Assembly: GCF_008831285.2 (NCBI RefSeq)
Contig: NC_045139.1
Span: 14,304,354-14,368,353 of the forward strand
Direction of reading: 5' to 3'
DNA from: Nymphaea colorata
Taxonomy: Eukaryota > Streptophyta > Magnoliopsida > Nymphaeales > Nymphaeaceae
DNA: 64,000 nt
Position 1 is the first letter of the stretch; the number at the start of each line of letters is the position of its first letter. The notes beneath the pieces were generated by a model, which was not told where the DNA came from, searched no databases, and saw only the letters and a program-made list of their open reading frames with translations. The position numbers were made by a program, and so were the translations under genes. Shown piece after piece: positions 1 to 64,000 of this stretch.

Positions 1-962
1 AATCTTTCTAGTCATCCCACACGGAACTTTCCACAAGAATTGGAGTCAGTGGAATCAGAGCCACTAGACAACTCAGTGACATACTACTTACTCTTACATC
101 ATGTAAGAATGACATATTGACATGTAATTTGTCATCTTCAAGCCCAACTTTTCGCATTGTCTTACACTGTAGTTGATTCAATTCTGGGAATTATTGAAGA
201 ATTAGTTGGATAAGGTCAATATTTCCAACAGAAAAGTTGGCTCTAAATTAGGATTGGCTAAAAGTATGAATCTCAATCCGACCATGAATCCATTCCAAAC
301 TGTGTAGTACACGTCAGACTCCTTGGTCCATGTTTCAAAATGGGCTGGATGGGAAGCCCGCCAGATGGTGCCACAAGCATGGAGGTACTGCAAGCAATGC
401 ACCACAAAGGCGCGCACCATCATTCCTCGGCCACGACAACAACGTTCTGCAAGCAGGATCAACCGCCTAGGCTTCAGCCACCATCGTGGCTGGCACCAAA
501 CCATGCCCCGAGCCGAAAGCCAGACCAGCCATGAGCCGTTCCGCATACGACCAAGGCACGCCCCTCCTTTTGATTCCAAAGTTTGCCTCGTGTAGGCCGA
601 TGCGGGTGCCGCCACACCAAAAGCATGTAACCATGTAAGAAGTTGTCTCATAGAGTTCATAAGCTACACATGTTGTCATGAGCGAGATTATCTGTTCAAG
701 TCTTGCATGGATGCTCTGTTGACAAAAGAAACTTTGCTTCCATGACTTGCTCATTATAGTAACATATAAAAGGACCAATCAAATGCCAGTGATGACCAAT
801 ATTCTGTTTCTTCACCTGACTACCAAGTTACCAATGAGTTGTTTCCAACCCAATATGAAACTAACAACAATCAAGTTATCAATGAGTTGATTCCAACCAA
901 ACTGAAACTGTCAACCCCAACTTAAACATTGGGGAGGAAATCATAATGAAATGCTTGGAAAC
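1..962. other. distal part of NOL6 intron 14, content unresolved
   Basis: No continuation of NOL6 coding sequence was found left of exon 14, so the stretch is read as intron reaching beyond the window edge. It holds a GC-richer block at about 310-620, open on the minus strand, that I do not recognise. It also holds an imperfect internal repeat at about 820-910, in which two blocks share 'caatgagttg'. The composition change suggests an inserted element, but no terminal repeats or target-site duplication could be seen inside the window. Confidence 0.4.
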
Positions 963-3900
963 CTGAGTCTAATAGCTGCACACTAGAGATTCGCAAAGGG
1001 AGATCTTCTAGGCTCCGCAAACGTTTGGATAGAACATCAAATGCCTTTCCGATATCACCGGAGTATGAAATTGTGTCTGCAGAATTCAGAAGCTACTTGT
1101 TACTCTGGTATACCTAATTTGACAGAGGACCAAAGATCATCACAAAATTAAGCCAAAAAGAGAAAGTTTTGTGACAATACCTCTTGACCCATTTAGAAGA
1201 CAAAAATCAAGCTGATCACAAACAACAACAATCCGCTCCTTCGGAATGGCAAGATGGGAAGAAAGAATATGCTCAGCAATTGCCTTTATTATAAGATGAT
1301 TTTCCCATTCACGAAACTCCCACACTGTCAAAAAGGGCAAAGATCCAATATCCATAGTGTGTCCCAGATGGTACCCTCCTACTTACAATCACATAGTAAA
1401 TAATAGAAAGCAATACCTACAGATTCTGCAATAGTTCCATCTAGAAAACGTCGTGTCTCAACTTTAGATCCCCAAAATTTTTTGTATTTAATAACCTGTA
1501 ATGTACAAAGAGATTGTCATGACAACAAAGATCAAGTGACTCAACAAAACGAATAGGCTAATAACTTTTATTTTAACTTTTTAGCAATATGAAATCAAAT
1601 GACAAATTCATTGCCTCCTCTTTGTTCTCTGGATTTGGGCCAATATCTTTTAATCGGAAACCCTTCTCAGAAGAAGCGATCACGATCCCAACAATTAAGG
1701 GTCCATCACCAAGCCCTTTGAGCCCCTGTCAACCAAAAGAAGGCATACTTTAGAAAAGATCAGGTCATTCTGGAGAACATGGCATCTAAGTTAAAGCTGT
1801 ACATTAATTAGGAAAACTAACATCTTCTAAACTCCATTCAGGGGGCACATTTCTCCAAACTGCCCGGACAAATTTTGCCCTATCACTGAGCCCTTCTACC
1901 AAAAGAGAGTAAACATTCCCCTCAGAGATCCTCCACAGCTCCTTATCCAAGCAAGGTTTTGATGCTTTGGTATCATCATCATCTTTCAAGTATATCCTGA
2001 CAAAACACATAAAAGTTAATCACGGTAATGGAATCGCTCATCAGACAAAAAAAATAATCAAAAAGTAATGGAATCCCAGTTTCACCAAGCAAATTACAAG
2101 CCCAACAGAATGCATGTACTTTTTACTAATATGGCAAAATTCCAACATAATTTAATAAATGTTCTTGTCCAATGAAGTCCTCGAATATTTCCTGTTATTA
2201 TTCTTCAGGTCCAAATAAAACAAAGTGAAGCAAAAGAAAATATAGAACATGTAAGTGGAGAACCCCTTTTGCTTACCATAATAAATTTTGAAAACTAGAA
2301 AAACTCAAGAAAAGACTGATAAAAAGCGGAGAAAGTTGATATCCAGAATGCAAGTTGAGAGATCAGACGTAACTGAACAAAATTGCATGCACAGCTATAG
2401 AAACATAGCAACATAAATCATCTTCAAAAGCAAGGAAAGATAGATAACGTCCATACAGATCATAATCTCAATTTATACAGGATGTTGAACAAGATGATCG
2501 GTCAAGAGCAGCACTTTCTGTGTCATGTATGGAAGATCTAGAAGAATAGTGAAGGATACTTTCAAGATCATCAAGGTGCAATGCCCGTGCATGTATATGA
2601 CAAGAGACCTGAACACCAAAATGAATCCAGGCAAATATCTTGCAAAGAAACTTGTCCATCACCATTTGTCTTTTCCTCCTCCCTAAATGCCACTCTTTCA
2701 AAAAAACGGACTCCTTTCTCCCACTTATGCAGCTTATTGCCTCCATCGTGTTATTCCGGGACAAAAATTCCTGCTTAGTGGACTATCACACCATGCATCA
2801 TTACTATACCAAATTTCTGAAGTCAGATTATTAACATTAGCTACATCCAACAACACAGAAGTCTTTTGAACTCCCAAGGTGCAAAAAAAGAAGCAAATAA
2901 TTCTTCTCCTTGTGACATGCCACAAGCAAGCAATACCAGAAATACAGAAATCTTTATGATGCACTTTGATAATAACAAATGTAACATTAATTTAGACAAG
3001 GATAACACACAATGTTGCAATAATCCAACTTATTCAGATAACCATTTTACGAAGCATACCTTATACAATAATCAAACTTGGCAGCAAAGTCTACCCTGAC
3101 TACAAAAACTTCTTCAAAACCGGCATCGTTTTGTTTGTCCATGCAATTAAGCGTCCATCTGGCCTCATCCCGAAGCTGGAAAATGGTTGCAAACATTTCA
3201 TCATGAAATCGAGCAAAAAGGGGAAAAGGGGGAAAAAACTAAGATCATTGAAAAACAGATACCTCCAGCAAGGCACTCCTGGTCATTCTGAATGCAAGGT
3301 TAAAACCAAATGGATCACACAATGAAAAACTAAATACCTGCATATACTTCCTCTGTTCCTGTCAATTTTGAAAGAAAGAGTTCCATAACAAAGAAAAAAA
3401 ATTCAGCACGTAAGTAAAGGTAGCTGTCAGAATGGAATTTTTAAAAATTTAGTTACAGATACAGTAATTTGAAGGTACATATCAAAAAACCCAAAATTGT
3501 GAGGTACATGACGCAACAGATAACATGAACCACTTGAATAAACCTGAATTTTGGATAAACATGGATGAACTGACACATATCCTATGTAAACCACAGGAAA
3601 ACAATTTCTAGTTCTTCTTTTCTCCTTCGAATTTGCAGATGGTGTATAACAGAACAACATGAATCAGAACTGCATTTAGCATATATAACAATTAAGGATG
3701 TATGAACATATTCACTGTCCAAGCAATTAAGATTTCAGTGAAAGAATGTCACCACAAGAGTATCTTAAGGGTGGAAAAAAACTTCTTCTCTAAGAAACAA
3801 AACACTGCTGCAGATATACTTCATAGTTACCTCATAATTTTCAATTGCTAGCAAAAAGCAACCACCTCAAGAAAGATTTGGATAGTCTACCTCTTCTGAA

Positions 3901-6900
3901 ATATTATGCTGGGATGCTGAATGAAGAAACAAAACTTTGTCCAACAACTTTGAGGTGGCTGCAGAAATTGGCAGAAGAAATCAACACACTGTACTAGCAT
4001 GTCAGGATTTCTTTCAAAAGCAAAGAAAATGAGACCAACCTAAATGAGAACTTTTTCCAATGGCAGGGAGTGCAAATGAGAGCATTGACAAAGAATGCCA
4101 ATCAGACAAAAAAAGAAGAAGAAAAAAGCTGATAAAAATGTACTAAGGAAAAGGTTTACAAAATATGCTAATATCATATGCAACCATATCCATCAAATGG
4201 CAGGGAGTGGAAATGAAAGTATTGACAAAGAATGCCAATCAGAAAAAATTAGCTGATAAAAATGTACTAAGGAAAAAGTTTAATGCTGATATCATATGCA
4301 ACCATATCGATCAACCATGCCAATCTACAAGTAAGCAATAACAAAAACATTCAACATTCAAGGAGACATTAATCAATTAACAATTTAAAATAGCAATAAC
4401 TCAGTCCCTGATTTAAGCGTACCACTAGAAATTTTCCTTAGAATGATAAATACACGCTCTTTGTTTATAGGAAGAATTAAGAAAATACATGCTTATGCTG
4501 TCAAAGAGCAAATAACATAAGAAGAGCTTTTTCTTTGTCTGACCATGCTGCTGTGACGCTGTCCAAGATTTTCTTGACCACTTACTGGATATTGGATGTG
4601 ATAGGGTAAAATGTTAGTTATTGCTACTAAAAAACATCCAAATAAAACTGTCATAAATCTCACGATATATACAACATGGAAATAAGGAGAGAGCAAAGAA
4701 GCCTAATAAATAATAATCAAACAAGAACAAGGCAAAAGTCCAAAAACTTTGCAAATGAACTGGAGGATGCACAAACCTAAGAAGTCCAAAGTCACCCGAA
4801 ATATCTGGATTGGCTTCATAGACTGCCTGACACGAGCCCCACCAAGATCTGTTGTAAGGTATGCTAGTATAACAGACAGCAGGAAACCATTCAAGCAGTC
4901 ATGGGTATATATGGAACTTCTATTTCTAACCCAAATCTGCAATTGTCAAGTTATAAGTTTGTCAGTAAAGGTCATTAGAGAAAAAAGAATTAAATAACAA
5001 ATCCATTCTCAAAGTTTTATTTGTCAATTTCATCGATGTCATTATGCAACGTGAACCACCTAGGTTGTCTATCCTGAATAAACAAAATGACGTAAAAGAG
5101 AAGAAGCTGAGGAAAACAGTCAGAAAGTAAATTCAGTTGATTATGAAAGCAGCTCGAAAGCAAACATAAATGACATAACAATAACTTTAGATAACTTACT
5201 TTTAACAGGAGTAATGCCTGGCTCAAGTCCTTCCACCCAAGAAAAATATCTTTGACAAAATCTGCAGTTCTCTCCAAAAACATGTCTTCCAATATGCTAC
5301 TGTTGTAATTGGGTGAAGCTTGAGAATCTACTTCAATAAATTTACATAATACAAACTCATTTAAACTTACACAGATCAACCATATGTTTGGAGAAAGTTC
5401 ATTGATAACAAGTTAACAACATAGGTTAAAAAGAAACCAAGAACAAGTTACAGATGAACAGTGACAAGTACCTTGGTTTGCAGAGCGGATGTTATTACGG
5501 CTTAAACCTAACTTTGAAATTGCAAATACATTAGCTGTACATGGGATGATCCTTACAAGAAACCCAGACGCTGCCCCAAGATCAAGACCTACCAATTTGA
5601 AAGGAGTAATGCCATAAAAGATCCAATAGAACCAGGTAAAAGAGCCCAATATAATTTTGATAATGATCAAAAGATACAAGCTTGATGCACATGAACCAAA
5701 TTCCTCCCATATCCAACCACCGTACTGTAAAAAACATGTCAGATGATCAATCAAGACATGCTTCTAAGTCAATGGCCTTGCATGTTATTGTTACAGGTTC
5801 GAATAATAAGAATATATATATATATATATATATATATAAAGCAAATGCCCCCCATAACCAACCACCACACTATAAGAAACATATCAGGTAATAAATCAAG
5901 ACAAGCTTCTAATTCCACATCCTGTATGTTTACCACTATTCATTCAAAGAATAAGCACACACACATACACTCTTTGGAGATCATTGAAAGAAATTCCGTA
6001 TATGCTAAGTGCACGTAACCCAACATTGCATACTGAAGCCCTCTCAATGCTCTTAATTCTGTTCTTTTGCTTAAAAAATTTCAAATATTACAGTTCTAAC
6101 TTCTAACTTCTATGTATTAACAGAACCACCTTCAAATTTGATCTCCATTGCCAGATAGGCCATCATCAACAAAAATATGAAGCTATGGTGAAGCAACTGT
6201 ATCTTTTTATAATTTATACAGATCAGAAGAAAAGCTTGAAGAAAAACAATTTGGATCACTGAAAATATCATGATGTTAACCAAAAATTTGAGAAAACAAA
6301 AAAAATGGCATTTTTTTAAAAAAACGTAAAAATAATTTTATTGTGTTTTTTATATTTTTTTCCTTGTTTTCCCGATTTTCTCTTTTTTAACCTTATAATT
6401 AAAATACCTGTCATCATTAAAACATTACTTTTATCACTTTATCCAGTTTTTTATGTCTTCTTATTAGGTTTCTCATTTATTCATTTTGACCTAATTTTTA
6501 TAAGTATTTTTATTTTCCAAAAATTTTCTGACACTTTCCCAAGAAAAATATCTGAAAAAATTTGTCACTAAAAGCCCAAGAACAACATTTGTGACAATGG
6601 TTTGAACTTTGAATTAATAAATTTGAAATACAAAAAAAAAAAACTGTAACCAAATAAATTACAAAACTAAAAAATTATACGCAAAGGTGCATAAGGTAAA
6701 CATACCTAGATGTACAACCAAAATTGGTTTCCTCGCCTCATTCTGAAAGGTTGACCACTGTAGTTCACGGACAATTCTGCATGATTTCAAATGCATTGCA
6801 ATAACAGAGAGGTACAAACATCTTTTTGCGTGGTATCTGTGATCCAAGAAGTCCTTCTCGCGGAAGCAGCTCTACATCAAGGAACCAATTAATCATTTTA

Positions 6901-7847
6901 CTACTACAATATCTTTATTAGCAAAGTGACCAAAAACTTTTGCAGTAAAAAATGTGTTTCACTATTGCTCATTTCCTTGGGGGAATTTTTTTTTTTTTTG
7001 CTGTCCATTTTTCTTTTTGTTAAACTTATTTGCTTACACCAGTCAACAAAATTGAACGTATTAGAATGCAATTTTGTGATCCGAAGCTACAAGAGTAGGT
7101 AGCAAACTTGTTTCAGTATTGCTAATAGGATAAAAAAGTTGCTGTCGGAACATGACAAAGTTCAAAAACTCCAACAACTTCGTTTAATAAAATACTCAGG
7201 ATTGTTAATATCTGTGTTACGATTGCAATGCTTTAAAACAGCGCTAGTTCTGCAGTATGTTTATGAAACAAAATACAGAGAGAATGAAGTTACTTATACA
7301 GGCACTACCTTAGGCATGCGTACAAGCACATCAACGTTTGTAACTGGCTTCGCAACTGCTTCAATTGCATAGCTTCCAACTATTTGATAGGTTTCCGGCT
7401 TTTTGAATATAAATTCTACCTTATCAACAGGTACACCAAGGTCCCCCACGAATTTGGGTGCTAGACTAGCATCAACCTGAATTAAGAAATCTCTCAAAAA
7501 CAAAGGAATAAAAGATCTGGGAGGAACAGAGAAGAATCCTGCAACTTATAGCAGAGCTTGACAAAGTGGTGAGGTAAACCATCTATAAAATGCACAAGAT
7601 AATAGAATGGGCATACATGCTGCAAAATAAAAGAAAAGTGAGGTACAATAAGAAGCAACCAAACGGGACTAGCAATTAATGGAGGTGTAAAGAGAGGGAA
7701 ATAGGTGACCTTCTGCTCTGGAATGCTAGCCACAGTTTCTTCTATAGCCGATAAGGCATCACCAAGTGACTTCTTGATCAACGAATAATCCACTTCAACC
7801 TCCTTCAGGAGTTGCTCCACCTTGAAATTTGTTGTGTCCAACTCCAT
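963..7847 (-). CDS. NOL6: Nrap/NOL6/UTP22-like nucleolar protein, 14 exons, 3' part outside window
   Basis: Homologue of nucleolar protein 6 (Nrap in plants, Utp22 in yeast), a scaffold of the SSU processome needed for 18S rRNA maturation in the nucleolus. Exons in gene order: 7847-7710, 7476-7309, 6871-6706, 5588-5472, 5327-5200, 4936-4777, 3958-3891, 3358-3263, 3175-3060, 1996-1822, 1725-1615, 1495-1417, 1324-1181, 1076-963. Phase is kept at all 13 junctions, giving 593 residues; the family is about 1000-1100, so a little over half is visible. Family-like stretches include VDYSLIKKSLGDALSAI (exon 1), HRYHAKRCLYL (exon 3), NYNSSILEDMFLE (exon 5), RSSIYTHDCLNGF (exon 6) and CDQLDFCLLNG (exon 13). 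The start is the first ATG giving the conserved N-terminus. Intron 11 (1614-1496) begins with GC instead of GT. Family assignment comes from remembered plant Nrap sequences, not a search. Confidence 0.93.
4061..4334. repeat. 137-bp tandem duplication inside NOL6 intron 6
   Basis: Two adjacent imperfect copies share 'tggcagggagtg', 'gacaaagaatgccaatcag' and 'atcatatgcaaccatatc'. Offset is 137 bp (copies start at 4061 and 4198). The second copy has lost part of a GAA-rich run. It lies in the intron between exons 6 and 7 and does not touch splice sites. Confidence 0.75.
5811..5838. repeat. (TA)n microsatellite in NOL6 intron 3
   Basis: Uninterrupted alternating TA run of about 28 bp between exons 3 and 4 of NOL6. 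Confidence 0.9.
6330..6590. repeat. T-rich dispersed repeat in NOL6 intron 3, related to 22060-22500
   Basis: A T-rich stretch with the phrases 'ttttttatgtcttcttatta' and 'atttgacctaa'-like words recurs in the same order at 22060-22500. That suggests two old copies of one dispersed element. No terminal repeats were found, so the class is unknown. Confidence 0.4.
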
Positions 7848-8483
7848 CCTAGATTTTCGGATTTCTAGGTCCCCACTTTTCTTTTTCTACAGTAGGGAAC
7901 CTCTCACTTTGGATGAACACTGACAGCTAATGTGGTAGCAAAAAACAGCAGTTAAATACACCTTTAAATTAGGTGTGTCCAACTGCTTGACTGCCGTAAT
8001 GTCTTCGATGAATTTAACTGTTAAATGTACCGGTGTCTTTGTAACCCTTTAAGTTCACTTGTCCCAAAAGCATTTCCCACTGATCCGACTATGAAATAAG
8101 TACCGTCGATTTTTCTCGCGAAGTGATTGTGTATACTATCTCCCGAATGCAGAGGGACGAAATAATGCCATTCAAGCAAACAGCTCTCCCTGACTAGCTG
8201 CAATAACGCAAGGAATCGTGAAGCCCAATGGGGAAGACGTTCCGACAAATGTGACTGTACTCTCCGGACAACAGTAATCCCGATCGTAATCTGGTCACCA
8301 AAAAAAAAAAAAAATCGACATCTGAGATGACAGCAAACTTAGCACGGTCGCAGGCGCGCACACGCACATAAAATCGAGGCTGGCCCCTCTCGGAGCCAGC
8401 CAGGAGACGGAGAGAGCCCAGACGCGAGTTTCTCTTCCGACGGCCATATAGACTGCGAGGCAGGGCACAGAGAGAGAGAGTAC

Positions 8484-8650
8484 CTGGACTGACCGGAAGA
8501 CGACGACGGGGAGCCGGGAGAGAACCAGCGGAAGGCGGAAGAAGTACCCGGAGAGAGAGGAGGAGGGAGTGGGCGGGGAAATACGGAGGGAGTTGAGAAA
8601 AGACGCGGGACGAAGCGACTCGATTGGAAACCCTCGTCGCCCGTTTCTTG
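8484..8650 (-). promoter_or_regulatory. possible NOL6 5' leader exon and promoter-proximal region
   Basis: Upstream of the NOL6 start the minus strand carries a C/T-rich, GC-rich block typical of plant 5' leaders. It is followed at 8484/8483 by a good donor (CCAG|GTACTC). This would fit a non-coding first exon spliced to sequence just before the ATG at 7847. The matching acceptor could not be fixed; candidates lie near 8198 and 7885. No TATA box stands out. Confidence 0.35.
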
Positions 8651-10434
8651 AAGGTTTTTCTCTTAACATGCACCCCAACCTTATGGAAATTTGTCAAATT
8701 CATGCCTACTTAATTGAAAAAATCATTTTACCGGCTGTGACTCTCAGTTGAAACAAAACATTTTTACTCTTTATAATATGGAAAAGTTGGGAGTACTTTT
8801 CCTAAGCCGACGATACGACCATGCAAGTTTATGAGTTTTTTTTTATTTATTTAAAGGCGAATTTGTGTTAAGTGTGTAATTATGAAAAAAAAAGTTTATA
8901 ACAAGGGAGGGGTGGAAGCCGTCCCTTTATTATGAACATGGGGCCTTCCCACTAAACTCGTACACCCACTGTCGAGGTTACAAAAGTTTTTGATAGTTTT
9001 GGATTTGAGATTATTAGAATTTGAGCACCATAGATTTAAGATTATGACAAGTCCTTTTCAATCTTAAATCCAGCATTTTCTCAATGCAAACAAGTATGAT
9101 CTTTGCCACATCAAATCCATAGTTTTTAAATTCGACGACTCTTTGAGACTGACTATCAAATGCGTCCCTTAGTTTTAAAAAAATATATTTCTAAATTCTG
9201 AGTAGATCAAACCACTAATGCGTCGAATGGGTATTTCCAGAATTATATTATGTCCTCGATTCTTTTTTTGCTGAGTTTATCGATTGGATCTCATCTCTTT
9301 TCCTCACTCCATCCATGACTCTCCCTCTCGCATGCACTCTGTCTCTCTTTCTGAAACCCTAACCCAAAAGGCCCACATCTGATCGGTTTTGCCATTTTTG
9401 AACGTTTGTTTCAGGTATCATCGGCACTGCTGAATGTAGTTCTGGCAATCTCATCGGCACTGCTTTCTCTCAAGTCGATTGTAGTTCCGGCAATCTCATG
9501 GTAACCCAGGTTCCTGTTGGAACTGATTGAACAAAGTGGGCATAACATGGAGATGGAAGATCTTCCAAATATCATGGAGATTTAAATAACATGGAGATTT
9601 TAGTTCCATCTTGTTTTGCCGCCGGAAACCTAGCTTCTTGAGATCCCAACGAAAGTATGAAGCTCAAGAACAAACACGAAGCCAAACATCTTTCCCGGCC
9701 GCTCCTCCCAACAGTGTCGCCTATGTGGACGATGCCCTGCTTCCTGCCAAACTTTTTCGCCGGCAGGGGCCGAGAAATTGGCTGGAGCCTCAATTAAAAA
9801 AAAAAATAATTAAGAAACGCACCACCTTGCCAATGCAATCCAAACTTTTTCTTGCATAATGAACAAAACAATACAACTAAAAGGATTAATCAGCAAGAAA
9901 ATTGTTCATACGAAAGGCATCGTAACGATTCCGTTCTGACATACTTTTCGATTCATAAGGATATTTTAAACGGCAGCAATTATGTAAACTTATGCTTATC
10001 TTATTGGGCAAGGAGATGAATGTGTAAATAAAAAATGCTAGAACAAAAAAAAAAAAAAGTAATTGCAAACATGACTACATGAGTGGCGCAAATTCAGTAA
10101 CGTGTGTGATTCTTGTGTGGTTGTACGGGGAGAAAAAGTGTGGTTGTAGAGGGAGAAGAAAAGGCCGAACCCAGTGTCCCGAGTTTTGTCAGTGGTTCGT
10201 ACTAAACCCACGAGTTTCACAAGCCAGCTACCCTCACAAATTCAATATTATGTTATCAATTACTTGGAAAATGCCCAAGTGTGTGAGGAAACTATAAATT
10301 ATTTAAAGAAAGGACTGTTTTGAAGAAACCATTACTTTAATAAAAAGAAAGATTAAAGAAGGGAAAAAATGAAAAACTTCAACTACAAGGGTTTACTAGC
10401 CAATTGATCAGCAAATTAATATTATTAAATAATT

Positions 10435-10443
<9 letters not shown>

Positions 10444-10477
<34 letters not shown>
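10444..10477. repeat. (TA)n microsatellite
   Basis: Alternating TA run of about 34 bp in the intergenic spacer, preceded by a short CA run. Confidence 0.9.
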
Positions 10478-10478
<1 letters not shown>

Positions 10479-10793
10479 AAATCAGACCCTGTAGATATTA
10501 TGTTTAAAGTGTTTTTTTTTTTAAATCTAACCTTACCAATATGATTTTAAGATAAGATGATGCAAAACATGTATTAGTGTTTACCATTTGAGTTGTAATA
10601 GTGTTTTTATAACAAGCATAGCATTAACATTTTGATAATAAAAAAATCAACAATTTTCATAAAGACAGCTTGAATCAAAGCATATGTTATATAAACAATA
10701 GTTCTTATAAACATATTAAGATGTTTATATTTTTATTTAAAAATAAATTTTTAACAAAAAATAAAAAGGTCTGATTTTTATCCCTGACCTTAC

Positions 10794-10795
<2 letters not shown>

Positions 10796-10882
<87 letters not shown>
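10796..10882. repeat. compound (CT)n(TA)n microsatellite
   Basis: About 30 bp of CT followed directly by about 57 bp of TA, roughly 330 bp beyond the UGT stop codon. Confidence 0.92.
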
Positions 10883-10884
<2 letters not shown>

Positions 10885-10960
10885 ATGTGCGTAACTAAGG
10901 TACCATTGAAACTTAAAGATGGGGAAAGATTAGTTCTGTCAATCAATTATGTTATTAACT

Positions 10961-11156
10961 AAAAGTTTATCAGAATTGATTGACAACATTATCAAGAGAG
11001 AACTTCACATTTCGCATTGTAGGATTCAACATGAACACGATCAGAGTCCTAAAAGTTCATCAGAATTGATTGACACATTTGACGCAATTAAATAGTCGCA
11101 GAGAGAGAGCTGCGCATTTCACATTGTAGGATTCCACACGAACACGATCATAGTCC
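10961..11156. repeat. tandem duplication of ~90 bp downstream of UGT
   Basis: Copy 1 (10961-11050) and copy 2 (11051-11156) share 'cagaattgattgaca', 'cattgtaggattc' and 'gaacacgatca'. Copy 2 carries about 16 extra bases around a GA run. Together with the adjacent 73-bp duplication this makes the UGT 3' flank unusually duplicated. Confidence 0.8.
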
Positions 11157-11210
11157 AGAGCCATTGACGTCCACTGAACGAATGTGAAACTGCAAGTTCG
11201 CCGAGATTAA

Positions 11211-11348
11211 TCCGCCTTACTGTTTCCCGGTGAATATCGTCTCAATGAAGTCATTCAGGGAAGACAGAGAAGGCCGCCATAAATCTGCCTTACTCTTTCC
11301 CGGTGAATATCGTCTCAATGAAGTCGTTCAGTGAAGACAGAGAAGGCC
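11211..11348. repeat. 73-bp tandem duplication of the UGT C-terminal coding end
   Basis: 11284-11348 (last codons and stop of the UGT) and 11211-11275 (beyond the stop) are near copies at a 73-bp offset. Both contain 'cccggtgaatatcgtctcaa' and 'gacagagaaggc'. On the minus strand the outer copy lies just after the stop, so it does not alter the protein. Confidence 0.9.
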
Positions 11349-12768
11349 CCAATCCGCTTCCATGTTCCTGCTTTCTCCACGCACCTCTCAGCATCTCCCT
11401 CACTTCGCCGGCCTTCTTCCTCACCTCCTTCCGCTTCACCGTGTCTCCCATCACCAACTTCGCCACCCTTGCCACCTCCTCCTTCCTCACCTCCTCTTGG
11501 TTCCCCCTCGCCAACTCTACCCCCGCCCCTATCTGCTCCACCACCATCTCCGAATTGTAGAACTGCTCCGCCGCCACCGGCCACCCTATGATCGGCACCC
11601 CGCACATGAAGCTCTCAAGTAGCGAGTTCCATCCGCAGTGGCTCAAGAACCCGCCGGTGGACTCGTGAGACAAAATGGTCAGCTGGGGAGCCCAGTTCCT
11701 CACCACCAATCCACGCTTCGTCTCCATCATCCTCTCCTCGAACCCTTCCGTCAACCACTCCGACGACCTGAACTCTTCCTCCGGGCTAAACTCCACGGGC
11801 GGCCGCACCACCCATATGAAAGTCACCCCGCTTTCTTCCAAACCCATCGCCAACTGTCTCATCTGAGACGCAGAGATGTTGTGTTGCGACCCGAAAGATA
11901 CGTAGAGAACCGAGCCACGCGGGTGAATATCGAGCCATTTCGAGCAGTCCTCGCTCGAGACCATGGCCACCTTCCCGAGCCGCTCCTGTTTGCTCGATCG
12001 GCTGTCGACGGCGAGGAAGGAGGAGGGGAGCACGGGGCCGATGCACCAGACGGGCTTTCCCTGAAACATGGAGCGGAGTCGGTCCACGCCCTCGGGCTCC
12101 ATCTCTTCCACCGTGTTGACCAGTACACCGTCGGCGGCGAGGTTCATCGTCAGTTCTTCTCCGTAGAAGACGGACCAGGGATCGGACCCCGTGGCGCTCA
12201 TGGCAATCCTGGAGAGCTGGGTTCGATGGAGACGAACGTGGGGGAAGTCGGGCAGCGCAAACTCATCTTCGTCCGTCTTCGTGTGGGGGAGGTGGCGCCA
12301 GAGCGATATGTAGGTGACGATGCCGTGAGCGCTGCAGGTGTAGAAAAGGGTGTGGAAGATGCCGAGCCGCCGGGCAACGTCGACGGTCCAGCCGAAGAAT
12401 TGGTCGGCGATGAGGCAGATCGGATTACTGCCATCACCGTCGGAGGAGATGAGGTCAAGGAGGAGGGACTCGAGGGCGGGGCGGAGGGCGCGGGAGCCGA
12501 AGTTGAGGCGGATGCGGAGCTGGTAGTTGAGGTCGGAGTTGGACTCGGCATGGGGAGGGAGGCCGTGGGCGGAGGGGTCGAAAGGGAGGGCGGCGAGGCG
12601 GACGGGAGGGGAAGGAGGGAGCATGGACCTGAGGTTGGCGACGTTGAGAGGAGTGCCGACGATGGTGATGGTGCAGGAGGGGTGGTGGCGGAGAATCAGC
12701 TCCGCCAGCGCCACGAAGGGGTTGAAGTGGCCATGCCCCATGTAGGGGAACATCACTATGTGCACCAT
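11290..12768 (-). CDS. family 1 UDP-glycosyltransferase, UGT92A-like, intronless
   Basis: Predicted cytosolic GT1 enzyme moving a sugar from a UDP-sugar to a small acceptor; the acceptor cannot be told from sequence. The chosen start (ATG at 12768) gives 492 residues, normal for plant UGTs, and puts the conserved IVMFPYMGHGHFNP at the N-terminus with candidate catalytic His14. The frame stays open about 59 codons further upstream. That part is Ser-rich and unlike the family, and a weak TATA-like element near 12903 would put transcription start inside it. The PSPG nucleotide-sugar box is at residues 359-402, starting WAPQLTILSH, containing HCGWNSLLES and ending in the diagnostic Gln. ADQFFGW holds the likely partner Asp. 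UGT92A placement rests on resemblance to Arabidopsis UGT92A1. No disruption is seen. A long open frame on the opposite strand is a GC-composition shadow. Confidence 0.93.
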   Translation of the reverse strand: MVHIVMFPYMGHGHFNPFVALAELILRHHPSCTITIVGTPLNVANLRSMLPPSPPVRLAALPFDPSAHGLPPHAESNSDLNYQLRIRLNFGSRALRPALESLLLDLISSDGDGSNPICLIADQFFGWTVDVARRLGIFHTLFYTCSAHGIVTYISLWRHLPHTKTDEDEFALPDFPHVRLHRTQLSRIAMSATGSDPWSVFYGEELTMNLAADGVLVNTVEEMEPEGVDRLRSMFQGKPVWCIGPVLPSSFLAVDSRSSKQERLGKVAMVSSEDCSKWLDIHPRGSVLYVSFGSQHNISASQMRQLAMGLEESGVTFIWVVRPPVEFSPEEEFRSSEWLTEGFEERMMETKRGLVVRNWAPQLTILSHESTGGFLSHCGWNSLLESFMCGVPIIGWPVAAEQFYNSEMVVEQIGAGVELARGNQEEVRKEEVARVAKLVMGDTVKRKEVRKKAGEVREMLRGAWRKQEHGSGLGPSLSSLNDFIETIFTGKE

Positions 12769-14777
12769 GGAGCTCGAGAGGTCAGATCTAGAGGCGCTCT
12801 CTTGCTGATTCTCAAAGATAAGCGAGGAGTACGTAGAAGGAAAGAGAAGAGATCGACTCTCGGATGAAGAAGAAGCATGCAGAGGCGCTTCTCTCCTTCC
12901 TCTATAATAAGAGGGGCAGCTGCGGGACATCTTTCCCATCTGCACATGGCTGTGTCCCCAGCATGCACCAACAGTGGGTCCCGTTTGAAGTACGAAAAAG
13001 TGAGGACGTTAGATTCCTTAAATGTTAGGCGTGTCAAGAGAATATCCATATGATTGTAAAAATGATATAATATATTTAGGCTTGTATGATCTCCATTGAC
13101 ATGTATATAACATGTATACAAAAGCCAACGTAAAACCATTATTTGGACTCTCACAAGTGCATAAATAAAGTTATGGTTCCTAAGGTTCTATAGATGGGCT
13201 TTTCTTGTGTGGTTTCCTCTCCTACAGGCTTTCTTAGCACATAATAAAAAAGTCGTCCTCCACTTGGTACGAGTAATTAAGGGCGTTCGTGGATCGTCAC
13301 CAGCAAAACCAGCTCGTTTCTAACTTTGCTTATGCCAAGTCGTTCTCAAGGGCTTGAGAGTACGGCCTTTGTTTGTGCAAAAAGAGCAACCAAAATTACC
13401 ACTCAACTTTAATGTACAATTCAAAGATAAAAACACCAAGACATTCACCAAAAGTGAATTTCCATATATATGTAAAGATCCAATCCAACCTTCCGAAAAG
13501 TAATTCCCTCACACACAGCTAAGCATCGTTCGATATAATGTATCTTTGTAGAGATAAAGACGTCGAAAAGTCCACTAAGCTTTTGCACAAGCACGATACT
13601 AAAGAACATTTCAGCTTGCGTAAGCTCTTTTGTATACTTCTCACCAACCCAAAGCCGGTCGATTAGTTACCAATTTTTTTTTTATCTACTTTGATAGAGA
13701 TTGATCTTCTAGTAACTAAAATGTGGTAGAAACGCGTTCATTTTGGTTTCTCTTTTTCTTTCTCCTGTTCTTTTTTCAAAGAAAGAAGCAAAATTAAGAA
13801 ATGCTGCAATCCAAACTCAATAAGAAGAACTTCTACGTTAAAAGACCATCTGCAATTTTATACATTACGTTCGTTGCATCAATTATATTCGTTTAGACAA
13901 ATGAACAAGGTTAAAGACAGCTAAGAATAATAACTTAAATTTCAGGAAAATGACACATCAACTAAACCCTAATGCTTCTCTACCTCCATGCACGAAGGTA
14001 CAGCAATAATTTCCAACATTAAATAACTGGACGAGATGGCTTGATTTCTAGCCTGGAAGTTGTTATGGTCACATCTAGGGCCCGCGCGGAAAGCAGTTGA
14101 AAAGACATTTGCCTAGATAAGGACCTAATTCTTGTAGTGGGTGCCACTTGTTCTTTGAATTTGCGTGAATGACCAAAATGTGGATCAACTTGAAACCTTA
14201 GTAAGATAAGAAAAATATTGCCTTATTGAACCACATGCTTCTAGAACCTATGTTTGGTGCACACGTTTGTAGAATACATGTTTTAAAAGCACACTGTTTT
14301 TGTTCTAAAAAAGGATTTTCATATACGTTGTTCTTGTTTATATATATCTTAAGAACATGGGTTAAAAAACACAAGGTTGTTTTTATTAGACACCTTTTTA
14401 GTTAAATGAAGCCAAGAGTGACATATTTATTAGGGTGTGTTTGATAGACCTGAATTTAAGTTTTGATGTTTGGGTTTACTGATAAATCCAGGGTCTTAAC
14501 AAACTTCAAATTTTATAACAAAGAGCAAAAATCTAGGCGTTTGAGATCCATTTTTCAGAGAGAGAGAGAGAGATTGCGAGGGAGTCAATCCACTGTAGTA
14601 CCACGTCGTAGCTATTATGCGCAGTTGCTCACACCAACATCAAAAGTTTGTTTTATTACCCACAAATATTTGTATTAATTTTTAATTTTATAAACATAAG
14701 TGCCCCTTAAATTTTGAAAATTCAAGTAGCTGTATTACTTAGCCATAAATTTCTAACTCCACCATTGAGTCTTTCAC
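12769..14777. other. UGT upstream region and spacer
   Basis: No coding exon supported. It contains the UGT promoter, with a weak TATA-like CTTATTATAG (minus) near 12903 and an alternative AT-rich element near 13065. A 'ggtgtgtttgatag' at about 14433 resembles the ends of Tourist-type MITEs, but no partner end was found. A short GA run is at about 14559-14574. Confidence 0.5.
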
Positions 14778-17690
14778 TAGGGACATCAATGGATTGGATT
14801 CAGATCATATATATCTTTTACCATATCCAATTTTTTGGATATTCATATATTCAGATTTGGACTTGGATTCGAATTCAGATGAAAAAGAAAAACTTATACT
14901 CTAGCTGAATCCAACTTTAAAATCTACATCCAAATCCGATTTTTAAGTTATATTTAAATCCACTCTGAATTTTAAGTTGTAACCAAATCTGATTATAATC
15001 CTACTTTTAAGTTATATCCGAATCCAATTTATGACTTTTAAGCCATATGCAAATCTGACCCAAATCTAACTTTTGAATATTATCCAATTTGAAATGTAAT
15101 TAGCTAAGTTTAAAAAATATGTATCTACATTCATAATTTGTATACTAGCCAAATATAACAAAATGAACGAAAACACATATTTTTGTAAATGTGTACAAAC
15201 ATTGGAGTAATGAGTAAATATTGAAGGAATGTATTCAAGTAACTACGAAGGTAATATATAGAAAAAATATACAGCAAACACCAAATGAACTATGAAACTC
15301 AATCTTAACATCACATTAATCCAAACTTGAGTGGTGATAATTGATCAAACTTCATTCTTTAGCACATGCAAATTTAAATTTTCAAAAATTGTACTTGGTT
15401 GTTGTTTGTTGATGCAACAAGAGACTAGACAAGTCATCAACAACTTCAATTAAAAAAAAAAACCCATATAGTATAAGTTTATAAAAATTTTCTTTTAATG
15501 CCTCCATTTGCCACAATGGATATGTTCTTTCTATTTGGATATATACTTCAATCATGTTGACACTATATTAAGGATAATGCTATCAAATTAACTTGTATTA
15601 TGCAATGAAAGCAGATAAGTACAAAAGAATATATACCTCTAATTTATGATTCAGTTTCAATATATACAAATGCAAATGGTGTTTTCTCTTGAGGCAAAGT
15701 TGTAAGCAAATCGAAATCATCTAACAAAAGAATAAAATAAGCAACACAAAAATATGTTTAAAAGTATTAATAATAAGTAAATTACATTGAGCTTGATTTC
15801 AGTACCAATCTTGTGTACAAATCCAAGCCTCCACTGCCTTTGTGCCGAATCTACTTTTATATAAATTAATAATATGTTCACATGTGCTAAATGTTGACTC
15901 TAATGTAACAGTTGAAATAAAAATAACCAAACATTCCATTTTAGATAAGACTGAGTATTTAAGCGCATTGACTTTTTACCATATCAAAATTGTAATTGGA
16001 TTATTTTTTCGATAAATAGGTTCTTCCAAATACAACTCCAAATCTGACTGTATGCATTGGTTCTATGATGATTATTCAATAAAGTCATCTGCTGCACTTG
16101 TTATGGGTTTCTTATGTACTTGTTATAGGTTTCATATGAGAAGAAAATTTAATGAAAGAAGTAAATCTAGATGCATCACTATCATTCTCAACATCAATAA
16201 TATAACAAGTACCAGTAGACAGTCTTCAACACATAAACAACTTTATATTTTTCGTAAAGATCACAAAAATAGTTTTTAATTACAAAGACATATTCATATG
16301 CTTTATCTTTATAAAATTACTTATAATAAAACTCAATTATTTTCATCTTATAATGAAGATAAAAAAACCACTTCAACTGCTGAAATTAAGTTTCATATAT
16401 CTCAATACTTGTCAAACTTTGTTTTCATCCTCAATGCCATATTTGATAGACAAATATATGAACTTAAACTCTTTTTTTCTATTTATATCATTCTCACAAA
16501 ACTCTTTAAAGAACACATTAAAAGTTGAATACTTTATTGTAGAAATGACATTAGTAACATCTTAAAATATTTTAAAATGTATTAAATAATAGTGGTCTTC
16601 TTTCATTCGTCCTCAGCCAGTGTCAAATGATAGTGACGATCAAGTTCTTGAAAACGACTAAAAGCTTCTTTATATTGTAAAGCTACATCAAATATAAGAA
16701 ATATTGAGTTTCATCTAATTGAAACATCAAGACATATTTTTTTTTCCACAAGTAACTTTGACATGACGCACTGCTCGATCAAAAATTTCACATCGAGCTA
16801 GATATGTTTTGATATATGTAATGTTTTCTCTGATCTTATCAATCACATCACTTATTTTCTTTGACATCATCTTGCACAACCAAATTAAGAACATGAACAA
16901 CACATCTAACTTGAAAAAAAATTTCATTACAAACAAGTGTGTCCTTTTCAAGAAGCTACTCTATCAATTTTGTAACTATGATAACATTTGTCAAATAATT
17001 ATCTAATGTAATTGAAAATAACTTGCGATCAATGTTCTATTTTAGTAAATAATCTTTGATGACTGATACAAGTTTTTCTCTTGTATGATATGTTTTAACC
17101 GTAACAAAGTTGAGAAATTTCTTTTTTATTTCTCAACTATTATCAATATAATATGTAGTCAAACATAAATAATCATGTTTGTGACAAGATGAAGTCCACA
17201 TGTCAGATGTGAGACTAATCCTCTCATTAGTCTTGTCTAAAATATTATGTAATTTTGTCATTTCATCTTTATAAATGTGTATGCAATCTGATCTGATAGT
17301 GTTACATGATAATAATTTGAACTGTGGTTGTAATCATTTAATAAACTTTTGATTCTTTGAAAGTCTGAATGACTAACTATACAAAATAGATATTTATAAA
17401 GAATAATCATATTAACTAAATTAAGTCGGCTTTTATCTGAATCAAACTTGGAAGTGCCAACAATACATTTTTCATCATTGGTTTTTCCACTGAGACAAGA
17501 TGTTGTTTGCCTAATTCTAAGTTATGCCTTTTAAGACATGCCTTTAAATGATTCTTTAAAATTGTAGTGTTTATCTTAATATTACAATTCATAGGTACTT
17601 TACAGTGTTGAAAAACAACATGTTGAATACCTATTTCATTTATTATCATGTTAAACTTTTTCCATACTGCTCATCTTAGTGACTTGGCCT
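14778..17690 (-). mobile_element. decayed hAT-superfamily DNA transposon
   Basis: The minus strand reads through pieces of a plant hAT transposase in the right order: a BED zinc-finger-like piece (17649-17520), the LTSDMWTSS block (about 17215), a central block with repeated in-frame stops, and the C-terminal dimerisation block at about 15920-15800. The left end begins near 14778 with 'tagggacatcaatggat', a typical hAT end. It is followed by repeated 'tttaagttatat(c/t)c' and 'aatc(c/t)' words (14790-15080) like hAT subterminal repeats. The opposite end and the 8-bp target duplication could not be located, so the right boundary is approximate. Confidence 0.75.
15800..17649 (-). pseudogene. hAT transposase pseudogene (BED finger to hATC dimerisation domain)
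   Basis: Remnant of a RICESLEEPER/Ac-like transposase. Visible parts are CNIKINTTILKNHLKAC (BED finger second half), LTSDMWTSSCHKHDYLCLTT, a helical segment rich in Lys and Ile at 16727-16951, and ESTFSTCEHIINLYKSRF followed by KAVEAWICTQDWY near 15805. The frame breaks repeatedly. One in-frame stop follows YYIDNS, where the family has Trp, consistent with TGG to TGA. No functional transposase can be made from this copy. Confidence 0.8.
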
Positions 17691-19519
17691 TTATAAGAAA
17701 CATGTAAGTTTTTATATTGTTAGTAGAGACAAAACTAAAAGCATTGGCAATAGATGTTACAGAATCAATATGCTGCAGATATAAAAATAGAAATAAATAA
17801 ATGGATAATTAATGATAATTTCGAAAAAATTAAATAAAATATTTTACCAACTGGGGAGTTTGATGAGGCCTAATAGAAAGACAAACTTTATCGTATCATA
17901 AAGACCTACTACCATTCACAAAAAACAAAACCAAGTGTTCCAAGAATGGGATGCTAGTCAATACACAAGTTTCTTTCAATTTTTATGACAACCACTGAGA
18001 ACTTTGGGTGGAATCACAAAATTAAAACTTAAGAAGCATAATCTAGTGATGAGCCGTTTAGGTTGCCAAAACATAATCTTATGAAGCATAATATAGTGAT
18101 TTGTTTGAATATTGTTCATAATCTGATACATGAGAATATTGTTATTCTCTCGCCATACGACATATTTTCCAATCTTCTCCTTGGGTTGAGATCTTGAAAG
18201 AATATCCAGTAAATGAGAACAGTGTTATCCATATGTGCACTCTTATCGAACATTTTACATGCAGGGGTAGGAGAAATTTCATGTATAAATTTTTGGATTC
18301 ATAAGAAATAAACCATGAGCTAGGGAGGTTTCAAGCCAAATTTTCTCGAACTATGAAATAATTCAGACAGTACAAAGGACAAAAAATCATAAAATTTTAG
18401 AACAAAGGTTTTTTGAAAAAAAAGAGTAATAGATTAAGACCTAACAAATGCACTTAACAGTTAGCAGCAGGAGAGAATATGAAAAAACATGAGTTGTAGA
18501 TTCAAATAGTTCGAGAAAAACATTCTTAAACACCATTTGTACCAACAATCAAGAATGAATTTATCCATAAGCAAACAGGAACTAACAGGAACTGTGGGCA
18601 TGCTCTCACAAATGCAGTTGCTATCAAATTTAATGATGTAAAAAAGCACAAATCCACAAACACGCACGACACAGAGGATAGAAGCTGTTGATGAAACTTA
18701 GTGTGCCTTGAGGTGCACAACTAAGACCTTTTCTCATTCTTATGAGAATGTTTAAAAGGTTAGAGGAAGCTTGAGTGAACACATCTTGAGACAGTTTGGA
18801 AGAAATACAAGCAAGAGAAGGGTAAAGATCCACAATTCATTGAAACAGAAACTTCTTGATGATTGTTTCTCAGTTTCTTTCTAAAGGCTCAGACTAGACC
18901 ATGTGGTGCAGAAAAGGAAAAAAGGGGCCGATTGTCAACAAGGACTTGAGAAAAGTTGCCGTTCATTTTTCTGATCCAAATCTAGCTGTATCGAGCACAA
19001 CTCCACAAGATCCAATTGTGTCGCAAAATTAAACATTTAGATTCAGATTAGGACAGGACATTGTTGGACCGACCCGCTTGCCATGAGCAGTTTTTCTTTC
19101 TTTTTCCGTTTTCCTCCACCAAAATCAAATGCCGACATTAGAGCAATTCAAAGTCATAATGCGGCTGGAGTTGGGTCGGGTCGATAAAATAAATAAATAA
19201 ATAAAATCAAAAGTCGTCGCCGGGACGACCCCGAACTTCGTTTCCTGCTTTCTCCCTCACAAGTACCATTATCGTTATTTAAGCTAAAATTATTTTAAAT
19301 TGATTTAAGAATAAAAATACAAGAAAATAAATAGACCTTTGGGAAAACCAAATCAACCAACAATGCATTTCTTCAGGTGCACCACACATGCAGTTATTTT
19401 CCGATACATGCTTATTAATTTCCGCCCACAATTAAAAGCAGAGAAAAAGGAAAAAAAAAAAAACCACACAGTTATCCAATAATTAGGCATCAGACCAAGG
19501 GCGTTTCAGGCATTGAACT
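17691..19519. other. intergenic spacer, hAT relic to LRR gene
   Basis: AT-rich, with no supported gene. Open stretches on the minus strand at 18461-18833 are low-complexity and unlike known proteins. The 3' flank of the LRR gene is at about 19440-19519. Confidence 0.5.
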
Positions 19520-20659
19520 TCACGGCCACGGAGTGTAATCGTGAGGCGGCAGAACGGGTGGGGGCGGCGGCGGACGCAGTGGGTCGCAGCTGACGGCTTG
19601 ACAATCGACGGGGTGGCTGAGGAACGCCTCGCACTCCTCCTCTGACCGTTGGTACGGCCGATAGTGGATGCAGTTCTGCCGATCATTGCTCCGCGGCAGA
19701 TTCAGGCACTTCTGCGGTGCGTCGCAGAAGTAATTGTAGGAGTAGGTGAAATTCCTGAGCCTCGGGAGCTCGCAGATGCTGGCGGGGATGACGCCGGAAA
19801 GTTTGTTGTGGGCCACGTTCAGCTGCTCCAGGTTCTTCAACTCCCCTAAGCTTTCCGGCAAGGATCCGACGAGCTCGTTGAACCCGACGTCCAGAACAGT
19901 TAGGTTCTTGAGGTAGCCGATCTCCTCGGGAATACAGGAACTCAAAGAGTTGTTGAGCAGCAAGATCTCCCTGAGCGAGGTCATCTTCCCTATGGACCTA
20001 GGCAAGCAACCCTTTATGCCGTTGTTGGCAAGTACCAGAACGGAAACGGCGGAGTTCCCGATATTTTTCGGGATCTTCATCTGGAACTTGTTATTGTTCA
20101 CGAACAGCGCGTCCAGTTTGAGGTCGAAGAGCTTCGAGGGGAGACTTCCCTCGAAGCCATTGTAACGGATGTCGAGAAACTTGAGCGACGGGAGGTAGAG
20201 GACTACCTCCGGGAATTCGCCTGAAAGTAGGTTGTTGCTCACGTCGAGCTCGTAGAGCAAGGTCAGGTGAGCAAAGGACTCGGGGATGGTGCCGCAGAAT
20301 CGATTGGAGTTTATGTGAAACAGCGCTAGATCGGTGAGCAGGCCTAGTTCTTCCGGCAACTCGCCACCGATGTCCTTGTGGTTCAGGTCTATGCCGGCCA
20401 CGACTCTGGTGCAGTTGTCGTCGAGGGCCAGCGCGCAGAAGACGCCGGTGTAGTTGCAGACGTCCTCCCCAACCCAGGTGCTAGTAACCATTTTCGGATC
20501 GGAGTAGATGACCGACTTCCATGCCTGGAGGGCAATGTAGGCATTCATCAGGCGGAGATTGGGAAGGGCAGCCAGGGAAGCAAGTGGGAAGGTGAAGAGG
20601 AAGAAGAAGAAGAAGAAAGGCAGAAGAAGATGATGATGGGAAGAGGACGAGGACCCCAT
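19520..20659 (-). CDS. secreted LRX-type leucine-rich repeat protein lacking an extensin domain
   Basis: 379-residue intronless protein. A Ser/His stretch and a strong hydrophobic core (about residues 12-31) form a signal peptide. Next is the plant LRR N-cap (ALQAWKSVIYSD to NYTGVFC, residues about 44-75), then about ten plant-type 23-24-residue LRRs (about 85-320) and a Cys-rich cap (CDAPQKCLNLP to CQAVSCDP). LRX proteins continue into a long Ser-Pro4 extensin tail that anchors them in the cell wall. Here only PPPPPPVLPP remains before the stop, 18 residues from the end of the cap. LRX LRRs are known to bind RALF peptides; whether this shortened form does is inference. A TATA box lies 125 bp upstream. 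No frameshift is seen, so it looks like a true short paralogue, as exist in Arabidopsis. Confidence 0.88.
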   Translation of the reverse strand: MGSSSSSHHHLLLPFFFFFFLFTFPLASLAALPNLRLMNAYIALQAWKSVIYSDPKMVTSTWVGEDVCNYTGVFCALALDDNCTRVVAGIDLNHKDIGGELPEELGLLTDLALFHINSNRFCGTIPESFAHLTLLYELDVSNNLLSGEFPEVVLYLPSLKFLDIRYNGFEGSLPSKLFDLKLDALFVNNNKFQMKIPKNIGNSAVSVLVLANNGIKGCLPRSIGKMTSLREILLLNNSLSSCIPEEIGYLKNLTVLDVGFNELVGSLPESLGELKNLEQLNVAHNKLSGVIPASICELPRLRNFTYSYNYFCDAPQKCLNLPRSNDRQNCIHYRPYQRSEEECEAFLSHPVDCQAVSCDPLRPPPPPPVLPPHDYTPWP

Positions 20660-20781
20660 CCTGTTGGTGCAAGCACTTCGGTTTCTATTACTCGAAGGCT
20701 ATGCACTGTGACTGCACGAAGAAGAAAGGAAGAGAGAGTGAGTACTGTTTTGAGTATGAACAGCAACATGTCCATTTGGTG

Positions 20782-20789
20782 TATATATA
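20782..20789 (-). promoter_or_regulatory. TATA box of the LRR gene
   Basis: The minus strand reads CTATATATACACC, a good plant TATA box, about 123 bp before the ATG. That leaves a leader of about 90 nt. A GA run lies immediately upstream. Confidence 0.65.
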
Positions 20790-22059
20790 GAGAGAGAGGA
20801 AGATAGCTCTAAATTTCTAATTTAGAACACACCTACTACATCTTGTTTATTCTGCAGTAGTTAAACTTTATTGTTTATTGAATCGTCGGCAATTAGGTGG
20901 CTGATGAATGGTGACACTGTCTTTGAGCACAAAAGAGACTTGATTATTGAAGCAATATGGGAGATGCGAAACAGGATCCAGATCCAACTAGGGTTCAAAT
21001 TGAAGTGAAGTAATTGATAAGGAGTCGGGTCTACCTGATGGGTTTGGAAAGACTGGATCAAATATCTCAAAGCTGTTCATATGTATATATTTCCTTTGTT
21101 AGACACGCTTTGAAGTGGTCCAGGAACAGGTGAACATGTGGGTTGAATTTTAGGACATAAAAACAAAAAGAAAGCGAAGCTTCGCATCGGTTGGCGGGTT
21201 TGGTACGAGTGGGACATTCTTTTTCCCTTGTTCTTGCCTTTCTCCTCGTTCACAGAACGAACGTTTTCTAAACAATCCGGGAATATTTTCTTCGTGGTTA
21301 ATCTTTCACATCACGGTCACATTCCCGCTGATAAACTTATTTTCTAAGGATAACTAAAACTTGTGATTTTAAAACATCCACTAGGACGCGGTTGGGGGTG
21401 GAGCTAGAAAAATTATAGTTAAGGGAACCAGGTATAACCTTTGAAATTTTTAAAAAGCACTAATAAATAAATGAGAAAAGTTGCTCAAAATATTAATATA
21501 AAAATAAAAAAAATTTCCCACACGTGCCTCCACCCCTTAGTATGATAGAAAGTAATATAATAAATCATGAGCTTTGGTCTCATCATAAACATGAAAACAA
21601 TTATCATCCTTGGATTTTTTGTCTTTAATTCAGGCTTGAAGAGGCGACCTAAAACTCTAGGAAGGTTCATCAGGGTCTCCTTAATCGACAACTTCAGAAT
21701 TGCATTGTCTGTAAATAAAACTAAAATCCCATTTTAAATTTGATTATTTAGTCCACTCCAAGCGAAGCTTCATACTCCTTAATCTGGCTCGGCCCCTTTG
21801 AATTGGATCAGTGTCAGATAAAATTCAGTTTACAGATTCCTTCATTAATGGCTCCACGTTTTAAAGTTCCTGTTATTTCGAATATTTGTTGTATTTTTTC
21901 TTCTAGTTTTTTTTTTTTTGTAAATACAGTGTGACAATGTTTTATGCCAATTATTATTTATGACTGGTTCAGCTGAAGATCGAGCGGAATCGGCCAAGTC
22001 ACTGAATCAGCAGCTTGCACATTCAGTTCATATTCCAATCAGGTAAGGCTGATATATAC

Positions 22060-22500
22060 AAAGTTGATATCGTCGTATTCTTTAAAGTATTGCGATATTA
22101 ACGAGAAAATGAAAAAAAAAAAGAAAAAGTAATGAAAAATTTGTGATATTTTGGAAAAAAAATGTTATCTATCGTGATATTTTAAGTTGTTTTTATTTCA
22201 TTTTTGTTTCATTTTCTTCAACCTTTTGTTTCATTGTTTTATTTCGTCTTATTTTAGGTATTTAATTTGACCTCTTAGACATAATACACTATTTATTACT
22301 CTACCATTTTTCTCATTTTAACTATATACTTTTTTATGTCTTCTTATTAGTTTCTAATTTATTGAATTTGACCTAACATTTTGATTTTTTTAAAAACTCC
22401 AAGATTTTCCATAGATTTTTTTTTTTCCAAAAAAACAACTTTGCCAACAAATACCTGAAAAAAAAAAACCTTGCGGATAAGAAACCGGGAATAATATTTA
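22060..22500. repeat. T-rich dispersed repeat, second copy
   Basis: Shares 'ttttttatgtcttcttatta' and following 'tttct(a/c)atttat' with 6450-6485, in the same order and orientation. Class unknown. Confidence 0.4.
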
Positions 22501-22727
22501 TAGCTATGGTACACATCACATCGTAAGCTACCTAGAATTAGAACCTAATTAAATTGTAAATCATGCATTAATTATGTGGAGTGGGTAAATATTGTCTGTT
22601 TAATCACCAACAATCATATCTCCGGTTTTATTGAAGTTCAACCAGCAAGTCCTTAATGGCGTCCGATCTTCTGTTCATTTTTGTTTGTTATCGTGGAATT
22701 TTTGATGGTCGATATTTCATTTGTCAA

Positions 22728-22728
<1 letters not shown>

Positions 22729-22776
<48 letters not shown>
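22729..22776. repeat. (TA)n microsatellite
   Basis: Uninterrupted alternating TA run of about 48 bp. Confidence 0.93.
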
Positions 22777-22781
<5 letters not shown>

Positions 22782-25700
22782 ACATTGACCTGTTCAAGCT
22801 CACACTGGCCGATATCCAGAGCAATGGAGCACCACGTGACGTTGCACGAGAGGAAAAGTCCTCACCAACCCATTCGTCACCAATTAATAATTATCTACAA
22901 GAAAGATCTATCAATTTTCAGGCTCACTTGTTGTTCATAAATTTAAAAATGAAAAAAAAAATAATTTTTTTCATCCCTAATCCAATTCTTGATCGTCGAT
23001 CTTTATGAAATCAGTTCATTTTTAAAGATAAGTAAGCTATCACATCAGGATTTCGAGGTTCCTTCGGATCCAATTATTTCATCCAGATCCTGTTCCTAGT
23101 TTTAGAAAACTGATCCTCTCATTCTCACTGTTTGGTTGGAGGGTTTTCCCCTTTGTTTTTGTTATCGTGGCTACCAGCTACTCTAAATAATTGGATACAG
23201 TGATTTTAAAGTTCCCACATATCTAACATTCCTTATTACACTGTAGACAAATATGAATATTTTATATAGCAAGACTTTGGGCTACCGAGAAATTGTCTCT
23301 TTCATAATTTATTTAAGAAATTGTTCTTTTACTATTTCAAACGTAAAATTCAAAGACGGAAAGCTACTGATTCTTTAATCTGGTGGTGAAAATTTGTATG
23401 TAAAATTAGACAGACCCGGCCGTAAAACTGTGTCAACAAGGCTTTCAAAGTAACTAGAATGACAACAGTAACGATAGTAATAATAACAATGGAATGTCGA
23501 TGCACTCTTCCTACTCCTTGAAGGCAGTGTGAATGTCGACTCATTCCATAGCAATGCCTTAAAATGGAACAATAGAGATAAAAGATAGAAAAAGATCCAC
23601 AAACATTTTGGGCATGTTTGAATGCTTGGATAATAAGTCTATGAAGACGGGAAATCCACGAAACAAACATTATTGCAGAAACCCTAAGACTGTTTTCTTC
23701 AGGTTTAATACACGCCATTTCACAAGTTCTCAGGATTTTTTGTCTGCCATGAAAGGGTTCGATTGAAAATCCAGAGCTCCTTCTGAATTAGCCAACCAGT
23801 AGGCAATTAGACTTGCCTTTACATGCCTGCCATCCACCAAACCTCAAGTAAATTGGTTTAAAGTTTTTCCTTAGAAGCGTCATCAATATTCAGATTCGGA
23901 AAGTTGTCAACCAAATCCGAGACCATCTACATTCGTATATAAATGATTTACATTCCTAAGTAGGTAAAAAGTCACGCTTACATATTCCATGCCGAGACAT
24001 GTCAGCAGCGAGACCCTAAGCTTCTTGCAACTTGATAAAAACTCTAGAACTTCTTTCTGCAAATAGCAGAATATCTGCTCAACAACACTTAGTTAGAAAT
24101 AAGTGCAAAGTTATTCTATGTTTACATCCACCTAATCATATTTTTAATTGCCAATTAATTATTAGAATGTATCTTTTGAATGAAAATAACTAGAGTTTCA
24201 TGAATTTTTTAAATTGTTGAATGACATTTACGTTCTCGAGCTCCAATGTAGGTTTAAATTAATGAGCAAGAGCACGATCCCCTTGATAGATGCACAAACT
24301 TTGAATCATCCAATTGTATCTTGGAGTATGCAAAGCAACATATAATCATGTCCAAGTTGCACAGTATTCGTGAAGTTAGCTTCCTTTCTAAGCTTTGTGA
24401 AGTCATTTCACAACATTACTTCAATCTCATTGAAGAAAGAAACTCCGCCATGAAAAAAAAAATTGAGAAAACCTTACCAAAATATGGATATATTTACTGA
24501 AAGCCTGGGGTCTTCGACTCTTAGTTATACCAATATCAATGAAAAAAAAACGAAAATGACGTTAAACACTCATCAATCATAAGGTGATGTTGCAATGTGG
24601 AGATGAACAGTTCAACATTTGCTTTGCATATTCTCATTTAGCCCTGCATCTTTTAAAAACAACCACTCTAGTCATTTTGTTCCAGAACTCTTCTTATTTG
24701 ATATCACCTGCGCTCACAGGCTATATCAAGCAATCACACGGTAACGTTCCGCAAGTGGTTTAAATGTACCCCTTTGTAGAAACAGTGCCCAAGCCACTTG
24801 TCCTCCAAACGTTTTGGCCGTTGATTCCTTTAGATAGCAACAGAACGTCTGTTACAAGAACATGATGTTTAGTTCCAGTGTGACCCATCAATCAGTACAC
24901 AGGAACGCAGCGTTTCGGGTGTCCCATATGTCACCATGGAGCACCTGGAATGGAACAAAGGCGTTCTTAAGGGATGTTCTGTTCAGCAATCAAACAACCT
25001 CTAGAGCATCAATTTTTCTCCAACTGCAGAGGCGTAAGGTTTCACTTCTGCAGAGGATTCATTAATCAGCTCTTTGCATGTATTTTGGCCGTTACTCCAT
25101 TCTTTCACACAATTGTAGTATCCATATTATTCAATCAATTTGTACTTTCTGATCTGAGATCTTATGTCAAGACCTGACAATAGTTATACCCACCTTTTTC
25201 TTTTCTGTTGTTTGTTTCAAGCACGACATCGTTGATAAGAGTAAGCAGGTTCATCTGCCATCAATGTTTGACATGATGCTAGCAGCTTCTATCACTTAGT
25301 ATCAGACATTTCTTCCACAACAGCGGTAAAAAAAAAAACAGTGTCTGATGGTCCTCAAAACCCTGGTCTTGATCCTACATCTTGGTTATCAAGTGATGAG
25401 TCGGATGATGCAGATAGACCTGGCGAGCTTGAAGCTCAGCAGAAACTGAAGCCCGACAAACTCTCTGAAGACTCACAAGTTCTGGACAATTTAGTCTTTG
25501 CGATAATGATACCAATGTGTGCATGTATCATAAATGAAAATGGGCCTTGGCATGATAATTTATGGCAGTGGTCTCAGCTTTCCAGTGGTTGAGCAAGCAA
25601 TAGACACGAACCAGGCAGGTTATGATCATGGATTGGTTAAGCAATTAGGAGCTGGACTAACATTCTTGTCAAACAAGAAATTTGATGAACCACTACTTGA

Positions 25701-26424
25701 GACTTCAGAGTTCAGACAATACATATATTTTCATGGTAAAATTTTCTGACAAGATGCACGTTGGAAATAGATGATATCATAATACTGAAGAAATTGGTAA
25801 TTCAAACAGGAACAGTGAAGATGCGCGTTATAATTCCAAGTGAATAGGTTAATAATATGCAACTGGTTTAGAGTTAATGGTGATTTAACAGCTGTTGAGA
25901 ACATGACTGGACACTTGAAAAAATGAAAATGAAACCTTCCAAGAAGAGGCCAAAAGGTACACAGGTTCTGAATTGGTTGACTTTTCAAGATACATAAAGC
26001 TGCGTTTCATTAGCCTCCTTCTATCCTTTTTTTTTTTTTTTCAGTTCAGAATTGGTTGATCTAGCTAACGTGATATCTGAATACCAGAATCTCTTCGTGG
26101 AAGGGAATGAAAAGAGCAACATAACAGTTCACAGTTTATAATATCACGTCCACTTTTTATATATTATCATGTGATTTCATTCAGATTGCAGTGTGAGTTA
26201 TGACTTGCAGCTGCAACTTTTAACTGGCTTATATCTAGTTGTCGCTATAAGCATTCACTAGGTCGCAGCATTTCATAGATTCTTCCCCAGGGGAAAAAGA
26301 ATAGTAATGAGATCCTCCGAGTTTACCACCATCAAAACTTATCCAATTTTGCAGATCGCACGCAATACTTGTAATCAAGTACCAGTAATTAAAGAAACAA
26401 ACAGGAGAAAAGGAAACCCCAAAA

Positions 26425-28754
26425 TTATTCTGAAATTTCCGCAAGCAACAAGCTTATGATAATAAATAAAGCATAGGCTCCAACAAGGCAAAAACCCCAA
26501 AACCTTGGCACTCTAAACCTGAACCAAGCCACTACAAGCAATGACCCCATCAGACTCAACAACAGGAAGACAAAGGCAACAATAATATTTGAATTAAATA
26601 TTAAATTGTAACCCTCAGGAAATTTTTGCACCGCCCCAAAAACCAGTGCTGAACCAAAACCAATAAGCATGTTGAACATAGGTCCTGCAAAACATCCCGC
26701 AATTGCCATGGCTGGCTGGCCAGCTTTTGCCACTGCAACATCAGCCACAAGGTCTCCAACTGAATTACCCCACGCTAATACTGTCAAACCTAAGAGAGCC
26801 GGAGGTAGATTTAGAATTATGCCCACTGCTGACAAACAACTTAAGAGCTCCCCAGCCACTAATGATATCCAAAGCACACTCATTGCGAAACTCATTAGAA
26901 GCAATAACTTTTGATCTATGTCTGGTGGTTCATCAGTTAAAAGATAGTAAAACGTACCAAGTATAAGGCATTGAAAAAGGACAACTAACCAAAGAGGAAA
27001 GTGAACATTTGGAACAAGAAATACTATGGGGTGGTGAAAAGGGATGAAAGAGCTCAACGAGTATAGAAGTGCAATTGGGCAAAGAACTATGTTCATAGAA
27101 GAGTAAAATCTGCTCCATTCTGCAGGCACTGTTGAAGGAATTGTAAGCTTCAGGATGGTGGAGACTGGAACCTCCCAGACGCTTGAAACCTGTTTTCAAG
27201 GAAAATATCACATAAAAGCTGATGAAAAGGACGCACAATTTCTACAGGTCCATTTCTCAGTTGCAAAAAAAGAAAAAGGAAAGCAAGCAAAAAGGAATGA
27301 ATAGATTCCTTCTCCTTATAGAATTAAAGGTTTCTATGTAATCGCGGTGCAAGCAAAGCAACCAACTGAAATGACCCATTTGGATGATAAAGTACGAACT
27401 GGGCTTATAGCATGTTCACAACCAAAGCCTGCTCAAGGTTTCATTGCAAACTTTTTTAAATAACAAGGTACCAAAAAGAAAAAAATCTTCCAACAACCCA
27501 ACCAGTTTCCCAATCGTAGAACGCTTGAAAAGCAAACTGTATAGTGTGTGGCATTGCCTCAGTGGCTCAGTGCAAGTATCTTCTTAGGCCTTTTCAATTC
27601 AAAGGAATGGGAAACAATCAGAAATAAAATTAAAAGGAAAAGGAAGGTGGGGAATTAAGACAAAGCCTGCACCCAGCTATTTCCTGGGCTGAAAGATACA
27701 TAAAAAGGGCTCCAGAAAACAATTCATCATTAAGAGTGAGATCCCTCAACATGGGATATAACAGCCATTTCCAACTGAAAATGGCTGAATCTGTGTGAGG
27801 TGCAATCATCGTGATCTATTTGGGACAGATAAAGCAAAATATTAAAAAATTAATAATAAGAGGAAAAAATTGCTTCACCTTTCTGAGATTGATGAAAGCC
27901 CAATCAAGGTTTTCTTTGTCCTCAGATTTTCTAATGAAACCTCCAACATCATGTTTAGAGTCTTTACATCCATTGCTCATAGACTCATCAAATTCCTTAT
28001 CATGAACAAGGAGTTCAACGTGCTGCTTTTGGTCATGACTATCCAAACTTATTACTTTCTCCTCATCCTTCCCCTCTCCATCTGTTGCCAAATCCATCCA
28101 GATAACGACAGCAACAAACAACAAGTATAAGCCAATGAGTCCAATGGCTTGCCACAGGAAAACTGAGCCAGTGAGGTACATATAGAACATTCCAGAGGTA
28201 GCAATTAAGTAAAAGAATCCATCTCGGAAGAACTGTGAGGGTCGAACTGCAAAGGGGGCAGCATATAGAGCCACTATGCCAAAGACAAACCCAGAAACAA
28301 ACGCCCCAGCACTGAGGACAGCACCGAGTCCAAGACGAGGTCGGTCCACACGGAGGGCAGCAGCACTAGCAAAGGCATCAGGTGCACCATTGCCAAGGGC
28401 GAGGAGTGTGACACCTGCCATGGAGGGTGAGAGCCGGAGGACTGAGGCAAGGCGGGTGACAGTGGTGGAAAAGTGGAGGCTAGCAGTCTGGATAAGGAAG
28501 TAGAAGTGGAAGAGGATAATGAGGGCAAATACTGGGACAGAGACGGCAAGCGACTGATGGAATCTGCAAAAATGGAGGGTGAAGTAGTTGAAGAGGGAGT
28601 CTGAGGAGCAGTAAGCAAGGGAAAAGTTACATCTCTCTTGTGATGGAACTTGAAGAATAGAGGAACAATTGTCTGTGGGTTGCGAATAAACAGGCTTGGG
28701 AATCACTATTAAAAATACTAAGGCAAATGAAAATATGGCAGTGGTGGTGGTCAT
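26425..28754 (-). CDS. CCX: cation/calcium exchanger (CCX family), two exons
   Basis: Membrane antiporter of the Na+/Ca2+ exchanger superfamily. Plant CCX proteins exchange Na+, K+, Ca2+ or Mn2+ for protons or other cations at the tonoplast, plasma membrane or endomembranes. Exon 1 is 28754-27879 (292 codons) and exon 2 is 27189-26425 (254 codons plus stop); phase is kept, for 546 residues, the usual CCX length. An N-terminal hydrophobic segment (residues 5-24) is followed by a Cys-containing lumenal loop. The first alpha repeat has GNGAPDAFAS (121-130), the second GNSVGDLVAD (433-442). A charged loop rich in Asp, Glu, Lys and His separates the halves and holds the intron. The start is the first ATG of the frame; 19 upstream open codons have no ATG. 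The particular member and ion specificity cannot be told. Confidence 0.94.
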
Positions 28755-31428
28755 GGCTACTGCAAAGAAGGGAGTAGCGGTGTCCTTGTCCCTCGTCACA
28801 CTCCTTTGCAAATGAGCAATGAAAAGCTTATGCTATGATCATCCAAGGAACATGTTGAGAAAACCAGGCATGACGAATGAGACTGGTTCCTTGATGTGAC
28901 AATTGATTAGTTCCAAAGGAATGATAAACATTGTGCCTTCTGGTTCAGGGATCCAACATGGTACTTGCTTGTTGATTTTATGTTCTCAAAGTGCTGAAAC
29001 TCAACTCAAATAAAGTCCACCTGCTACTAATTTTCGAGGAGGCTTAATAACTCAAGCTCAACTTGAACCTTTAACAGCTTCCTCATCCACTACAGCTTGC
29101 ACTCGATATTGAAAATAAATCACAGGTCAAATCACCTGAAACAGTAAGTTCTTATTGAAGTGAGAACAAGAACACTTTCCCAAGATGAGAAGCAGCACAA
29201 TAGTTAACATTCATTATTTGTCATGCTCAATTTATTAGTACAGAGGAAAACAAAAAACATGCTTACGAAAGTTTTGCAATCTATCAAAAATTATCCATCT
29301 CATATTTTTGTTGACACATTTTAGATAACTATGCTCAAATTTGTAATGCTTCCTTAAAATGCATATTAATCACAACGCATTCTTTGTTTTGCTTAAAATT
29401 TTAGTTTTGTTGGAAGTTTTAGCATGTGACCTCCAATTAGGAAAAAGGGATAACAAACTGGTGTACTCTACAAAAATCATCGTAACTACATAGGCTCGCT
29501 TACTATTGTGAGCTAGTGAGACTCAATTAAAATGAACTGAATTTTGTAAATTGCAATCAAGTAATTCTTCTTCCCTGTTTCATTTACTAGTCAAGGCTGG
29601 CGGAGAAACCCTCATGGTATATAAAGAAGATGCTGTTCAGCAATGGCTAATACTAACTAAAACTGGACCATATTTGGAGAACGCGACGATCAATGTGCCA
29701 ATAGGGACGCTGATCATGGCCAGTGAAGAGAAAAAAAAAATCAAAATCAAACCAACCTCGTTGTCCTTTTCTGCTATTAAGTCTGCAGAACATTACCACT
29801 TCTCCTCTTACATACAGAAGAAGGATGGACCAACCTCAACAAGCCATTTCTCTCACTTAAATTTGCATTCCAATAGTTTTCCTTCATATTTGGATCGTAA
29901 AACTCAAACAAGATGTTAACTAAGTTGCAGTGGGCATTTGATAGTTTTCTCTTGCATACGATCACGAAAATATAAACTACACCGACATCAAGAGCTAAGT
30001 GGAAGAAAACATTAAATTAGCAATTGAAACCAGCCCATAAGATCTCAACGATCAAGCAAGACATTCCCGGAATCGAGATTAAAAAAAAAAAAAACTAGTC
30101 CACCGTTCAATCTACTCCAAAAGCAAAAGAAAAATGCCTACAACTTAATCTACGCCCATTCCAAATAATAGAAAGAGAGAGAGAGAGAGATATTTCACCA
30201 CCACGAAGAAGAGGGATCTCCACCCTCAATCAAGCGGCCGGCCTAGTTCGGCTAGTTTTCCGCGGGGAGCGGGCCGAAAGAGCGAGAGAGAGGAAGATGC
30301 TGGGAAGGGGGATACCGCCCGTTTCCTTTTCATTGTTTGTGAGAATTTCCATCTAGGGGCTTATCGTGTTGGGTCCTGCCGATTTTTCCACTCTTTCTCC
30401 TCTGCACTGCCTGTAGACAATGTCGTCCATCTTTTTTATTCTTTTTCCAAATCAACATTCTAAAACGACTCTCCGTGTCTTCTGCTGATCATATACATAC
30501 TACTGCGATCGCCTAAGTGCGTCGCTGTTCCCAAACCCATTATTAATTAAACAAATCTACCATTGATAAGTCAAGAATCACATTCAAATATTTTCAATAA
30601 TATATTTTCAGAATGTAATTGGAGAAAGATTATGCAATTCCGTTGCACGTACGAGCGGGCAACGGGTTGGGCCGGGTATACCCGAATAGCGACCTGAAAG
30701 GACCCGACAAGAGTTGCTTATATATATTTACAAGCATTGTCATTCTTTGCACTTTTCAAGTTTCTTTTTCCGATGTTAAAAAAACCATTCCTTTTGGCAA
30801 AAGTTTAGACTATGATGAACTCTCAGATGATAAAACTTTTTTTTTTAATAATTTTGTAAGATTGACGCTTTTTTTTTTCAATGTTAATTGTTTCAAGAAA
30901 GGAAGAGAGACTCAAAAAGAAAGTTTTGCCTACTGCAGAAAAATAAAGTCTTGCAAAAGATCAGTAGAGTGGCAAAACTTTTACCTGTTACTCAAACGCA
31001 CAAAATAAGAGTCCCTCCCGTTTTTAGTGTTATAAAGAAAATAATCAAACAGCAACCTGTTGTTGCTCTTAAGAATTAAGAGGCTTTAATAAAAGTTAAA
31101 AATCATCAATACACTATTTTAACAACACTTTCTTTGTAACAGTATCTAAATCATTAGTATTAAACAGATTTTAACTAATAAATTTAGCCACAACGATAAA
31201 AATTGAAACGAGTTGGTTGAAAGGAACGGTGCATTTGTCGATGGCAATGGCATAGCGATGAACGTCTCCCTTCCACTCTCCAAGAAATCCACGGTCCAGA
31301 ACAAGCCTCATAATAAGCAAAGCAAGGCGCCTCTACGCTATCGCGACGCGAGAAAACACTTCCTCCCCTTTACCCTTGCTTTCGACGGAGTCGGAAGCGG
31401 AAGGCACTCGAAGGGAAAGGGTGCCAAA
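28755..31428. other. shared upstream region of divergent CCX and TPR3 genes
   Basis: 2.67 kb between two start codons pointing apart. About 30200-30340 is GC-rich with a preceding (GA)n run (30174-30191), like a 5' leader or promoter of the minus-strand CCX gene. 31200-31428 is the leader or promoter of TPR3. No other gene was seen; the open stretch at 29551-29919 lacks an ATG start and any known motif. Confidence 0.5.
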
Positions 31429-34400
31429 ATGGAGGGTGGGGCTGCAGGTGACGCGCAGGGAGGTGAATCTCCTGCAGTACAGGCAAGAGTATCGCTCAAG
31501 GACGAAGGAAATCGGTTCTTCAAGGCTGGTAACTACCTCAAGGCCGCTGCCCTCTACACGCAGGCCATCAAGGCCGACCCCTCGAATGCTACACTCTACA
31601 GGTACTCGACAAAGACACCATCATTTTGTTTCCCTCGAAATCGATGCTGGATGCTCTACACCTCTTCTTTTCTTGTAGTTGATACTTGGGATTTTGATGC
31701 CAAGTTCGTTTTTGCAGAAAATTACAATGTTCGCTGTTTTTTTGTTTTTAATTGTTTTGCGGATTTTTTGGCCTTCAATCGAGATTCCAACACTATTTCT
31801 TTTCTTTCCTCTTCCGAAAGTAACGATCTTGATAGGTTTCGGGTTTTTGTTTTGATGCCCCACGTCTTGGGCTGTTTATTCGCATTGATCTAGTTCCTGA
31901 TATGGTGTCATATAGTGATGCTTGACTTTTTCTATGATAAGTGGCATTTCATTGCTTCCTTTTTAGGCCTTTGTCAGCTTTAGATTGACAGTCATTATAG
32001 CTTCTGCATTGCTGATTGTCATCCCTGGAACTGGAAATTGCAATTTAATAATTTGTAGTTACTTTCTGTAGTTTCTTCATTTTCAAAGTTTAGTAACAGA
32101 AGCGGAGTTTATTCCTCGATGGCTTACCGAAATAAGTTCTATGTTGCTTTGTGGAGAACAAAGTTAAGAGACTGTTTCTTAAATTCATTTCATGGGCTTG
32201 CTAAATACTTGAATGAGTTGGCCGACTCATAAGGATCAAGACTATGGATGCAACTTGCAGTTCCTTCTCCCTGTCAAAATGATGTGCTTGAATTTTAACG
32301 GGCGATGTCATATATGCGTGATCTTATGCAACCAAAACGACTTTTCGAAATCTTTCTATTAGCATCTCTTTTTATTTCTTAAGAATTGTTCCTTTATCTG
32401 AATATTTGTCACAATAATAAGGACAAATGTTTTTTGGATATTCATACTTCTGAAAGTTATCGTCTTTACTATTTGGTACTTAGATGTAATGACAAAACAA
32501 TGCCCTGTCATGTCTACCTTTCTAAGTATCATGTGGGTTACATACATTACCATCTGTGTGGTTCTCGTTTGTGCTCATCAAATTCTTTTTCCTGATTGTA
32601 TTTTACACAGTAACCGTGCTGCAGCATTTTTGAACCTTGTTAAGCTTAATAAGGCACTTGCAGATGCAGAAATGACAATTAAATTAAATCCCCAGTGGGA
32701 AAAGGTATTAATAACTTTTTCCTACCTTTTGGTTTCGAATCATACAACTTGTTGCAAATTAATAAGATTTAGACCTGGCAGAGTTTGACAGTTTGTGGTT
32801 TTGTGATCATAGGGGTATTTCAGAAAAGGATGTGTTTTAGAGGCAATGGAACATTATGACGATGTATGTTAAAACTTACCTATGATCGTCAATTTCAGTT
32901 TGTGTTATCAAATGATTAACGCATATGGTTTTCATGTTGAATTTAAAGGCTGTGGCATCCTTTCGGATTGCATTGCAACACAATCCACAAAACACTGAGG
33001 TGTCAACAAAAGTTAAACGTCTAACACAGTTAGCAAGAGACAGAAAACGAGCTCAAGAAAGGCAAGATATGAGGTCAAACGTTGATGTCCGAAAGTCTCT
33101 GGATCCTATCAAGGCTGAACTGGTGAGTTTCTTGAACTACCCTTGTTCAAGAAGCTCCATGTATGTTATAACTTAAGAGCCTATTTGTTGCATATATATT
33201 GCTTCAATCTAGTAGTCATGCTACTTAACCAAATTATGTAGTTGTATATTTTCTTGTTCATTGTACCCAGTCAACTTATGTGGTCACATGCTTACATCCA
33301 AGAAAATTGTATGTTCTTAGTCCCTATCACAATAACAGTACAGAATATTTGGAAGAATAGTCTAGTAAAATTGGCCTTTGTCCCCTTATCTTATTTTTGC
33401 ATTTGGTGGGATGTTGATAGCCAATAACCTCTGAAAAGTTGGTTTGTCAAAAGATTCAAAACTGAAGTTTTAACTTTTAACTAGCATGTGAAAAAAAATA
33501 CTCATGGTGTTGTTTTTCATGCCTGGAGCAGTAAAAGTTTTAGGTCTCCTCATTTTGGTTGTTGTGCTTGGACTCATGGTCATTGGGCATGATATCTGAC
33601 ATCCACTGGTGCTTAGGTAAAAAGTAAAATTTTGTAAATAGTAAAATTTGTCCTACTTTGTGTGTATGTTTGCAGTTCGATGGGCACTGCTGAGGACATA
33701 CACCTGCAAAGAGTAGAAATTTGTAACTGATAGTGGTAGCGCAAGTAAATGTCTATCTGTCAGTATGAGGGCATTGAAGGAAACTGCACAAGACGTACAT
33801 CCACAAAGATTGAAAATTTAGAACTGGTAGCTGAAATACCATCCATGTCAAATCAATCATTATAAAACCATAAATGGGGCTTCTCTTGACAGACATCACT
33901 CATCAGATATCTGTGTAACAAACCGTTTTTTGGTCTGCTATCGCTAATGTCCTGCAAGAGGCATATGGTTTGTAAGGGTTTCTGAGACAGGAATATCTGA
34001 GGCTTTACAGAAGATTGTAAAAATTTAATAGAGTTTGACCAGATCTGTCACATACTTCCCATCTGAAATGCAATGAAATGGAAAGGGCTGGAGCTGGGTT
34101 CCATTCAGAGTTCTTTATTGTCTTTCATATCCTTTTGCCAATCCGTTTCTGTTTATGAGGTAGAATTGTAGTTACAATACCGAAAAGAAATGTTGGATTT
34201 GGGCAGTTCTATGTCATTGAGTCCTTACTTATTTCTATGATACTACAATGGTAGTGTTTTGGCTGTCCTAATCTCTTGGCTGGACAGATTTTGCATGTTC
34301 TCAAGAGTGTGACTCGTTCCTTAGGACCCTGTGAACTTGTCACTAGCACACTGGACTACTTGCCAGTAGCAGGTTTTTCTTTGACCTCCTTGGCTTTCCA

Positions 34401-36966
34401 ATGTGCTTTTAAGCTATCATGGTCATCGACTGCTTACTACGGAATATCTTGTGTCACATGCATATGCCTGTTTGGGTGCTAACTTGTGTATATGCTATGG
34501 GGGATTGGCTGGGGGGTGCTGCTTTAGTGTGGCAAACTTCATAAGAAGAAGAGAAGAAGAACAGCACCTGGCTGCTGCTGGAGGAGTGGCTCCAAAGTTG
34601 ATGGATAGGGGCAGAAAAAAAGAAAAATGCATTGGGGTTTCATGAGTTGGACTTTTTCTTTTGTACTTTTGTACTTCTCTTTCATTACAATTTCCAAAGG
34701 GACTCATTTTTCAGTTCACGAAGATTTATTTCTTTTACTTTTTTGCATTTAAATTTCACCTTTATTACACTTTACAAGAGAGGCTAAGCCTTATTTTACA
34801 ATTTACAAAAAGATTCTTTTAAATCAACATGCCCCATATCCATTTCCTGTTCACTTTGCATTGAGGTACAGCATCAGATTCCAGAGTGTAAGTCGTTTTC
34901 TCCTTTGAAGGTTCCAACTGAAGAAAATTATGAGGAAATCTTATCTTTATTTGCACACATGCACATCCTTATGTATACTTTGTGTCTGTGCATGTGTCCT
35001 CTACAACTTTGTTCCCCTTCTCCATTGTGATCTGGATGTTAAAAATTATATATCTTCAATGGTCTGTGAAACTGATGAATTGACTCATATTTATGATTTT
35101 TCAGGGTGAAAAGTTCCCTACCCCAGAGCCTTGTGAAGAAGTTTTCTCTTTTATTGTTGACATTATGGAGTCAGCAATAAAGGCATGGCATAACACTGCA
35201 AAAGTGGACGCAAGGGTCAACTTTTTGTTTGATAAGGAGAAATCACTGCCCGAGAAGTATGCACCAGTTGTGAATGTTGACAAGGTATGCATACCTTTCT
35301 TGTTACCTTTCTTTTTTATTCCCACATGTTGGCTTTTACATTGCAATGGAATTCTACTGGTATATTTAACAGTAGTTGGAGATTATGTTTGGCTTTGAAA
35401 ATCAGTTGGACTGATCCTTCTTTTTTTCTCCTGATATCATGTGTCCAGCCTGTATAAACCTGTTCACTGATTCTCATTGAAGTGTATGATCATACAGTTA
35501 TTTGGTTTAACAAACATAATGTTTGATGGGCATAAATGATCAATTGTTCACTTGAGTTCAATTGAAAATTTATTTCTACTTCAGAGCTCATGGAACTTGT
35601 TGAGAAAACCCATCCAGTGAAAAGCATATGGAAAACAAATGTGGCCATGTCTCCTTCCATTTTTCCTTGTAGAGTTGCTTCTCTCAAAGGATTGAAATGC
35701 TATACCGTTCCAAGCTTTTTCTATAAAGTGGCATCATAAGAGTGCAAAATCATGTGGCAAGGCTATCATTGTCATTTTCAATTACCTTGATTTTGATGCC
35801 ACAGGAGTTGGTCTATGTTTTCTTGCATTCCTTGTCTGGAGTGGCAGATTACTGTTTGATGAAAAAATCTGATTTTTCTGACGTACAATTTGTTTGTGAA
35901 CTGGAGTCCTTGATTATTGGCTGTTCTCATTCTTCTCGCTAGGCTTTTGAATCACCAGACACTGTAACACAATGTGCTGCCTTTCTAAGACAATATGCTG
36001 TGGAAACAAGTTCCAAAGCTGCTTGTTTGGTGGTGGCTAAGTCAATCATTTCTTTTCCTCAGGTACTTGCCTTGTTTCCTTGTCTTTCATCTTCTATAAA
36101 ATATTGCCCATCAGGCCCAATTTTTGTCTATCATTGATTTTATATTAAATACAATATTATGTTTCTCTGTAGTTTATTGTTGGTGTAAACGACTTCCAGA
36201 TATCTTTCTACTTCTTTAATAACCATATTGGTATCATTGGAATTAATAATCTGTATCTTTTGTTCCGGAGACGACTGGCGCGTTCTTTAAGTTCTGCTGA
36301 ATAGCAGCTAGGTTGTTGATTCTGCATCTAGCAGTACATGCTCTCATTTTCAGTTTTTCATCTATTTGACTTGAGGATTTGATATGGTATGTATGTTTGG
36401 TATTCACTTCTTCAAATATCTCTTTATCAGGTCTGGAAAGGGCAAGGGTCAAGAAAATGGAAACATGGGCAGAATGATGGTTTTTTCGTTCAGTTTGAAT
36501 CATCTGCACTACGAAAACTGTGGTTTATTTCCAGTACAACAGAGAAAGGGCTCACATTGTGTAGGTATAACTCTCTCTCCCTCTCTCTAGGCAGCCAATC
36601 TTAAATACTTTGTTTCATGCCCTATTGCAACTGTTGCCTGTCTAATGGACATTTCACATTCGTAATATCTTTTGCCCGATTGGTTCTTTTTGTTGTGCCC
36701 CTGATACGGATGATAGAGAAAAATGACTTGGGAAAATTTGAAAGGAGTAAATTCCTGCAGAACTAATGAATCTAATTTATCAATAATACATTGAAAAAGA
36801 GTTTATAAATGGGTACACTCTTAATGTGAGTCTTATGCTTGACTGCTGACGATTTTTTTTTTTTAGCTATTCATCTCCATGATTCTATCTTTTCTTGCAT
36901 TAATGCAGCAACCCAGAAGCTTTGGACTTGGATGCCCATGCTGTTCTTCCACCCCTTTTCAGATAG
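31429..36966 (+). CDS. TPR3: TPR co-chaperone, TPR3-like, with complete carboxylate clamp, 8 exons
   Basis: Cytosolic tetratricopeptide protein expected to bind the EEVD tail of HSP90/HSP70. Exons: 31429-31601, 32611-32704, 32813-32863, 32949-33122, 35105-35284, 35943-36062, 36431-36564, 36909-36966; all junctions keep phase and give 327 residues, the family length. Three TPRs span about residues 20-121. The clamp residues are all present with canonical spacing: K24, N28, N59, K89 and R93 (4, 31, 30, 4). The C-terminal half carries the plant-specific FSFIVDIMESAIKAWH and WKGQGSRKWKHGQNDGFF blocks and ends DAHAVLPPLFR. The closest remembered relative is Arabidopsis At1g04190. An in-frame ATG at 31258 could add 57 residues, but the family starts at the chosen Met. 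Head-to-head with CCX; converges with SULTR3. Confidence 0.93.
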
Positions 36967-38281
36967 CTTGTGCTAGTGAAGCACTGTGGCAGTTAGGCGT
37001 TGTTTCATTCTGCATCTGCTGTTGATTTGAGTTGGGTTTTCTGCTTCTATTGAAAAACGGAGCAAACTCTGCCAGAGACAAGCTGTTCATGGAGCTTCAT
37101 TTGTGTTGATGTACAAGCATCTTAAGGTTCGGCTTCTCAGGAATTTTGCCTCCCTATTGATAAAGTGGTGATGGTCCCCTAGAAGTATCACATGCTTGGA
37201 AGTTTGAGAGTTTGACAAACAGATTTCTCTTTTTTCTGGTAGTATTTGTCAGCCTGTTATTTGATCAGTATTCTGCCTGTCAAAGGGGTGGTGTAAGAAC
37301 AGTGCATTTCTGCACACTAGTGACCTTTTTTCCCTTTCCTTGGTAGGAGATCTTTTTATAGTTTAGTCCACTCGTACCAGTTTTGAGGTGAGCGAGTGTG
37401 TGGTTATCACATAGGTTTTCATGTTAGAGAAGCCTTGTGATACGTTATCTAAGTAATGGATGTCTATGTTTACTGGAGATCCATAGATCGAATCTCCATC
37501 AGTTCAGTTCTGTGGGCGGCATTTGCCTTGTGGAAAAGTAGCGGGTATGTGTTTTAGAAGTTTGTTACCCCTTTAAGCATTGCCGAAAATTGTTGACTTT
37601 AACCAAAGTGCGGCTTGTGTGGTTAGTAACTGGCCGTTTATGGTTCTGAGAGTGTTTTCTCTTGGTTGCATTGTTTCTGTAATTGCAAGGGCTCGACAGT
37701 TCATCGTTGGTTGAAGTAAACTTCTTCATTATCTTGTTTTCATTAGATAAAAACAATTTGTTCTCAATTTTCTAAATGTTCTTTGGAGCGTACTCACAAT
37801 TCACAAATATGTTTGTTTGCTCAGGAAATTTCGACAATTCAAAATTCTTAAAAGTATATAAAAAATAATAGAGAAATTTATGAAGTATGAGTTTTTACTA
37901 TTTTTCTTACACAAATATTGATAAAAATTCAATGCGAATTATAATGAGAAACTGGCCCTAAGTTGCTGTATATGTTAGTTCCTTACCTAGTGTTCCTGCA
38001 TATATATACCTGCTTCTATGCGATTTTGCGGGTCCATTGTCATGCAAAGATAAGAGCATCATGAATAATATTGCATGAAAAATGTTACACGAAATCTAGA
38101 GAGCTTACACTACCAACAGAGGAGGTACAGATCCGTGGCCAAACAAAACTAGTTCTGTGTTAGTCATGGAGTTGTCGAGTACATAGAATGCACGGGGACA
38201 CTCGGATTTTCGGGTGCTGGCTATGCCGCACCCTCTAAACTAGTCGTAGGTGTTAGCTCTGTTGCCGACATGTATCATGCT
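36967..38281. other. convergent 3' flank between TPR3 and SULTR3
   Basis: About 1.3 kb holding the 3' UTRs of two genes transcribed toward each other. No coding exon is seen. A TA-rich stretch at about 37855-37930 may contain cleavage and polyadenylation signals. Confidence 0.55.
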
Positions 38282-41211
38282 TCAGATTCCTGGACCCGCT
38301 GCGTTCGATCCTTTGGCGCTGGCATGAGCGTTGTGGATATCGACGACGGTTTCTTGCACGTAGTCGGCAGCTTTGCAGGTGTGAAGCATGAAGTTGCAGG
38401 CACTAACAGCTTCTTCGACAGTGAGAAAGATCCATTCTTGGCCTATAGCCTCTACGAACTTTGTTTTCATCAGTTTCACCATCACGTCTGTTCCAGGGTT
38501 GGCCAATGCAAGCTGCATCGACACACATACAGAGTCAAAATTGCTATTGGAAGAGACTGTGCCTGCTAAATTGCTCAGCTTAAAATGAATAGGTGAAATC
38601 AGTGTGCTCGAATACCTTCAAGCCCCTCCTCTCGATGTTCTTCTTCGTCTCCTCTAGGAAGCTTATCCCGCTTGTGTCGATGCATCCGACCGCTAAAATG
38701 CAACATGGCAGATAAACAATTAATAAAGCTTGCCATGGAGTTCGAATGAATCTTTCGGAATGAGTACTCTGCTCATAATACGGTTGCAGAAGTATGCAAA
38801 CATTAAGTATGCAGTTTTCTGAACCTTCTAACATGTTCTGAATCACTGAGATGAGCAGGAAGATGAGATTTTACCAGTCATGTCAAGGATCACATATTGA
38901 AGACTACTTTCACCGGAAGCTTTAAGCTTATCTTCTTCCTCATCGATCCACCGCGAGATTCTAAATGAGTGAAAGGATTCATTAAATCAGCAGGTTTGAA
39001 CGCGAGAGACACCAGCAACCGCGCTTAAAATCAGTACCAGGAAAGGGAAACGGAGACCAACCTCTCTCTCAGGTACCCAGAATTGGCAAAGTAGATTGGT
39101 GAATTGATTTGGAGGACAAGGACCCCGGGGACGGACATGGCGAAAGGGTACTGGCTGATGCTCCTGAAGACGCTAGTGTTGGGCACATTGCCAAGAACAG
39201 AAGTTCGGGGCCTGGCAATGAAGAGAATAACTCTAACCACAGAGATGGCAACCTGCGAAAAACATCAGAAACACCATCAACCAATGATTTGCTTACCGAT
39301 CATCATTCTGGGCAGCTTTTGGATCATTTTTTTCTTGAACACGAGGAAGAAAACTAAGACGTCATTTGATGCAAGAAATCAGGTGAATATGGTGTCATGT
39401 CCTCATTGTCCCATGTTTGTGTGCTTCAATGGCTGTCATTATAAAGTGGATACGGGTGTCCATGTACCCACCTGTTACATGCATCAAACAACCTCTAAGG
39501 TCCTTCCTTCTAAGTACTAGAGGTACACCAACTCTGTTCTAAAGCTCAATACTTAGAAACTATGTTCATCTTTTCTAAGGTGCAGACACCATGGTGTCTC
39601 TAATACTGATCAAGTTTAGGGGCTATGCATAAGAACTGATGCACATAATAGACTAACAGTATCATGAACATCTAAAGAGAGAATTGAGCAACTTACAGCA
39701 ATGACAAGCCCAATTTCGACACTGCCAAAGACGACACCGAGGTAGGCACCCATGCAGACACAGAAATCAACCTTGTCAACCTTCCAGAGATGGATTGCAG
39801 CTTCATAGTCGATAAGGCCGAGCATGGCAGCGATGATGATGGAGGCAAGCACAACAAGGGGAGTGTAATGGAACAGAGGAGTAAGGAAGAGCAGAGTTAT
39901 CATGACAGCAGTGGCCATCACGATGTTGGACATTGCAGTCTTGCAACCTGCATTGAAGTTCACGGCGGAGCGAGAAAATGGCCCTGAAAAAGTTGTTTAC
40001 TGCACACGTTAATCCCCTGGTTCTTTGCGTCATAAACAGATAAAATGGTCACGGTAGGACAGGAAATTAGCATGGAGAGAATACAGTAGAAGCAATTCGA
40101 TTCTCTATTAGCATGTTCATGGAAAACAACAGAGCAATTCAATTTTACAGTACAAATAAACTTTGGTTACTAAGTTTTGATTACAAAGTTTGAGAATCCC
40201 TCTCCCTCACTGTCTCATATTCAAAGGACAGTTTGAATGTATATCAACTAGGGTACCTATAGGAATCAAATCTACTACTGGATGGAAAGCGGTCTGACGC
40301 TATGCAGCCTCTTGAAAATAAAAGACGTATTAATTTAATTTCCTCTGGCCCTTCCTTTCACTTGTTCTAGTGGGGAAAAAGCCTCCATTCTTTTCCTATT
40401 TCATCGTGGCCCAAGTTTGTTTGCTTTCACACCTTTTTTTAAAAGGAAAGGTGCAATGTTTCCAGGAATATAAGTGACGTCCATAATGTGTCTGCCAATT
40501 ATATGTAAATCCACTCCCACAATCGATCTCCACTCAGTCCCTTTCCTTCCAAGAGAAAACTTTTCTTTTCTTTTCTATTTTCTCAAAAGGACAAGGAAGG
40601 CATTCTAACATTCAAAATTGACATTAATCATGTTTAATCCTGTATATATATATGTGTGTGTGTGTGGTTATTAGCTTTTTCCTTCCAAATTTAAACTAAA
40701 AAAATCTTCTAGCTTCTCACAACAGAACACCGCCTGATATATTGCATGAAAGGACCGTGATTGGAAGGAAGGTCGGAAGGCCAGAAAATATGACGAGGGG
40801 GGGAAGTTGGAGAAGGATTTTACAACCGGATGATGACCATATCCGGCAACACTGTCATGGTTCCGCAGTTCAAGAGTCATTTCCGTACGTGGACCTGAGC
40901 CCACATAGCGTGGACTCTAGTCTCCTAACACAAGTTGGTCCTACGCGCCAACTGGTTCCGGAGGTGGGTCCGGTCCACCTATTGAGCGGGCAGATGAGGC
41001 CATGGAAACTCCAACAATATGTTGTCAGAGATCAGGACCCCTTCTTTCACAACGCGCTAAGGAGAAGGCGTTAAATATTTATGAAGAATCCTCAAGTTGC
41101 CTCATTTGGGTTGCCAAACATGATCCGTCAGGCCCAACTGTGCGTCAGCTGTAGTTAACTTTTTCATAAATGACAAAAACTTGCTAAATCTCTGTGCTCC
41201 TCCAAATCTTA

Positions 41212-41285
<74 letters not shown>

Positions 41286-44200
41286 GTGATGTGAGAGAGA
41301 GAGTTACCCGTGGTTAAGTAACAGGAGGTGCATGAACCCACAATGTTCATCATTCCAAAAGCGATCATTTCTTTATTGCCATCGATGTGGTAGTTCTTAA
41401 ACATAGCAAAGCTTCTGCCCACTGCAATTCCTTCCTGTAAAAATAAGCAAATGATGATACATGAGCAGGCCAATTTCTGTGGTCGGAGGGAAAGTGCTCT
41501 ATTTTGCTCCCAAGTAGGGAGATATGGGGCAGTTGGTGGCCTTAAGCCTGCTATACCAATCTTGAGGTGAAGCATTGCAAGTAATATAAAGTTCATTTCT
41601 CTTTTTGCTGTTCAATTAATATTTGATTGAGCAAAAATACTAAAAAGTAGCATTCAGTCTGTGGAAGCAAACATAATATAATACGTATGGGCACCTTGCA
41701 ACTTTAAATCCCGTAAAAAGGAGATCAGGATTTGGAGGTGGTGGAAAGATAAGGGACGACATTCCGTGACCCAACTTTCAGCCATATATCCAGATCCCAC
41801 CATTACAAGGTTCCATAAAGTCACTTGTCCGGATAAGTTGGGATAAGCTGTGATATTCTCTTTTGACTTTCTGATGGGCAGCACCTATGCCGGAGGCTAA
41901 ATTGCCATTTTAAATTCTGACGGAAGTGTTCACGGGGAAGAGACTTACGGCGAGAGCGATGACGCCGGTGACGATGCCGGTCTTGGCGGCGATGGCTAAG
42001 TACTGAGGCGAGAATGTCAGCTCCGTTAGGGAGGGAGGGTTCACTCCCCTTTTCAGGTGTCCAATCTGCACATCAGAACACGCAAAGGTCAAATTTTCCT
42101 TGTTTGTTTTTTAAATTTAATCTTAATTCAGGATATTTTAAAATTATTTCTTCAATAAAAAATAAAAAAATAAAAACAATATGAAGTTCACACGTGCCGA
42201 TCCCCATTATTGAGCAAACTGATAGAGTCACGATGAGTGGCTCTTCTATTCGTTTTATATAGGTCAACTTGAACAGTGGCTCGTAACATAATACATGTAA
42301 GATAAGTTTTCCGAAGCCGAAATATACGTTGTTATTCGTCTTCTTAAAAGAAAATAATTACTTTTACATGCCATAACTCTATAAGCTCTTTATAAACTAG
42401 AATACGTATTTACTTAACATATTCCACAAACTTATATTGCCATGTCTTGTATAGTAGAATACACATTAGTTTAATCTTTTTTATACTTTAGTGTCATTTT
42501 ATGAAATAAATAATGTCAATGGTTAAAACTATGCAAAATTTTACAAGGCAAAAACTCTAAATTTAAGCTAAATCATTTAACTTAAACATATTGTCCTTAG
42601 TAAATTTAATATGGAGAAACATTTAGAAACTCATCTGGGACAAATTAAAATATGCCTAGTCAAAAGAGTGTGACAAAAACATTTTGGAGTGCTCCATCTC
42701 ATGATTTTTCTCTCTCCTTTTAAATTTCTCAAAAGCCGGACATTTAATTTAAAGTGAAGCGGTTACCTTCACCTTGTTTATTGAAAAATGAAAAGCATAC
42801 TATTAAACAAAATAGGTTACATGTAGTCCTTTTAGTAACTCTCTCGTTTTACTTTCCCTACTGGAGTTGATGATCTTCCGTATGTGAAAGTAATTAATCT
42901 TCGAAACAGAACCACCCTACTTTATCTCTCTCTATCTTCTCCTTATAGGAACTCAATTTTCAAAGCTAGACCACCTTAATCTCTCCCTTTCTGATCTTTC
43001 TTTATCTATCTGAGCAGACGATCTTTAAGATACAGTTCCTTGAGTCTGGACTTCAATTTTTCTTTCTTTTCCCTCGTTAAGTTAATGGGCTTAATTTCAT
43101 ACATAAAAGCAATTAATTTGAAAGCTCAGAAAGTTCTGTCGCTATATCTCTCTCTCCCCCGCAGACACACACACATATGCACATGCAGATGCTCATGCAC
43201 CCACCACTTGGACGCCGTGCTTCTCGGCGTGAGTGAGATAGACGAGAAGGCTGCCGAGTACCACCGACGTCAGTGGCGCCGCTGCCGATACCCAGAAGAA
43301 CCTTGGCTGCCTCTTGCTCTGTTCATGCAGAAAACACAGTCAGCTTTCTATTCCCTACCTTGACCTTCTATCTTTCTTTCCCTCGTTCAATAACAAGAAC
43401 AATACACATAAACACAGAAGAAAAAAAGATTAGAAGAAACAACGAAGCCGTACTTCTCAGCGGCAAAAACTACTTGAAAAAAAAAAAATTAAAAGTAAAA
43501 GCCCCATAAGGTGGTACAGATTTGAAACACTTCCGAAGAGAAAACCGGAGCCGGAGCACTGTATTGACCAGTAACCAGCGGCAGTCCAACAGAAGTACAG
43601 ATTATTTGATATATCTGTCGCATATCCCGAAATTGGTAGGCCATAACACCATATAATAGCATTTTGGCTTTTTTATTTCTTGTTTATTGGCTTTTTTTTT
43701 TTTTTGCAAGTAAAGTTAAGAAGAACTTACAAAGTATCGAGTGAGGAGCAGGAAAAAGAGGAAGCAACAACCGAGCACGGCACTCTCCCATCTCCACTGC
43801 AGAAAGCAAAAACCAACAGCAAACAAACAACCGCTATTAATTACCGCTCCTCATCTGTCATTTCTCATCTACCAACAGCCCGTGAGCCAACTTATATGCT
43901 GACAAAATCCACTGATGCAAGGAACGAGAGAGAGAAAGCTTGCTTCTAGCTGATAAGCTAGAGGACTAGCTGGAACTGTTGGGGTTGCCATGAGTCCAGG
44001 CTCCTGCGAACTCTTTTGGAGGAGAGACACAGGAAGAGAGAGAGAGAGAGAGAGAAGAACCTGGTGTTCCTGGGAGAAGACGGAGCGCATGACGTCGACG
44101 AGGTCGGTGTGGGTGGTGAAGTGGTCAAGGCCGAGTATGCCCTTGAGCTGCTGGAGGCAAACCACCGTCGCCGCCCCTCCCATGAACCCCACGATGGTCG

Positions 44201-45323
44201 CGTGCGACAAGAAGTCCACGATGAAACCCAGCCTTTCGGGGGAAAAAAACCATGAAATTTAGTTAAGATCGATGATGTCGTCTAAGGAGGAAACGATTCT
44301 TTCTCTCTGACATCCCTACGCACCTGAGGAAGCCTAGTGCTGCCTGGAAAACTCCGGCGAAGAAGGTGGCGGTGAAGGCCAAATTTATATAAACACCTGG
44401 CTGCGCCGTTGCTGCCACCTCCTTCTCCAGCATAGACGCCAATAGCAGCGAAGCCACGGCCACGGTCCCCACTGCCAGATCCTTCGAGCTCCCCATCATG
44501 GCGTAGACCAATGGTGGGACGAAACTGGAATCTGAAAGCAAAATGAAAAAGTTAGATCCCGAAGAATGACCAAAATAATAAGAAAGAAAAAGCACCATTT
44601 TATTCCCTTCTCCTTGCTTTCATGGTAATGGTGATAGTCATGACGATACGTTGATGTTAATACGATAGCTAGTTATGGGTTAAGATCGACGAAAGCAGAT
44701 TAAGTAACGTATAGTAAGCTAAAAACTGATGGAATTAGGGGGAAAAAAAAAGTTGCCATGCACAATCGCAATGACGGTGATGAATCTGGTGATAGTAAAG
44801 ATTAATGTACGGATCGACCATGCGATGACGATGACGACATTATGGATGATTAATGTTCATATATATCATCGTGAAAAAACAAGTCAAATGACCAATGTTA
44901 CTTCAAAAATTAAAATCCTTGAGCTCTCAAAATGATGACGACGACGAGGGTACAGGTAACGAGGTGGTGACGTTATATGGATGAAACGTTGAAAATGGAC
45001 GCACATAGGCCGAGGATGGGGGGGAGGTTGGCGAGCTTGGCGTAGCTGATCCCTTGAGGGATGGCGAGACTGGCGATGGTGATTCCGGCAACGAGGTCAG
45101 ACTTAAAGAACCCAAGCGTGTAGCTCGGGCCCCACTCCAGGATGGGAAACAGGTACTGGAGAGCCAGCACCACCCTGCGTCCGGCAGGCTGACCCTTGAA
45201 TCGCCGGAGCGGGTCATCCGGGAAAAACGTCTCCTTCAACGACCCTGCCAGCGACCGGAAGAACGGCTCCGGAGGCGGCAAAGACACTCGATGCACGCAA
45301 TCTTCAAGGTTCGAGTTATCCAT
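38282..45323 (-). CDS. SULTR3: SULTR3-type sulfate transporter, 12 exons
   Basis: SLC26/SulP-family transporter of the plant SULTR3 group (SULTR3;1/3;2-like), several members of which mediate sulfate uptake into plastids. Exons: 45323-45005, 44531-44324, 44232-44061, 43796-43731, 43318-43205, 42065-41949, 41434-41308, 39983-39697, 39252-39062, 38960-38875, 38692-38616, 38512-38282. All 11 junctions keep phase, giving 664 residues, full length. Landmarks: GITIASLAIPQGISYAKLAN (exon 1), SHATIVGFMGGAATVV (exon 3), GNKEMIAFGMMNIVGS (exon 7), then a cytosolic STAS domain (about 508-640) with ILDMT and CIDTSGIS in exons 10-11. Intron 7 starts with GTAACT and carries a long (TA)n tract 25 nt after the donor. 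Exons 5-6 with neighbouring introns are duplicated at 59122-62547. The N-terminus matches the family, so the first ATG is used. Confidence 0.95.
41214..41282. repeat. long (TA)n microsatellite in SULTR3 intron 7
   Basis: About 69 bp of uninterrupted alternating TA, one of the longest in the window. On the gene strand it begins about 25 nt after the exon 7 donor site. Confidence 0.95.
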
Positions 45324-46576
45324 CTATTCGGAAAAACTCGTCCAGAAGCGTCCCTGCGGAAAAATTTCCGGTGGAGGTGGCGCTGGAGCTAGAACTGCAG
45401 GTGCAGGTGCTGTTGATGGCGGTGTGGTGGTGGGGAGGACGAAATCGGAGGATATAAAGGGGGAGATACGGGGGATTCTTGGCCTGGTGCTGCGTGGGAC
45501 CAAAAAGACGGCGAACCTCCACGCGTGTAAGGCGCACGTGATTCGGCCGATTTCAGGGCGTTCTGCGGCCGGATTAGTGGGTCCCACTCACCGTCCGGGA
45601 AGTTCTGCCTCCTTAGTCTATAGCTCGAAGAAAGTGGCCAGGCAGCTACTCGCAAGCTGCCACGTAGCAGATATCTTTGGGGATAGAAATACGACAAGTG
45701 GCATCCGAGACTGGTGGGTGGGCCCAAGGCGAGAGGGGCAGGTGGTAGAGTCGGATTGGTTTAATCACACGCTTTTGAACAACCCGGCGGGCGCCGGTTG
45801 GTCTAGGAATGACCGGAATTAGTTGGTATGCATGTAGCGCCGGTTCCTAGAGATTATTGCAGTTGATACTTATGTTGGCACCATGCGAGAATCTGGTTCA
45901 TGGTCGGCCTGACGCCATTCGCATGAGAGAAGCTTTCACCTGAAATTTGGCTTCAAGAATGTTGGCCTAACTCTCGCGCGATTAAGTTTTAGTAATCCCA
46001 TTCTAGGAATATCAAGGAAAGACATGCATTTTGGCCTGTCACTTGCTGCAAAGTGGTAGAAAACATTGTACAAGGTTGGCAGCCAGCTCTCTAACAATCA
46101 ACATTAGCAAGCTTTCACATACGTAGTTGAGTGCTTCCAAATCGATCGTTGGAAAAAAAAATTAAGAGAAACAGAAATTTAACATACATAATGGTATATT
46201 TGATAGTCTTAGATCTCAAATCCTTAGGCAGAATTAAAAAAAATCCATCTTGGCATTAGATTTCACCGTTATGAAAAAAATAAATTATTTCTAATATATT
46301 TTCCATTTATTTTCTAAAAGGTAATTTCTTAAATTATATTTTGGCCGCTTTGATTCCAGAATCCACATCCAACCTGCTGAAGGGTGAGCCTCCTACGTGC
46401 TTTTATTAAGCCACCAACAAAAGAAGGCAAATTATTTGATCCCGGACTCAATTTTTACAAAAGCGACATTTCCGTTTTGACAAAAGGAATGTTATTTTTG
46501 GAACAGTTCGTCAATATACACACTGCAACCCTATAAGCAGAAGCGGAGCTACAATGTAGCTGGTGTGGGCAATTAC
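45324..46576. other. SULTR3 upstream region
   Basis: GC-rich to about 45830, then AT-rich. A 'gatataaag' at 45451 is a weak TATA-like element in the wrong orientation for SULTR3. A long open frame on the plus strand is a GC shadow. At 46546-46576 'agcggagcta...ggtgtgggcaatta' resembles the left end of the hAT MITE at 55793, perhaps a remnant end. Confidence 0.5.
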
Positions 46577-47204
46577 CGAGTCGAGCTTTCCTAGCTCAAG
46601 CTCAACTCTTTTGTTTGATTCGATCGAGTTTATTTCTCAACTCCAAACTGATCTTTCTGATTCAATTGCCTGATTTCGGGTCAAAGTTAACCAGGCAAGT
46701 TGGAGTCCACTCGTTGAACATCCCCGTTTTTTGGTTTGGACTTGGTGGGCCTTATCTTCAAGCTTTCGTTTAATTAAGTGAAGGTTTATATCTGCACGAT
46801 TAGTCCACAGCGATTAATTGGAACCGAAATTTGCAGCAACGTCCACACGCTTCTTGAAAATGGTATATTCATTTGCTTATAGATGATGATAAGCTATATA
46901 TGAAATGATGGGTAGGAGATTTTTGATGGGTTGCTTGCCATATCCTCCAATGTAATAGTCACGAGCACAAGGAGCTTGCACCTCCAATATATATATATGT
47001 GTGTGTTGAGATTTTGCTTCTTGGGGTTCACGTTGCGTGTCTTGAGTCTGTGCTCTTATGTGGGTTATGCTCGCGTCTGCGTATCTTAAGTACCTACGTA
47101 CATATGTCCGCTTCCTTGGTGCGTTGAGATCTTAGTTGTCGCTGTTTGTTTCGTCACTGTGTTGAGATTTTGCAATCGTTTCAATCTTTCAAATCTCCCT
47201 CCCT

Positions 47205-47245
<41 letters not shown>

Positions 47246-48035
47246 GTGCAAGCTCCTTGTGCTCGTCACTGTCATTACATTGGAGGATATGGCAAGCAAC
47301 CCATCAAAATTCTCCTACCCATCATTTCATATATAGCTTATCATCATCTATAAGCATATAAGCAAATGAATATACCATTTTCAAAAAGCGTATAGACTAG
47401 GGGTGGGCATGGGGCCGGGCCGAGCCGGCTCGATAATATTGCCAGGCCGGGTACCGGGCCTGGCCACCAAAAATTAGGCTCGGCCCAGCCCGCTGTGAAG
47501 AGGGAGACGAGACTAGAAGGGAGATCCGGAGAGGGAGAGGGAACCAGAGAGGGAGACGGGAAAGGAGAGGGAGAGGGGGGTGCGAGAGGGGGACGGAGAG
47601 GGAGAGGGAAAAGGAGAGGGAGGGAGAGGGAAAAGGGAAAGGGAGCAGAGAGGGAGGGGAGCGAGCGCCGGAGGCTGCCCGACCGTCCTAGGGCGGGAGT
47701 CGGGCCGGGCCGGGCCGCCCTATCGGGCCCGGGCCCGGCCCGACGCCCAGGCCTAGTGTGGATGTTGCTGCAAATTTCGGTTCCAATTAATCGCAGTGGA
47801 CTAAACTAATCGTGCAGATATAAACCTTCACTTAATTAAACGAAAGCTTGAAGATAAGGCCCACCAAGTCCAAACCAAAAAACGGGGATGTTGAACGAGT
47901 GGACTCCAACTTGCCTGGTTAACTTTGACCCGAAATCAGGCAATTGAATCAGAAAGATCAGTTTGGAGTTGAGAAATAAACTCGATCGAATCAAACAAAA
48001 GAGTTGAGCTTTTGAGCTAGGAAAGCTCGACTCGG
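46577..48035. repeat. ~1.46-kb foldback: ~420-bp inverted repeat arms around a ~210-bp loop
   Basis: Left arm 46577-about 47000 and right arm about 47209-48035 are near-perfect reverse complements once the 358-bp MITE in the right arm is removed. Matching landmarks are 'ccccgttttttggtttggac' (left) with its complement near 47874, 'cgtttaattaagtgaaggtt' with its complement near 47825, and 'caaggagcttgcacctccaa' with its complement near 47240. The right arm has a small duplicated 'ataagcatataagc'. The loop (about 47001-47208) starts and ends with copies of 'gtgttgagattttgc' (47006 and 47159). No protein-coding content. It could be a foldback transposon or a local inverted duplication. Confidence 0.9.
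47398..47755. mobile_element. non-autonomous hAT MITE nested in the right foldback arm
   Basis: 358 bp with imperfect terminal inverted repeats: left TAGGGGTGGGCATGGGGC, right (complement) TAGGCCTGGGCGTCGGGC, followed by the shared CGGGC. Flanked by a diverged 8-bp target duplication, gtatagac (47390-47397) and gtgtggat (47756-47763). The left foldback arm keeps the uninterrupted site (complement reads gtgtggac), proving insertion. The interior is a long GA-rich run (about 47496-47665). It has no transposase. Confidence 0.88.
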
Positions 48036-48102
48036 TTGAACTCGTTTAAACCTGCAGTGATGGTATATGTAAAAAATGATCCACCATACGAGCGTACGCT
48101 TC

Positions 48103-48840
48103 GGACATTATTGTGATGGTCAGTGAAATCCACAGGATCATGAGCTTCAGGTATTCCTTCCATATTCGGCCTCAATGACTACGTCCGCTACTGCTATGAG
48201 CAAGCTCAATGTCCATTGACATCTTTTCCCGATATGAAAAGGAGAGAGAAGGCTTTATAATGAGGTTAAAGCACAACGTCCTGATGTTGACAGATAACAG
48301 TAACAGGGTCACTCTGAGCAGATGGGCCCTGATTAATTAGTTAAGCGGATGCCCGGGCAGGCCTACCGTGTCTTCGTAACTCGAAGAAACCATGCCTTGG
48401 GCGTGACTCTCAAAGTTCATGACTGTAACATGTTCTATGTTCACGTTCAAAGCTGCCCCATGCCCATGATGTAATCAACTAATCATATTCGTATTCATTA
48501 TGGCTTCCTGTGACTCCACATGCTCAGGTTATGCCATCCGATCGTTGTATCCAATTACATTTACATCAGATTGGATCTGCTTTTGAACCTGGAGCTTGCT
48601 TGTGTCCAGATCCGAGGTGTGCCTGCTCGCTATGTGATGCTAGATCCAGTTAAAACTGTGCAATTGTATAACTAAAGATAAGAAGAGAGGGGCTGATTTA
48701 CCACCTGCAGCCAACTGGTTCTCAACCCATCACTAGTAAAAGCCTTACCGCTTTTGTTCTGCACCAGCCTTTCTTCTTGTACACGAATCAATTTGGTTCA
48801 GATTAACTTTATGTTGCCGTTTTGGTTGTTTCCTTCTCAG
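48103..48840. repeat. duplicated spacer segment, copy B (partner at 63560-64000)
   Basis: Shares long near-identical stretches with 63560-64000 in the same orientation, e.g. 'cattattgtgatggtcagtg', 'gagcaagctcaatgtccatt', 'aactgtgcaattgtataact' and 'gttctgcaccagcctttctt'. This copy has about 320 bp (48283-48606) missing from the partner. Content unknown; the open frames in it are broken differently in the two copies. Confidence 0.88.
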
Positions 48841-48959
48841 TCATTCTAGCCTTCATATGCCTTTGTGTTGACTGCAGGTAGCAAATCAGCCCCTCTATTC
48901 TTGAAAATGGTATATTCAACCCTTACATCTCGGGAAAAGATGTCAATGGTATATTCATT

Positions 48960-49560
48960 TGCTTATAGATGAGCTAGCTTATAGCAGCAAGTTCATCACA
49001 AATAAACTTGAATCCAGTTATGTACTCAGTAATAGACTTATCTTGTTTTTGATAAGTCTGTAACTTCCTCTTCAATAGAAAATGTCTCTCTTTTGACTCA
49101 CGTACAAATGTTGTTGCTGTCTTTCACACTTTTGCTGAAGTCTTGTGTCCAATCATTAGACCCAACACCTCTTCAGACATAGATCTTGTAATCTAGCCTC
49201 GAAGCAATCGATCTGATTTCTTTCAGGCATTGAAATAAAGATTAAGATTGATGAAAGGTTCCACAATTTTAGTAATTTTAATGGTAGAACTTGGCATAGG
49301 AATAGTGCCATCAATAAACCCAAGAACATCATGGCTTTCTATGAGGCCAAGGATCTGAGTTTGTCAAAGCAGAAAAAAATTCTTATGGGTGAGCTTGATC
49401 GAGACAAAATTAGCAACATTCACATTTGAAGGGAAGGAGAACTTAGCTGATGATATTGCAGAGGACGATGCCCTTGAAGTAGCAAGAAAGAAATCAACAA
49501 GAGAAGGTCCTGGAAAAGCTTTAACCCAGTTGTGATACCATAAAAAATGTTCAAGAAGAG
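48960..49560 (-). mobile_element. Ty1/Copia gag relic with primer-binding site
   Basis: The minus strand reads as a Copia-type gag remnant in order: PBS-like TGGTATCACAACTGGGTT (49540-49523, close to the tRNA-Met PBS), then LIESHDVLGFIDGTIP, KKSDRLLRG, SMSEEVLGLMIGHKTSAKV, KRKLQTYQKQDKSITEY and FKFICDEL. Three positions where the family has Trp are stop codons. No pol domains follow; the element stops where the duplicated spacer begins. The sequence upstream of the PBS, to about 49983, may be the remaining LTR (possible ends TGTCAG and GAACA), which is inference. Confidence 0.8.
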
Positions 49561-49778
49561 AAATTTTATGTTGTTCAGATATTTTCCTACATCCACAGTA
49601 CTCAGTCATCAAAACCATGATGAGTCTTCTTTCATTGTCTTAGATTTTATACAAGAGGTTGGTCGATTACAATAAGTTTTTGAGTTTCCTTCAACCTTAA
49701 TTAGGGATTTTGTTTCCATAATAATTTCTGCATGCATTCATTGCCAGAACCACCTACCTGATTTGTAGCTGCTTGTGG

Positions 49779-49980
49779 TGTCAGATCCTTCTTTCCATAA
49801 TTCATATATGGGAATTGTGATCATGCATTGTCTTCTTTTTCAAGTTTCTCATGTAATATTTTCTTTCCAACCTTAGTTGCTATGATTGTGGGCAGGTGTT
49901 ATTTCTTTCCAAAGTTGACACATGGTGAGCTTCAAGGGCACAACTCCCCATGTATGAATTATGGAAAGAAGGATCTGACA
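49779..49980. repeat. 41-bp inverted repeat hairpin
   Basis: Arm 49779-49819 (tgtcagatccttctttccat...) pairs with 49939-49980 (...atggaaagaaggatctgaca) with only a few mismatches around a 119-nt loop. It lies within the putative Copia LTR and could be part of it, or a small inserted element. Confidence 0.8.
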
Positions 49981-49983
49981 CAC

Positions 49984-52033
49984 ACACAACTATAGGTATA
50001 CAAGATTGACACAATAAATACATGCAAAATGCAGAAATTATTATTAGGGAAACAAAATCTTTTAAATAAGACGGACATTAAGTTTAGGCATGGGGCCTGA
50101 ACCCGAAAAAACTAGCCCATACCCTCGACCCGATCTAAAGAAGTGTGTGTATAATGTCTTTCTATTGAAAAAATAATCAGAGGAGTCGATCTTCCGTTTG
50201 AGGAAGGGAGAAGCCCACCACCTTATACCGTGTGATTGCATGATGCATAGGGTAGTTGAGGCTTGCCCAGCTGTCCAATTATTATTAGATCAAATTATAT
50301 TATTTTGTTTGATCAAACACATAACATGGAGAGTGATAACATGAATTTATATTAATTAGACAAAGTGTATCTACTTCGCTTCTTCTCCGTTAATGCCAGT
50401 AATGTATATGAGAGTCTCATCAATTATTGTAGACGCTAATGAACTCAACATGTATTATTAGTTATGTTACTCAAATCATGGGATATTTTCAAAATGTTGA
50501 AGTATTCAAATAATTTAAAGGACAAAGACTAATTTTCACCTTCGTGCATTAATGGTAGGGTAGTAATCCCTTTCGGCATTATTGCTTCGTCACCAATATG
50601 ATGGTGAAGAGGAGTATCTTGAACAAAACTGTTAGGCTTAAAGCTACAATGGAAATATTATTTAACCAACGTAGTCATTTCAATATTTTTAGTCTTTCTT
50701 CTTTATTTGTATTGATGTGACAGATTGGAGGCTCGCCAATTAATCAACTAAGAGATGGCGTCATATTTTACACTTTTATGGACAGAGTACGCCACTGAGT
50801 CGTGAGAGATTGACGATCGGCCAACCAAGATGCGGCGTCGACGAGGTTCATGGAAAAAAATGTGGTCAAGTGAGGAGGCGTCTATTCGTCGACTTTTATG
50901 GAGGTCAGGCCAAATGTATTTAAGAAAGCCACGTATAATTAAGAACTAATTTAGGGATTGACTGCCCTTGCCATTGCGCTTTCATTAAAAAAGAAAACAA
51001 GTTGCTTTTGTTCAATTGAGCATGTGTGGCGTTCTTCTTGGAAGGGTTGGTTTGAATGGAATGGGAACCTAACAAATTAATTGAAGATCGAAAGAATCCT
51101 TTCTTGCCTATTGACTATTTAACTATAAGTGGAATTCAACAATTAATAACATTTACGGGGTGTTTGGTTGACACTTCAAGACCAACCAGGTTTTTGGACA
51201 AACACAGTTTTCACAAAACCTGATTTTGTAAAAAAAAAAAAAGTAAAAAATTTGGTTCCCTTTAAGTTATTCAAAAACATGCGTCTCCCAAACCTGTAGG
51301 ACTCCATGCTTTTGGGTAAGTACGTAACTCATGACCCAGTTTGATGGCGATCTGACTTGGGATGTAATTCTTGAGTCAATTTCAATATATATATTTTGCC
51401 AGTATCCACCAACGTCTGCTCCACTTTCCTCATTTCTGCCATCCTTTTTCTTCTTCTTCAAGATGAGATTAGAAAGCTGAGCTTATTTACCCACTAATGA
51501 ACGAACAGATATATATATATACATATGTCGCATTCATTTGTGATGGATATATGTGCCGTTTCTTCCTTTTTCCAGATTTCAAAAAATGTCTGAATATATG
51601 TCCTGAAGTTTTGCTTACTTTGGAATGGAAAAAGGCACCACCATCAATTATTTGAGGATACTTTACTAGCATGGTTCTAAGGTAAATTCATAAAACATTA
51701 ACAGCAAACGACTTCGAGGCACGCACTTGTGAGTAAATGTTTCATACAATTGCTAACATCAACAAGAGTAAGTGCACTGATCTTTATCGGATATTATTGA
51801 TCTAAACTTAATTTGTATTATTTATATTGCACTTTTGTTGGAACTTCTATAAATTAATCATCATTCCAATTATGCATATGATATTTGAAAAAAGTATCAA
51901 GCGCAACTATATACTAATACCAAAAGCTGATGGCCCAATGTGGGATGACATTAGTGATATACCTACAACTTGGTTAGTCAAAGGAAAAGAAAAATTGTGG
52001 AGATGTATGTTGGTGCTGATAGGCAAGTATCCA
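49984..52033. other. repeat-rich spacer
   Basis: No supported gene. A 'taggcatggggcctgaaccc' at about 50083 resembles the end of the hAT MITE at 47398 but has no partner. A 'ggggtgtttggttgac' at about 51157 resembles a Tourist MITE end. The open stretch at 51827-52084 is unrecognised. Confidence 0.45.
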
Positions 52034-52230
52034 TTAATTCAAATATGTCTCACTTTTATACTAAGCTCAGACCCTTTTGTTTAGCATATCCCAACCCACC
52101 CCTAGCAGTTTCAACTCCGGATCAAAACAATTAATTCAAGTATGTCCTACTTTTATACTAACCCCAGACCCTTTTATCTGACAGATCTCAACCCATCCCT
52201 AGCAGTTTCAACTCCAGCTCCGAAAAAGAT
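52034..52230. repeat. 97-bp tandem duplication
   Basis: Two adjacent imperfect copies at a 97-bp offset share 'acttttatacta', 'cagacccttttrt' and 'cctagcagtttcaactcc'. Non-coding. Confidence 0.8.
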
Positions 52231-53760
52231 AGGAGATAGGATAATCAACCACTTACTAACCCCTTTTATAAGTTTTTAAAGATCTCTCACAGTCTTTAAT
52301 ATGAAAGTAACCTTCTTAAAGTGACATGTTACACTATCATGTTGAAATAAAAAACCCCCTCCATGCACAACGTAATGTCAAGACCTTAACTTGCATGTTA
52401 ATCTCGTCGTTTTCATGGATTAAACTACTTATTCTATATTCAATCACTAAAATTGAAAGATTAATAACCTGAACTAATTGTATCTTCGAAAATATTATAC
52501 TTTACGTTCGATAATTGACTGCGAGAACAAGAAAAGCAACAACGCTCTGGCGACCTTTTGATTGATCTTTGTTACATTATTTCAAAGGTATAAAAAATAA
52601 AAGGAAAAGTTAAGCCCGTTAATTTTGAAAGGGGCCAAATATAGGTGCTTTCTTTTTTAGAAAGATTCATCCTAATGGACCATAGAATAACATAAAAAAA
52701 TTAAGCAAATTGAAGGTCGCATGCAGAAGGAAAATCACTAAAAAACAACAAAGTAAAAATTTCATTTACTTTACCTACCTTTTCACTGTAAACAAAAAAA
52801 ATGAACCTTATTGCTATTAATTCGATCCGTCTTTCCCTGTAGCTATAACATAAACGCCTGCGAATAAAATCTATCATCTTGAAACAAGCGACAATTGGTT
52901 CTTTTTATGTTGCTTTATTAAGTAGAAGATTGTTTACTCACTCTAATAGGAAAAAAAAAAGATCATTCTGCTCAACTTCTCCAAAATATAATCTAAGGTA
53001 TTATGAACGCAAGTAATAAAGGTAGACGTTTCTTTAACAACCAACAGCAAAAAATTGTGCTCACATCAAACAATTGAGGAATCTAACTGACCTATTTTGA
53101 CCAGAATGTAGGTCCCTAGCTAGATAAAACGAAAACTATCCCAAAAGCAATACGATTTCCAATCGCAAGACTTGAGCCGCCTTTGTTCTATGTGTCGATA
53201 ACCAAAAAATATTCCAAACAGTATGGTCAGGGTGAGGAACAGATTTCCTACTTCTGACTAAGACTTCCCTAATTATTAGCATCACATGTGTTGTCACACA
53301 GCGTAAAAAATAAACAAATTAAAGAGAGGTCAACACTGTATATTAATTCGTAGCCCTGTAACCTAACATGAGAAGAACTTACACATTCATTTTGCAGTAA
53401 TTAATTGGTGAGCGAAATTAGTGCTGACGGTTTGCTGCTAAAGTGGTGAGATTTATAAATCACCCTTGTATATCAATTGCTGCAAATCAATAAATCCTTA
53501 AGAGAGTGAACGACAGAAATCTCATACACACTATTTTATGCTATTTTTCTCATGAGAATTTTTTAACTCTAGCTGAGTCTTCTCGATTGCCAATCATGTA
53601 TACGAGTGGTTGGTGTTGGGCTATGAGTGATGTGTGCTTTTTGGTTGTGATGGTAGGTGAGGTTTGGGTTTTACGCATGGAATGATTGATTTTATCCCCT
53701 GCTGTGGGCCTTCTCAGAAAAAGGAAGAAGCAGAATTGTCTCTGTGGATGGCTGGAGATG

Positions 53761-53809
<49 letters not shown>

Positions 53810-55792
53810 TCGGAGAGAAAGTGATTGCACTTTTGTCTGTGGCGGTGGTGGAAGGGGTCAACTGAATGTGTATCTGCCTGTGTATGTGGAAAAGGAGAAG
53901 GGTGCAGCTGGTGACGGTGCAACTGCAAGTCTGCAACCTCCACACGGTATAAGGAGAGTGCCAAGGCTGAGAAAGAGAGAGAGAAACAGATGACCGGTAT
54001 GTGGCTTTGTAAAGTTTCAGACGTTATCATCGATGTTTGAAGGACATGATTAGATTAGTATACTATATTTCTCAAGCGAAAATTTTTGAATGAAGTACTG
54101 AACAATTTTGGTAGTGGCCCTAGTGAGAAGAATCGGTGGATTTGCTCATGAATAAGAGAAATAGCTTCATTGAACAGATCTTGTATATCGATGGTGCTTC
54201 CTTCTATGATCAGGAAAATGCTGTAGCGTAAAAGGCATGAATATCCTGTAAAATCTGCAACGTCCACCGGTTCCTAATGCTCAGGCCCTGAGAAACTTTT
54301 CAAAGGATTTACTCCTTTAGTTTAACTTTAAAATAACCACGAAACATCGAATTGGCTTCTTCCTGTCGCTTACATTATTCAAAACTTAAAAGCATGCAAT
54401 TGATTCTTGCCATGATTCTACATGTGCAATGAATCACATTAAAATCATCGATTCTTGTTCCGTTATGAAAGTGATTCTCATTATAATAGAAGTCATGTGT
54501 TTCATGTACCTCAGTTATTAGTGATTGAACAGATATTTGGTGCATCACAGCGCTCCAATTGCAATTTGTCAGACAGAGAGGTAGACGCATGCTGTAATGA
54601 TCGCTCCATTTCCTAGACAGCAGCAAGTGCAGAAAACCATTTGTCTGCAAATGATTGAACATCTTTTCGAAAATTCTTTTGGCCTATAACTCATCATGTT
54701 GAAAAGGAAGTACGTGATATAGGACAGGGCCGCTGCCACTTTTGAAGGCCATCGACCCAACTCGATCATTTCAATAAAAATCTTGAATCACTGCATGATG
54801 TCTATGAAACCATGTATGTTTTAATTAGTTAACGATATATATGGACTAAGAAATCATAGACACAACCATGGTTCGTCCACCTGCGATTGTTCATCTGATT
54901 GTCGTGTATGAATAAGCTCCATTATTTTTGTTGTTTAAAGTGAAATATGACCTTCAATTAGTTGCTTGGGAAATGGAATTGCGGCCAGTGGAAGTCAAGC
55001 AAACCCAGAAATAAGTTATAATTAACCCACCTTTTGACTACTTCTGGATTAAAAATGGCCAGAAAGCTCGAAAGAATTATGGATTTGCTCAGAATCTTCA
55101 ATCTCAGGGGATCAACTTTTCTTTTTCTTCCAACTAAAAAACGACAAAAAAGGAACCGGATCAAAATCGTTTGTGACTTGGAACTGGCTGTTGATTAATT
55201 TCTATCTGAACTAGATCGAGTATCTGAAAATTATGAGGAATCTGTTGAGCTTATAAAGTGAGAGAGAAGCGCCTATCTACTTCAACGGCCATTGTTCAGG
55301 TCGAACTCAGATGAAGATCCGATCCACCCACTTGCTTCCCCTGTGACATTATGAGGTTGTATGGATTAAATAATTGGACCTTTTTATTATTTGTAGTTGT
55401 TGTGGCCCCAAGAAACGTGCTTTTTTCTCTTGTTTTGGTTCTTTCTTTCCTGAAAAAGGTTCAGGGATCAAAAAGCTAATCATACAAGATGGGGGAAAAA
55501 GGAGGAAAAGTGAGACAGAGAGAGTAGTTCAACTTTCATCTGTTGAAATATTATGAGGAACGAAAGCAGATTCTTCCTTTGGAAAGGGCTTTCAAAGCTT
55601 TTATGATACAAATAGATCTCAGAAGACCACATGAATGGCCGCCTCTTGTCGTTCTTTTGATAAGAAGCATCGAGAGAATGCACCGTCTCTGTCTGTGGAA
55701 TAAGTGCCACAAAATGTGGGAAATGAATTATTTTGTAATCAATGAAGATTACACACACATATACATATAGCGAGAGAGAGAATGGGTTCAAG
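52231..55792. other. AT-rich spacer with compound microsatellite
   Basis: No gene supported. At 53759-53808 a (TG)n run passes directly into (AG)n; long minus-strand open frames around it are products of this simple repeat. The rest has no recognisable coding or repeat structure. Confidence 0.45.
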
Positions 55793-55954
55793 CAGTGGTG
55801 GAGCCAGTTGGTGTGGGCAAATGCCCACATCAGCACACTAAAGTTACATATAAAAACTTTATTAATTTTTCTGTTTTTACACATGAATGTCTCTTAAAAA
55901 TTGAAATTTAAACTTACAGTGCCACTTAGTCAGAAATTTGTGGTTCCACCACTA
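55793..55954. mobile_element. 162-bp hAT MITE
   Basis: Terminal inverted repeats CAGTGGTGGAGCCA (left) and TAGTGGTGGAACCA (right, complement) are flanked by an 8-bp target duplication, ggttcaag (55785-55792) and ggttcaaa (55955-55962). No coding capacity. The interior 'ggtgtgggcaaatgcccac' is a short palindrome shared in part with 46562-46576. Confidence 0.88.
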
Positions 55955-58076
55955 GGTTCAAAGGAGTTCCGAGAGTGAAATATGGGGCCACCTGGAAAGG
56001 AAAGCAAGCACCTAATGAGAATGGAGTTGAAAGAAGAAAACTCTACTCTTTTTGGGAGTGCGTGCTTTGATGTGGTATGGAACCAAATTCGAGAAAAGTT
56101 AGGCCTTCAACATCGACCTCTCCCCACAGAACTCCTTCTCACCACCACCTCCATACAGTACTCACACACTCCAGATTCCACACATTGTAATCTCTCTCTC
56201 CATCTCTCTTTCTCTTTCTCTGTCCCTGTCCCTGTCACGGAACCAACCAATTCTTCTTCCTTCCCCGGTCACATTAATCGACATGTTGTTTTCCCGGACT
56301 TCCTCCAGTGAGTCGTGCCTCTGGTCAATGTATTGGTCGCTTCAGTCCAAAACAAAATTTTCTTGCTCTTCCGTGTCATCCAACGCACATGTATCTGCTG
56401 TAGGCCATTAATTGTATGGAGAAATTAAACGATAACCGTGCTCCTTGACGATGAATTGATCGAATAATGACAAATCTAGTTAAATGTTTGTATATAATTG
56501 ATTTATTAACGATGATGAAGGCCGAACCGACCAATACCACAACCCACAATGTTTTATAAACAGGAAAGATAACGTGTTGCTTGTGAGATGGCAGGATTAG
56601 TATTAAAGAGATACCTACGATAAGATTGAATTTTCCACTTACGATGGTATTATGATGATGAATTGATGCGGGGATTAACTTGCTGTGTTATCAATGGTTG
56701 ACACCCGTATCATGGGGAGGAGCTCAGGTCATGTGATTTGGCTGTTCGAAGGATTTTCTTTGAACCGGACGCAGATTTTGTGGTCATAACTGCACCAACA
56801 AAATAAAATCTCAGCAACATTCTAGAGGTGGCCTTGTATGCCAAGTGGTGCGAAAACTTCACTGTGTATATGCTGTCTGCCATGTGGATCATAATGGGCT
56901 TCAATCTTATCATCTCCCATCTTGCGCCACAGGGAATTGGCTGCCGAAAGGAGATCTAAAGCGAAAAAAGGAAAGAGAGAAGCTTTGCGATTGGGTCGAT
57001 TTGATTTCAGGAAGACCTTCATCCGAATCCAAACTGTTTGCCTTCCTCAGTCACTATCATAATAACCACGAAAAGTTTATTAAGGTCAATTGAATTAAAT
57101 GAACCAGTGATTCTCCTGATCGAACAGGAACCCAATGGTGGTTGTTCCATTGATGTGGACTAACCACTTAGTTTTCGCTCAAAAGAGGACATGAACAACG
57201 TTGTTTCCAATTCTTTTGCATCATTATGTATGCAAACCAGCTTCTTTTTCTTAATTAAGCGTAAGGAGCGATTATTTAGTGAACACTATATATCTGTATA
57301 TATTTAGGAACAATAATTTAGCGCTTGTTCTCAAACGACAACTTGCAAGAACATTTGTCCATGCATGGCTTCACGTGCAATAGTTTGAAACTAGAAAATT
57401 TTAAAGAAAGGAATATGCAGGCGTATATGAACTGGAAAATCTAAGAGATGAACAACAAAACAAAGTTGAAAAAGCAATGGAAGGATAAGAGATTCTTAGA
57501 CAGAAACACGGATAGCTAGCTAGACACACATGTCCTCTAGCAGTTTGAATTATTAAAGAGATGCATGATTGCAACGTTGAAGTATGTTTCTTCTTCTTGT
57601 GTTTTTGCGGTAGCTGATGATCCTATGCTCCTTCGCACCCTCGCATACGGCAGCGGAAAAGACGTTTTCCTTCATTTCTATCTGTAGTCGTCTGTTTGGA
57701 ATTTTCATCAACTCATAAAATGCCAAATTACGATACATGGCACTTGCCCATTCCTCACAAGTCACAAGTTTCAGTTTAGTTCTTACGCGTATGACAGAAA
57801 GGGAGAGAGGGAGTCAAATGTGTACGTCTGCTTGTGAGTCTGTGTCTGTACTTATATATATGGGAATTGAAATTGAATGACTGCCGGATGTTGCTTAACG
57901 TTGAAAATTTTAAAAACATCATTAACAATCTTTAACACAGGGCCATTAGCGGCGGTTTATGGTATGGCAACAATTTATGGTTCTTTCAATACTGCTTGAT
58001 ATGGTTTTAGCAACGAGTTTAAATTTTTTAGCCGGCCGCTGAATCAATCTCTCTCTCTTTATATATATATATAAAC
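55955..58076. other. spacer, no supported gene
   Basis: CT-rich run at about 56190-56230. A promoter-like set on the minus strand (ATATATAAG near 57855, then a leader-like stretch) precedes an open stretch at 57553-57765. That stretch has no suitable ATG and no known protein resemblance. Confidence 0.4.
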
Positions 58077-58124
58077 GTAGACCTACCAAGAATATATATA
58101 TATATATATTCTTGGTAAGTCTAC
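58077..58124. repeat. 48-bp near-perfect palindrome with (AT)n centre
   Basis: GTAGACCTACCAAGAAT, an AT run, then ATTCTTGGTAAGTCTAC: arms of about 17 nt plus the self-complementary AT core, with one mismatch. It can form a cruciform or hairpin. Confidence 0.9.
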
Positions 58125-58728
58125 CTTAAAACATGTTAGTAGGGTAGGAAAGTTGTGTTGTTATGTGCATGGCAGCACCTGCCCCAAGCGGGATGCTCAT
58201 AAATGCATTTCTCGGGAGACAGGCTTCTGTATTGTATGACATACAATGACTTGTCATACTCACTGTCGCCTCATCGGTATTATAAGCTTGTAGGTGAATG
58301 CATCCTTTACAACCCCGCGAACTTAGAGTAGCACCGGCGAGACGCTGCCCTGCAAGAGGACACTGCCTGGATTCTGTACTCAAGTCCAGCCGTTTACTTA
58401 GACAGGGTGGGTTGCTGGCTGTTTCTTGAGATCGAACAGGGATCTATTCCCGGGCAAAAATAAACAGTAAAAAACTTTTACTTCTTACCACAGACGAATG
58501 AATCAAAGTTGCCCTAAATGTATGTACGCGTTTGGTTTGTCACACAAGAAAAGATAAATTTTGCTACATTGGATATGCCGTCTCATTTGCACCCCTTATT
58601 TTCTAAGTGATTAATGATGCTTGGTGTGTACGTGTTTGCGTGAAGTGGATCAGCTGGGCAAGAGGAATAAATGGCAACTTTTTTCTACCTTTTAAAAGGT
58701 GACCTCACAAAGTGGGGAATCTCCCCGG
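58125..58728. other. spacer, no supported gene
   Basis: A cysteine-containing open stretch on the minus strand (58126-58383) lacks an ATG at its start and resembles no family I know. Confidence 0.4.
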
Positions 58729-58925
58729 AGGCAAAGAATGACCACGACATGAGCATTTTTAAAAGAAACACCTGTTCTATTCTTTCTCCCTGAGGCAAAG
58801 AATGACCACGACATGAGCATTTTTAAAAGAAACACCTGTTCTATTCTTTCTCCCTGAGGCAAAGAAAGACCATGACATGAGCATTTTCACAATCTCAAAA
58901 GGGAAAAGAAGCACCTGTTCTTTTT
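58729..58925. repeat. 64-bp minisatellite, three copies
   Basis: Copies start at 58729, 58793 and 58857 (period 64). The first two are identical over nearly their whole length (aggcaaagaatgaccacgac...); the third is diverged and interrupted by an insertion (acaatctcaaaaggg). It lies about 200 bp left of the SULTR3 duplication breakpoint. Confidence 0.92.
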
Positions 58926-60370
58926 TTTCCGGGGATATCTATCGCTTGGCAGAAAGCCAAAGCTCTACCCAATTTCTTATCTCTTCGGGATACGAAGCAT
59001 CCAGTTATTATGTGCCTTACCTTAGTTCTGCATATGGGATGTCTGAGAACGGGGCATAAATTTGATATGCAGTTAATGGGATTAGAACCTAAATCTGAAC
59101 GATGAGATTAAACCCAGAACCGGTCGGAGGGAAAGTGCTTTATTTTGCTCCCAAGTAGGGATCTATGGGGCGGTTGGTGGCCATAAGCCTGTTATGCCAA
59201 TCTTGAGGTGAAGCATTGAAAGTAATAAAGAGTTAATTTCTCTTTTTATTGTTCAATTAATATTTGAAGTAAGAAAAAGAAGATTGAACAAAAATACTAA
59301 AAAGTAGTATTCAGCCTGTGGAAGCAAACATAATATAATACTTATGGGCACCACTTTGGTCGCTTGCAACTTTAAATCCCGTAAAAAGGAGTTCAGGATT
59401 TGGAGATGGTGGACGGATAAGGGACGACATTCCGTGACCCAACTTTCAGCCATATATTCAAATCCCATTGTAAGGTTCCATAAAGCCACTTGTCCGGATA
59501 AGTTGGGATAAACTGAGATATTCTCATTTGACTTTCTGATGGGCAGCACCTATGCCGGAGGCTAAATTGCCATTTTAAATTCTGACGGAAGTGTTCACAC
59601 TTCACAGGGAAGAGACTTCCGGCGAGAGCGATGACGCCGGTGACGATGCCGGTCTTGGCGGCGATGGCTAAGTACTGAGGCGAGAACGTTAGCTCCGTTA
59701 GGGAGGGAGGGCTCACTCCCCTTTTCAGGTGTTAATCAGAACACGCAAAGGTCAAGTTTTCCTTGTTTATTTTTTAAATTTTAATCTTAATTCAGGATAT
59801 TTTAAACTTATTTCTTCAATAAAAAAATATAAAGTTCACACATGCGGATCTCCATTAGTGAGAAACCGATAAGAGTCACGATGAGTGGTTCTTCTCTTCG
59901 TTTTGTGTAGGTTAACTTTGGACAATGGCTTGTAACATAGTACATATAAGTTAAGTTTTTCAAAGCCAAAAATATACGTTGTTATTTGCCTTCTTTAAAG
60001 AAAATAATTACTTTTACATGTCATAACTTTATAAGCTATTAATGAATTAGAATATGTATTTACTTAACATATTCCACAAACTTATATTGCCATGTCATGT
60101 ATTGTAGAAGACATATATAGTTTAATCTTTTTTGTACTTTAATGTCATTTTATGAAATAAATAATGTGAATGGCTAAAACTATGCAAAATTTTATAAGGC
60201 AAAAACTCCAAGTTTAAGCTAAATCATTTAACTTAAACATATTGTCCTTAGTAAATTTACTTTGGAGAAACATTTAGAAACTCATATCGGACAAATTAAA
60301 ATATGCCTAGTCAAAAGAGTGTGACAAAAACATTTTGGAGTGCTCGATCTCAAGATTTTTCTCTTTCCTT

Positions 60371-60481
60371 CTATGTCACCAAGATGCGAGGTGCGGGTGC
60401 AGGTACGACACATTTCAAAAAATTATGGTGCGGCAATAGTATTTTTTATTATTATTATTAATTTATTATAGTAACATATTA

Positions 60482-60530
<49 letters not shown>

Positions 60531-61353
60531 AATAGAATGAAATTTACAGAAATTTATTTTTTAGAATAGTGAAAGTGAATGGTGTTTTTAAAATTTTTTA
60601 AAATTATTTAGGCATATATGTTTATTGAAGGATGTCTCACTATTTTAAAAATATATGTAAAAGGATGGGGTGGAATGAAAATTTTCATTCCCATAGGGGG
60701 TAAGGACCCGAGGTGGGTTCCTCTTACCTCTTCCTCTTTGTCTCCCTTTTCCCTTTTTCGTTTCCCTCCCTTTTAGTTGTCCTTTCATTTTGTAGGTGAG
60801 TATTAGATGTAGGGAAGAAGAAAGGTGGAGGAAGGAGAAGCGGCGGCAGTGGGAGCAGCGGCGGTTAGAGTAACTAGGGTTTTTTTTTCTCTCCTATCTG
60901 TTTTCCCCTTCCTTCTCACCCTGTCTCGCCCGAGCTTTGTCTGCACTCTCTTCCTCCCACACTTTTCGCTCGCCCTCTCTTCATCTCGCCTTTAGTCCCC
61001 CTCAGTGCCCTCACCTTTGCTCTCCTTGTTCCCCCAAAGCCTGTCGCCCCTCTCCCTCTATCCTGAGCTTTCGAGTCGTCCCTCTTCCTCTGTCCTGAGG
61101 TCTCTCTCTGTGTTCCCTTTCTATCTCTTTCACTCTGGCAGGTAAGCTCTTATGCCATCTCTTCCGCAGTCCCTCTCCTCTCCCTACCGCCCTTTTTCCC
61201 GCACACTCTCTCTCTCCCTACTGCCATGTATCCCTACTGGTGCAGTTTGGGTGCGACCGTTTGAGCTGGTGCGGTTTTGATGCGAATCTTAGTCGCACCC
61301 GCATTGCGTCGACGCGGGTGCGGGTCCATTTTTGCCGCACCATGGCGACATAG
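60371..61353. mobile_element. 983-bp TIR element (hAT-like) inserted in the SULTR3 copy
   Basis: Ends CTATGTCACCAAGATGCG and, complemented, CTATGTCGCCATGGTGCG, flanked by an 8-bp duplication (ctttcctt 60363-60370, ctctcctt 61354-61361). The parental intron has a single ctctcctt at 42712-42719, an empty site. Inside are (TA)n and (GA)n runs (60481-60530) and a CT-rich block; no transposase is recognised. An 8-bp duplication fits hAT, but the ends are not a textbook hAT sequence. Confidence 0.82.
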
Positions 61354-61583
61354 CTCTCCTTTAGAAATTTTGAAAAGCCGTACATTTAATTTAAAGTGAA
61401 GCGGTTACCTATTCACCTTGTTTATTGAAAAATGAAAAGCATACTATTAAACAAAATAGGTTATATGTAGTCCTTTTAGTAATTCTCTCGTTTCACTTTA
61501 CCTGCTGGAGTTGATGATCTTTTGTATATGAAAGTAATTAATCTTCGAAACAAAACCAACTTACTTTCTCACTCTTTATCTTA

Positions 61584-62057
61584 GGGCCTGTGTGGTTGGA
61601 AGGAAATGGAGGGATTCAGCAATCTCTCCTGTGTTTGGTTGGCTAATTAGAAAGGAGGGAAAGGAAGGGAAAGAAAGAAAGTCTGTTTGGATGGGATGGG
61701 AGGGAAAGAAAAGGAAAGGAAAGGAAATGATTGTATAGTGTAAATTCAATCCCTTCCAAATCGGACGGATTGGGAGGGAAAGGAAAGGGAGTAAGTACAA
61801 AAGTGTTGACTGCCCACAATACCCCTCCACGTTTTTTTTCTCCCTGCCTCTCAACCTTTTGACTATTGAGGGTATTATTATAAATTGTATTGTTTCCTTT
61901 TCATTCCATTCACTTTTATCCAAACAAGCCTTTATAATACCTCTTTCCATTCCATTCCATTCCCTTCCCTTCCCTTTCTCTTCCCTTCCCTTTCCATTCC
62001 TTTCCCTCTCTTTCCCTCCATCCCTTTCCCTCCCTTTCCCGCCAACCAAACAGGGCG
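61584..62057. mobile_element. 474-bp Tourist/PIF-Harbinger-type MITE inserted in the SULTR3 copy
   Basis: Ends GGGCCTGTGTGGTTGG and, complemented, CGCCCTGTTTGGTTGG, flanked by the 3-bp target TTA (61581-61583 and 62058-62060). The left half is GA-rich and the right half CT-rich, so the element folds back on itself. The parental intron at about 42937 lacks it. Confidence 0.85.
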
Positions 62058-62601
62058 TTACTCCTTGTATGAACTCAATCTTCAAAGCTAAACCACCTTA
62101 ATCTCTCCCTTTCTGCAGACGATCTTTAAGATACCAGTTCCTTGAGTCTGGACGTCAATCTTTCTTTCTTTTCCCTGGTTAATCTAATGGAATTAATTTC
62201 ATACATGAAAGCAATTAGTTTGAAAGCTCAGACAGTTTTGTCACTATATCTTTCTCTCGCCCGCAGACACACACACATATGCACATGCAGATGCACCCAC
62301 CACTTGGACGCCGTGCTTCTCGGCGTGAGTGAGATAGACGAGAAGGCTGCCGAGTACCACCGACGTCAGTGGCGCCGCTGCCAATACCCAGAAGAACCTT
62401 GGCCGCCTCTTGCTCTGTTCATGCAGAAAACACAGTCAGCTTTCTATTCCCAAACTCGACCTTCGATCTTTCTTTCCCTCGTTCAATAACAAGAACAATA
62501 CACATAAACACCGAAGAACAAAAGATTAAAAGAAACAAAGAAGCCGCATTTGATATTAGCAGCAGGCGCCCACAAGGCCCTCCCCTAGGACCTCCACAAC
62601 A

Positions 62602-62886
62602 CTAACCCTGGGTTCTACAGTAGGGGCAATCTGAATGAAAGCTCAGCCATGGGCGCAGGCACTCCGGGTGGTATCTGTGGAGGCATGGAAGATGCATGAC
62701 CGTCTGGTGCAAGTGGAAGACATCCAAGCAAACCGGGCAGACCTCCGTCTCCGAGCTGAGTCGGTCCGATACGGCCGTCAGGCAGAAACCATTATTAGCG
62801 GCCGAGCACACAGTGACGGTGGGTTCTGATCTCCTATTTGTTGTAGACCCGGACCCGGACATGGTCCCGCGACCCCAACTAAACAT
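62602..62886 (-). CDS. small RING-H2 finger protein, putative E3 ubiquitin ligase
   Basis: 94-residue intronless frame starting at an ATG. It has a low-complexity Gly/Ser/Thr N-terminus and a complete C-terminal RING-H2 finger: C50, C53, C68, H70, H73, C76, C87, C90 (C-X2-C-X14-C-X1-H-X2-H-X2-C-X10-C-X2-C). RING-H2 proteins recruit E2 enzymes for ubiquitin transfer. There is no membrane segment, so it is unlike ATL proteins, and it is shorter than most RHA types. It begins just outside the SULTR3 duplication breakpoint, where the source locus has SULTR3 exons 1-4 instead. Whether it is an expressed gene or the last exon or fragment of a larger one is open; all eight zinc ligands are intact. 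Confidence 0.75.
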   Translation of the reverse strand: MFSWGRGTMSGSGSTTNRRSEPTVTVCSAANNGFCLTAVSDRLSSETEVCPVCLDVFHLHQTVMHLPCLHRYHPECLRPWLSFHSDCPYCRTQG

Positions 62887-63559
62887 TCCATTCCATCTGC
62901 GTTTGCTACAGCAAAGAAAATCAAATCATCGGTCGCTTCCCACTTTACATAAAATTCCAACGTGATGCTCAATAGCAAATTTGTAGCAAACGTGCGGCAC
63001 GTATATGGAAATTCGTGAAGGTAAGGTCAGGTCCGCTTCGAGACTGTCATGCTTTTGAGGGAAAAAAAAAAAAAGAAAGGCCCACAGCAAAAACTAATCT
63101 TGATTCTAATAAAAGATATGTTAACATTAACGAAATATCCTTTATAAAAACTAATCACCCCCCAGCCAATGGAAAATTTTCCATTTTTTTAAAATGGGTA
63201 TGCATTTTTAAACTTTATGAGCAAATATTGAACAACTTTTTGGATTTTTTAAAAATATTTTGGCGGTTTCTCAAAGAAGATACGAAATCAAGGTTGCTGT
63301 TCACAATTTTGCAGAAAGCGAGAGAGATAGGGGAAACAATGTACTAGTATACCATCACAATATACTAGTATATATAAATCATCAGCAGATCATATCATCG
63401 GATGCATGTGCGAGAGAGAGAGAGAGAGAATGGACTCCCCTTCCCGGCAACAAAGCCCAGCGACCCAAGAAGTTTCAGGCCTCTTGGATGTCGACCATGT
63501 CTCCTTCTCCGAGCCGTGCCGCCATTGCGTCACTAAGAAGCGCCATTGCCTGCACACTT
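62887..63559. other. RING gene upstream region and spacer
   Basis: AT-rich at 63060-63300 with no exon supported. A short (GA)n run is at 63412-63430. An open stretch on both strands at 63406-63726 crosses into the duplicated segment and is unrecognised. Confidence 0.45.
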
Positions 63560-64000
63560 CCGACATTATTGTGATGGTCAGTGAAATTCACAGGATCATG
63601 AGCTTCAGGTTTTCCTTCCATATTCGGCCTATCTGCCTCAATGACTACGTCCGCCACTGCTATGAGCAAGCTCAATGTCCATTGACATCTTTTCCCGAGA
63701 TGAAAAGGAGAGAGAAGGCTTTATAATGAGGTTAAAGCACAACGTCCGGATGTGTCCAGATCCGAGGTGTGCCTGCTCGCTATGTGATGCTGGATCCAGT
63801 TAAAACTGTGCAATTGTATAACTAGAGATAAGAAGAGAGGGGATGATTTACTACCTGCAGCCAACTGGTTCTCAACCCATCACTAGTAAAAGCCTTACCG
63901 CTTTTGTTCTGCACCAGCCTTTCTTCTTGTACACGAATCAACGTTTTCGGCAATTTCATTTGGTTCAGATTAACTTTATGTTGCCGTTTTGGTTGTTTCC
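63560..64000. repeat. duplicated spacer segment, copy B' (partner at 48103-48840)
   Basis: Near-identical to 48103-48282 and 48607-48838, lacking the 320 bp between them and with two small extra pieces ('tatctgc' near 63630 and about 18 bp near 63942). It continues to the window edge. Confidence 0.88.

Follow-up and report, generated by a model that had tools for sequence, protein, structure and literature searches.

The window analysed here is a stretch of 64,000 nucleotides of Nymphaea colorata DNA that holds a predicted SULTR-type gene for a sulfate/phosphate-type transporter and, starting inside that gene, a large tandem repeat (Table 1). Self-alignment of the window, extended leftward by 40 kb and rightward by 90 kb, resolves two units of 17,641 bp and 14,973 bp, the second running from 59122 to 74094 with its final 10 kb beyond the window end. 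The units stand head to tail on the same strand and adjoin directly, and the 194 kb examined contain not a single N.

Table 1. Features of the duplicated locus, in window positions (C2 is the contig that carries the window).
Feature	Position	Strand	Remarks
Unit 1	41481..59121	.	left edge lies in SULTR intron 6, exon 7 following 46 bp downstream
Unit 2, part in the window	59122..64000	.	runs on to the equivalent of 74094 (C2:14378447)
Unit junction	59121..59122	.	unit 1 end ...CCCAGAACC joined directly to unit 2 start GGTCGGAGGG...
SULTR-type transporter gene (predicted), whole in copy 1	38282..45323	-	exons 1-6 read; 3' end approximate
Exon 1	45005-45323	-	copy 1 gene
Exon 2	44324-44531	-	copy 1 gene
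Exon 3	44061-44232	-	copy 1 gene
Exon 4	43731-43796	-	copy 1 gene
Exon 5	43208-43318	-	copy 1 gene
Exon 6	41949-42065	-	copy 1 gene
Exon 7 acceptor	41434	-	copy 1 gene
Unit 1 segment absent from unit 2	43451..48095	.	SULTR exons 1-4, promoter, foldback
Foldback, unit 1 only	46575..48036	.	arms match each other
Unit 1 305 bp, absent from unit 2	48296..48600	.	TGT, 3-bp microhomology at the join (by eye)
Unit 1 164 bp, absent from unit 2	50443..50606	.	either lost from unit 2 or gained in unit 1
Low-divergence tract	52597..53964	.	14/1350 sites differ, against 570/9922 other non-exon sites
Second low-divergence tract	54716..55465	.	8/750 sites differ; includes a 336-bp identical run
Exon 6 relic and flanks, unit 2	59607..59748	-	acceptor removed by 9-bp deletion; donor now GG instead of GT
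Probable insertion in unit 2	60374..61353	.	980 bp; inverted ends CTATGTC.CC / GG.GACATAG
Probable insertion in unit 2	61583..62060	.	about 480 bp; TTA-flanked, ends GGGCCTGTGTGGTTGG / CCAACCAAACAGGGCG
Exon 5 relic, unit 2	62291..62431	-	splice sites kept; 111 bp with 2 substitutions, each of which alters an amino acid
Patchwork in unit 2	62547..63553	.	in the place of unit 1 43451-48095
RING-H2 fragment in patch	62609..63051	-	92% identical to C2:14437157-14437609
Patch stretch	63362..63553	+	five matches at C2:19.02-19.07 Mb, on the same contig at a distance of about 4.7 Mb

The six exons read in the copy 1 gene have GT/AG splice sites; the 3' exons show up only as Pfam matches and open frames. 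The best solved-structure match of the protein encoded by exons 1-6 is a SULTR-like phosphorus distribution transporter (Os06g0143700, E 2.7e-122). Pfam Sulfate_transp is found in several exons and a STAS match stays below the cut-off (16.3 of 22.6 bits), and by these matches the gene is predicted to be a SULTR-type transporter, putatively of the SULTR3 group (SPDT).

Within the window, self-BLAST pairs 41481-42722 with 59122-60373, 42712-42938 with 61354-61582, 42939-43450 with 62061-62546, 48096-48295 with 63554-63761 and 48601-48833 with 63751-64000. These five matches keep order and strand at 88-92% identity (E 1.6e-80 to 0), as expected from the initial annotation, which had reported repeated blocks in the same order and orientation; the structure proves larger and cleaner than first claimed. 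Extending the self-alignment 90 kb rightward, beyond the 20 kb suggested at that time, shows one tandem structure in which the match continues to 74094, with 48601-50442 corresponding to 63751-65578, 50607-58849 to 65582-73893 and 58785-59121 to 73749-74094. The bulk of the unit homology therefore joins 50.6-59.1 kb to 65.6-74.1 kb, the latter half lying outside the window. A single duplication of at least 7 kb, its copies offset by 15-18 kb, had been proposed; this is the best reading of the collinear, abutting units, with a true unit of 17.6 kb. The copied part was said to comprise SULTR introns and downstream spacer, both of which are included, but exons 5 and 6 were copied as well.

Genome searches with the two blocks originally noted, A and B, ignored very common words, so that copy counts are lower bounds. 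They returned, for A, the two unit copies and one 67-bp match at 79%, and, for B, the two unit copies, one partial relative (90%) on contig C4 and short pieces. Neither block is thus a high-copy dispersed repeat at these lower-bound counts, and for B, where this had been the condition named as fatal to a shared origin, the idea was discarded. Pfam scans covered the minus strand of 36401-46402 and, in six frames, 48097-57799, 59122-64000 and a 5-kb stretch at window-equivalent 74001-79000. The last gave no match, and 59122-64000 gave matches only for the relic of the SULTR gene and for the RING domain. In 48097-57799 there was a copia gag relic beside part of B (Retrotran_gag_2, E 1.8e-5, its 24.7 bits falling short of the cut-off of 27), and nothing else appeared up to E 0.1. 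Across 38000-64000 every Rfam family stayed below its gathering score, and no duplicated complete gene was recognised in the Pfam-scanned parts.

We consider it probable, at roughly 0.82, that 41481-59121 and 59122-74094 represent a single collinear tandem duplication with later decay in copy 2. Since the left break lies inside the gene and the promoter side lies within the unit, copy 1 keeps the whole gene and copy 2 receives a fragment. At the outset this fragment would have consisted of the promoter and exons 1-6, without the 3' end. Exons 5 and 6 persist as relics, the former with a weak Sulfate_transp match (E 0.0051, below cut-off). Freed from constraint, copy 2 would have acquired two insertions, lost 305 bp and the exon 6 splice sites, and had exons 1-4 and the promoter replaced by a patch of 1 kb.

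The gaps in the pairing of block A are probably insertions into copy 2. The longer looks like a DNA element with terminal inverted repeats; the shorter is presumably a Tourist/PIF-Harbinger-like MITE, to go by the end and target-site pattern of such elements. The 305 bp were probably lost from unit 2, because the C4 relative carries them. The initial annotation had the segment containing exons 1-4, promoter and foldback lost or replaced by the RING-H2 region. Exons 1-4 and the promoter are indeed gone, with a RING-H2 stretch instead; the foldback was probably never present in copy 2. Between the foldback arms the difference is 0.011 (outer) and 0.027 (inner), less than the roughly 0.05 between units, and the foldback therefore appears younger than the duplication. 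Among the 40 of 350 candidates that were scored, the only genome matches listed for the arms are each other, and the segment 47397-47756 in the foldback is a high-copy repeat.

The mean difference between units is 4.9%, and divergence along the continuous unit ranges from 0.004 to 0.106 across windows. It was expected that a single event would leave A and B equally diverged. Nominally this fails, the K2P values being 0.077±0.007 for A and 0.052±0.005 for B, a gap of about three standard errors, as would follow had the two been duplicated separately at different times. Windows within block C alone, however, span 0.004-0.092, and because a single block varies as much, the gap is no argument for separate events. 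A, B and C are moreover collinear in one unit that directly abuts its copy, and separate duplication is strongly disfavoured, to the point of being very improbable indeed. The divergence is strongly overdispersed, and the units are identical over stretches of 336, 299 and 280 bp, all longer than the 255 bp that permutation gives as the 99.9% limit. The larger low-divergence tract (52597-53964) has no Pfam or Rfam match. Gene conversion or constraint likely lies behind this unevenness, either through later homogenisation of parts of the units or through constrained non-coding sequence there. Divergence does not rise significantly near ends and heterologies (533 of 5000 rotations were equally extreme), and gene conversion is therefore unproven, this gradient having been set aside as proof of it.

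As the sequence reads today, the junction has no bases in common with the left flank (...TTTCTGT) or the right flank (AAAATGTC...), and the 1-kb flanks of the unit edges share only (AT)n and words of 10-12 bases. Unequal crossing-over between flanking repeats (NAHR) is consequently unsupported and was rejected. Divergence of 5-8% could have obliterated a short microhomology there. A junction of this kind could also arise if the assembly had placed two diverged haplotypes of one locus end to end, and uneven divergence would be expected of alleles, too. Yet there is no N to mark a scaffold gap where the units meet, a 4.9% mean with windows up to 0.106 would be very high for alleles of one plant, and one haplotype would have to lack the start of the SULTR gene; we regard such a false duplication as quite improbable. 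Under the tandem duplication that we prefer, one event would have copied 41481-59121 head to tail, two breaks, one within SULTR intron 6 and the other at a distance of 17.6 kb, being joined without homology. Sister or homologous chromatids may have undergone end joining, or replication may have restarted; both the end joining and the single origin are inferred.

In the patch the host sequence is gone and sequence related to other loci stands in its place. For its first 62 bp, at the left join, no relative was found. There follows the RING-H2 fragment, with an open reading frame of 94 aa (62602-62886), whose relative lies about 70 kb rightward in reverse orientation (window-equivalent 132804-133256). 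The final stretch, 63362-63553, resembles a 5' UTR with the opening codons of a gene; its relatives are repeated gene 5' ends, and it ends abruptly at the patch edge, at the point where the frame goes on in two of them. The right join has at most 2-3 bases of microhomology, by eye. The RING coding part diverges from the distal copy by only 0.03; in codons 1-90, 8 bases have changed, with 4 codons amino-acid changing and 2 silent. From this small count there is no sign of constraint on the copy, and purifying selection was dismissed. The RING upstream part differs from its nearest relative by 0.14 and the exon-type stretch from its relatives by 0.12-0.15. The figures of 0.12-0.15 concern non-coding or family parts. 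They equal or exceed the inter-unit difference, so the patch is perhaps as old as the duplication, or its donors were other loci; with nearest relatives so diverged, donor identity is uncertain.

Most simply, the patch would be the product of break repair with copied filler. A different history would have one replication event make both copy and patch by template switching, the fork skipping SULTR exons 1-4, visiting the RING-H2 locus and the repeated gene 5' ends, and returning. The non-coding divergence of the patch is not below the 0.04-0.08 between units, and hence the patch need not postdate the duplication. But the RING coding part differs by so little, the donors may be loci other than the nearest relatives, the clock is made unreliable by selection and gene conversion, and a two-step history fits equally well. 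We think template switching unlikely, and it is a shade more doubtful that a single such episode left both a tandem copy without the SULTR start and a new 94-aa RING-H2 reading frame. Slightly less probable again is a mobile element with captured gene fragments, of the Pack-MULE or Helitron type. Such an element might unite fragments whose relatives lie at two or more unrelated loci, as the patch does, but inspection of the edges by eye found neither conserved or inverted ends nor a target-site duplication or AT insertion site. Host sequence of up to 4.6 kb is absent at precisely this place, and the genome search returned no second full-length copy.

For repair of the kind favoured here there is precedent. 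Wicker et al. (2010) reportedly described gap patching by filler DNA where double-strand breaks in plants had been repaired. Like plant filler DNA, the patch has pieces of other loci, gene fragments included, where host sequence is missing; here the pieces are related to at least two loci. At such sites in plants, both insertions that come with larger deletions and filler of 1-36 bp are described (PMC3289645). Next to SULTR-type transporters (SULTR3 group, SPDT), copy 1 is alike by protein match and copy 2 is a broken fragment.

The locus offers a well-resolved case of plant segment duplication followed by erosion, with exact joins, a boundary-split gene kept in one copy and a repair-like patch with traceable relatives. 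Its uneven divergence warns against using short blocks for dating duplications. Known mechanisms are left unchanged by this 17.6-kb duplication. Compared with plant copy-number tandem duplications that have non-homologous junctions, nothing essential differs, save that no complete duplicated gene was recognised in the parts scanned: long homology at the join is absent there and here, and both are head to tail, with a boundary in a gene and one copy decaying. As a genome change the duplication is of an ordinary kind; the detail in which it can be followed is unusually clean.

Part of the SULTR-type gene and neighbouring sequence lie in two abutting units (table below), which became apparent when flanking sequence, 40 kb leftward and 90 kb rightward, was joined for comparison to the window (C2:14304354-14368353 in a searched genome of 407.8 Mb and 783 contigs). 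Self-comparison of the window recovered the two block pairs (A and B) that the initial annotation had read as one collinear tandem duplication, in identical order and strand, and the flanks added a third (C), in which homology runs past the window end. By piece, the units are 87-92% identical in BLAST comparison, gaps counted.

Features of the duplicated locus (window positions)
Feature	Unit 1	Unit 2	Remarks
Unit	41481-59121	59122-74094	abutting
Pair A	41481-43450	59122-62546
Pair B	from 48096	from 63554
Pair C	50607-59121	65582-74094
SULTR-type gene, exons 1-6	copy 1		minus strand; one open frame, 331 aa
Foldback	46575-48036
High-copy GC-rich repeat	47397-47756		inside foldback
copia gag relic	48956-49237		minus strand; degenerate; Pfam Retrotran_gag_2, below cut-off
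Low-divergence tract	52597-53964		14/1350 differ
Low-divergence tract	54716-55465		8/750 differ
Tandem repeat	58724-58887		near unit end; 64-bp unit x2.6, 97%
Extra stretch, 980 bp		60374-61353	inverted ends; read as insertion
Extra stretch, ~480 bp		61583-62060	TTA-flanked; read as insertion
Patch		62547-63553

The left edge reads TTTCTGT/GGTCGG, the middle CAGAACC/GGTCGG and the right CAGATCC/AAAATG. Comparison of the three found no bases common to the alternative edges today. In the 1-kb flanks the only common sequence is (AT)n together with 10- to 12-base words. On the simplest reading of these sequences the join would have been homology-free; a few shared bases may since have been lost.

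Since the left edge falls in intron 6 of the SULTR-type gene, 46 bp upstream of exon 7, only exons 1-6 could be duplicated. Among solved structures, the protein of these exons in copy 1, with GT/AG splice sites picked by eye, matches best (E 2.7e-122) a chain, Os06g0143700, that carries the name SULTR-like phosphorus distribution transporter. Pfam detects Sulfate_transp in the 3' exons, which are placed approximately from Pfam matches and open frames, and a STAS match scoring under cut-off. Copy 2 keeps exon 5 with two substitutions, both amino-acid changing, while its exon 6 has lost the splice acceptor to a 9-bp deletion and has a donor changed from GT to GG. Unit 2 is also without 48296-48600, retained by a relative on contig C4, and without 50443-50606, a gap in the unit comparison that reflects either loss in unit 2 or gain in unit 1. 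From the pattern of its ends and target site, we take the shorter extra stretch to be Tourist/PIF-like.

Differing divergence of pairs A and B had been named in the initial annotation as evidence against a single duplication. The pairs do differ (K2P 0.077+-0.007 over 1926 sites for A and 0.052+-0.005 over 2004 for B; C, 0.044+-0.002 over 8316), but the comparison cannot be cleanly used in this way, because divergence is uneven along the units. Values in windows of at most 500 sites span 0.004-0.106, with a variance/mean of 5.5 for 500-site windows (reached in 0 of 5000 permutations). The units also share runs without a single difference, of 336, 299 and 280 bp, all longer than the 255 bp that permutation gives as the 99.9% limit. 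Outside the two low-divergence tracts, which were chosen once the profile had been seen, 570 of 9922 non-exon sites differ. No Pfam or Rfam match accounting for either tract was found; gene conversion between units and constrained non-coding sequence both fit. Divergence declines with distance from ends and heterologies, though not significantly (533 of 5000 rotations as extreme).

At the place of 43451-48095 in unit 1, unit 2 carries a patch of different sequence. Its RING-H2 fragment (Pfam zf-RING_2, E 2.9e-10) shares 92% identity with a locus that lies in reverse orientation some 70 kb to the right. A second piece, which can be read as the 5' end of a gene, stops where the frame of two relatives (L028a, L029a) goes on; it has matches at five places within C2:19.02-19.07 Mb. 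That region holds at least five related stretches reading as gene 5' ends; L028a and L029a have an open frame starting MDSP with CRHCVTKKRHCLHGCC, and the remaining frames are broken within the translated piece. Between the two pieces, 63103-63336 has a weak match on contig C12 (67%), and the genome search found no relative for the first 62 bp of the patch and a few other stretches.

Divergence from the nearest relatives is 0.03 for the RING coding piece, 0.14 for its upstream piece, 0.069 for the whole RING piece and 0.12-0.15 for the 5'-end piece. As the non-coding values are not below those between units, the patch could, judged from sequence, be as old as the duplication. Copy and patch may thus have arisen in one template-switching event, and duplication and patch as two steps are equally compatible with these values.

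The foldback, previously placed within the stretch lost from the copy, probably arose later. Its arms differ by 0.011+-0.006 and 0.027+-0.014, less than the units do, so that it would postdate the duplication, in unit 1, and the loss from unit 2 would be about 3.2 kb, not 4.6 kb; such low values could also result if the arms had been homogenised. Among the genome matches listed, for which 40 of 350 candidates were scored, such that an unscored relative is possible, the arms match only each other, and the foldback has the appearance of a recent inverted duplication of local origin, not a dispersed foldback element. The repeat inside it has at least 119 matches among the same 40 of 350 candidates. 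It recurs on contig C279 at roughly 10-kb spacing, which suggests a large tandem array.

Plant break-repair sites, as described in one account, include insertions with larger deletions, and also short filler (PMC3289645). Unless the assembly holds a false duplication, this locus is of an ordinary kind: tandem segmental duplication with decay and repair-like patching.
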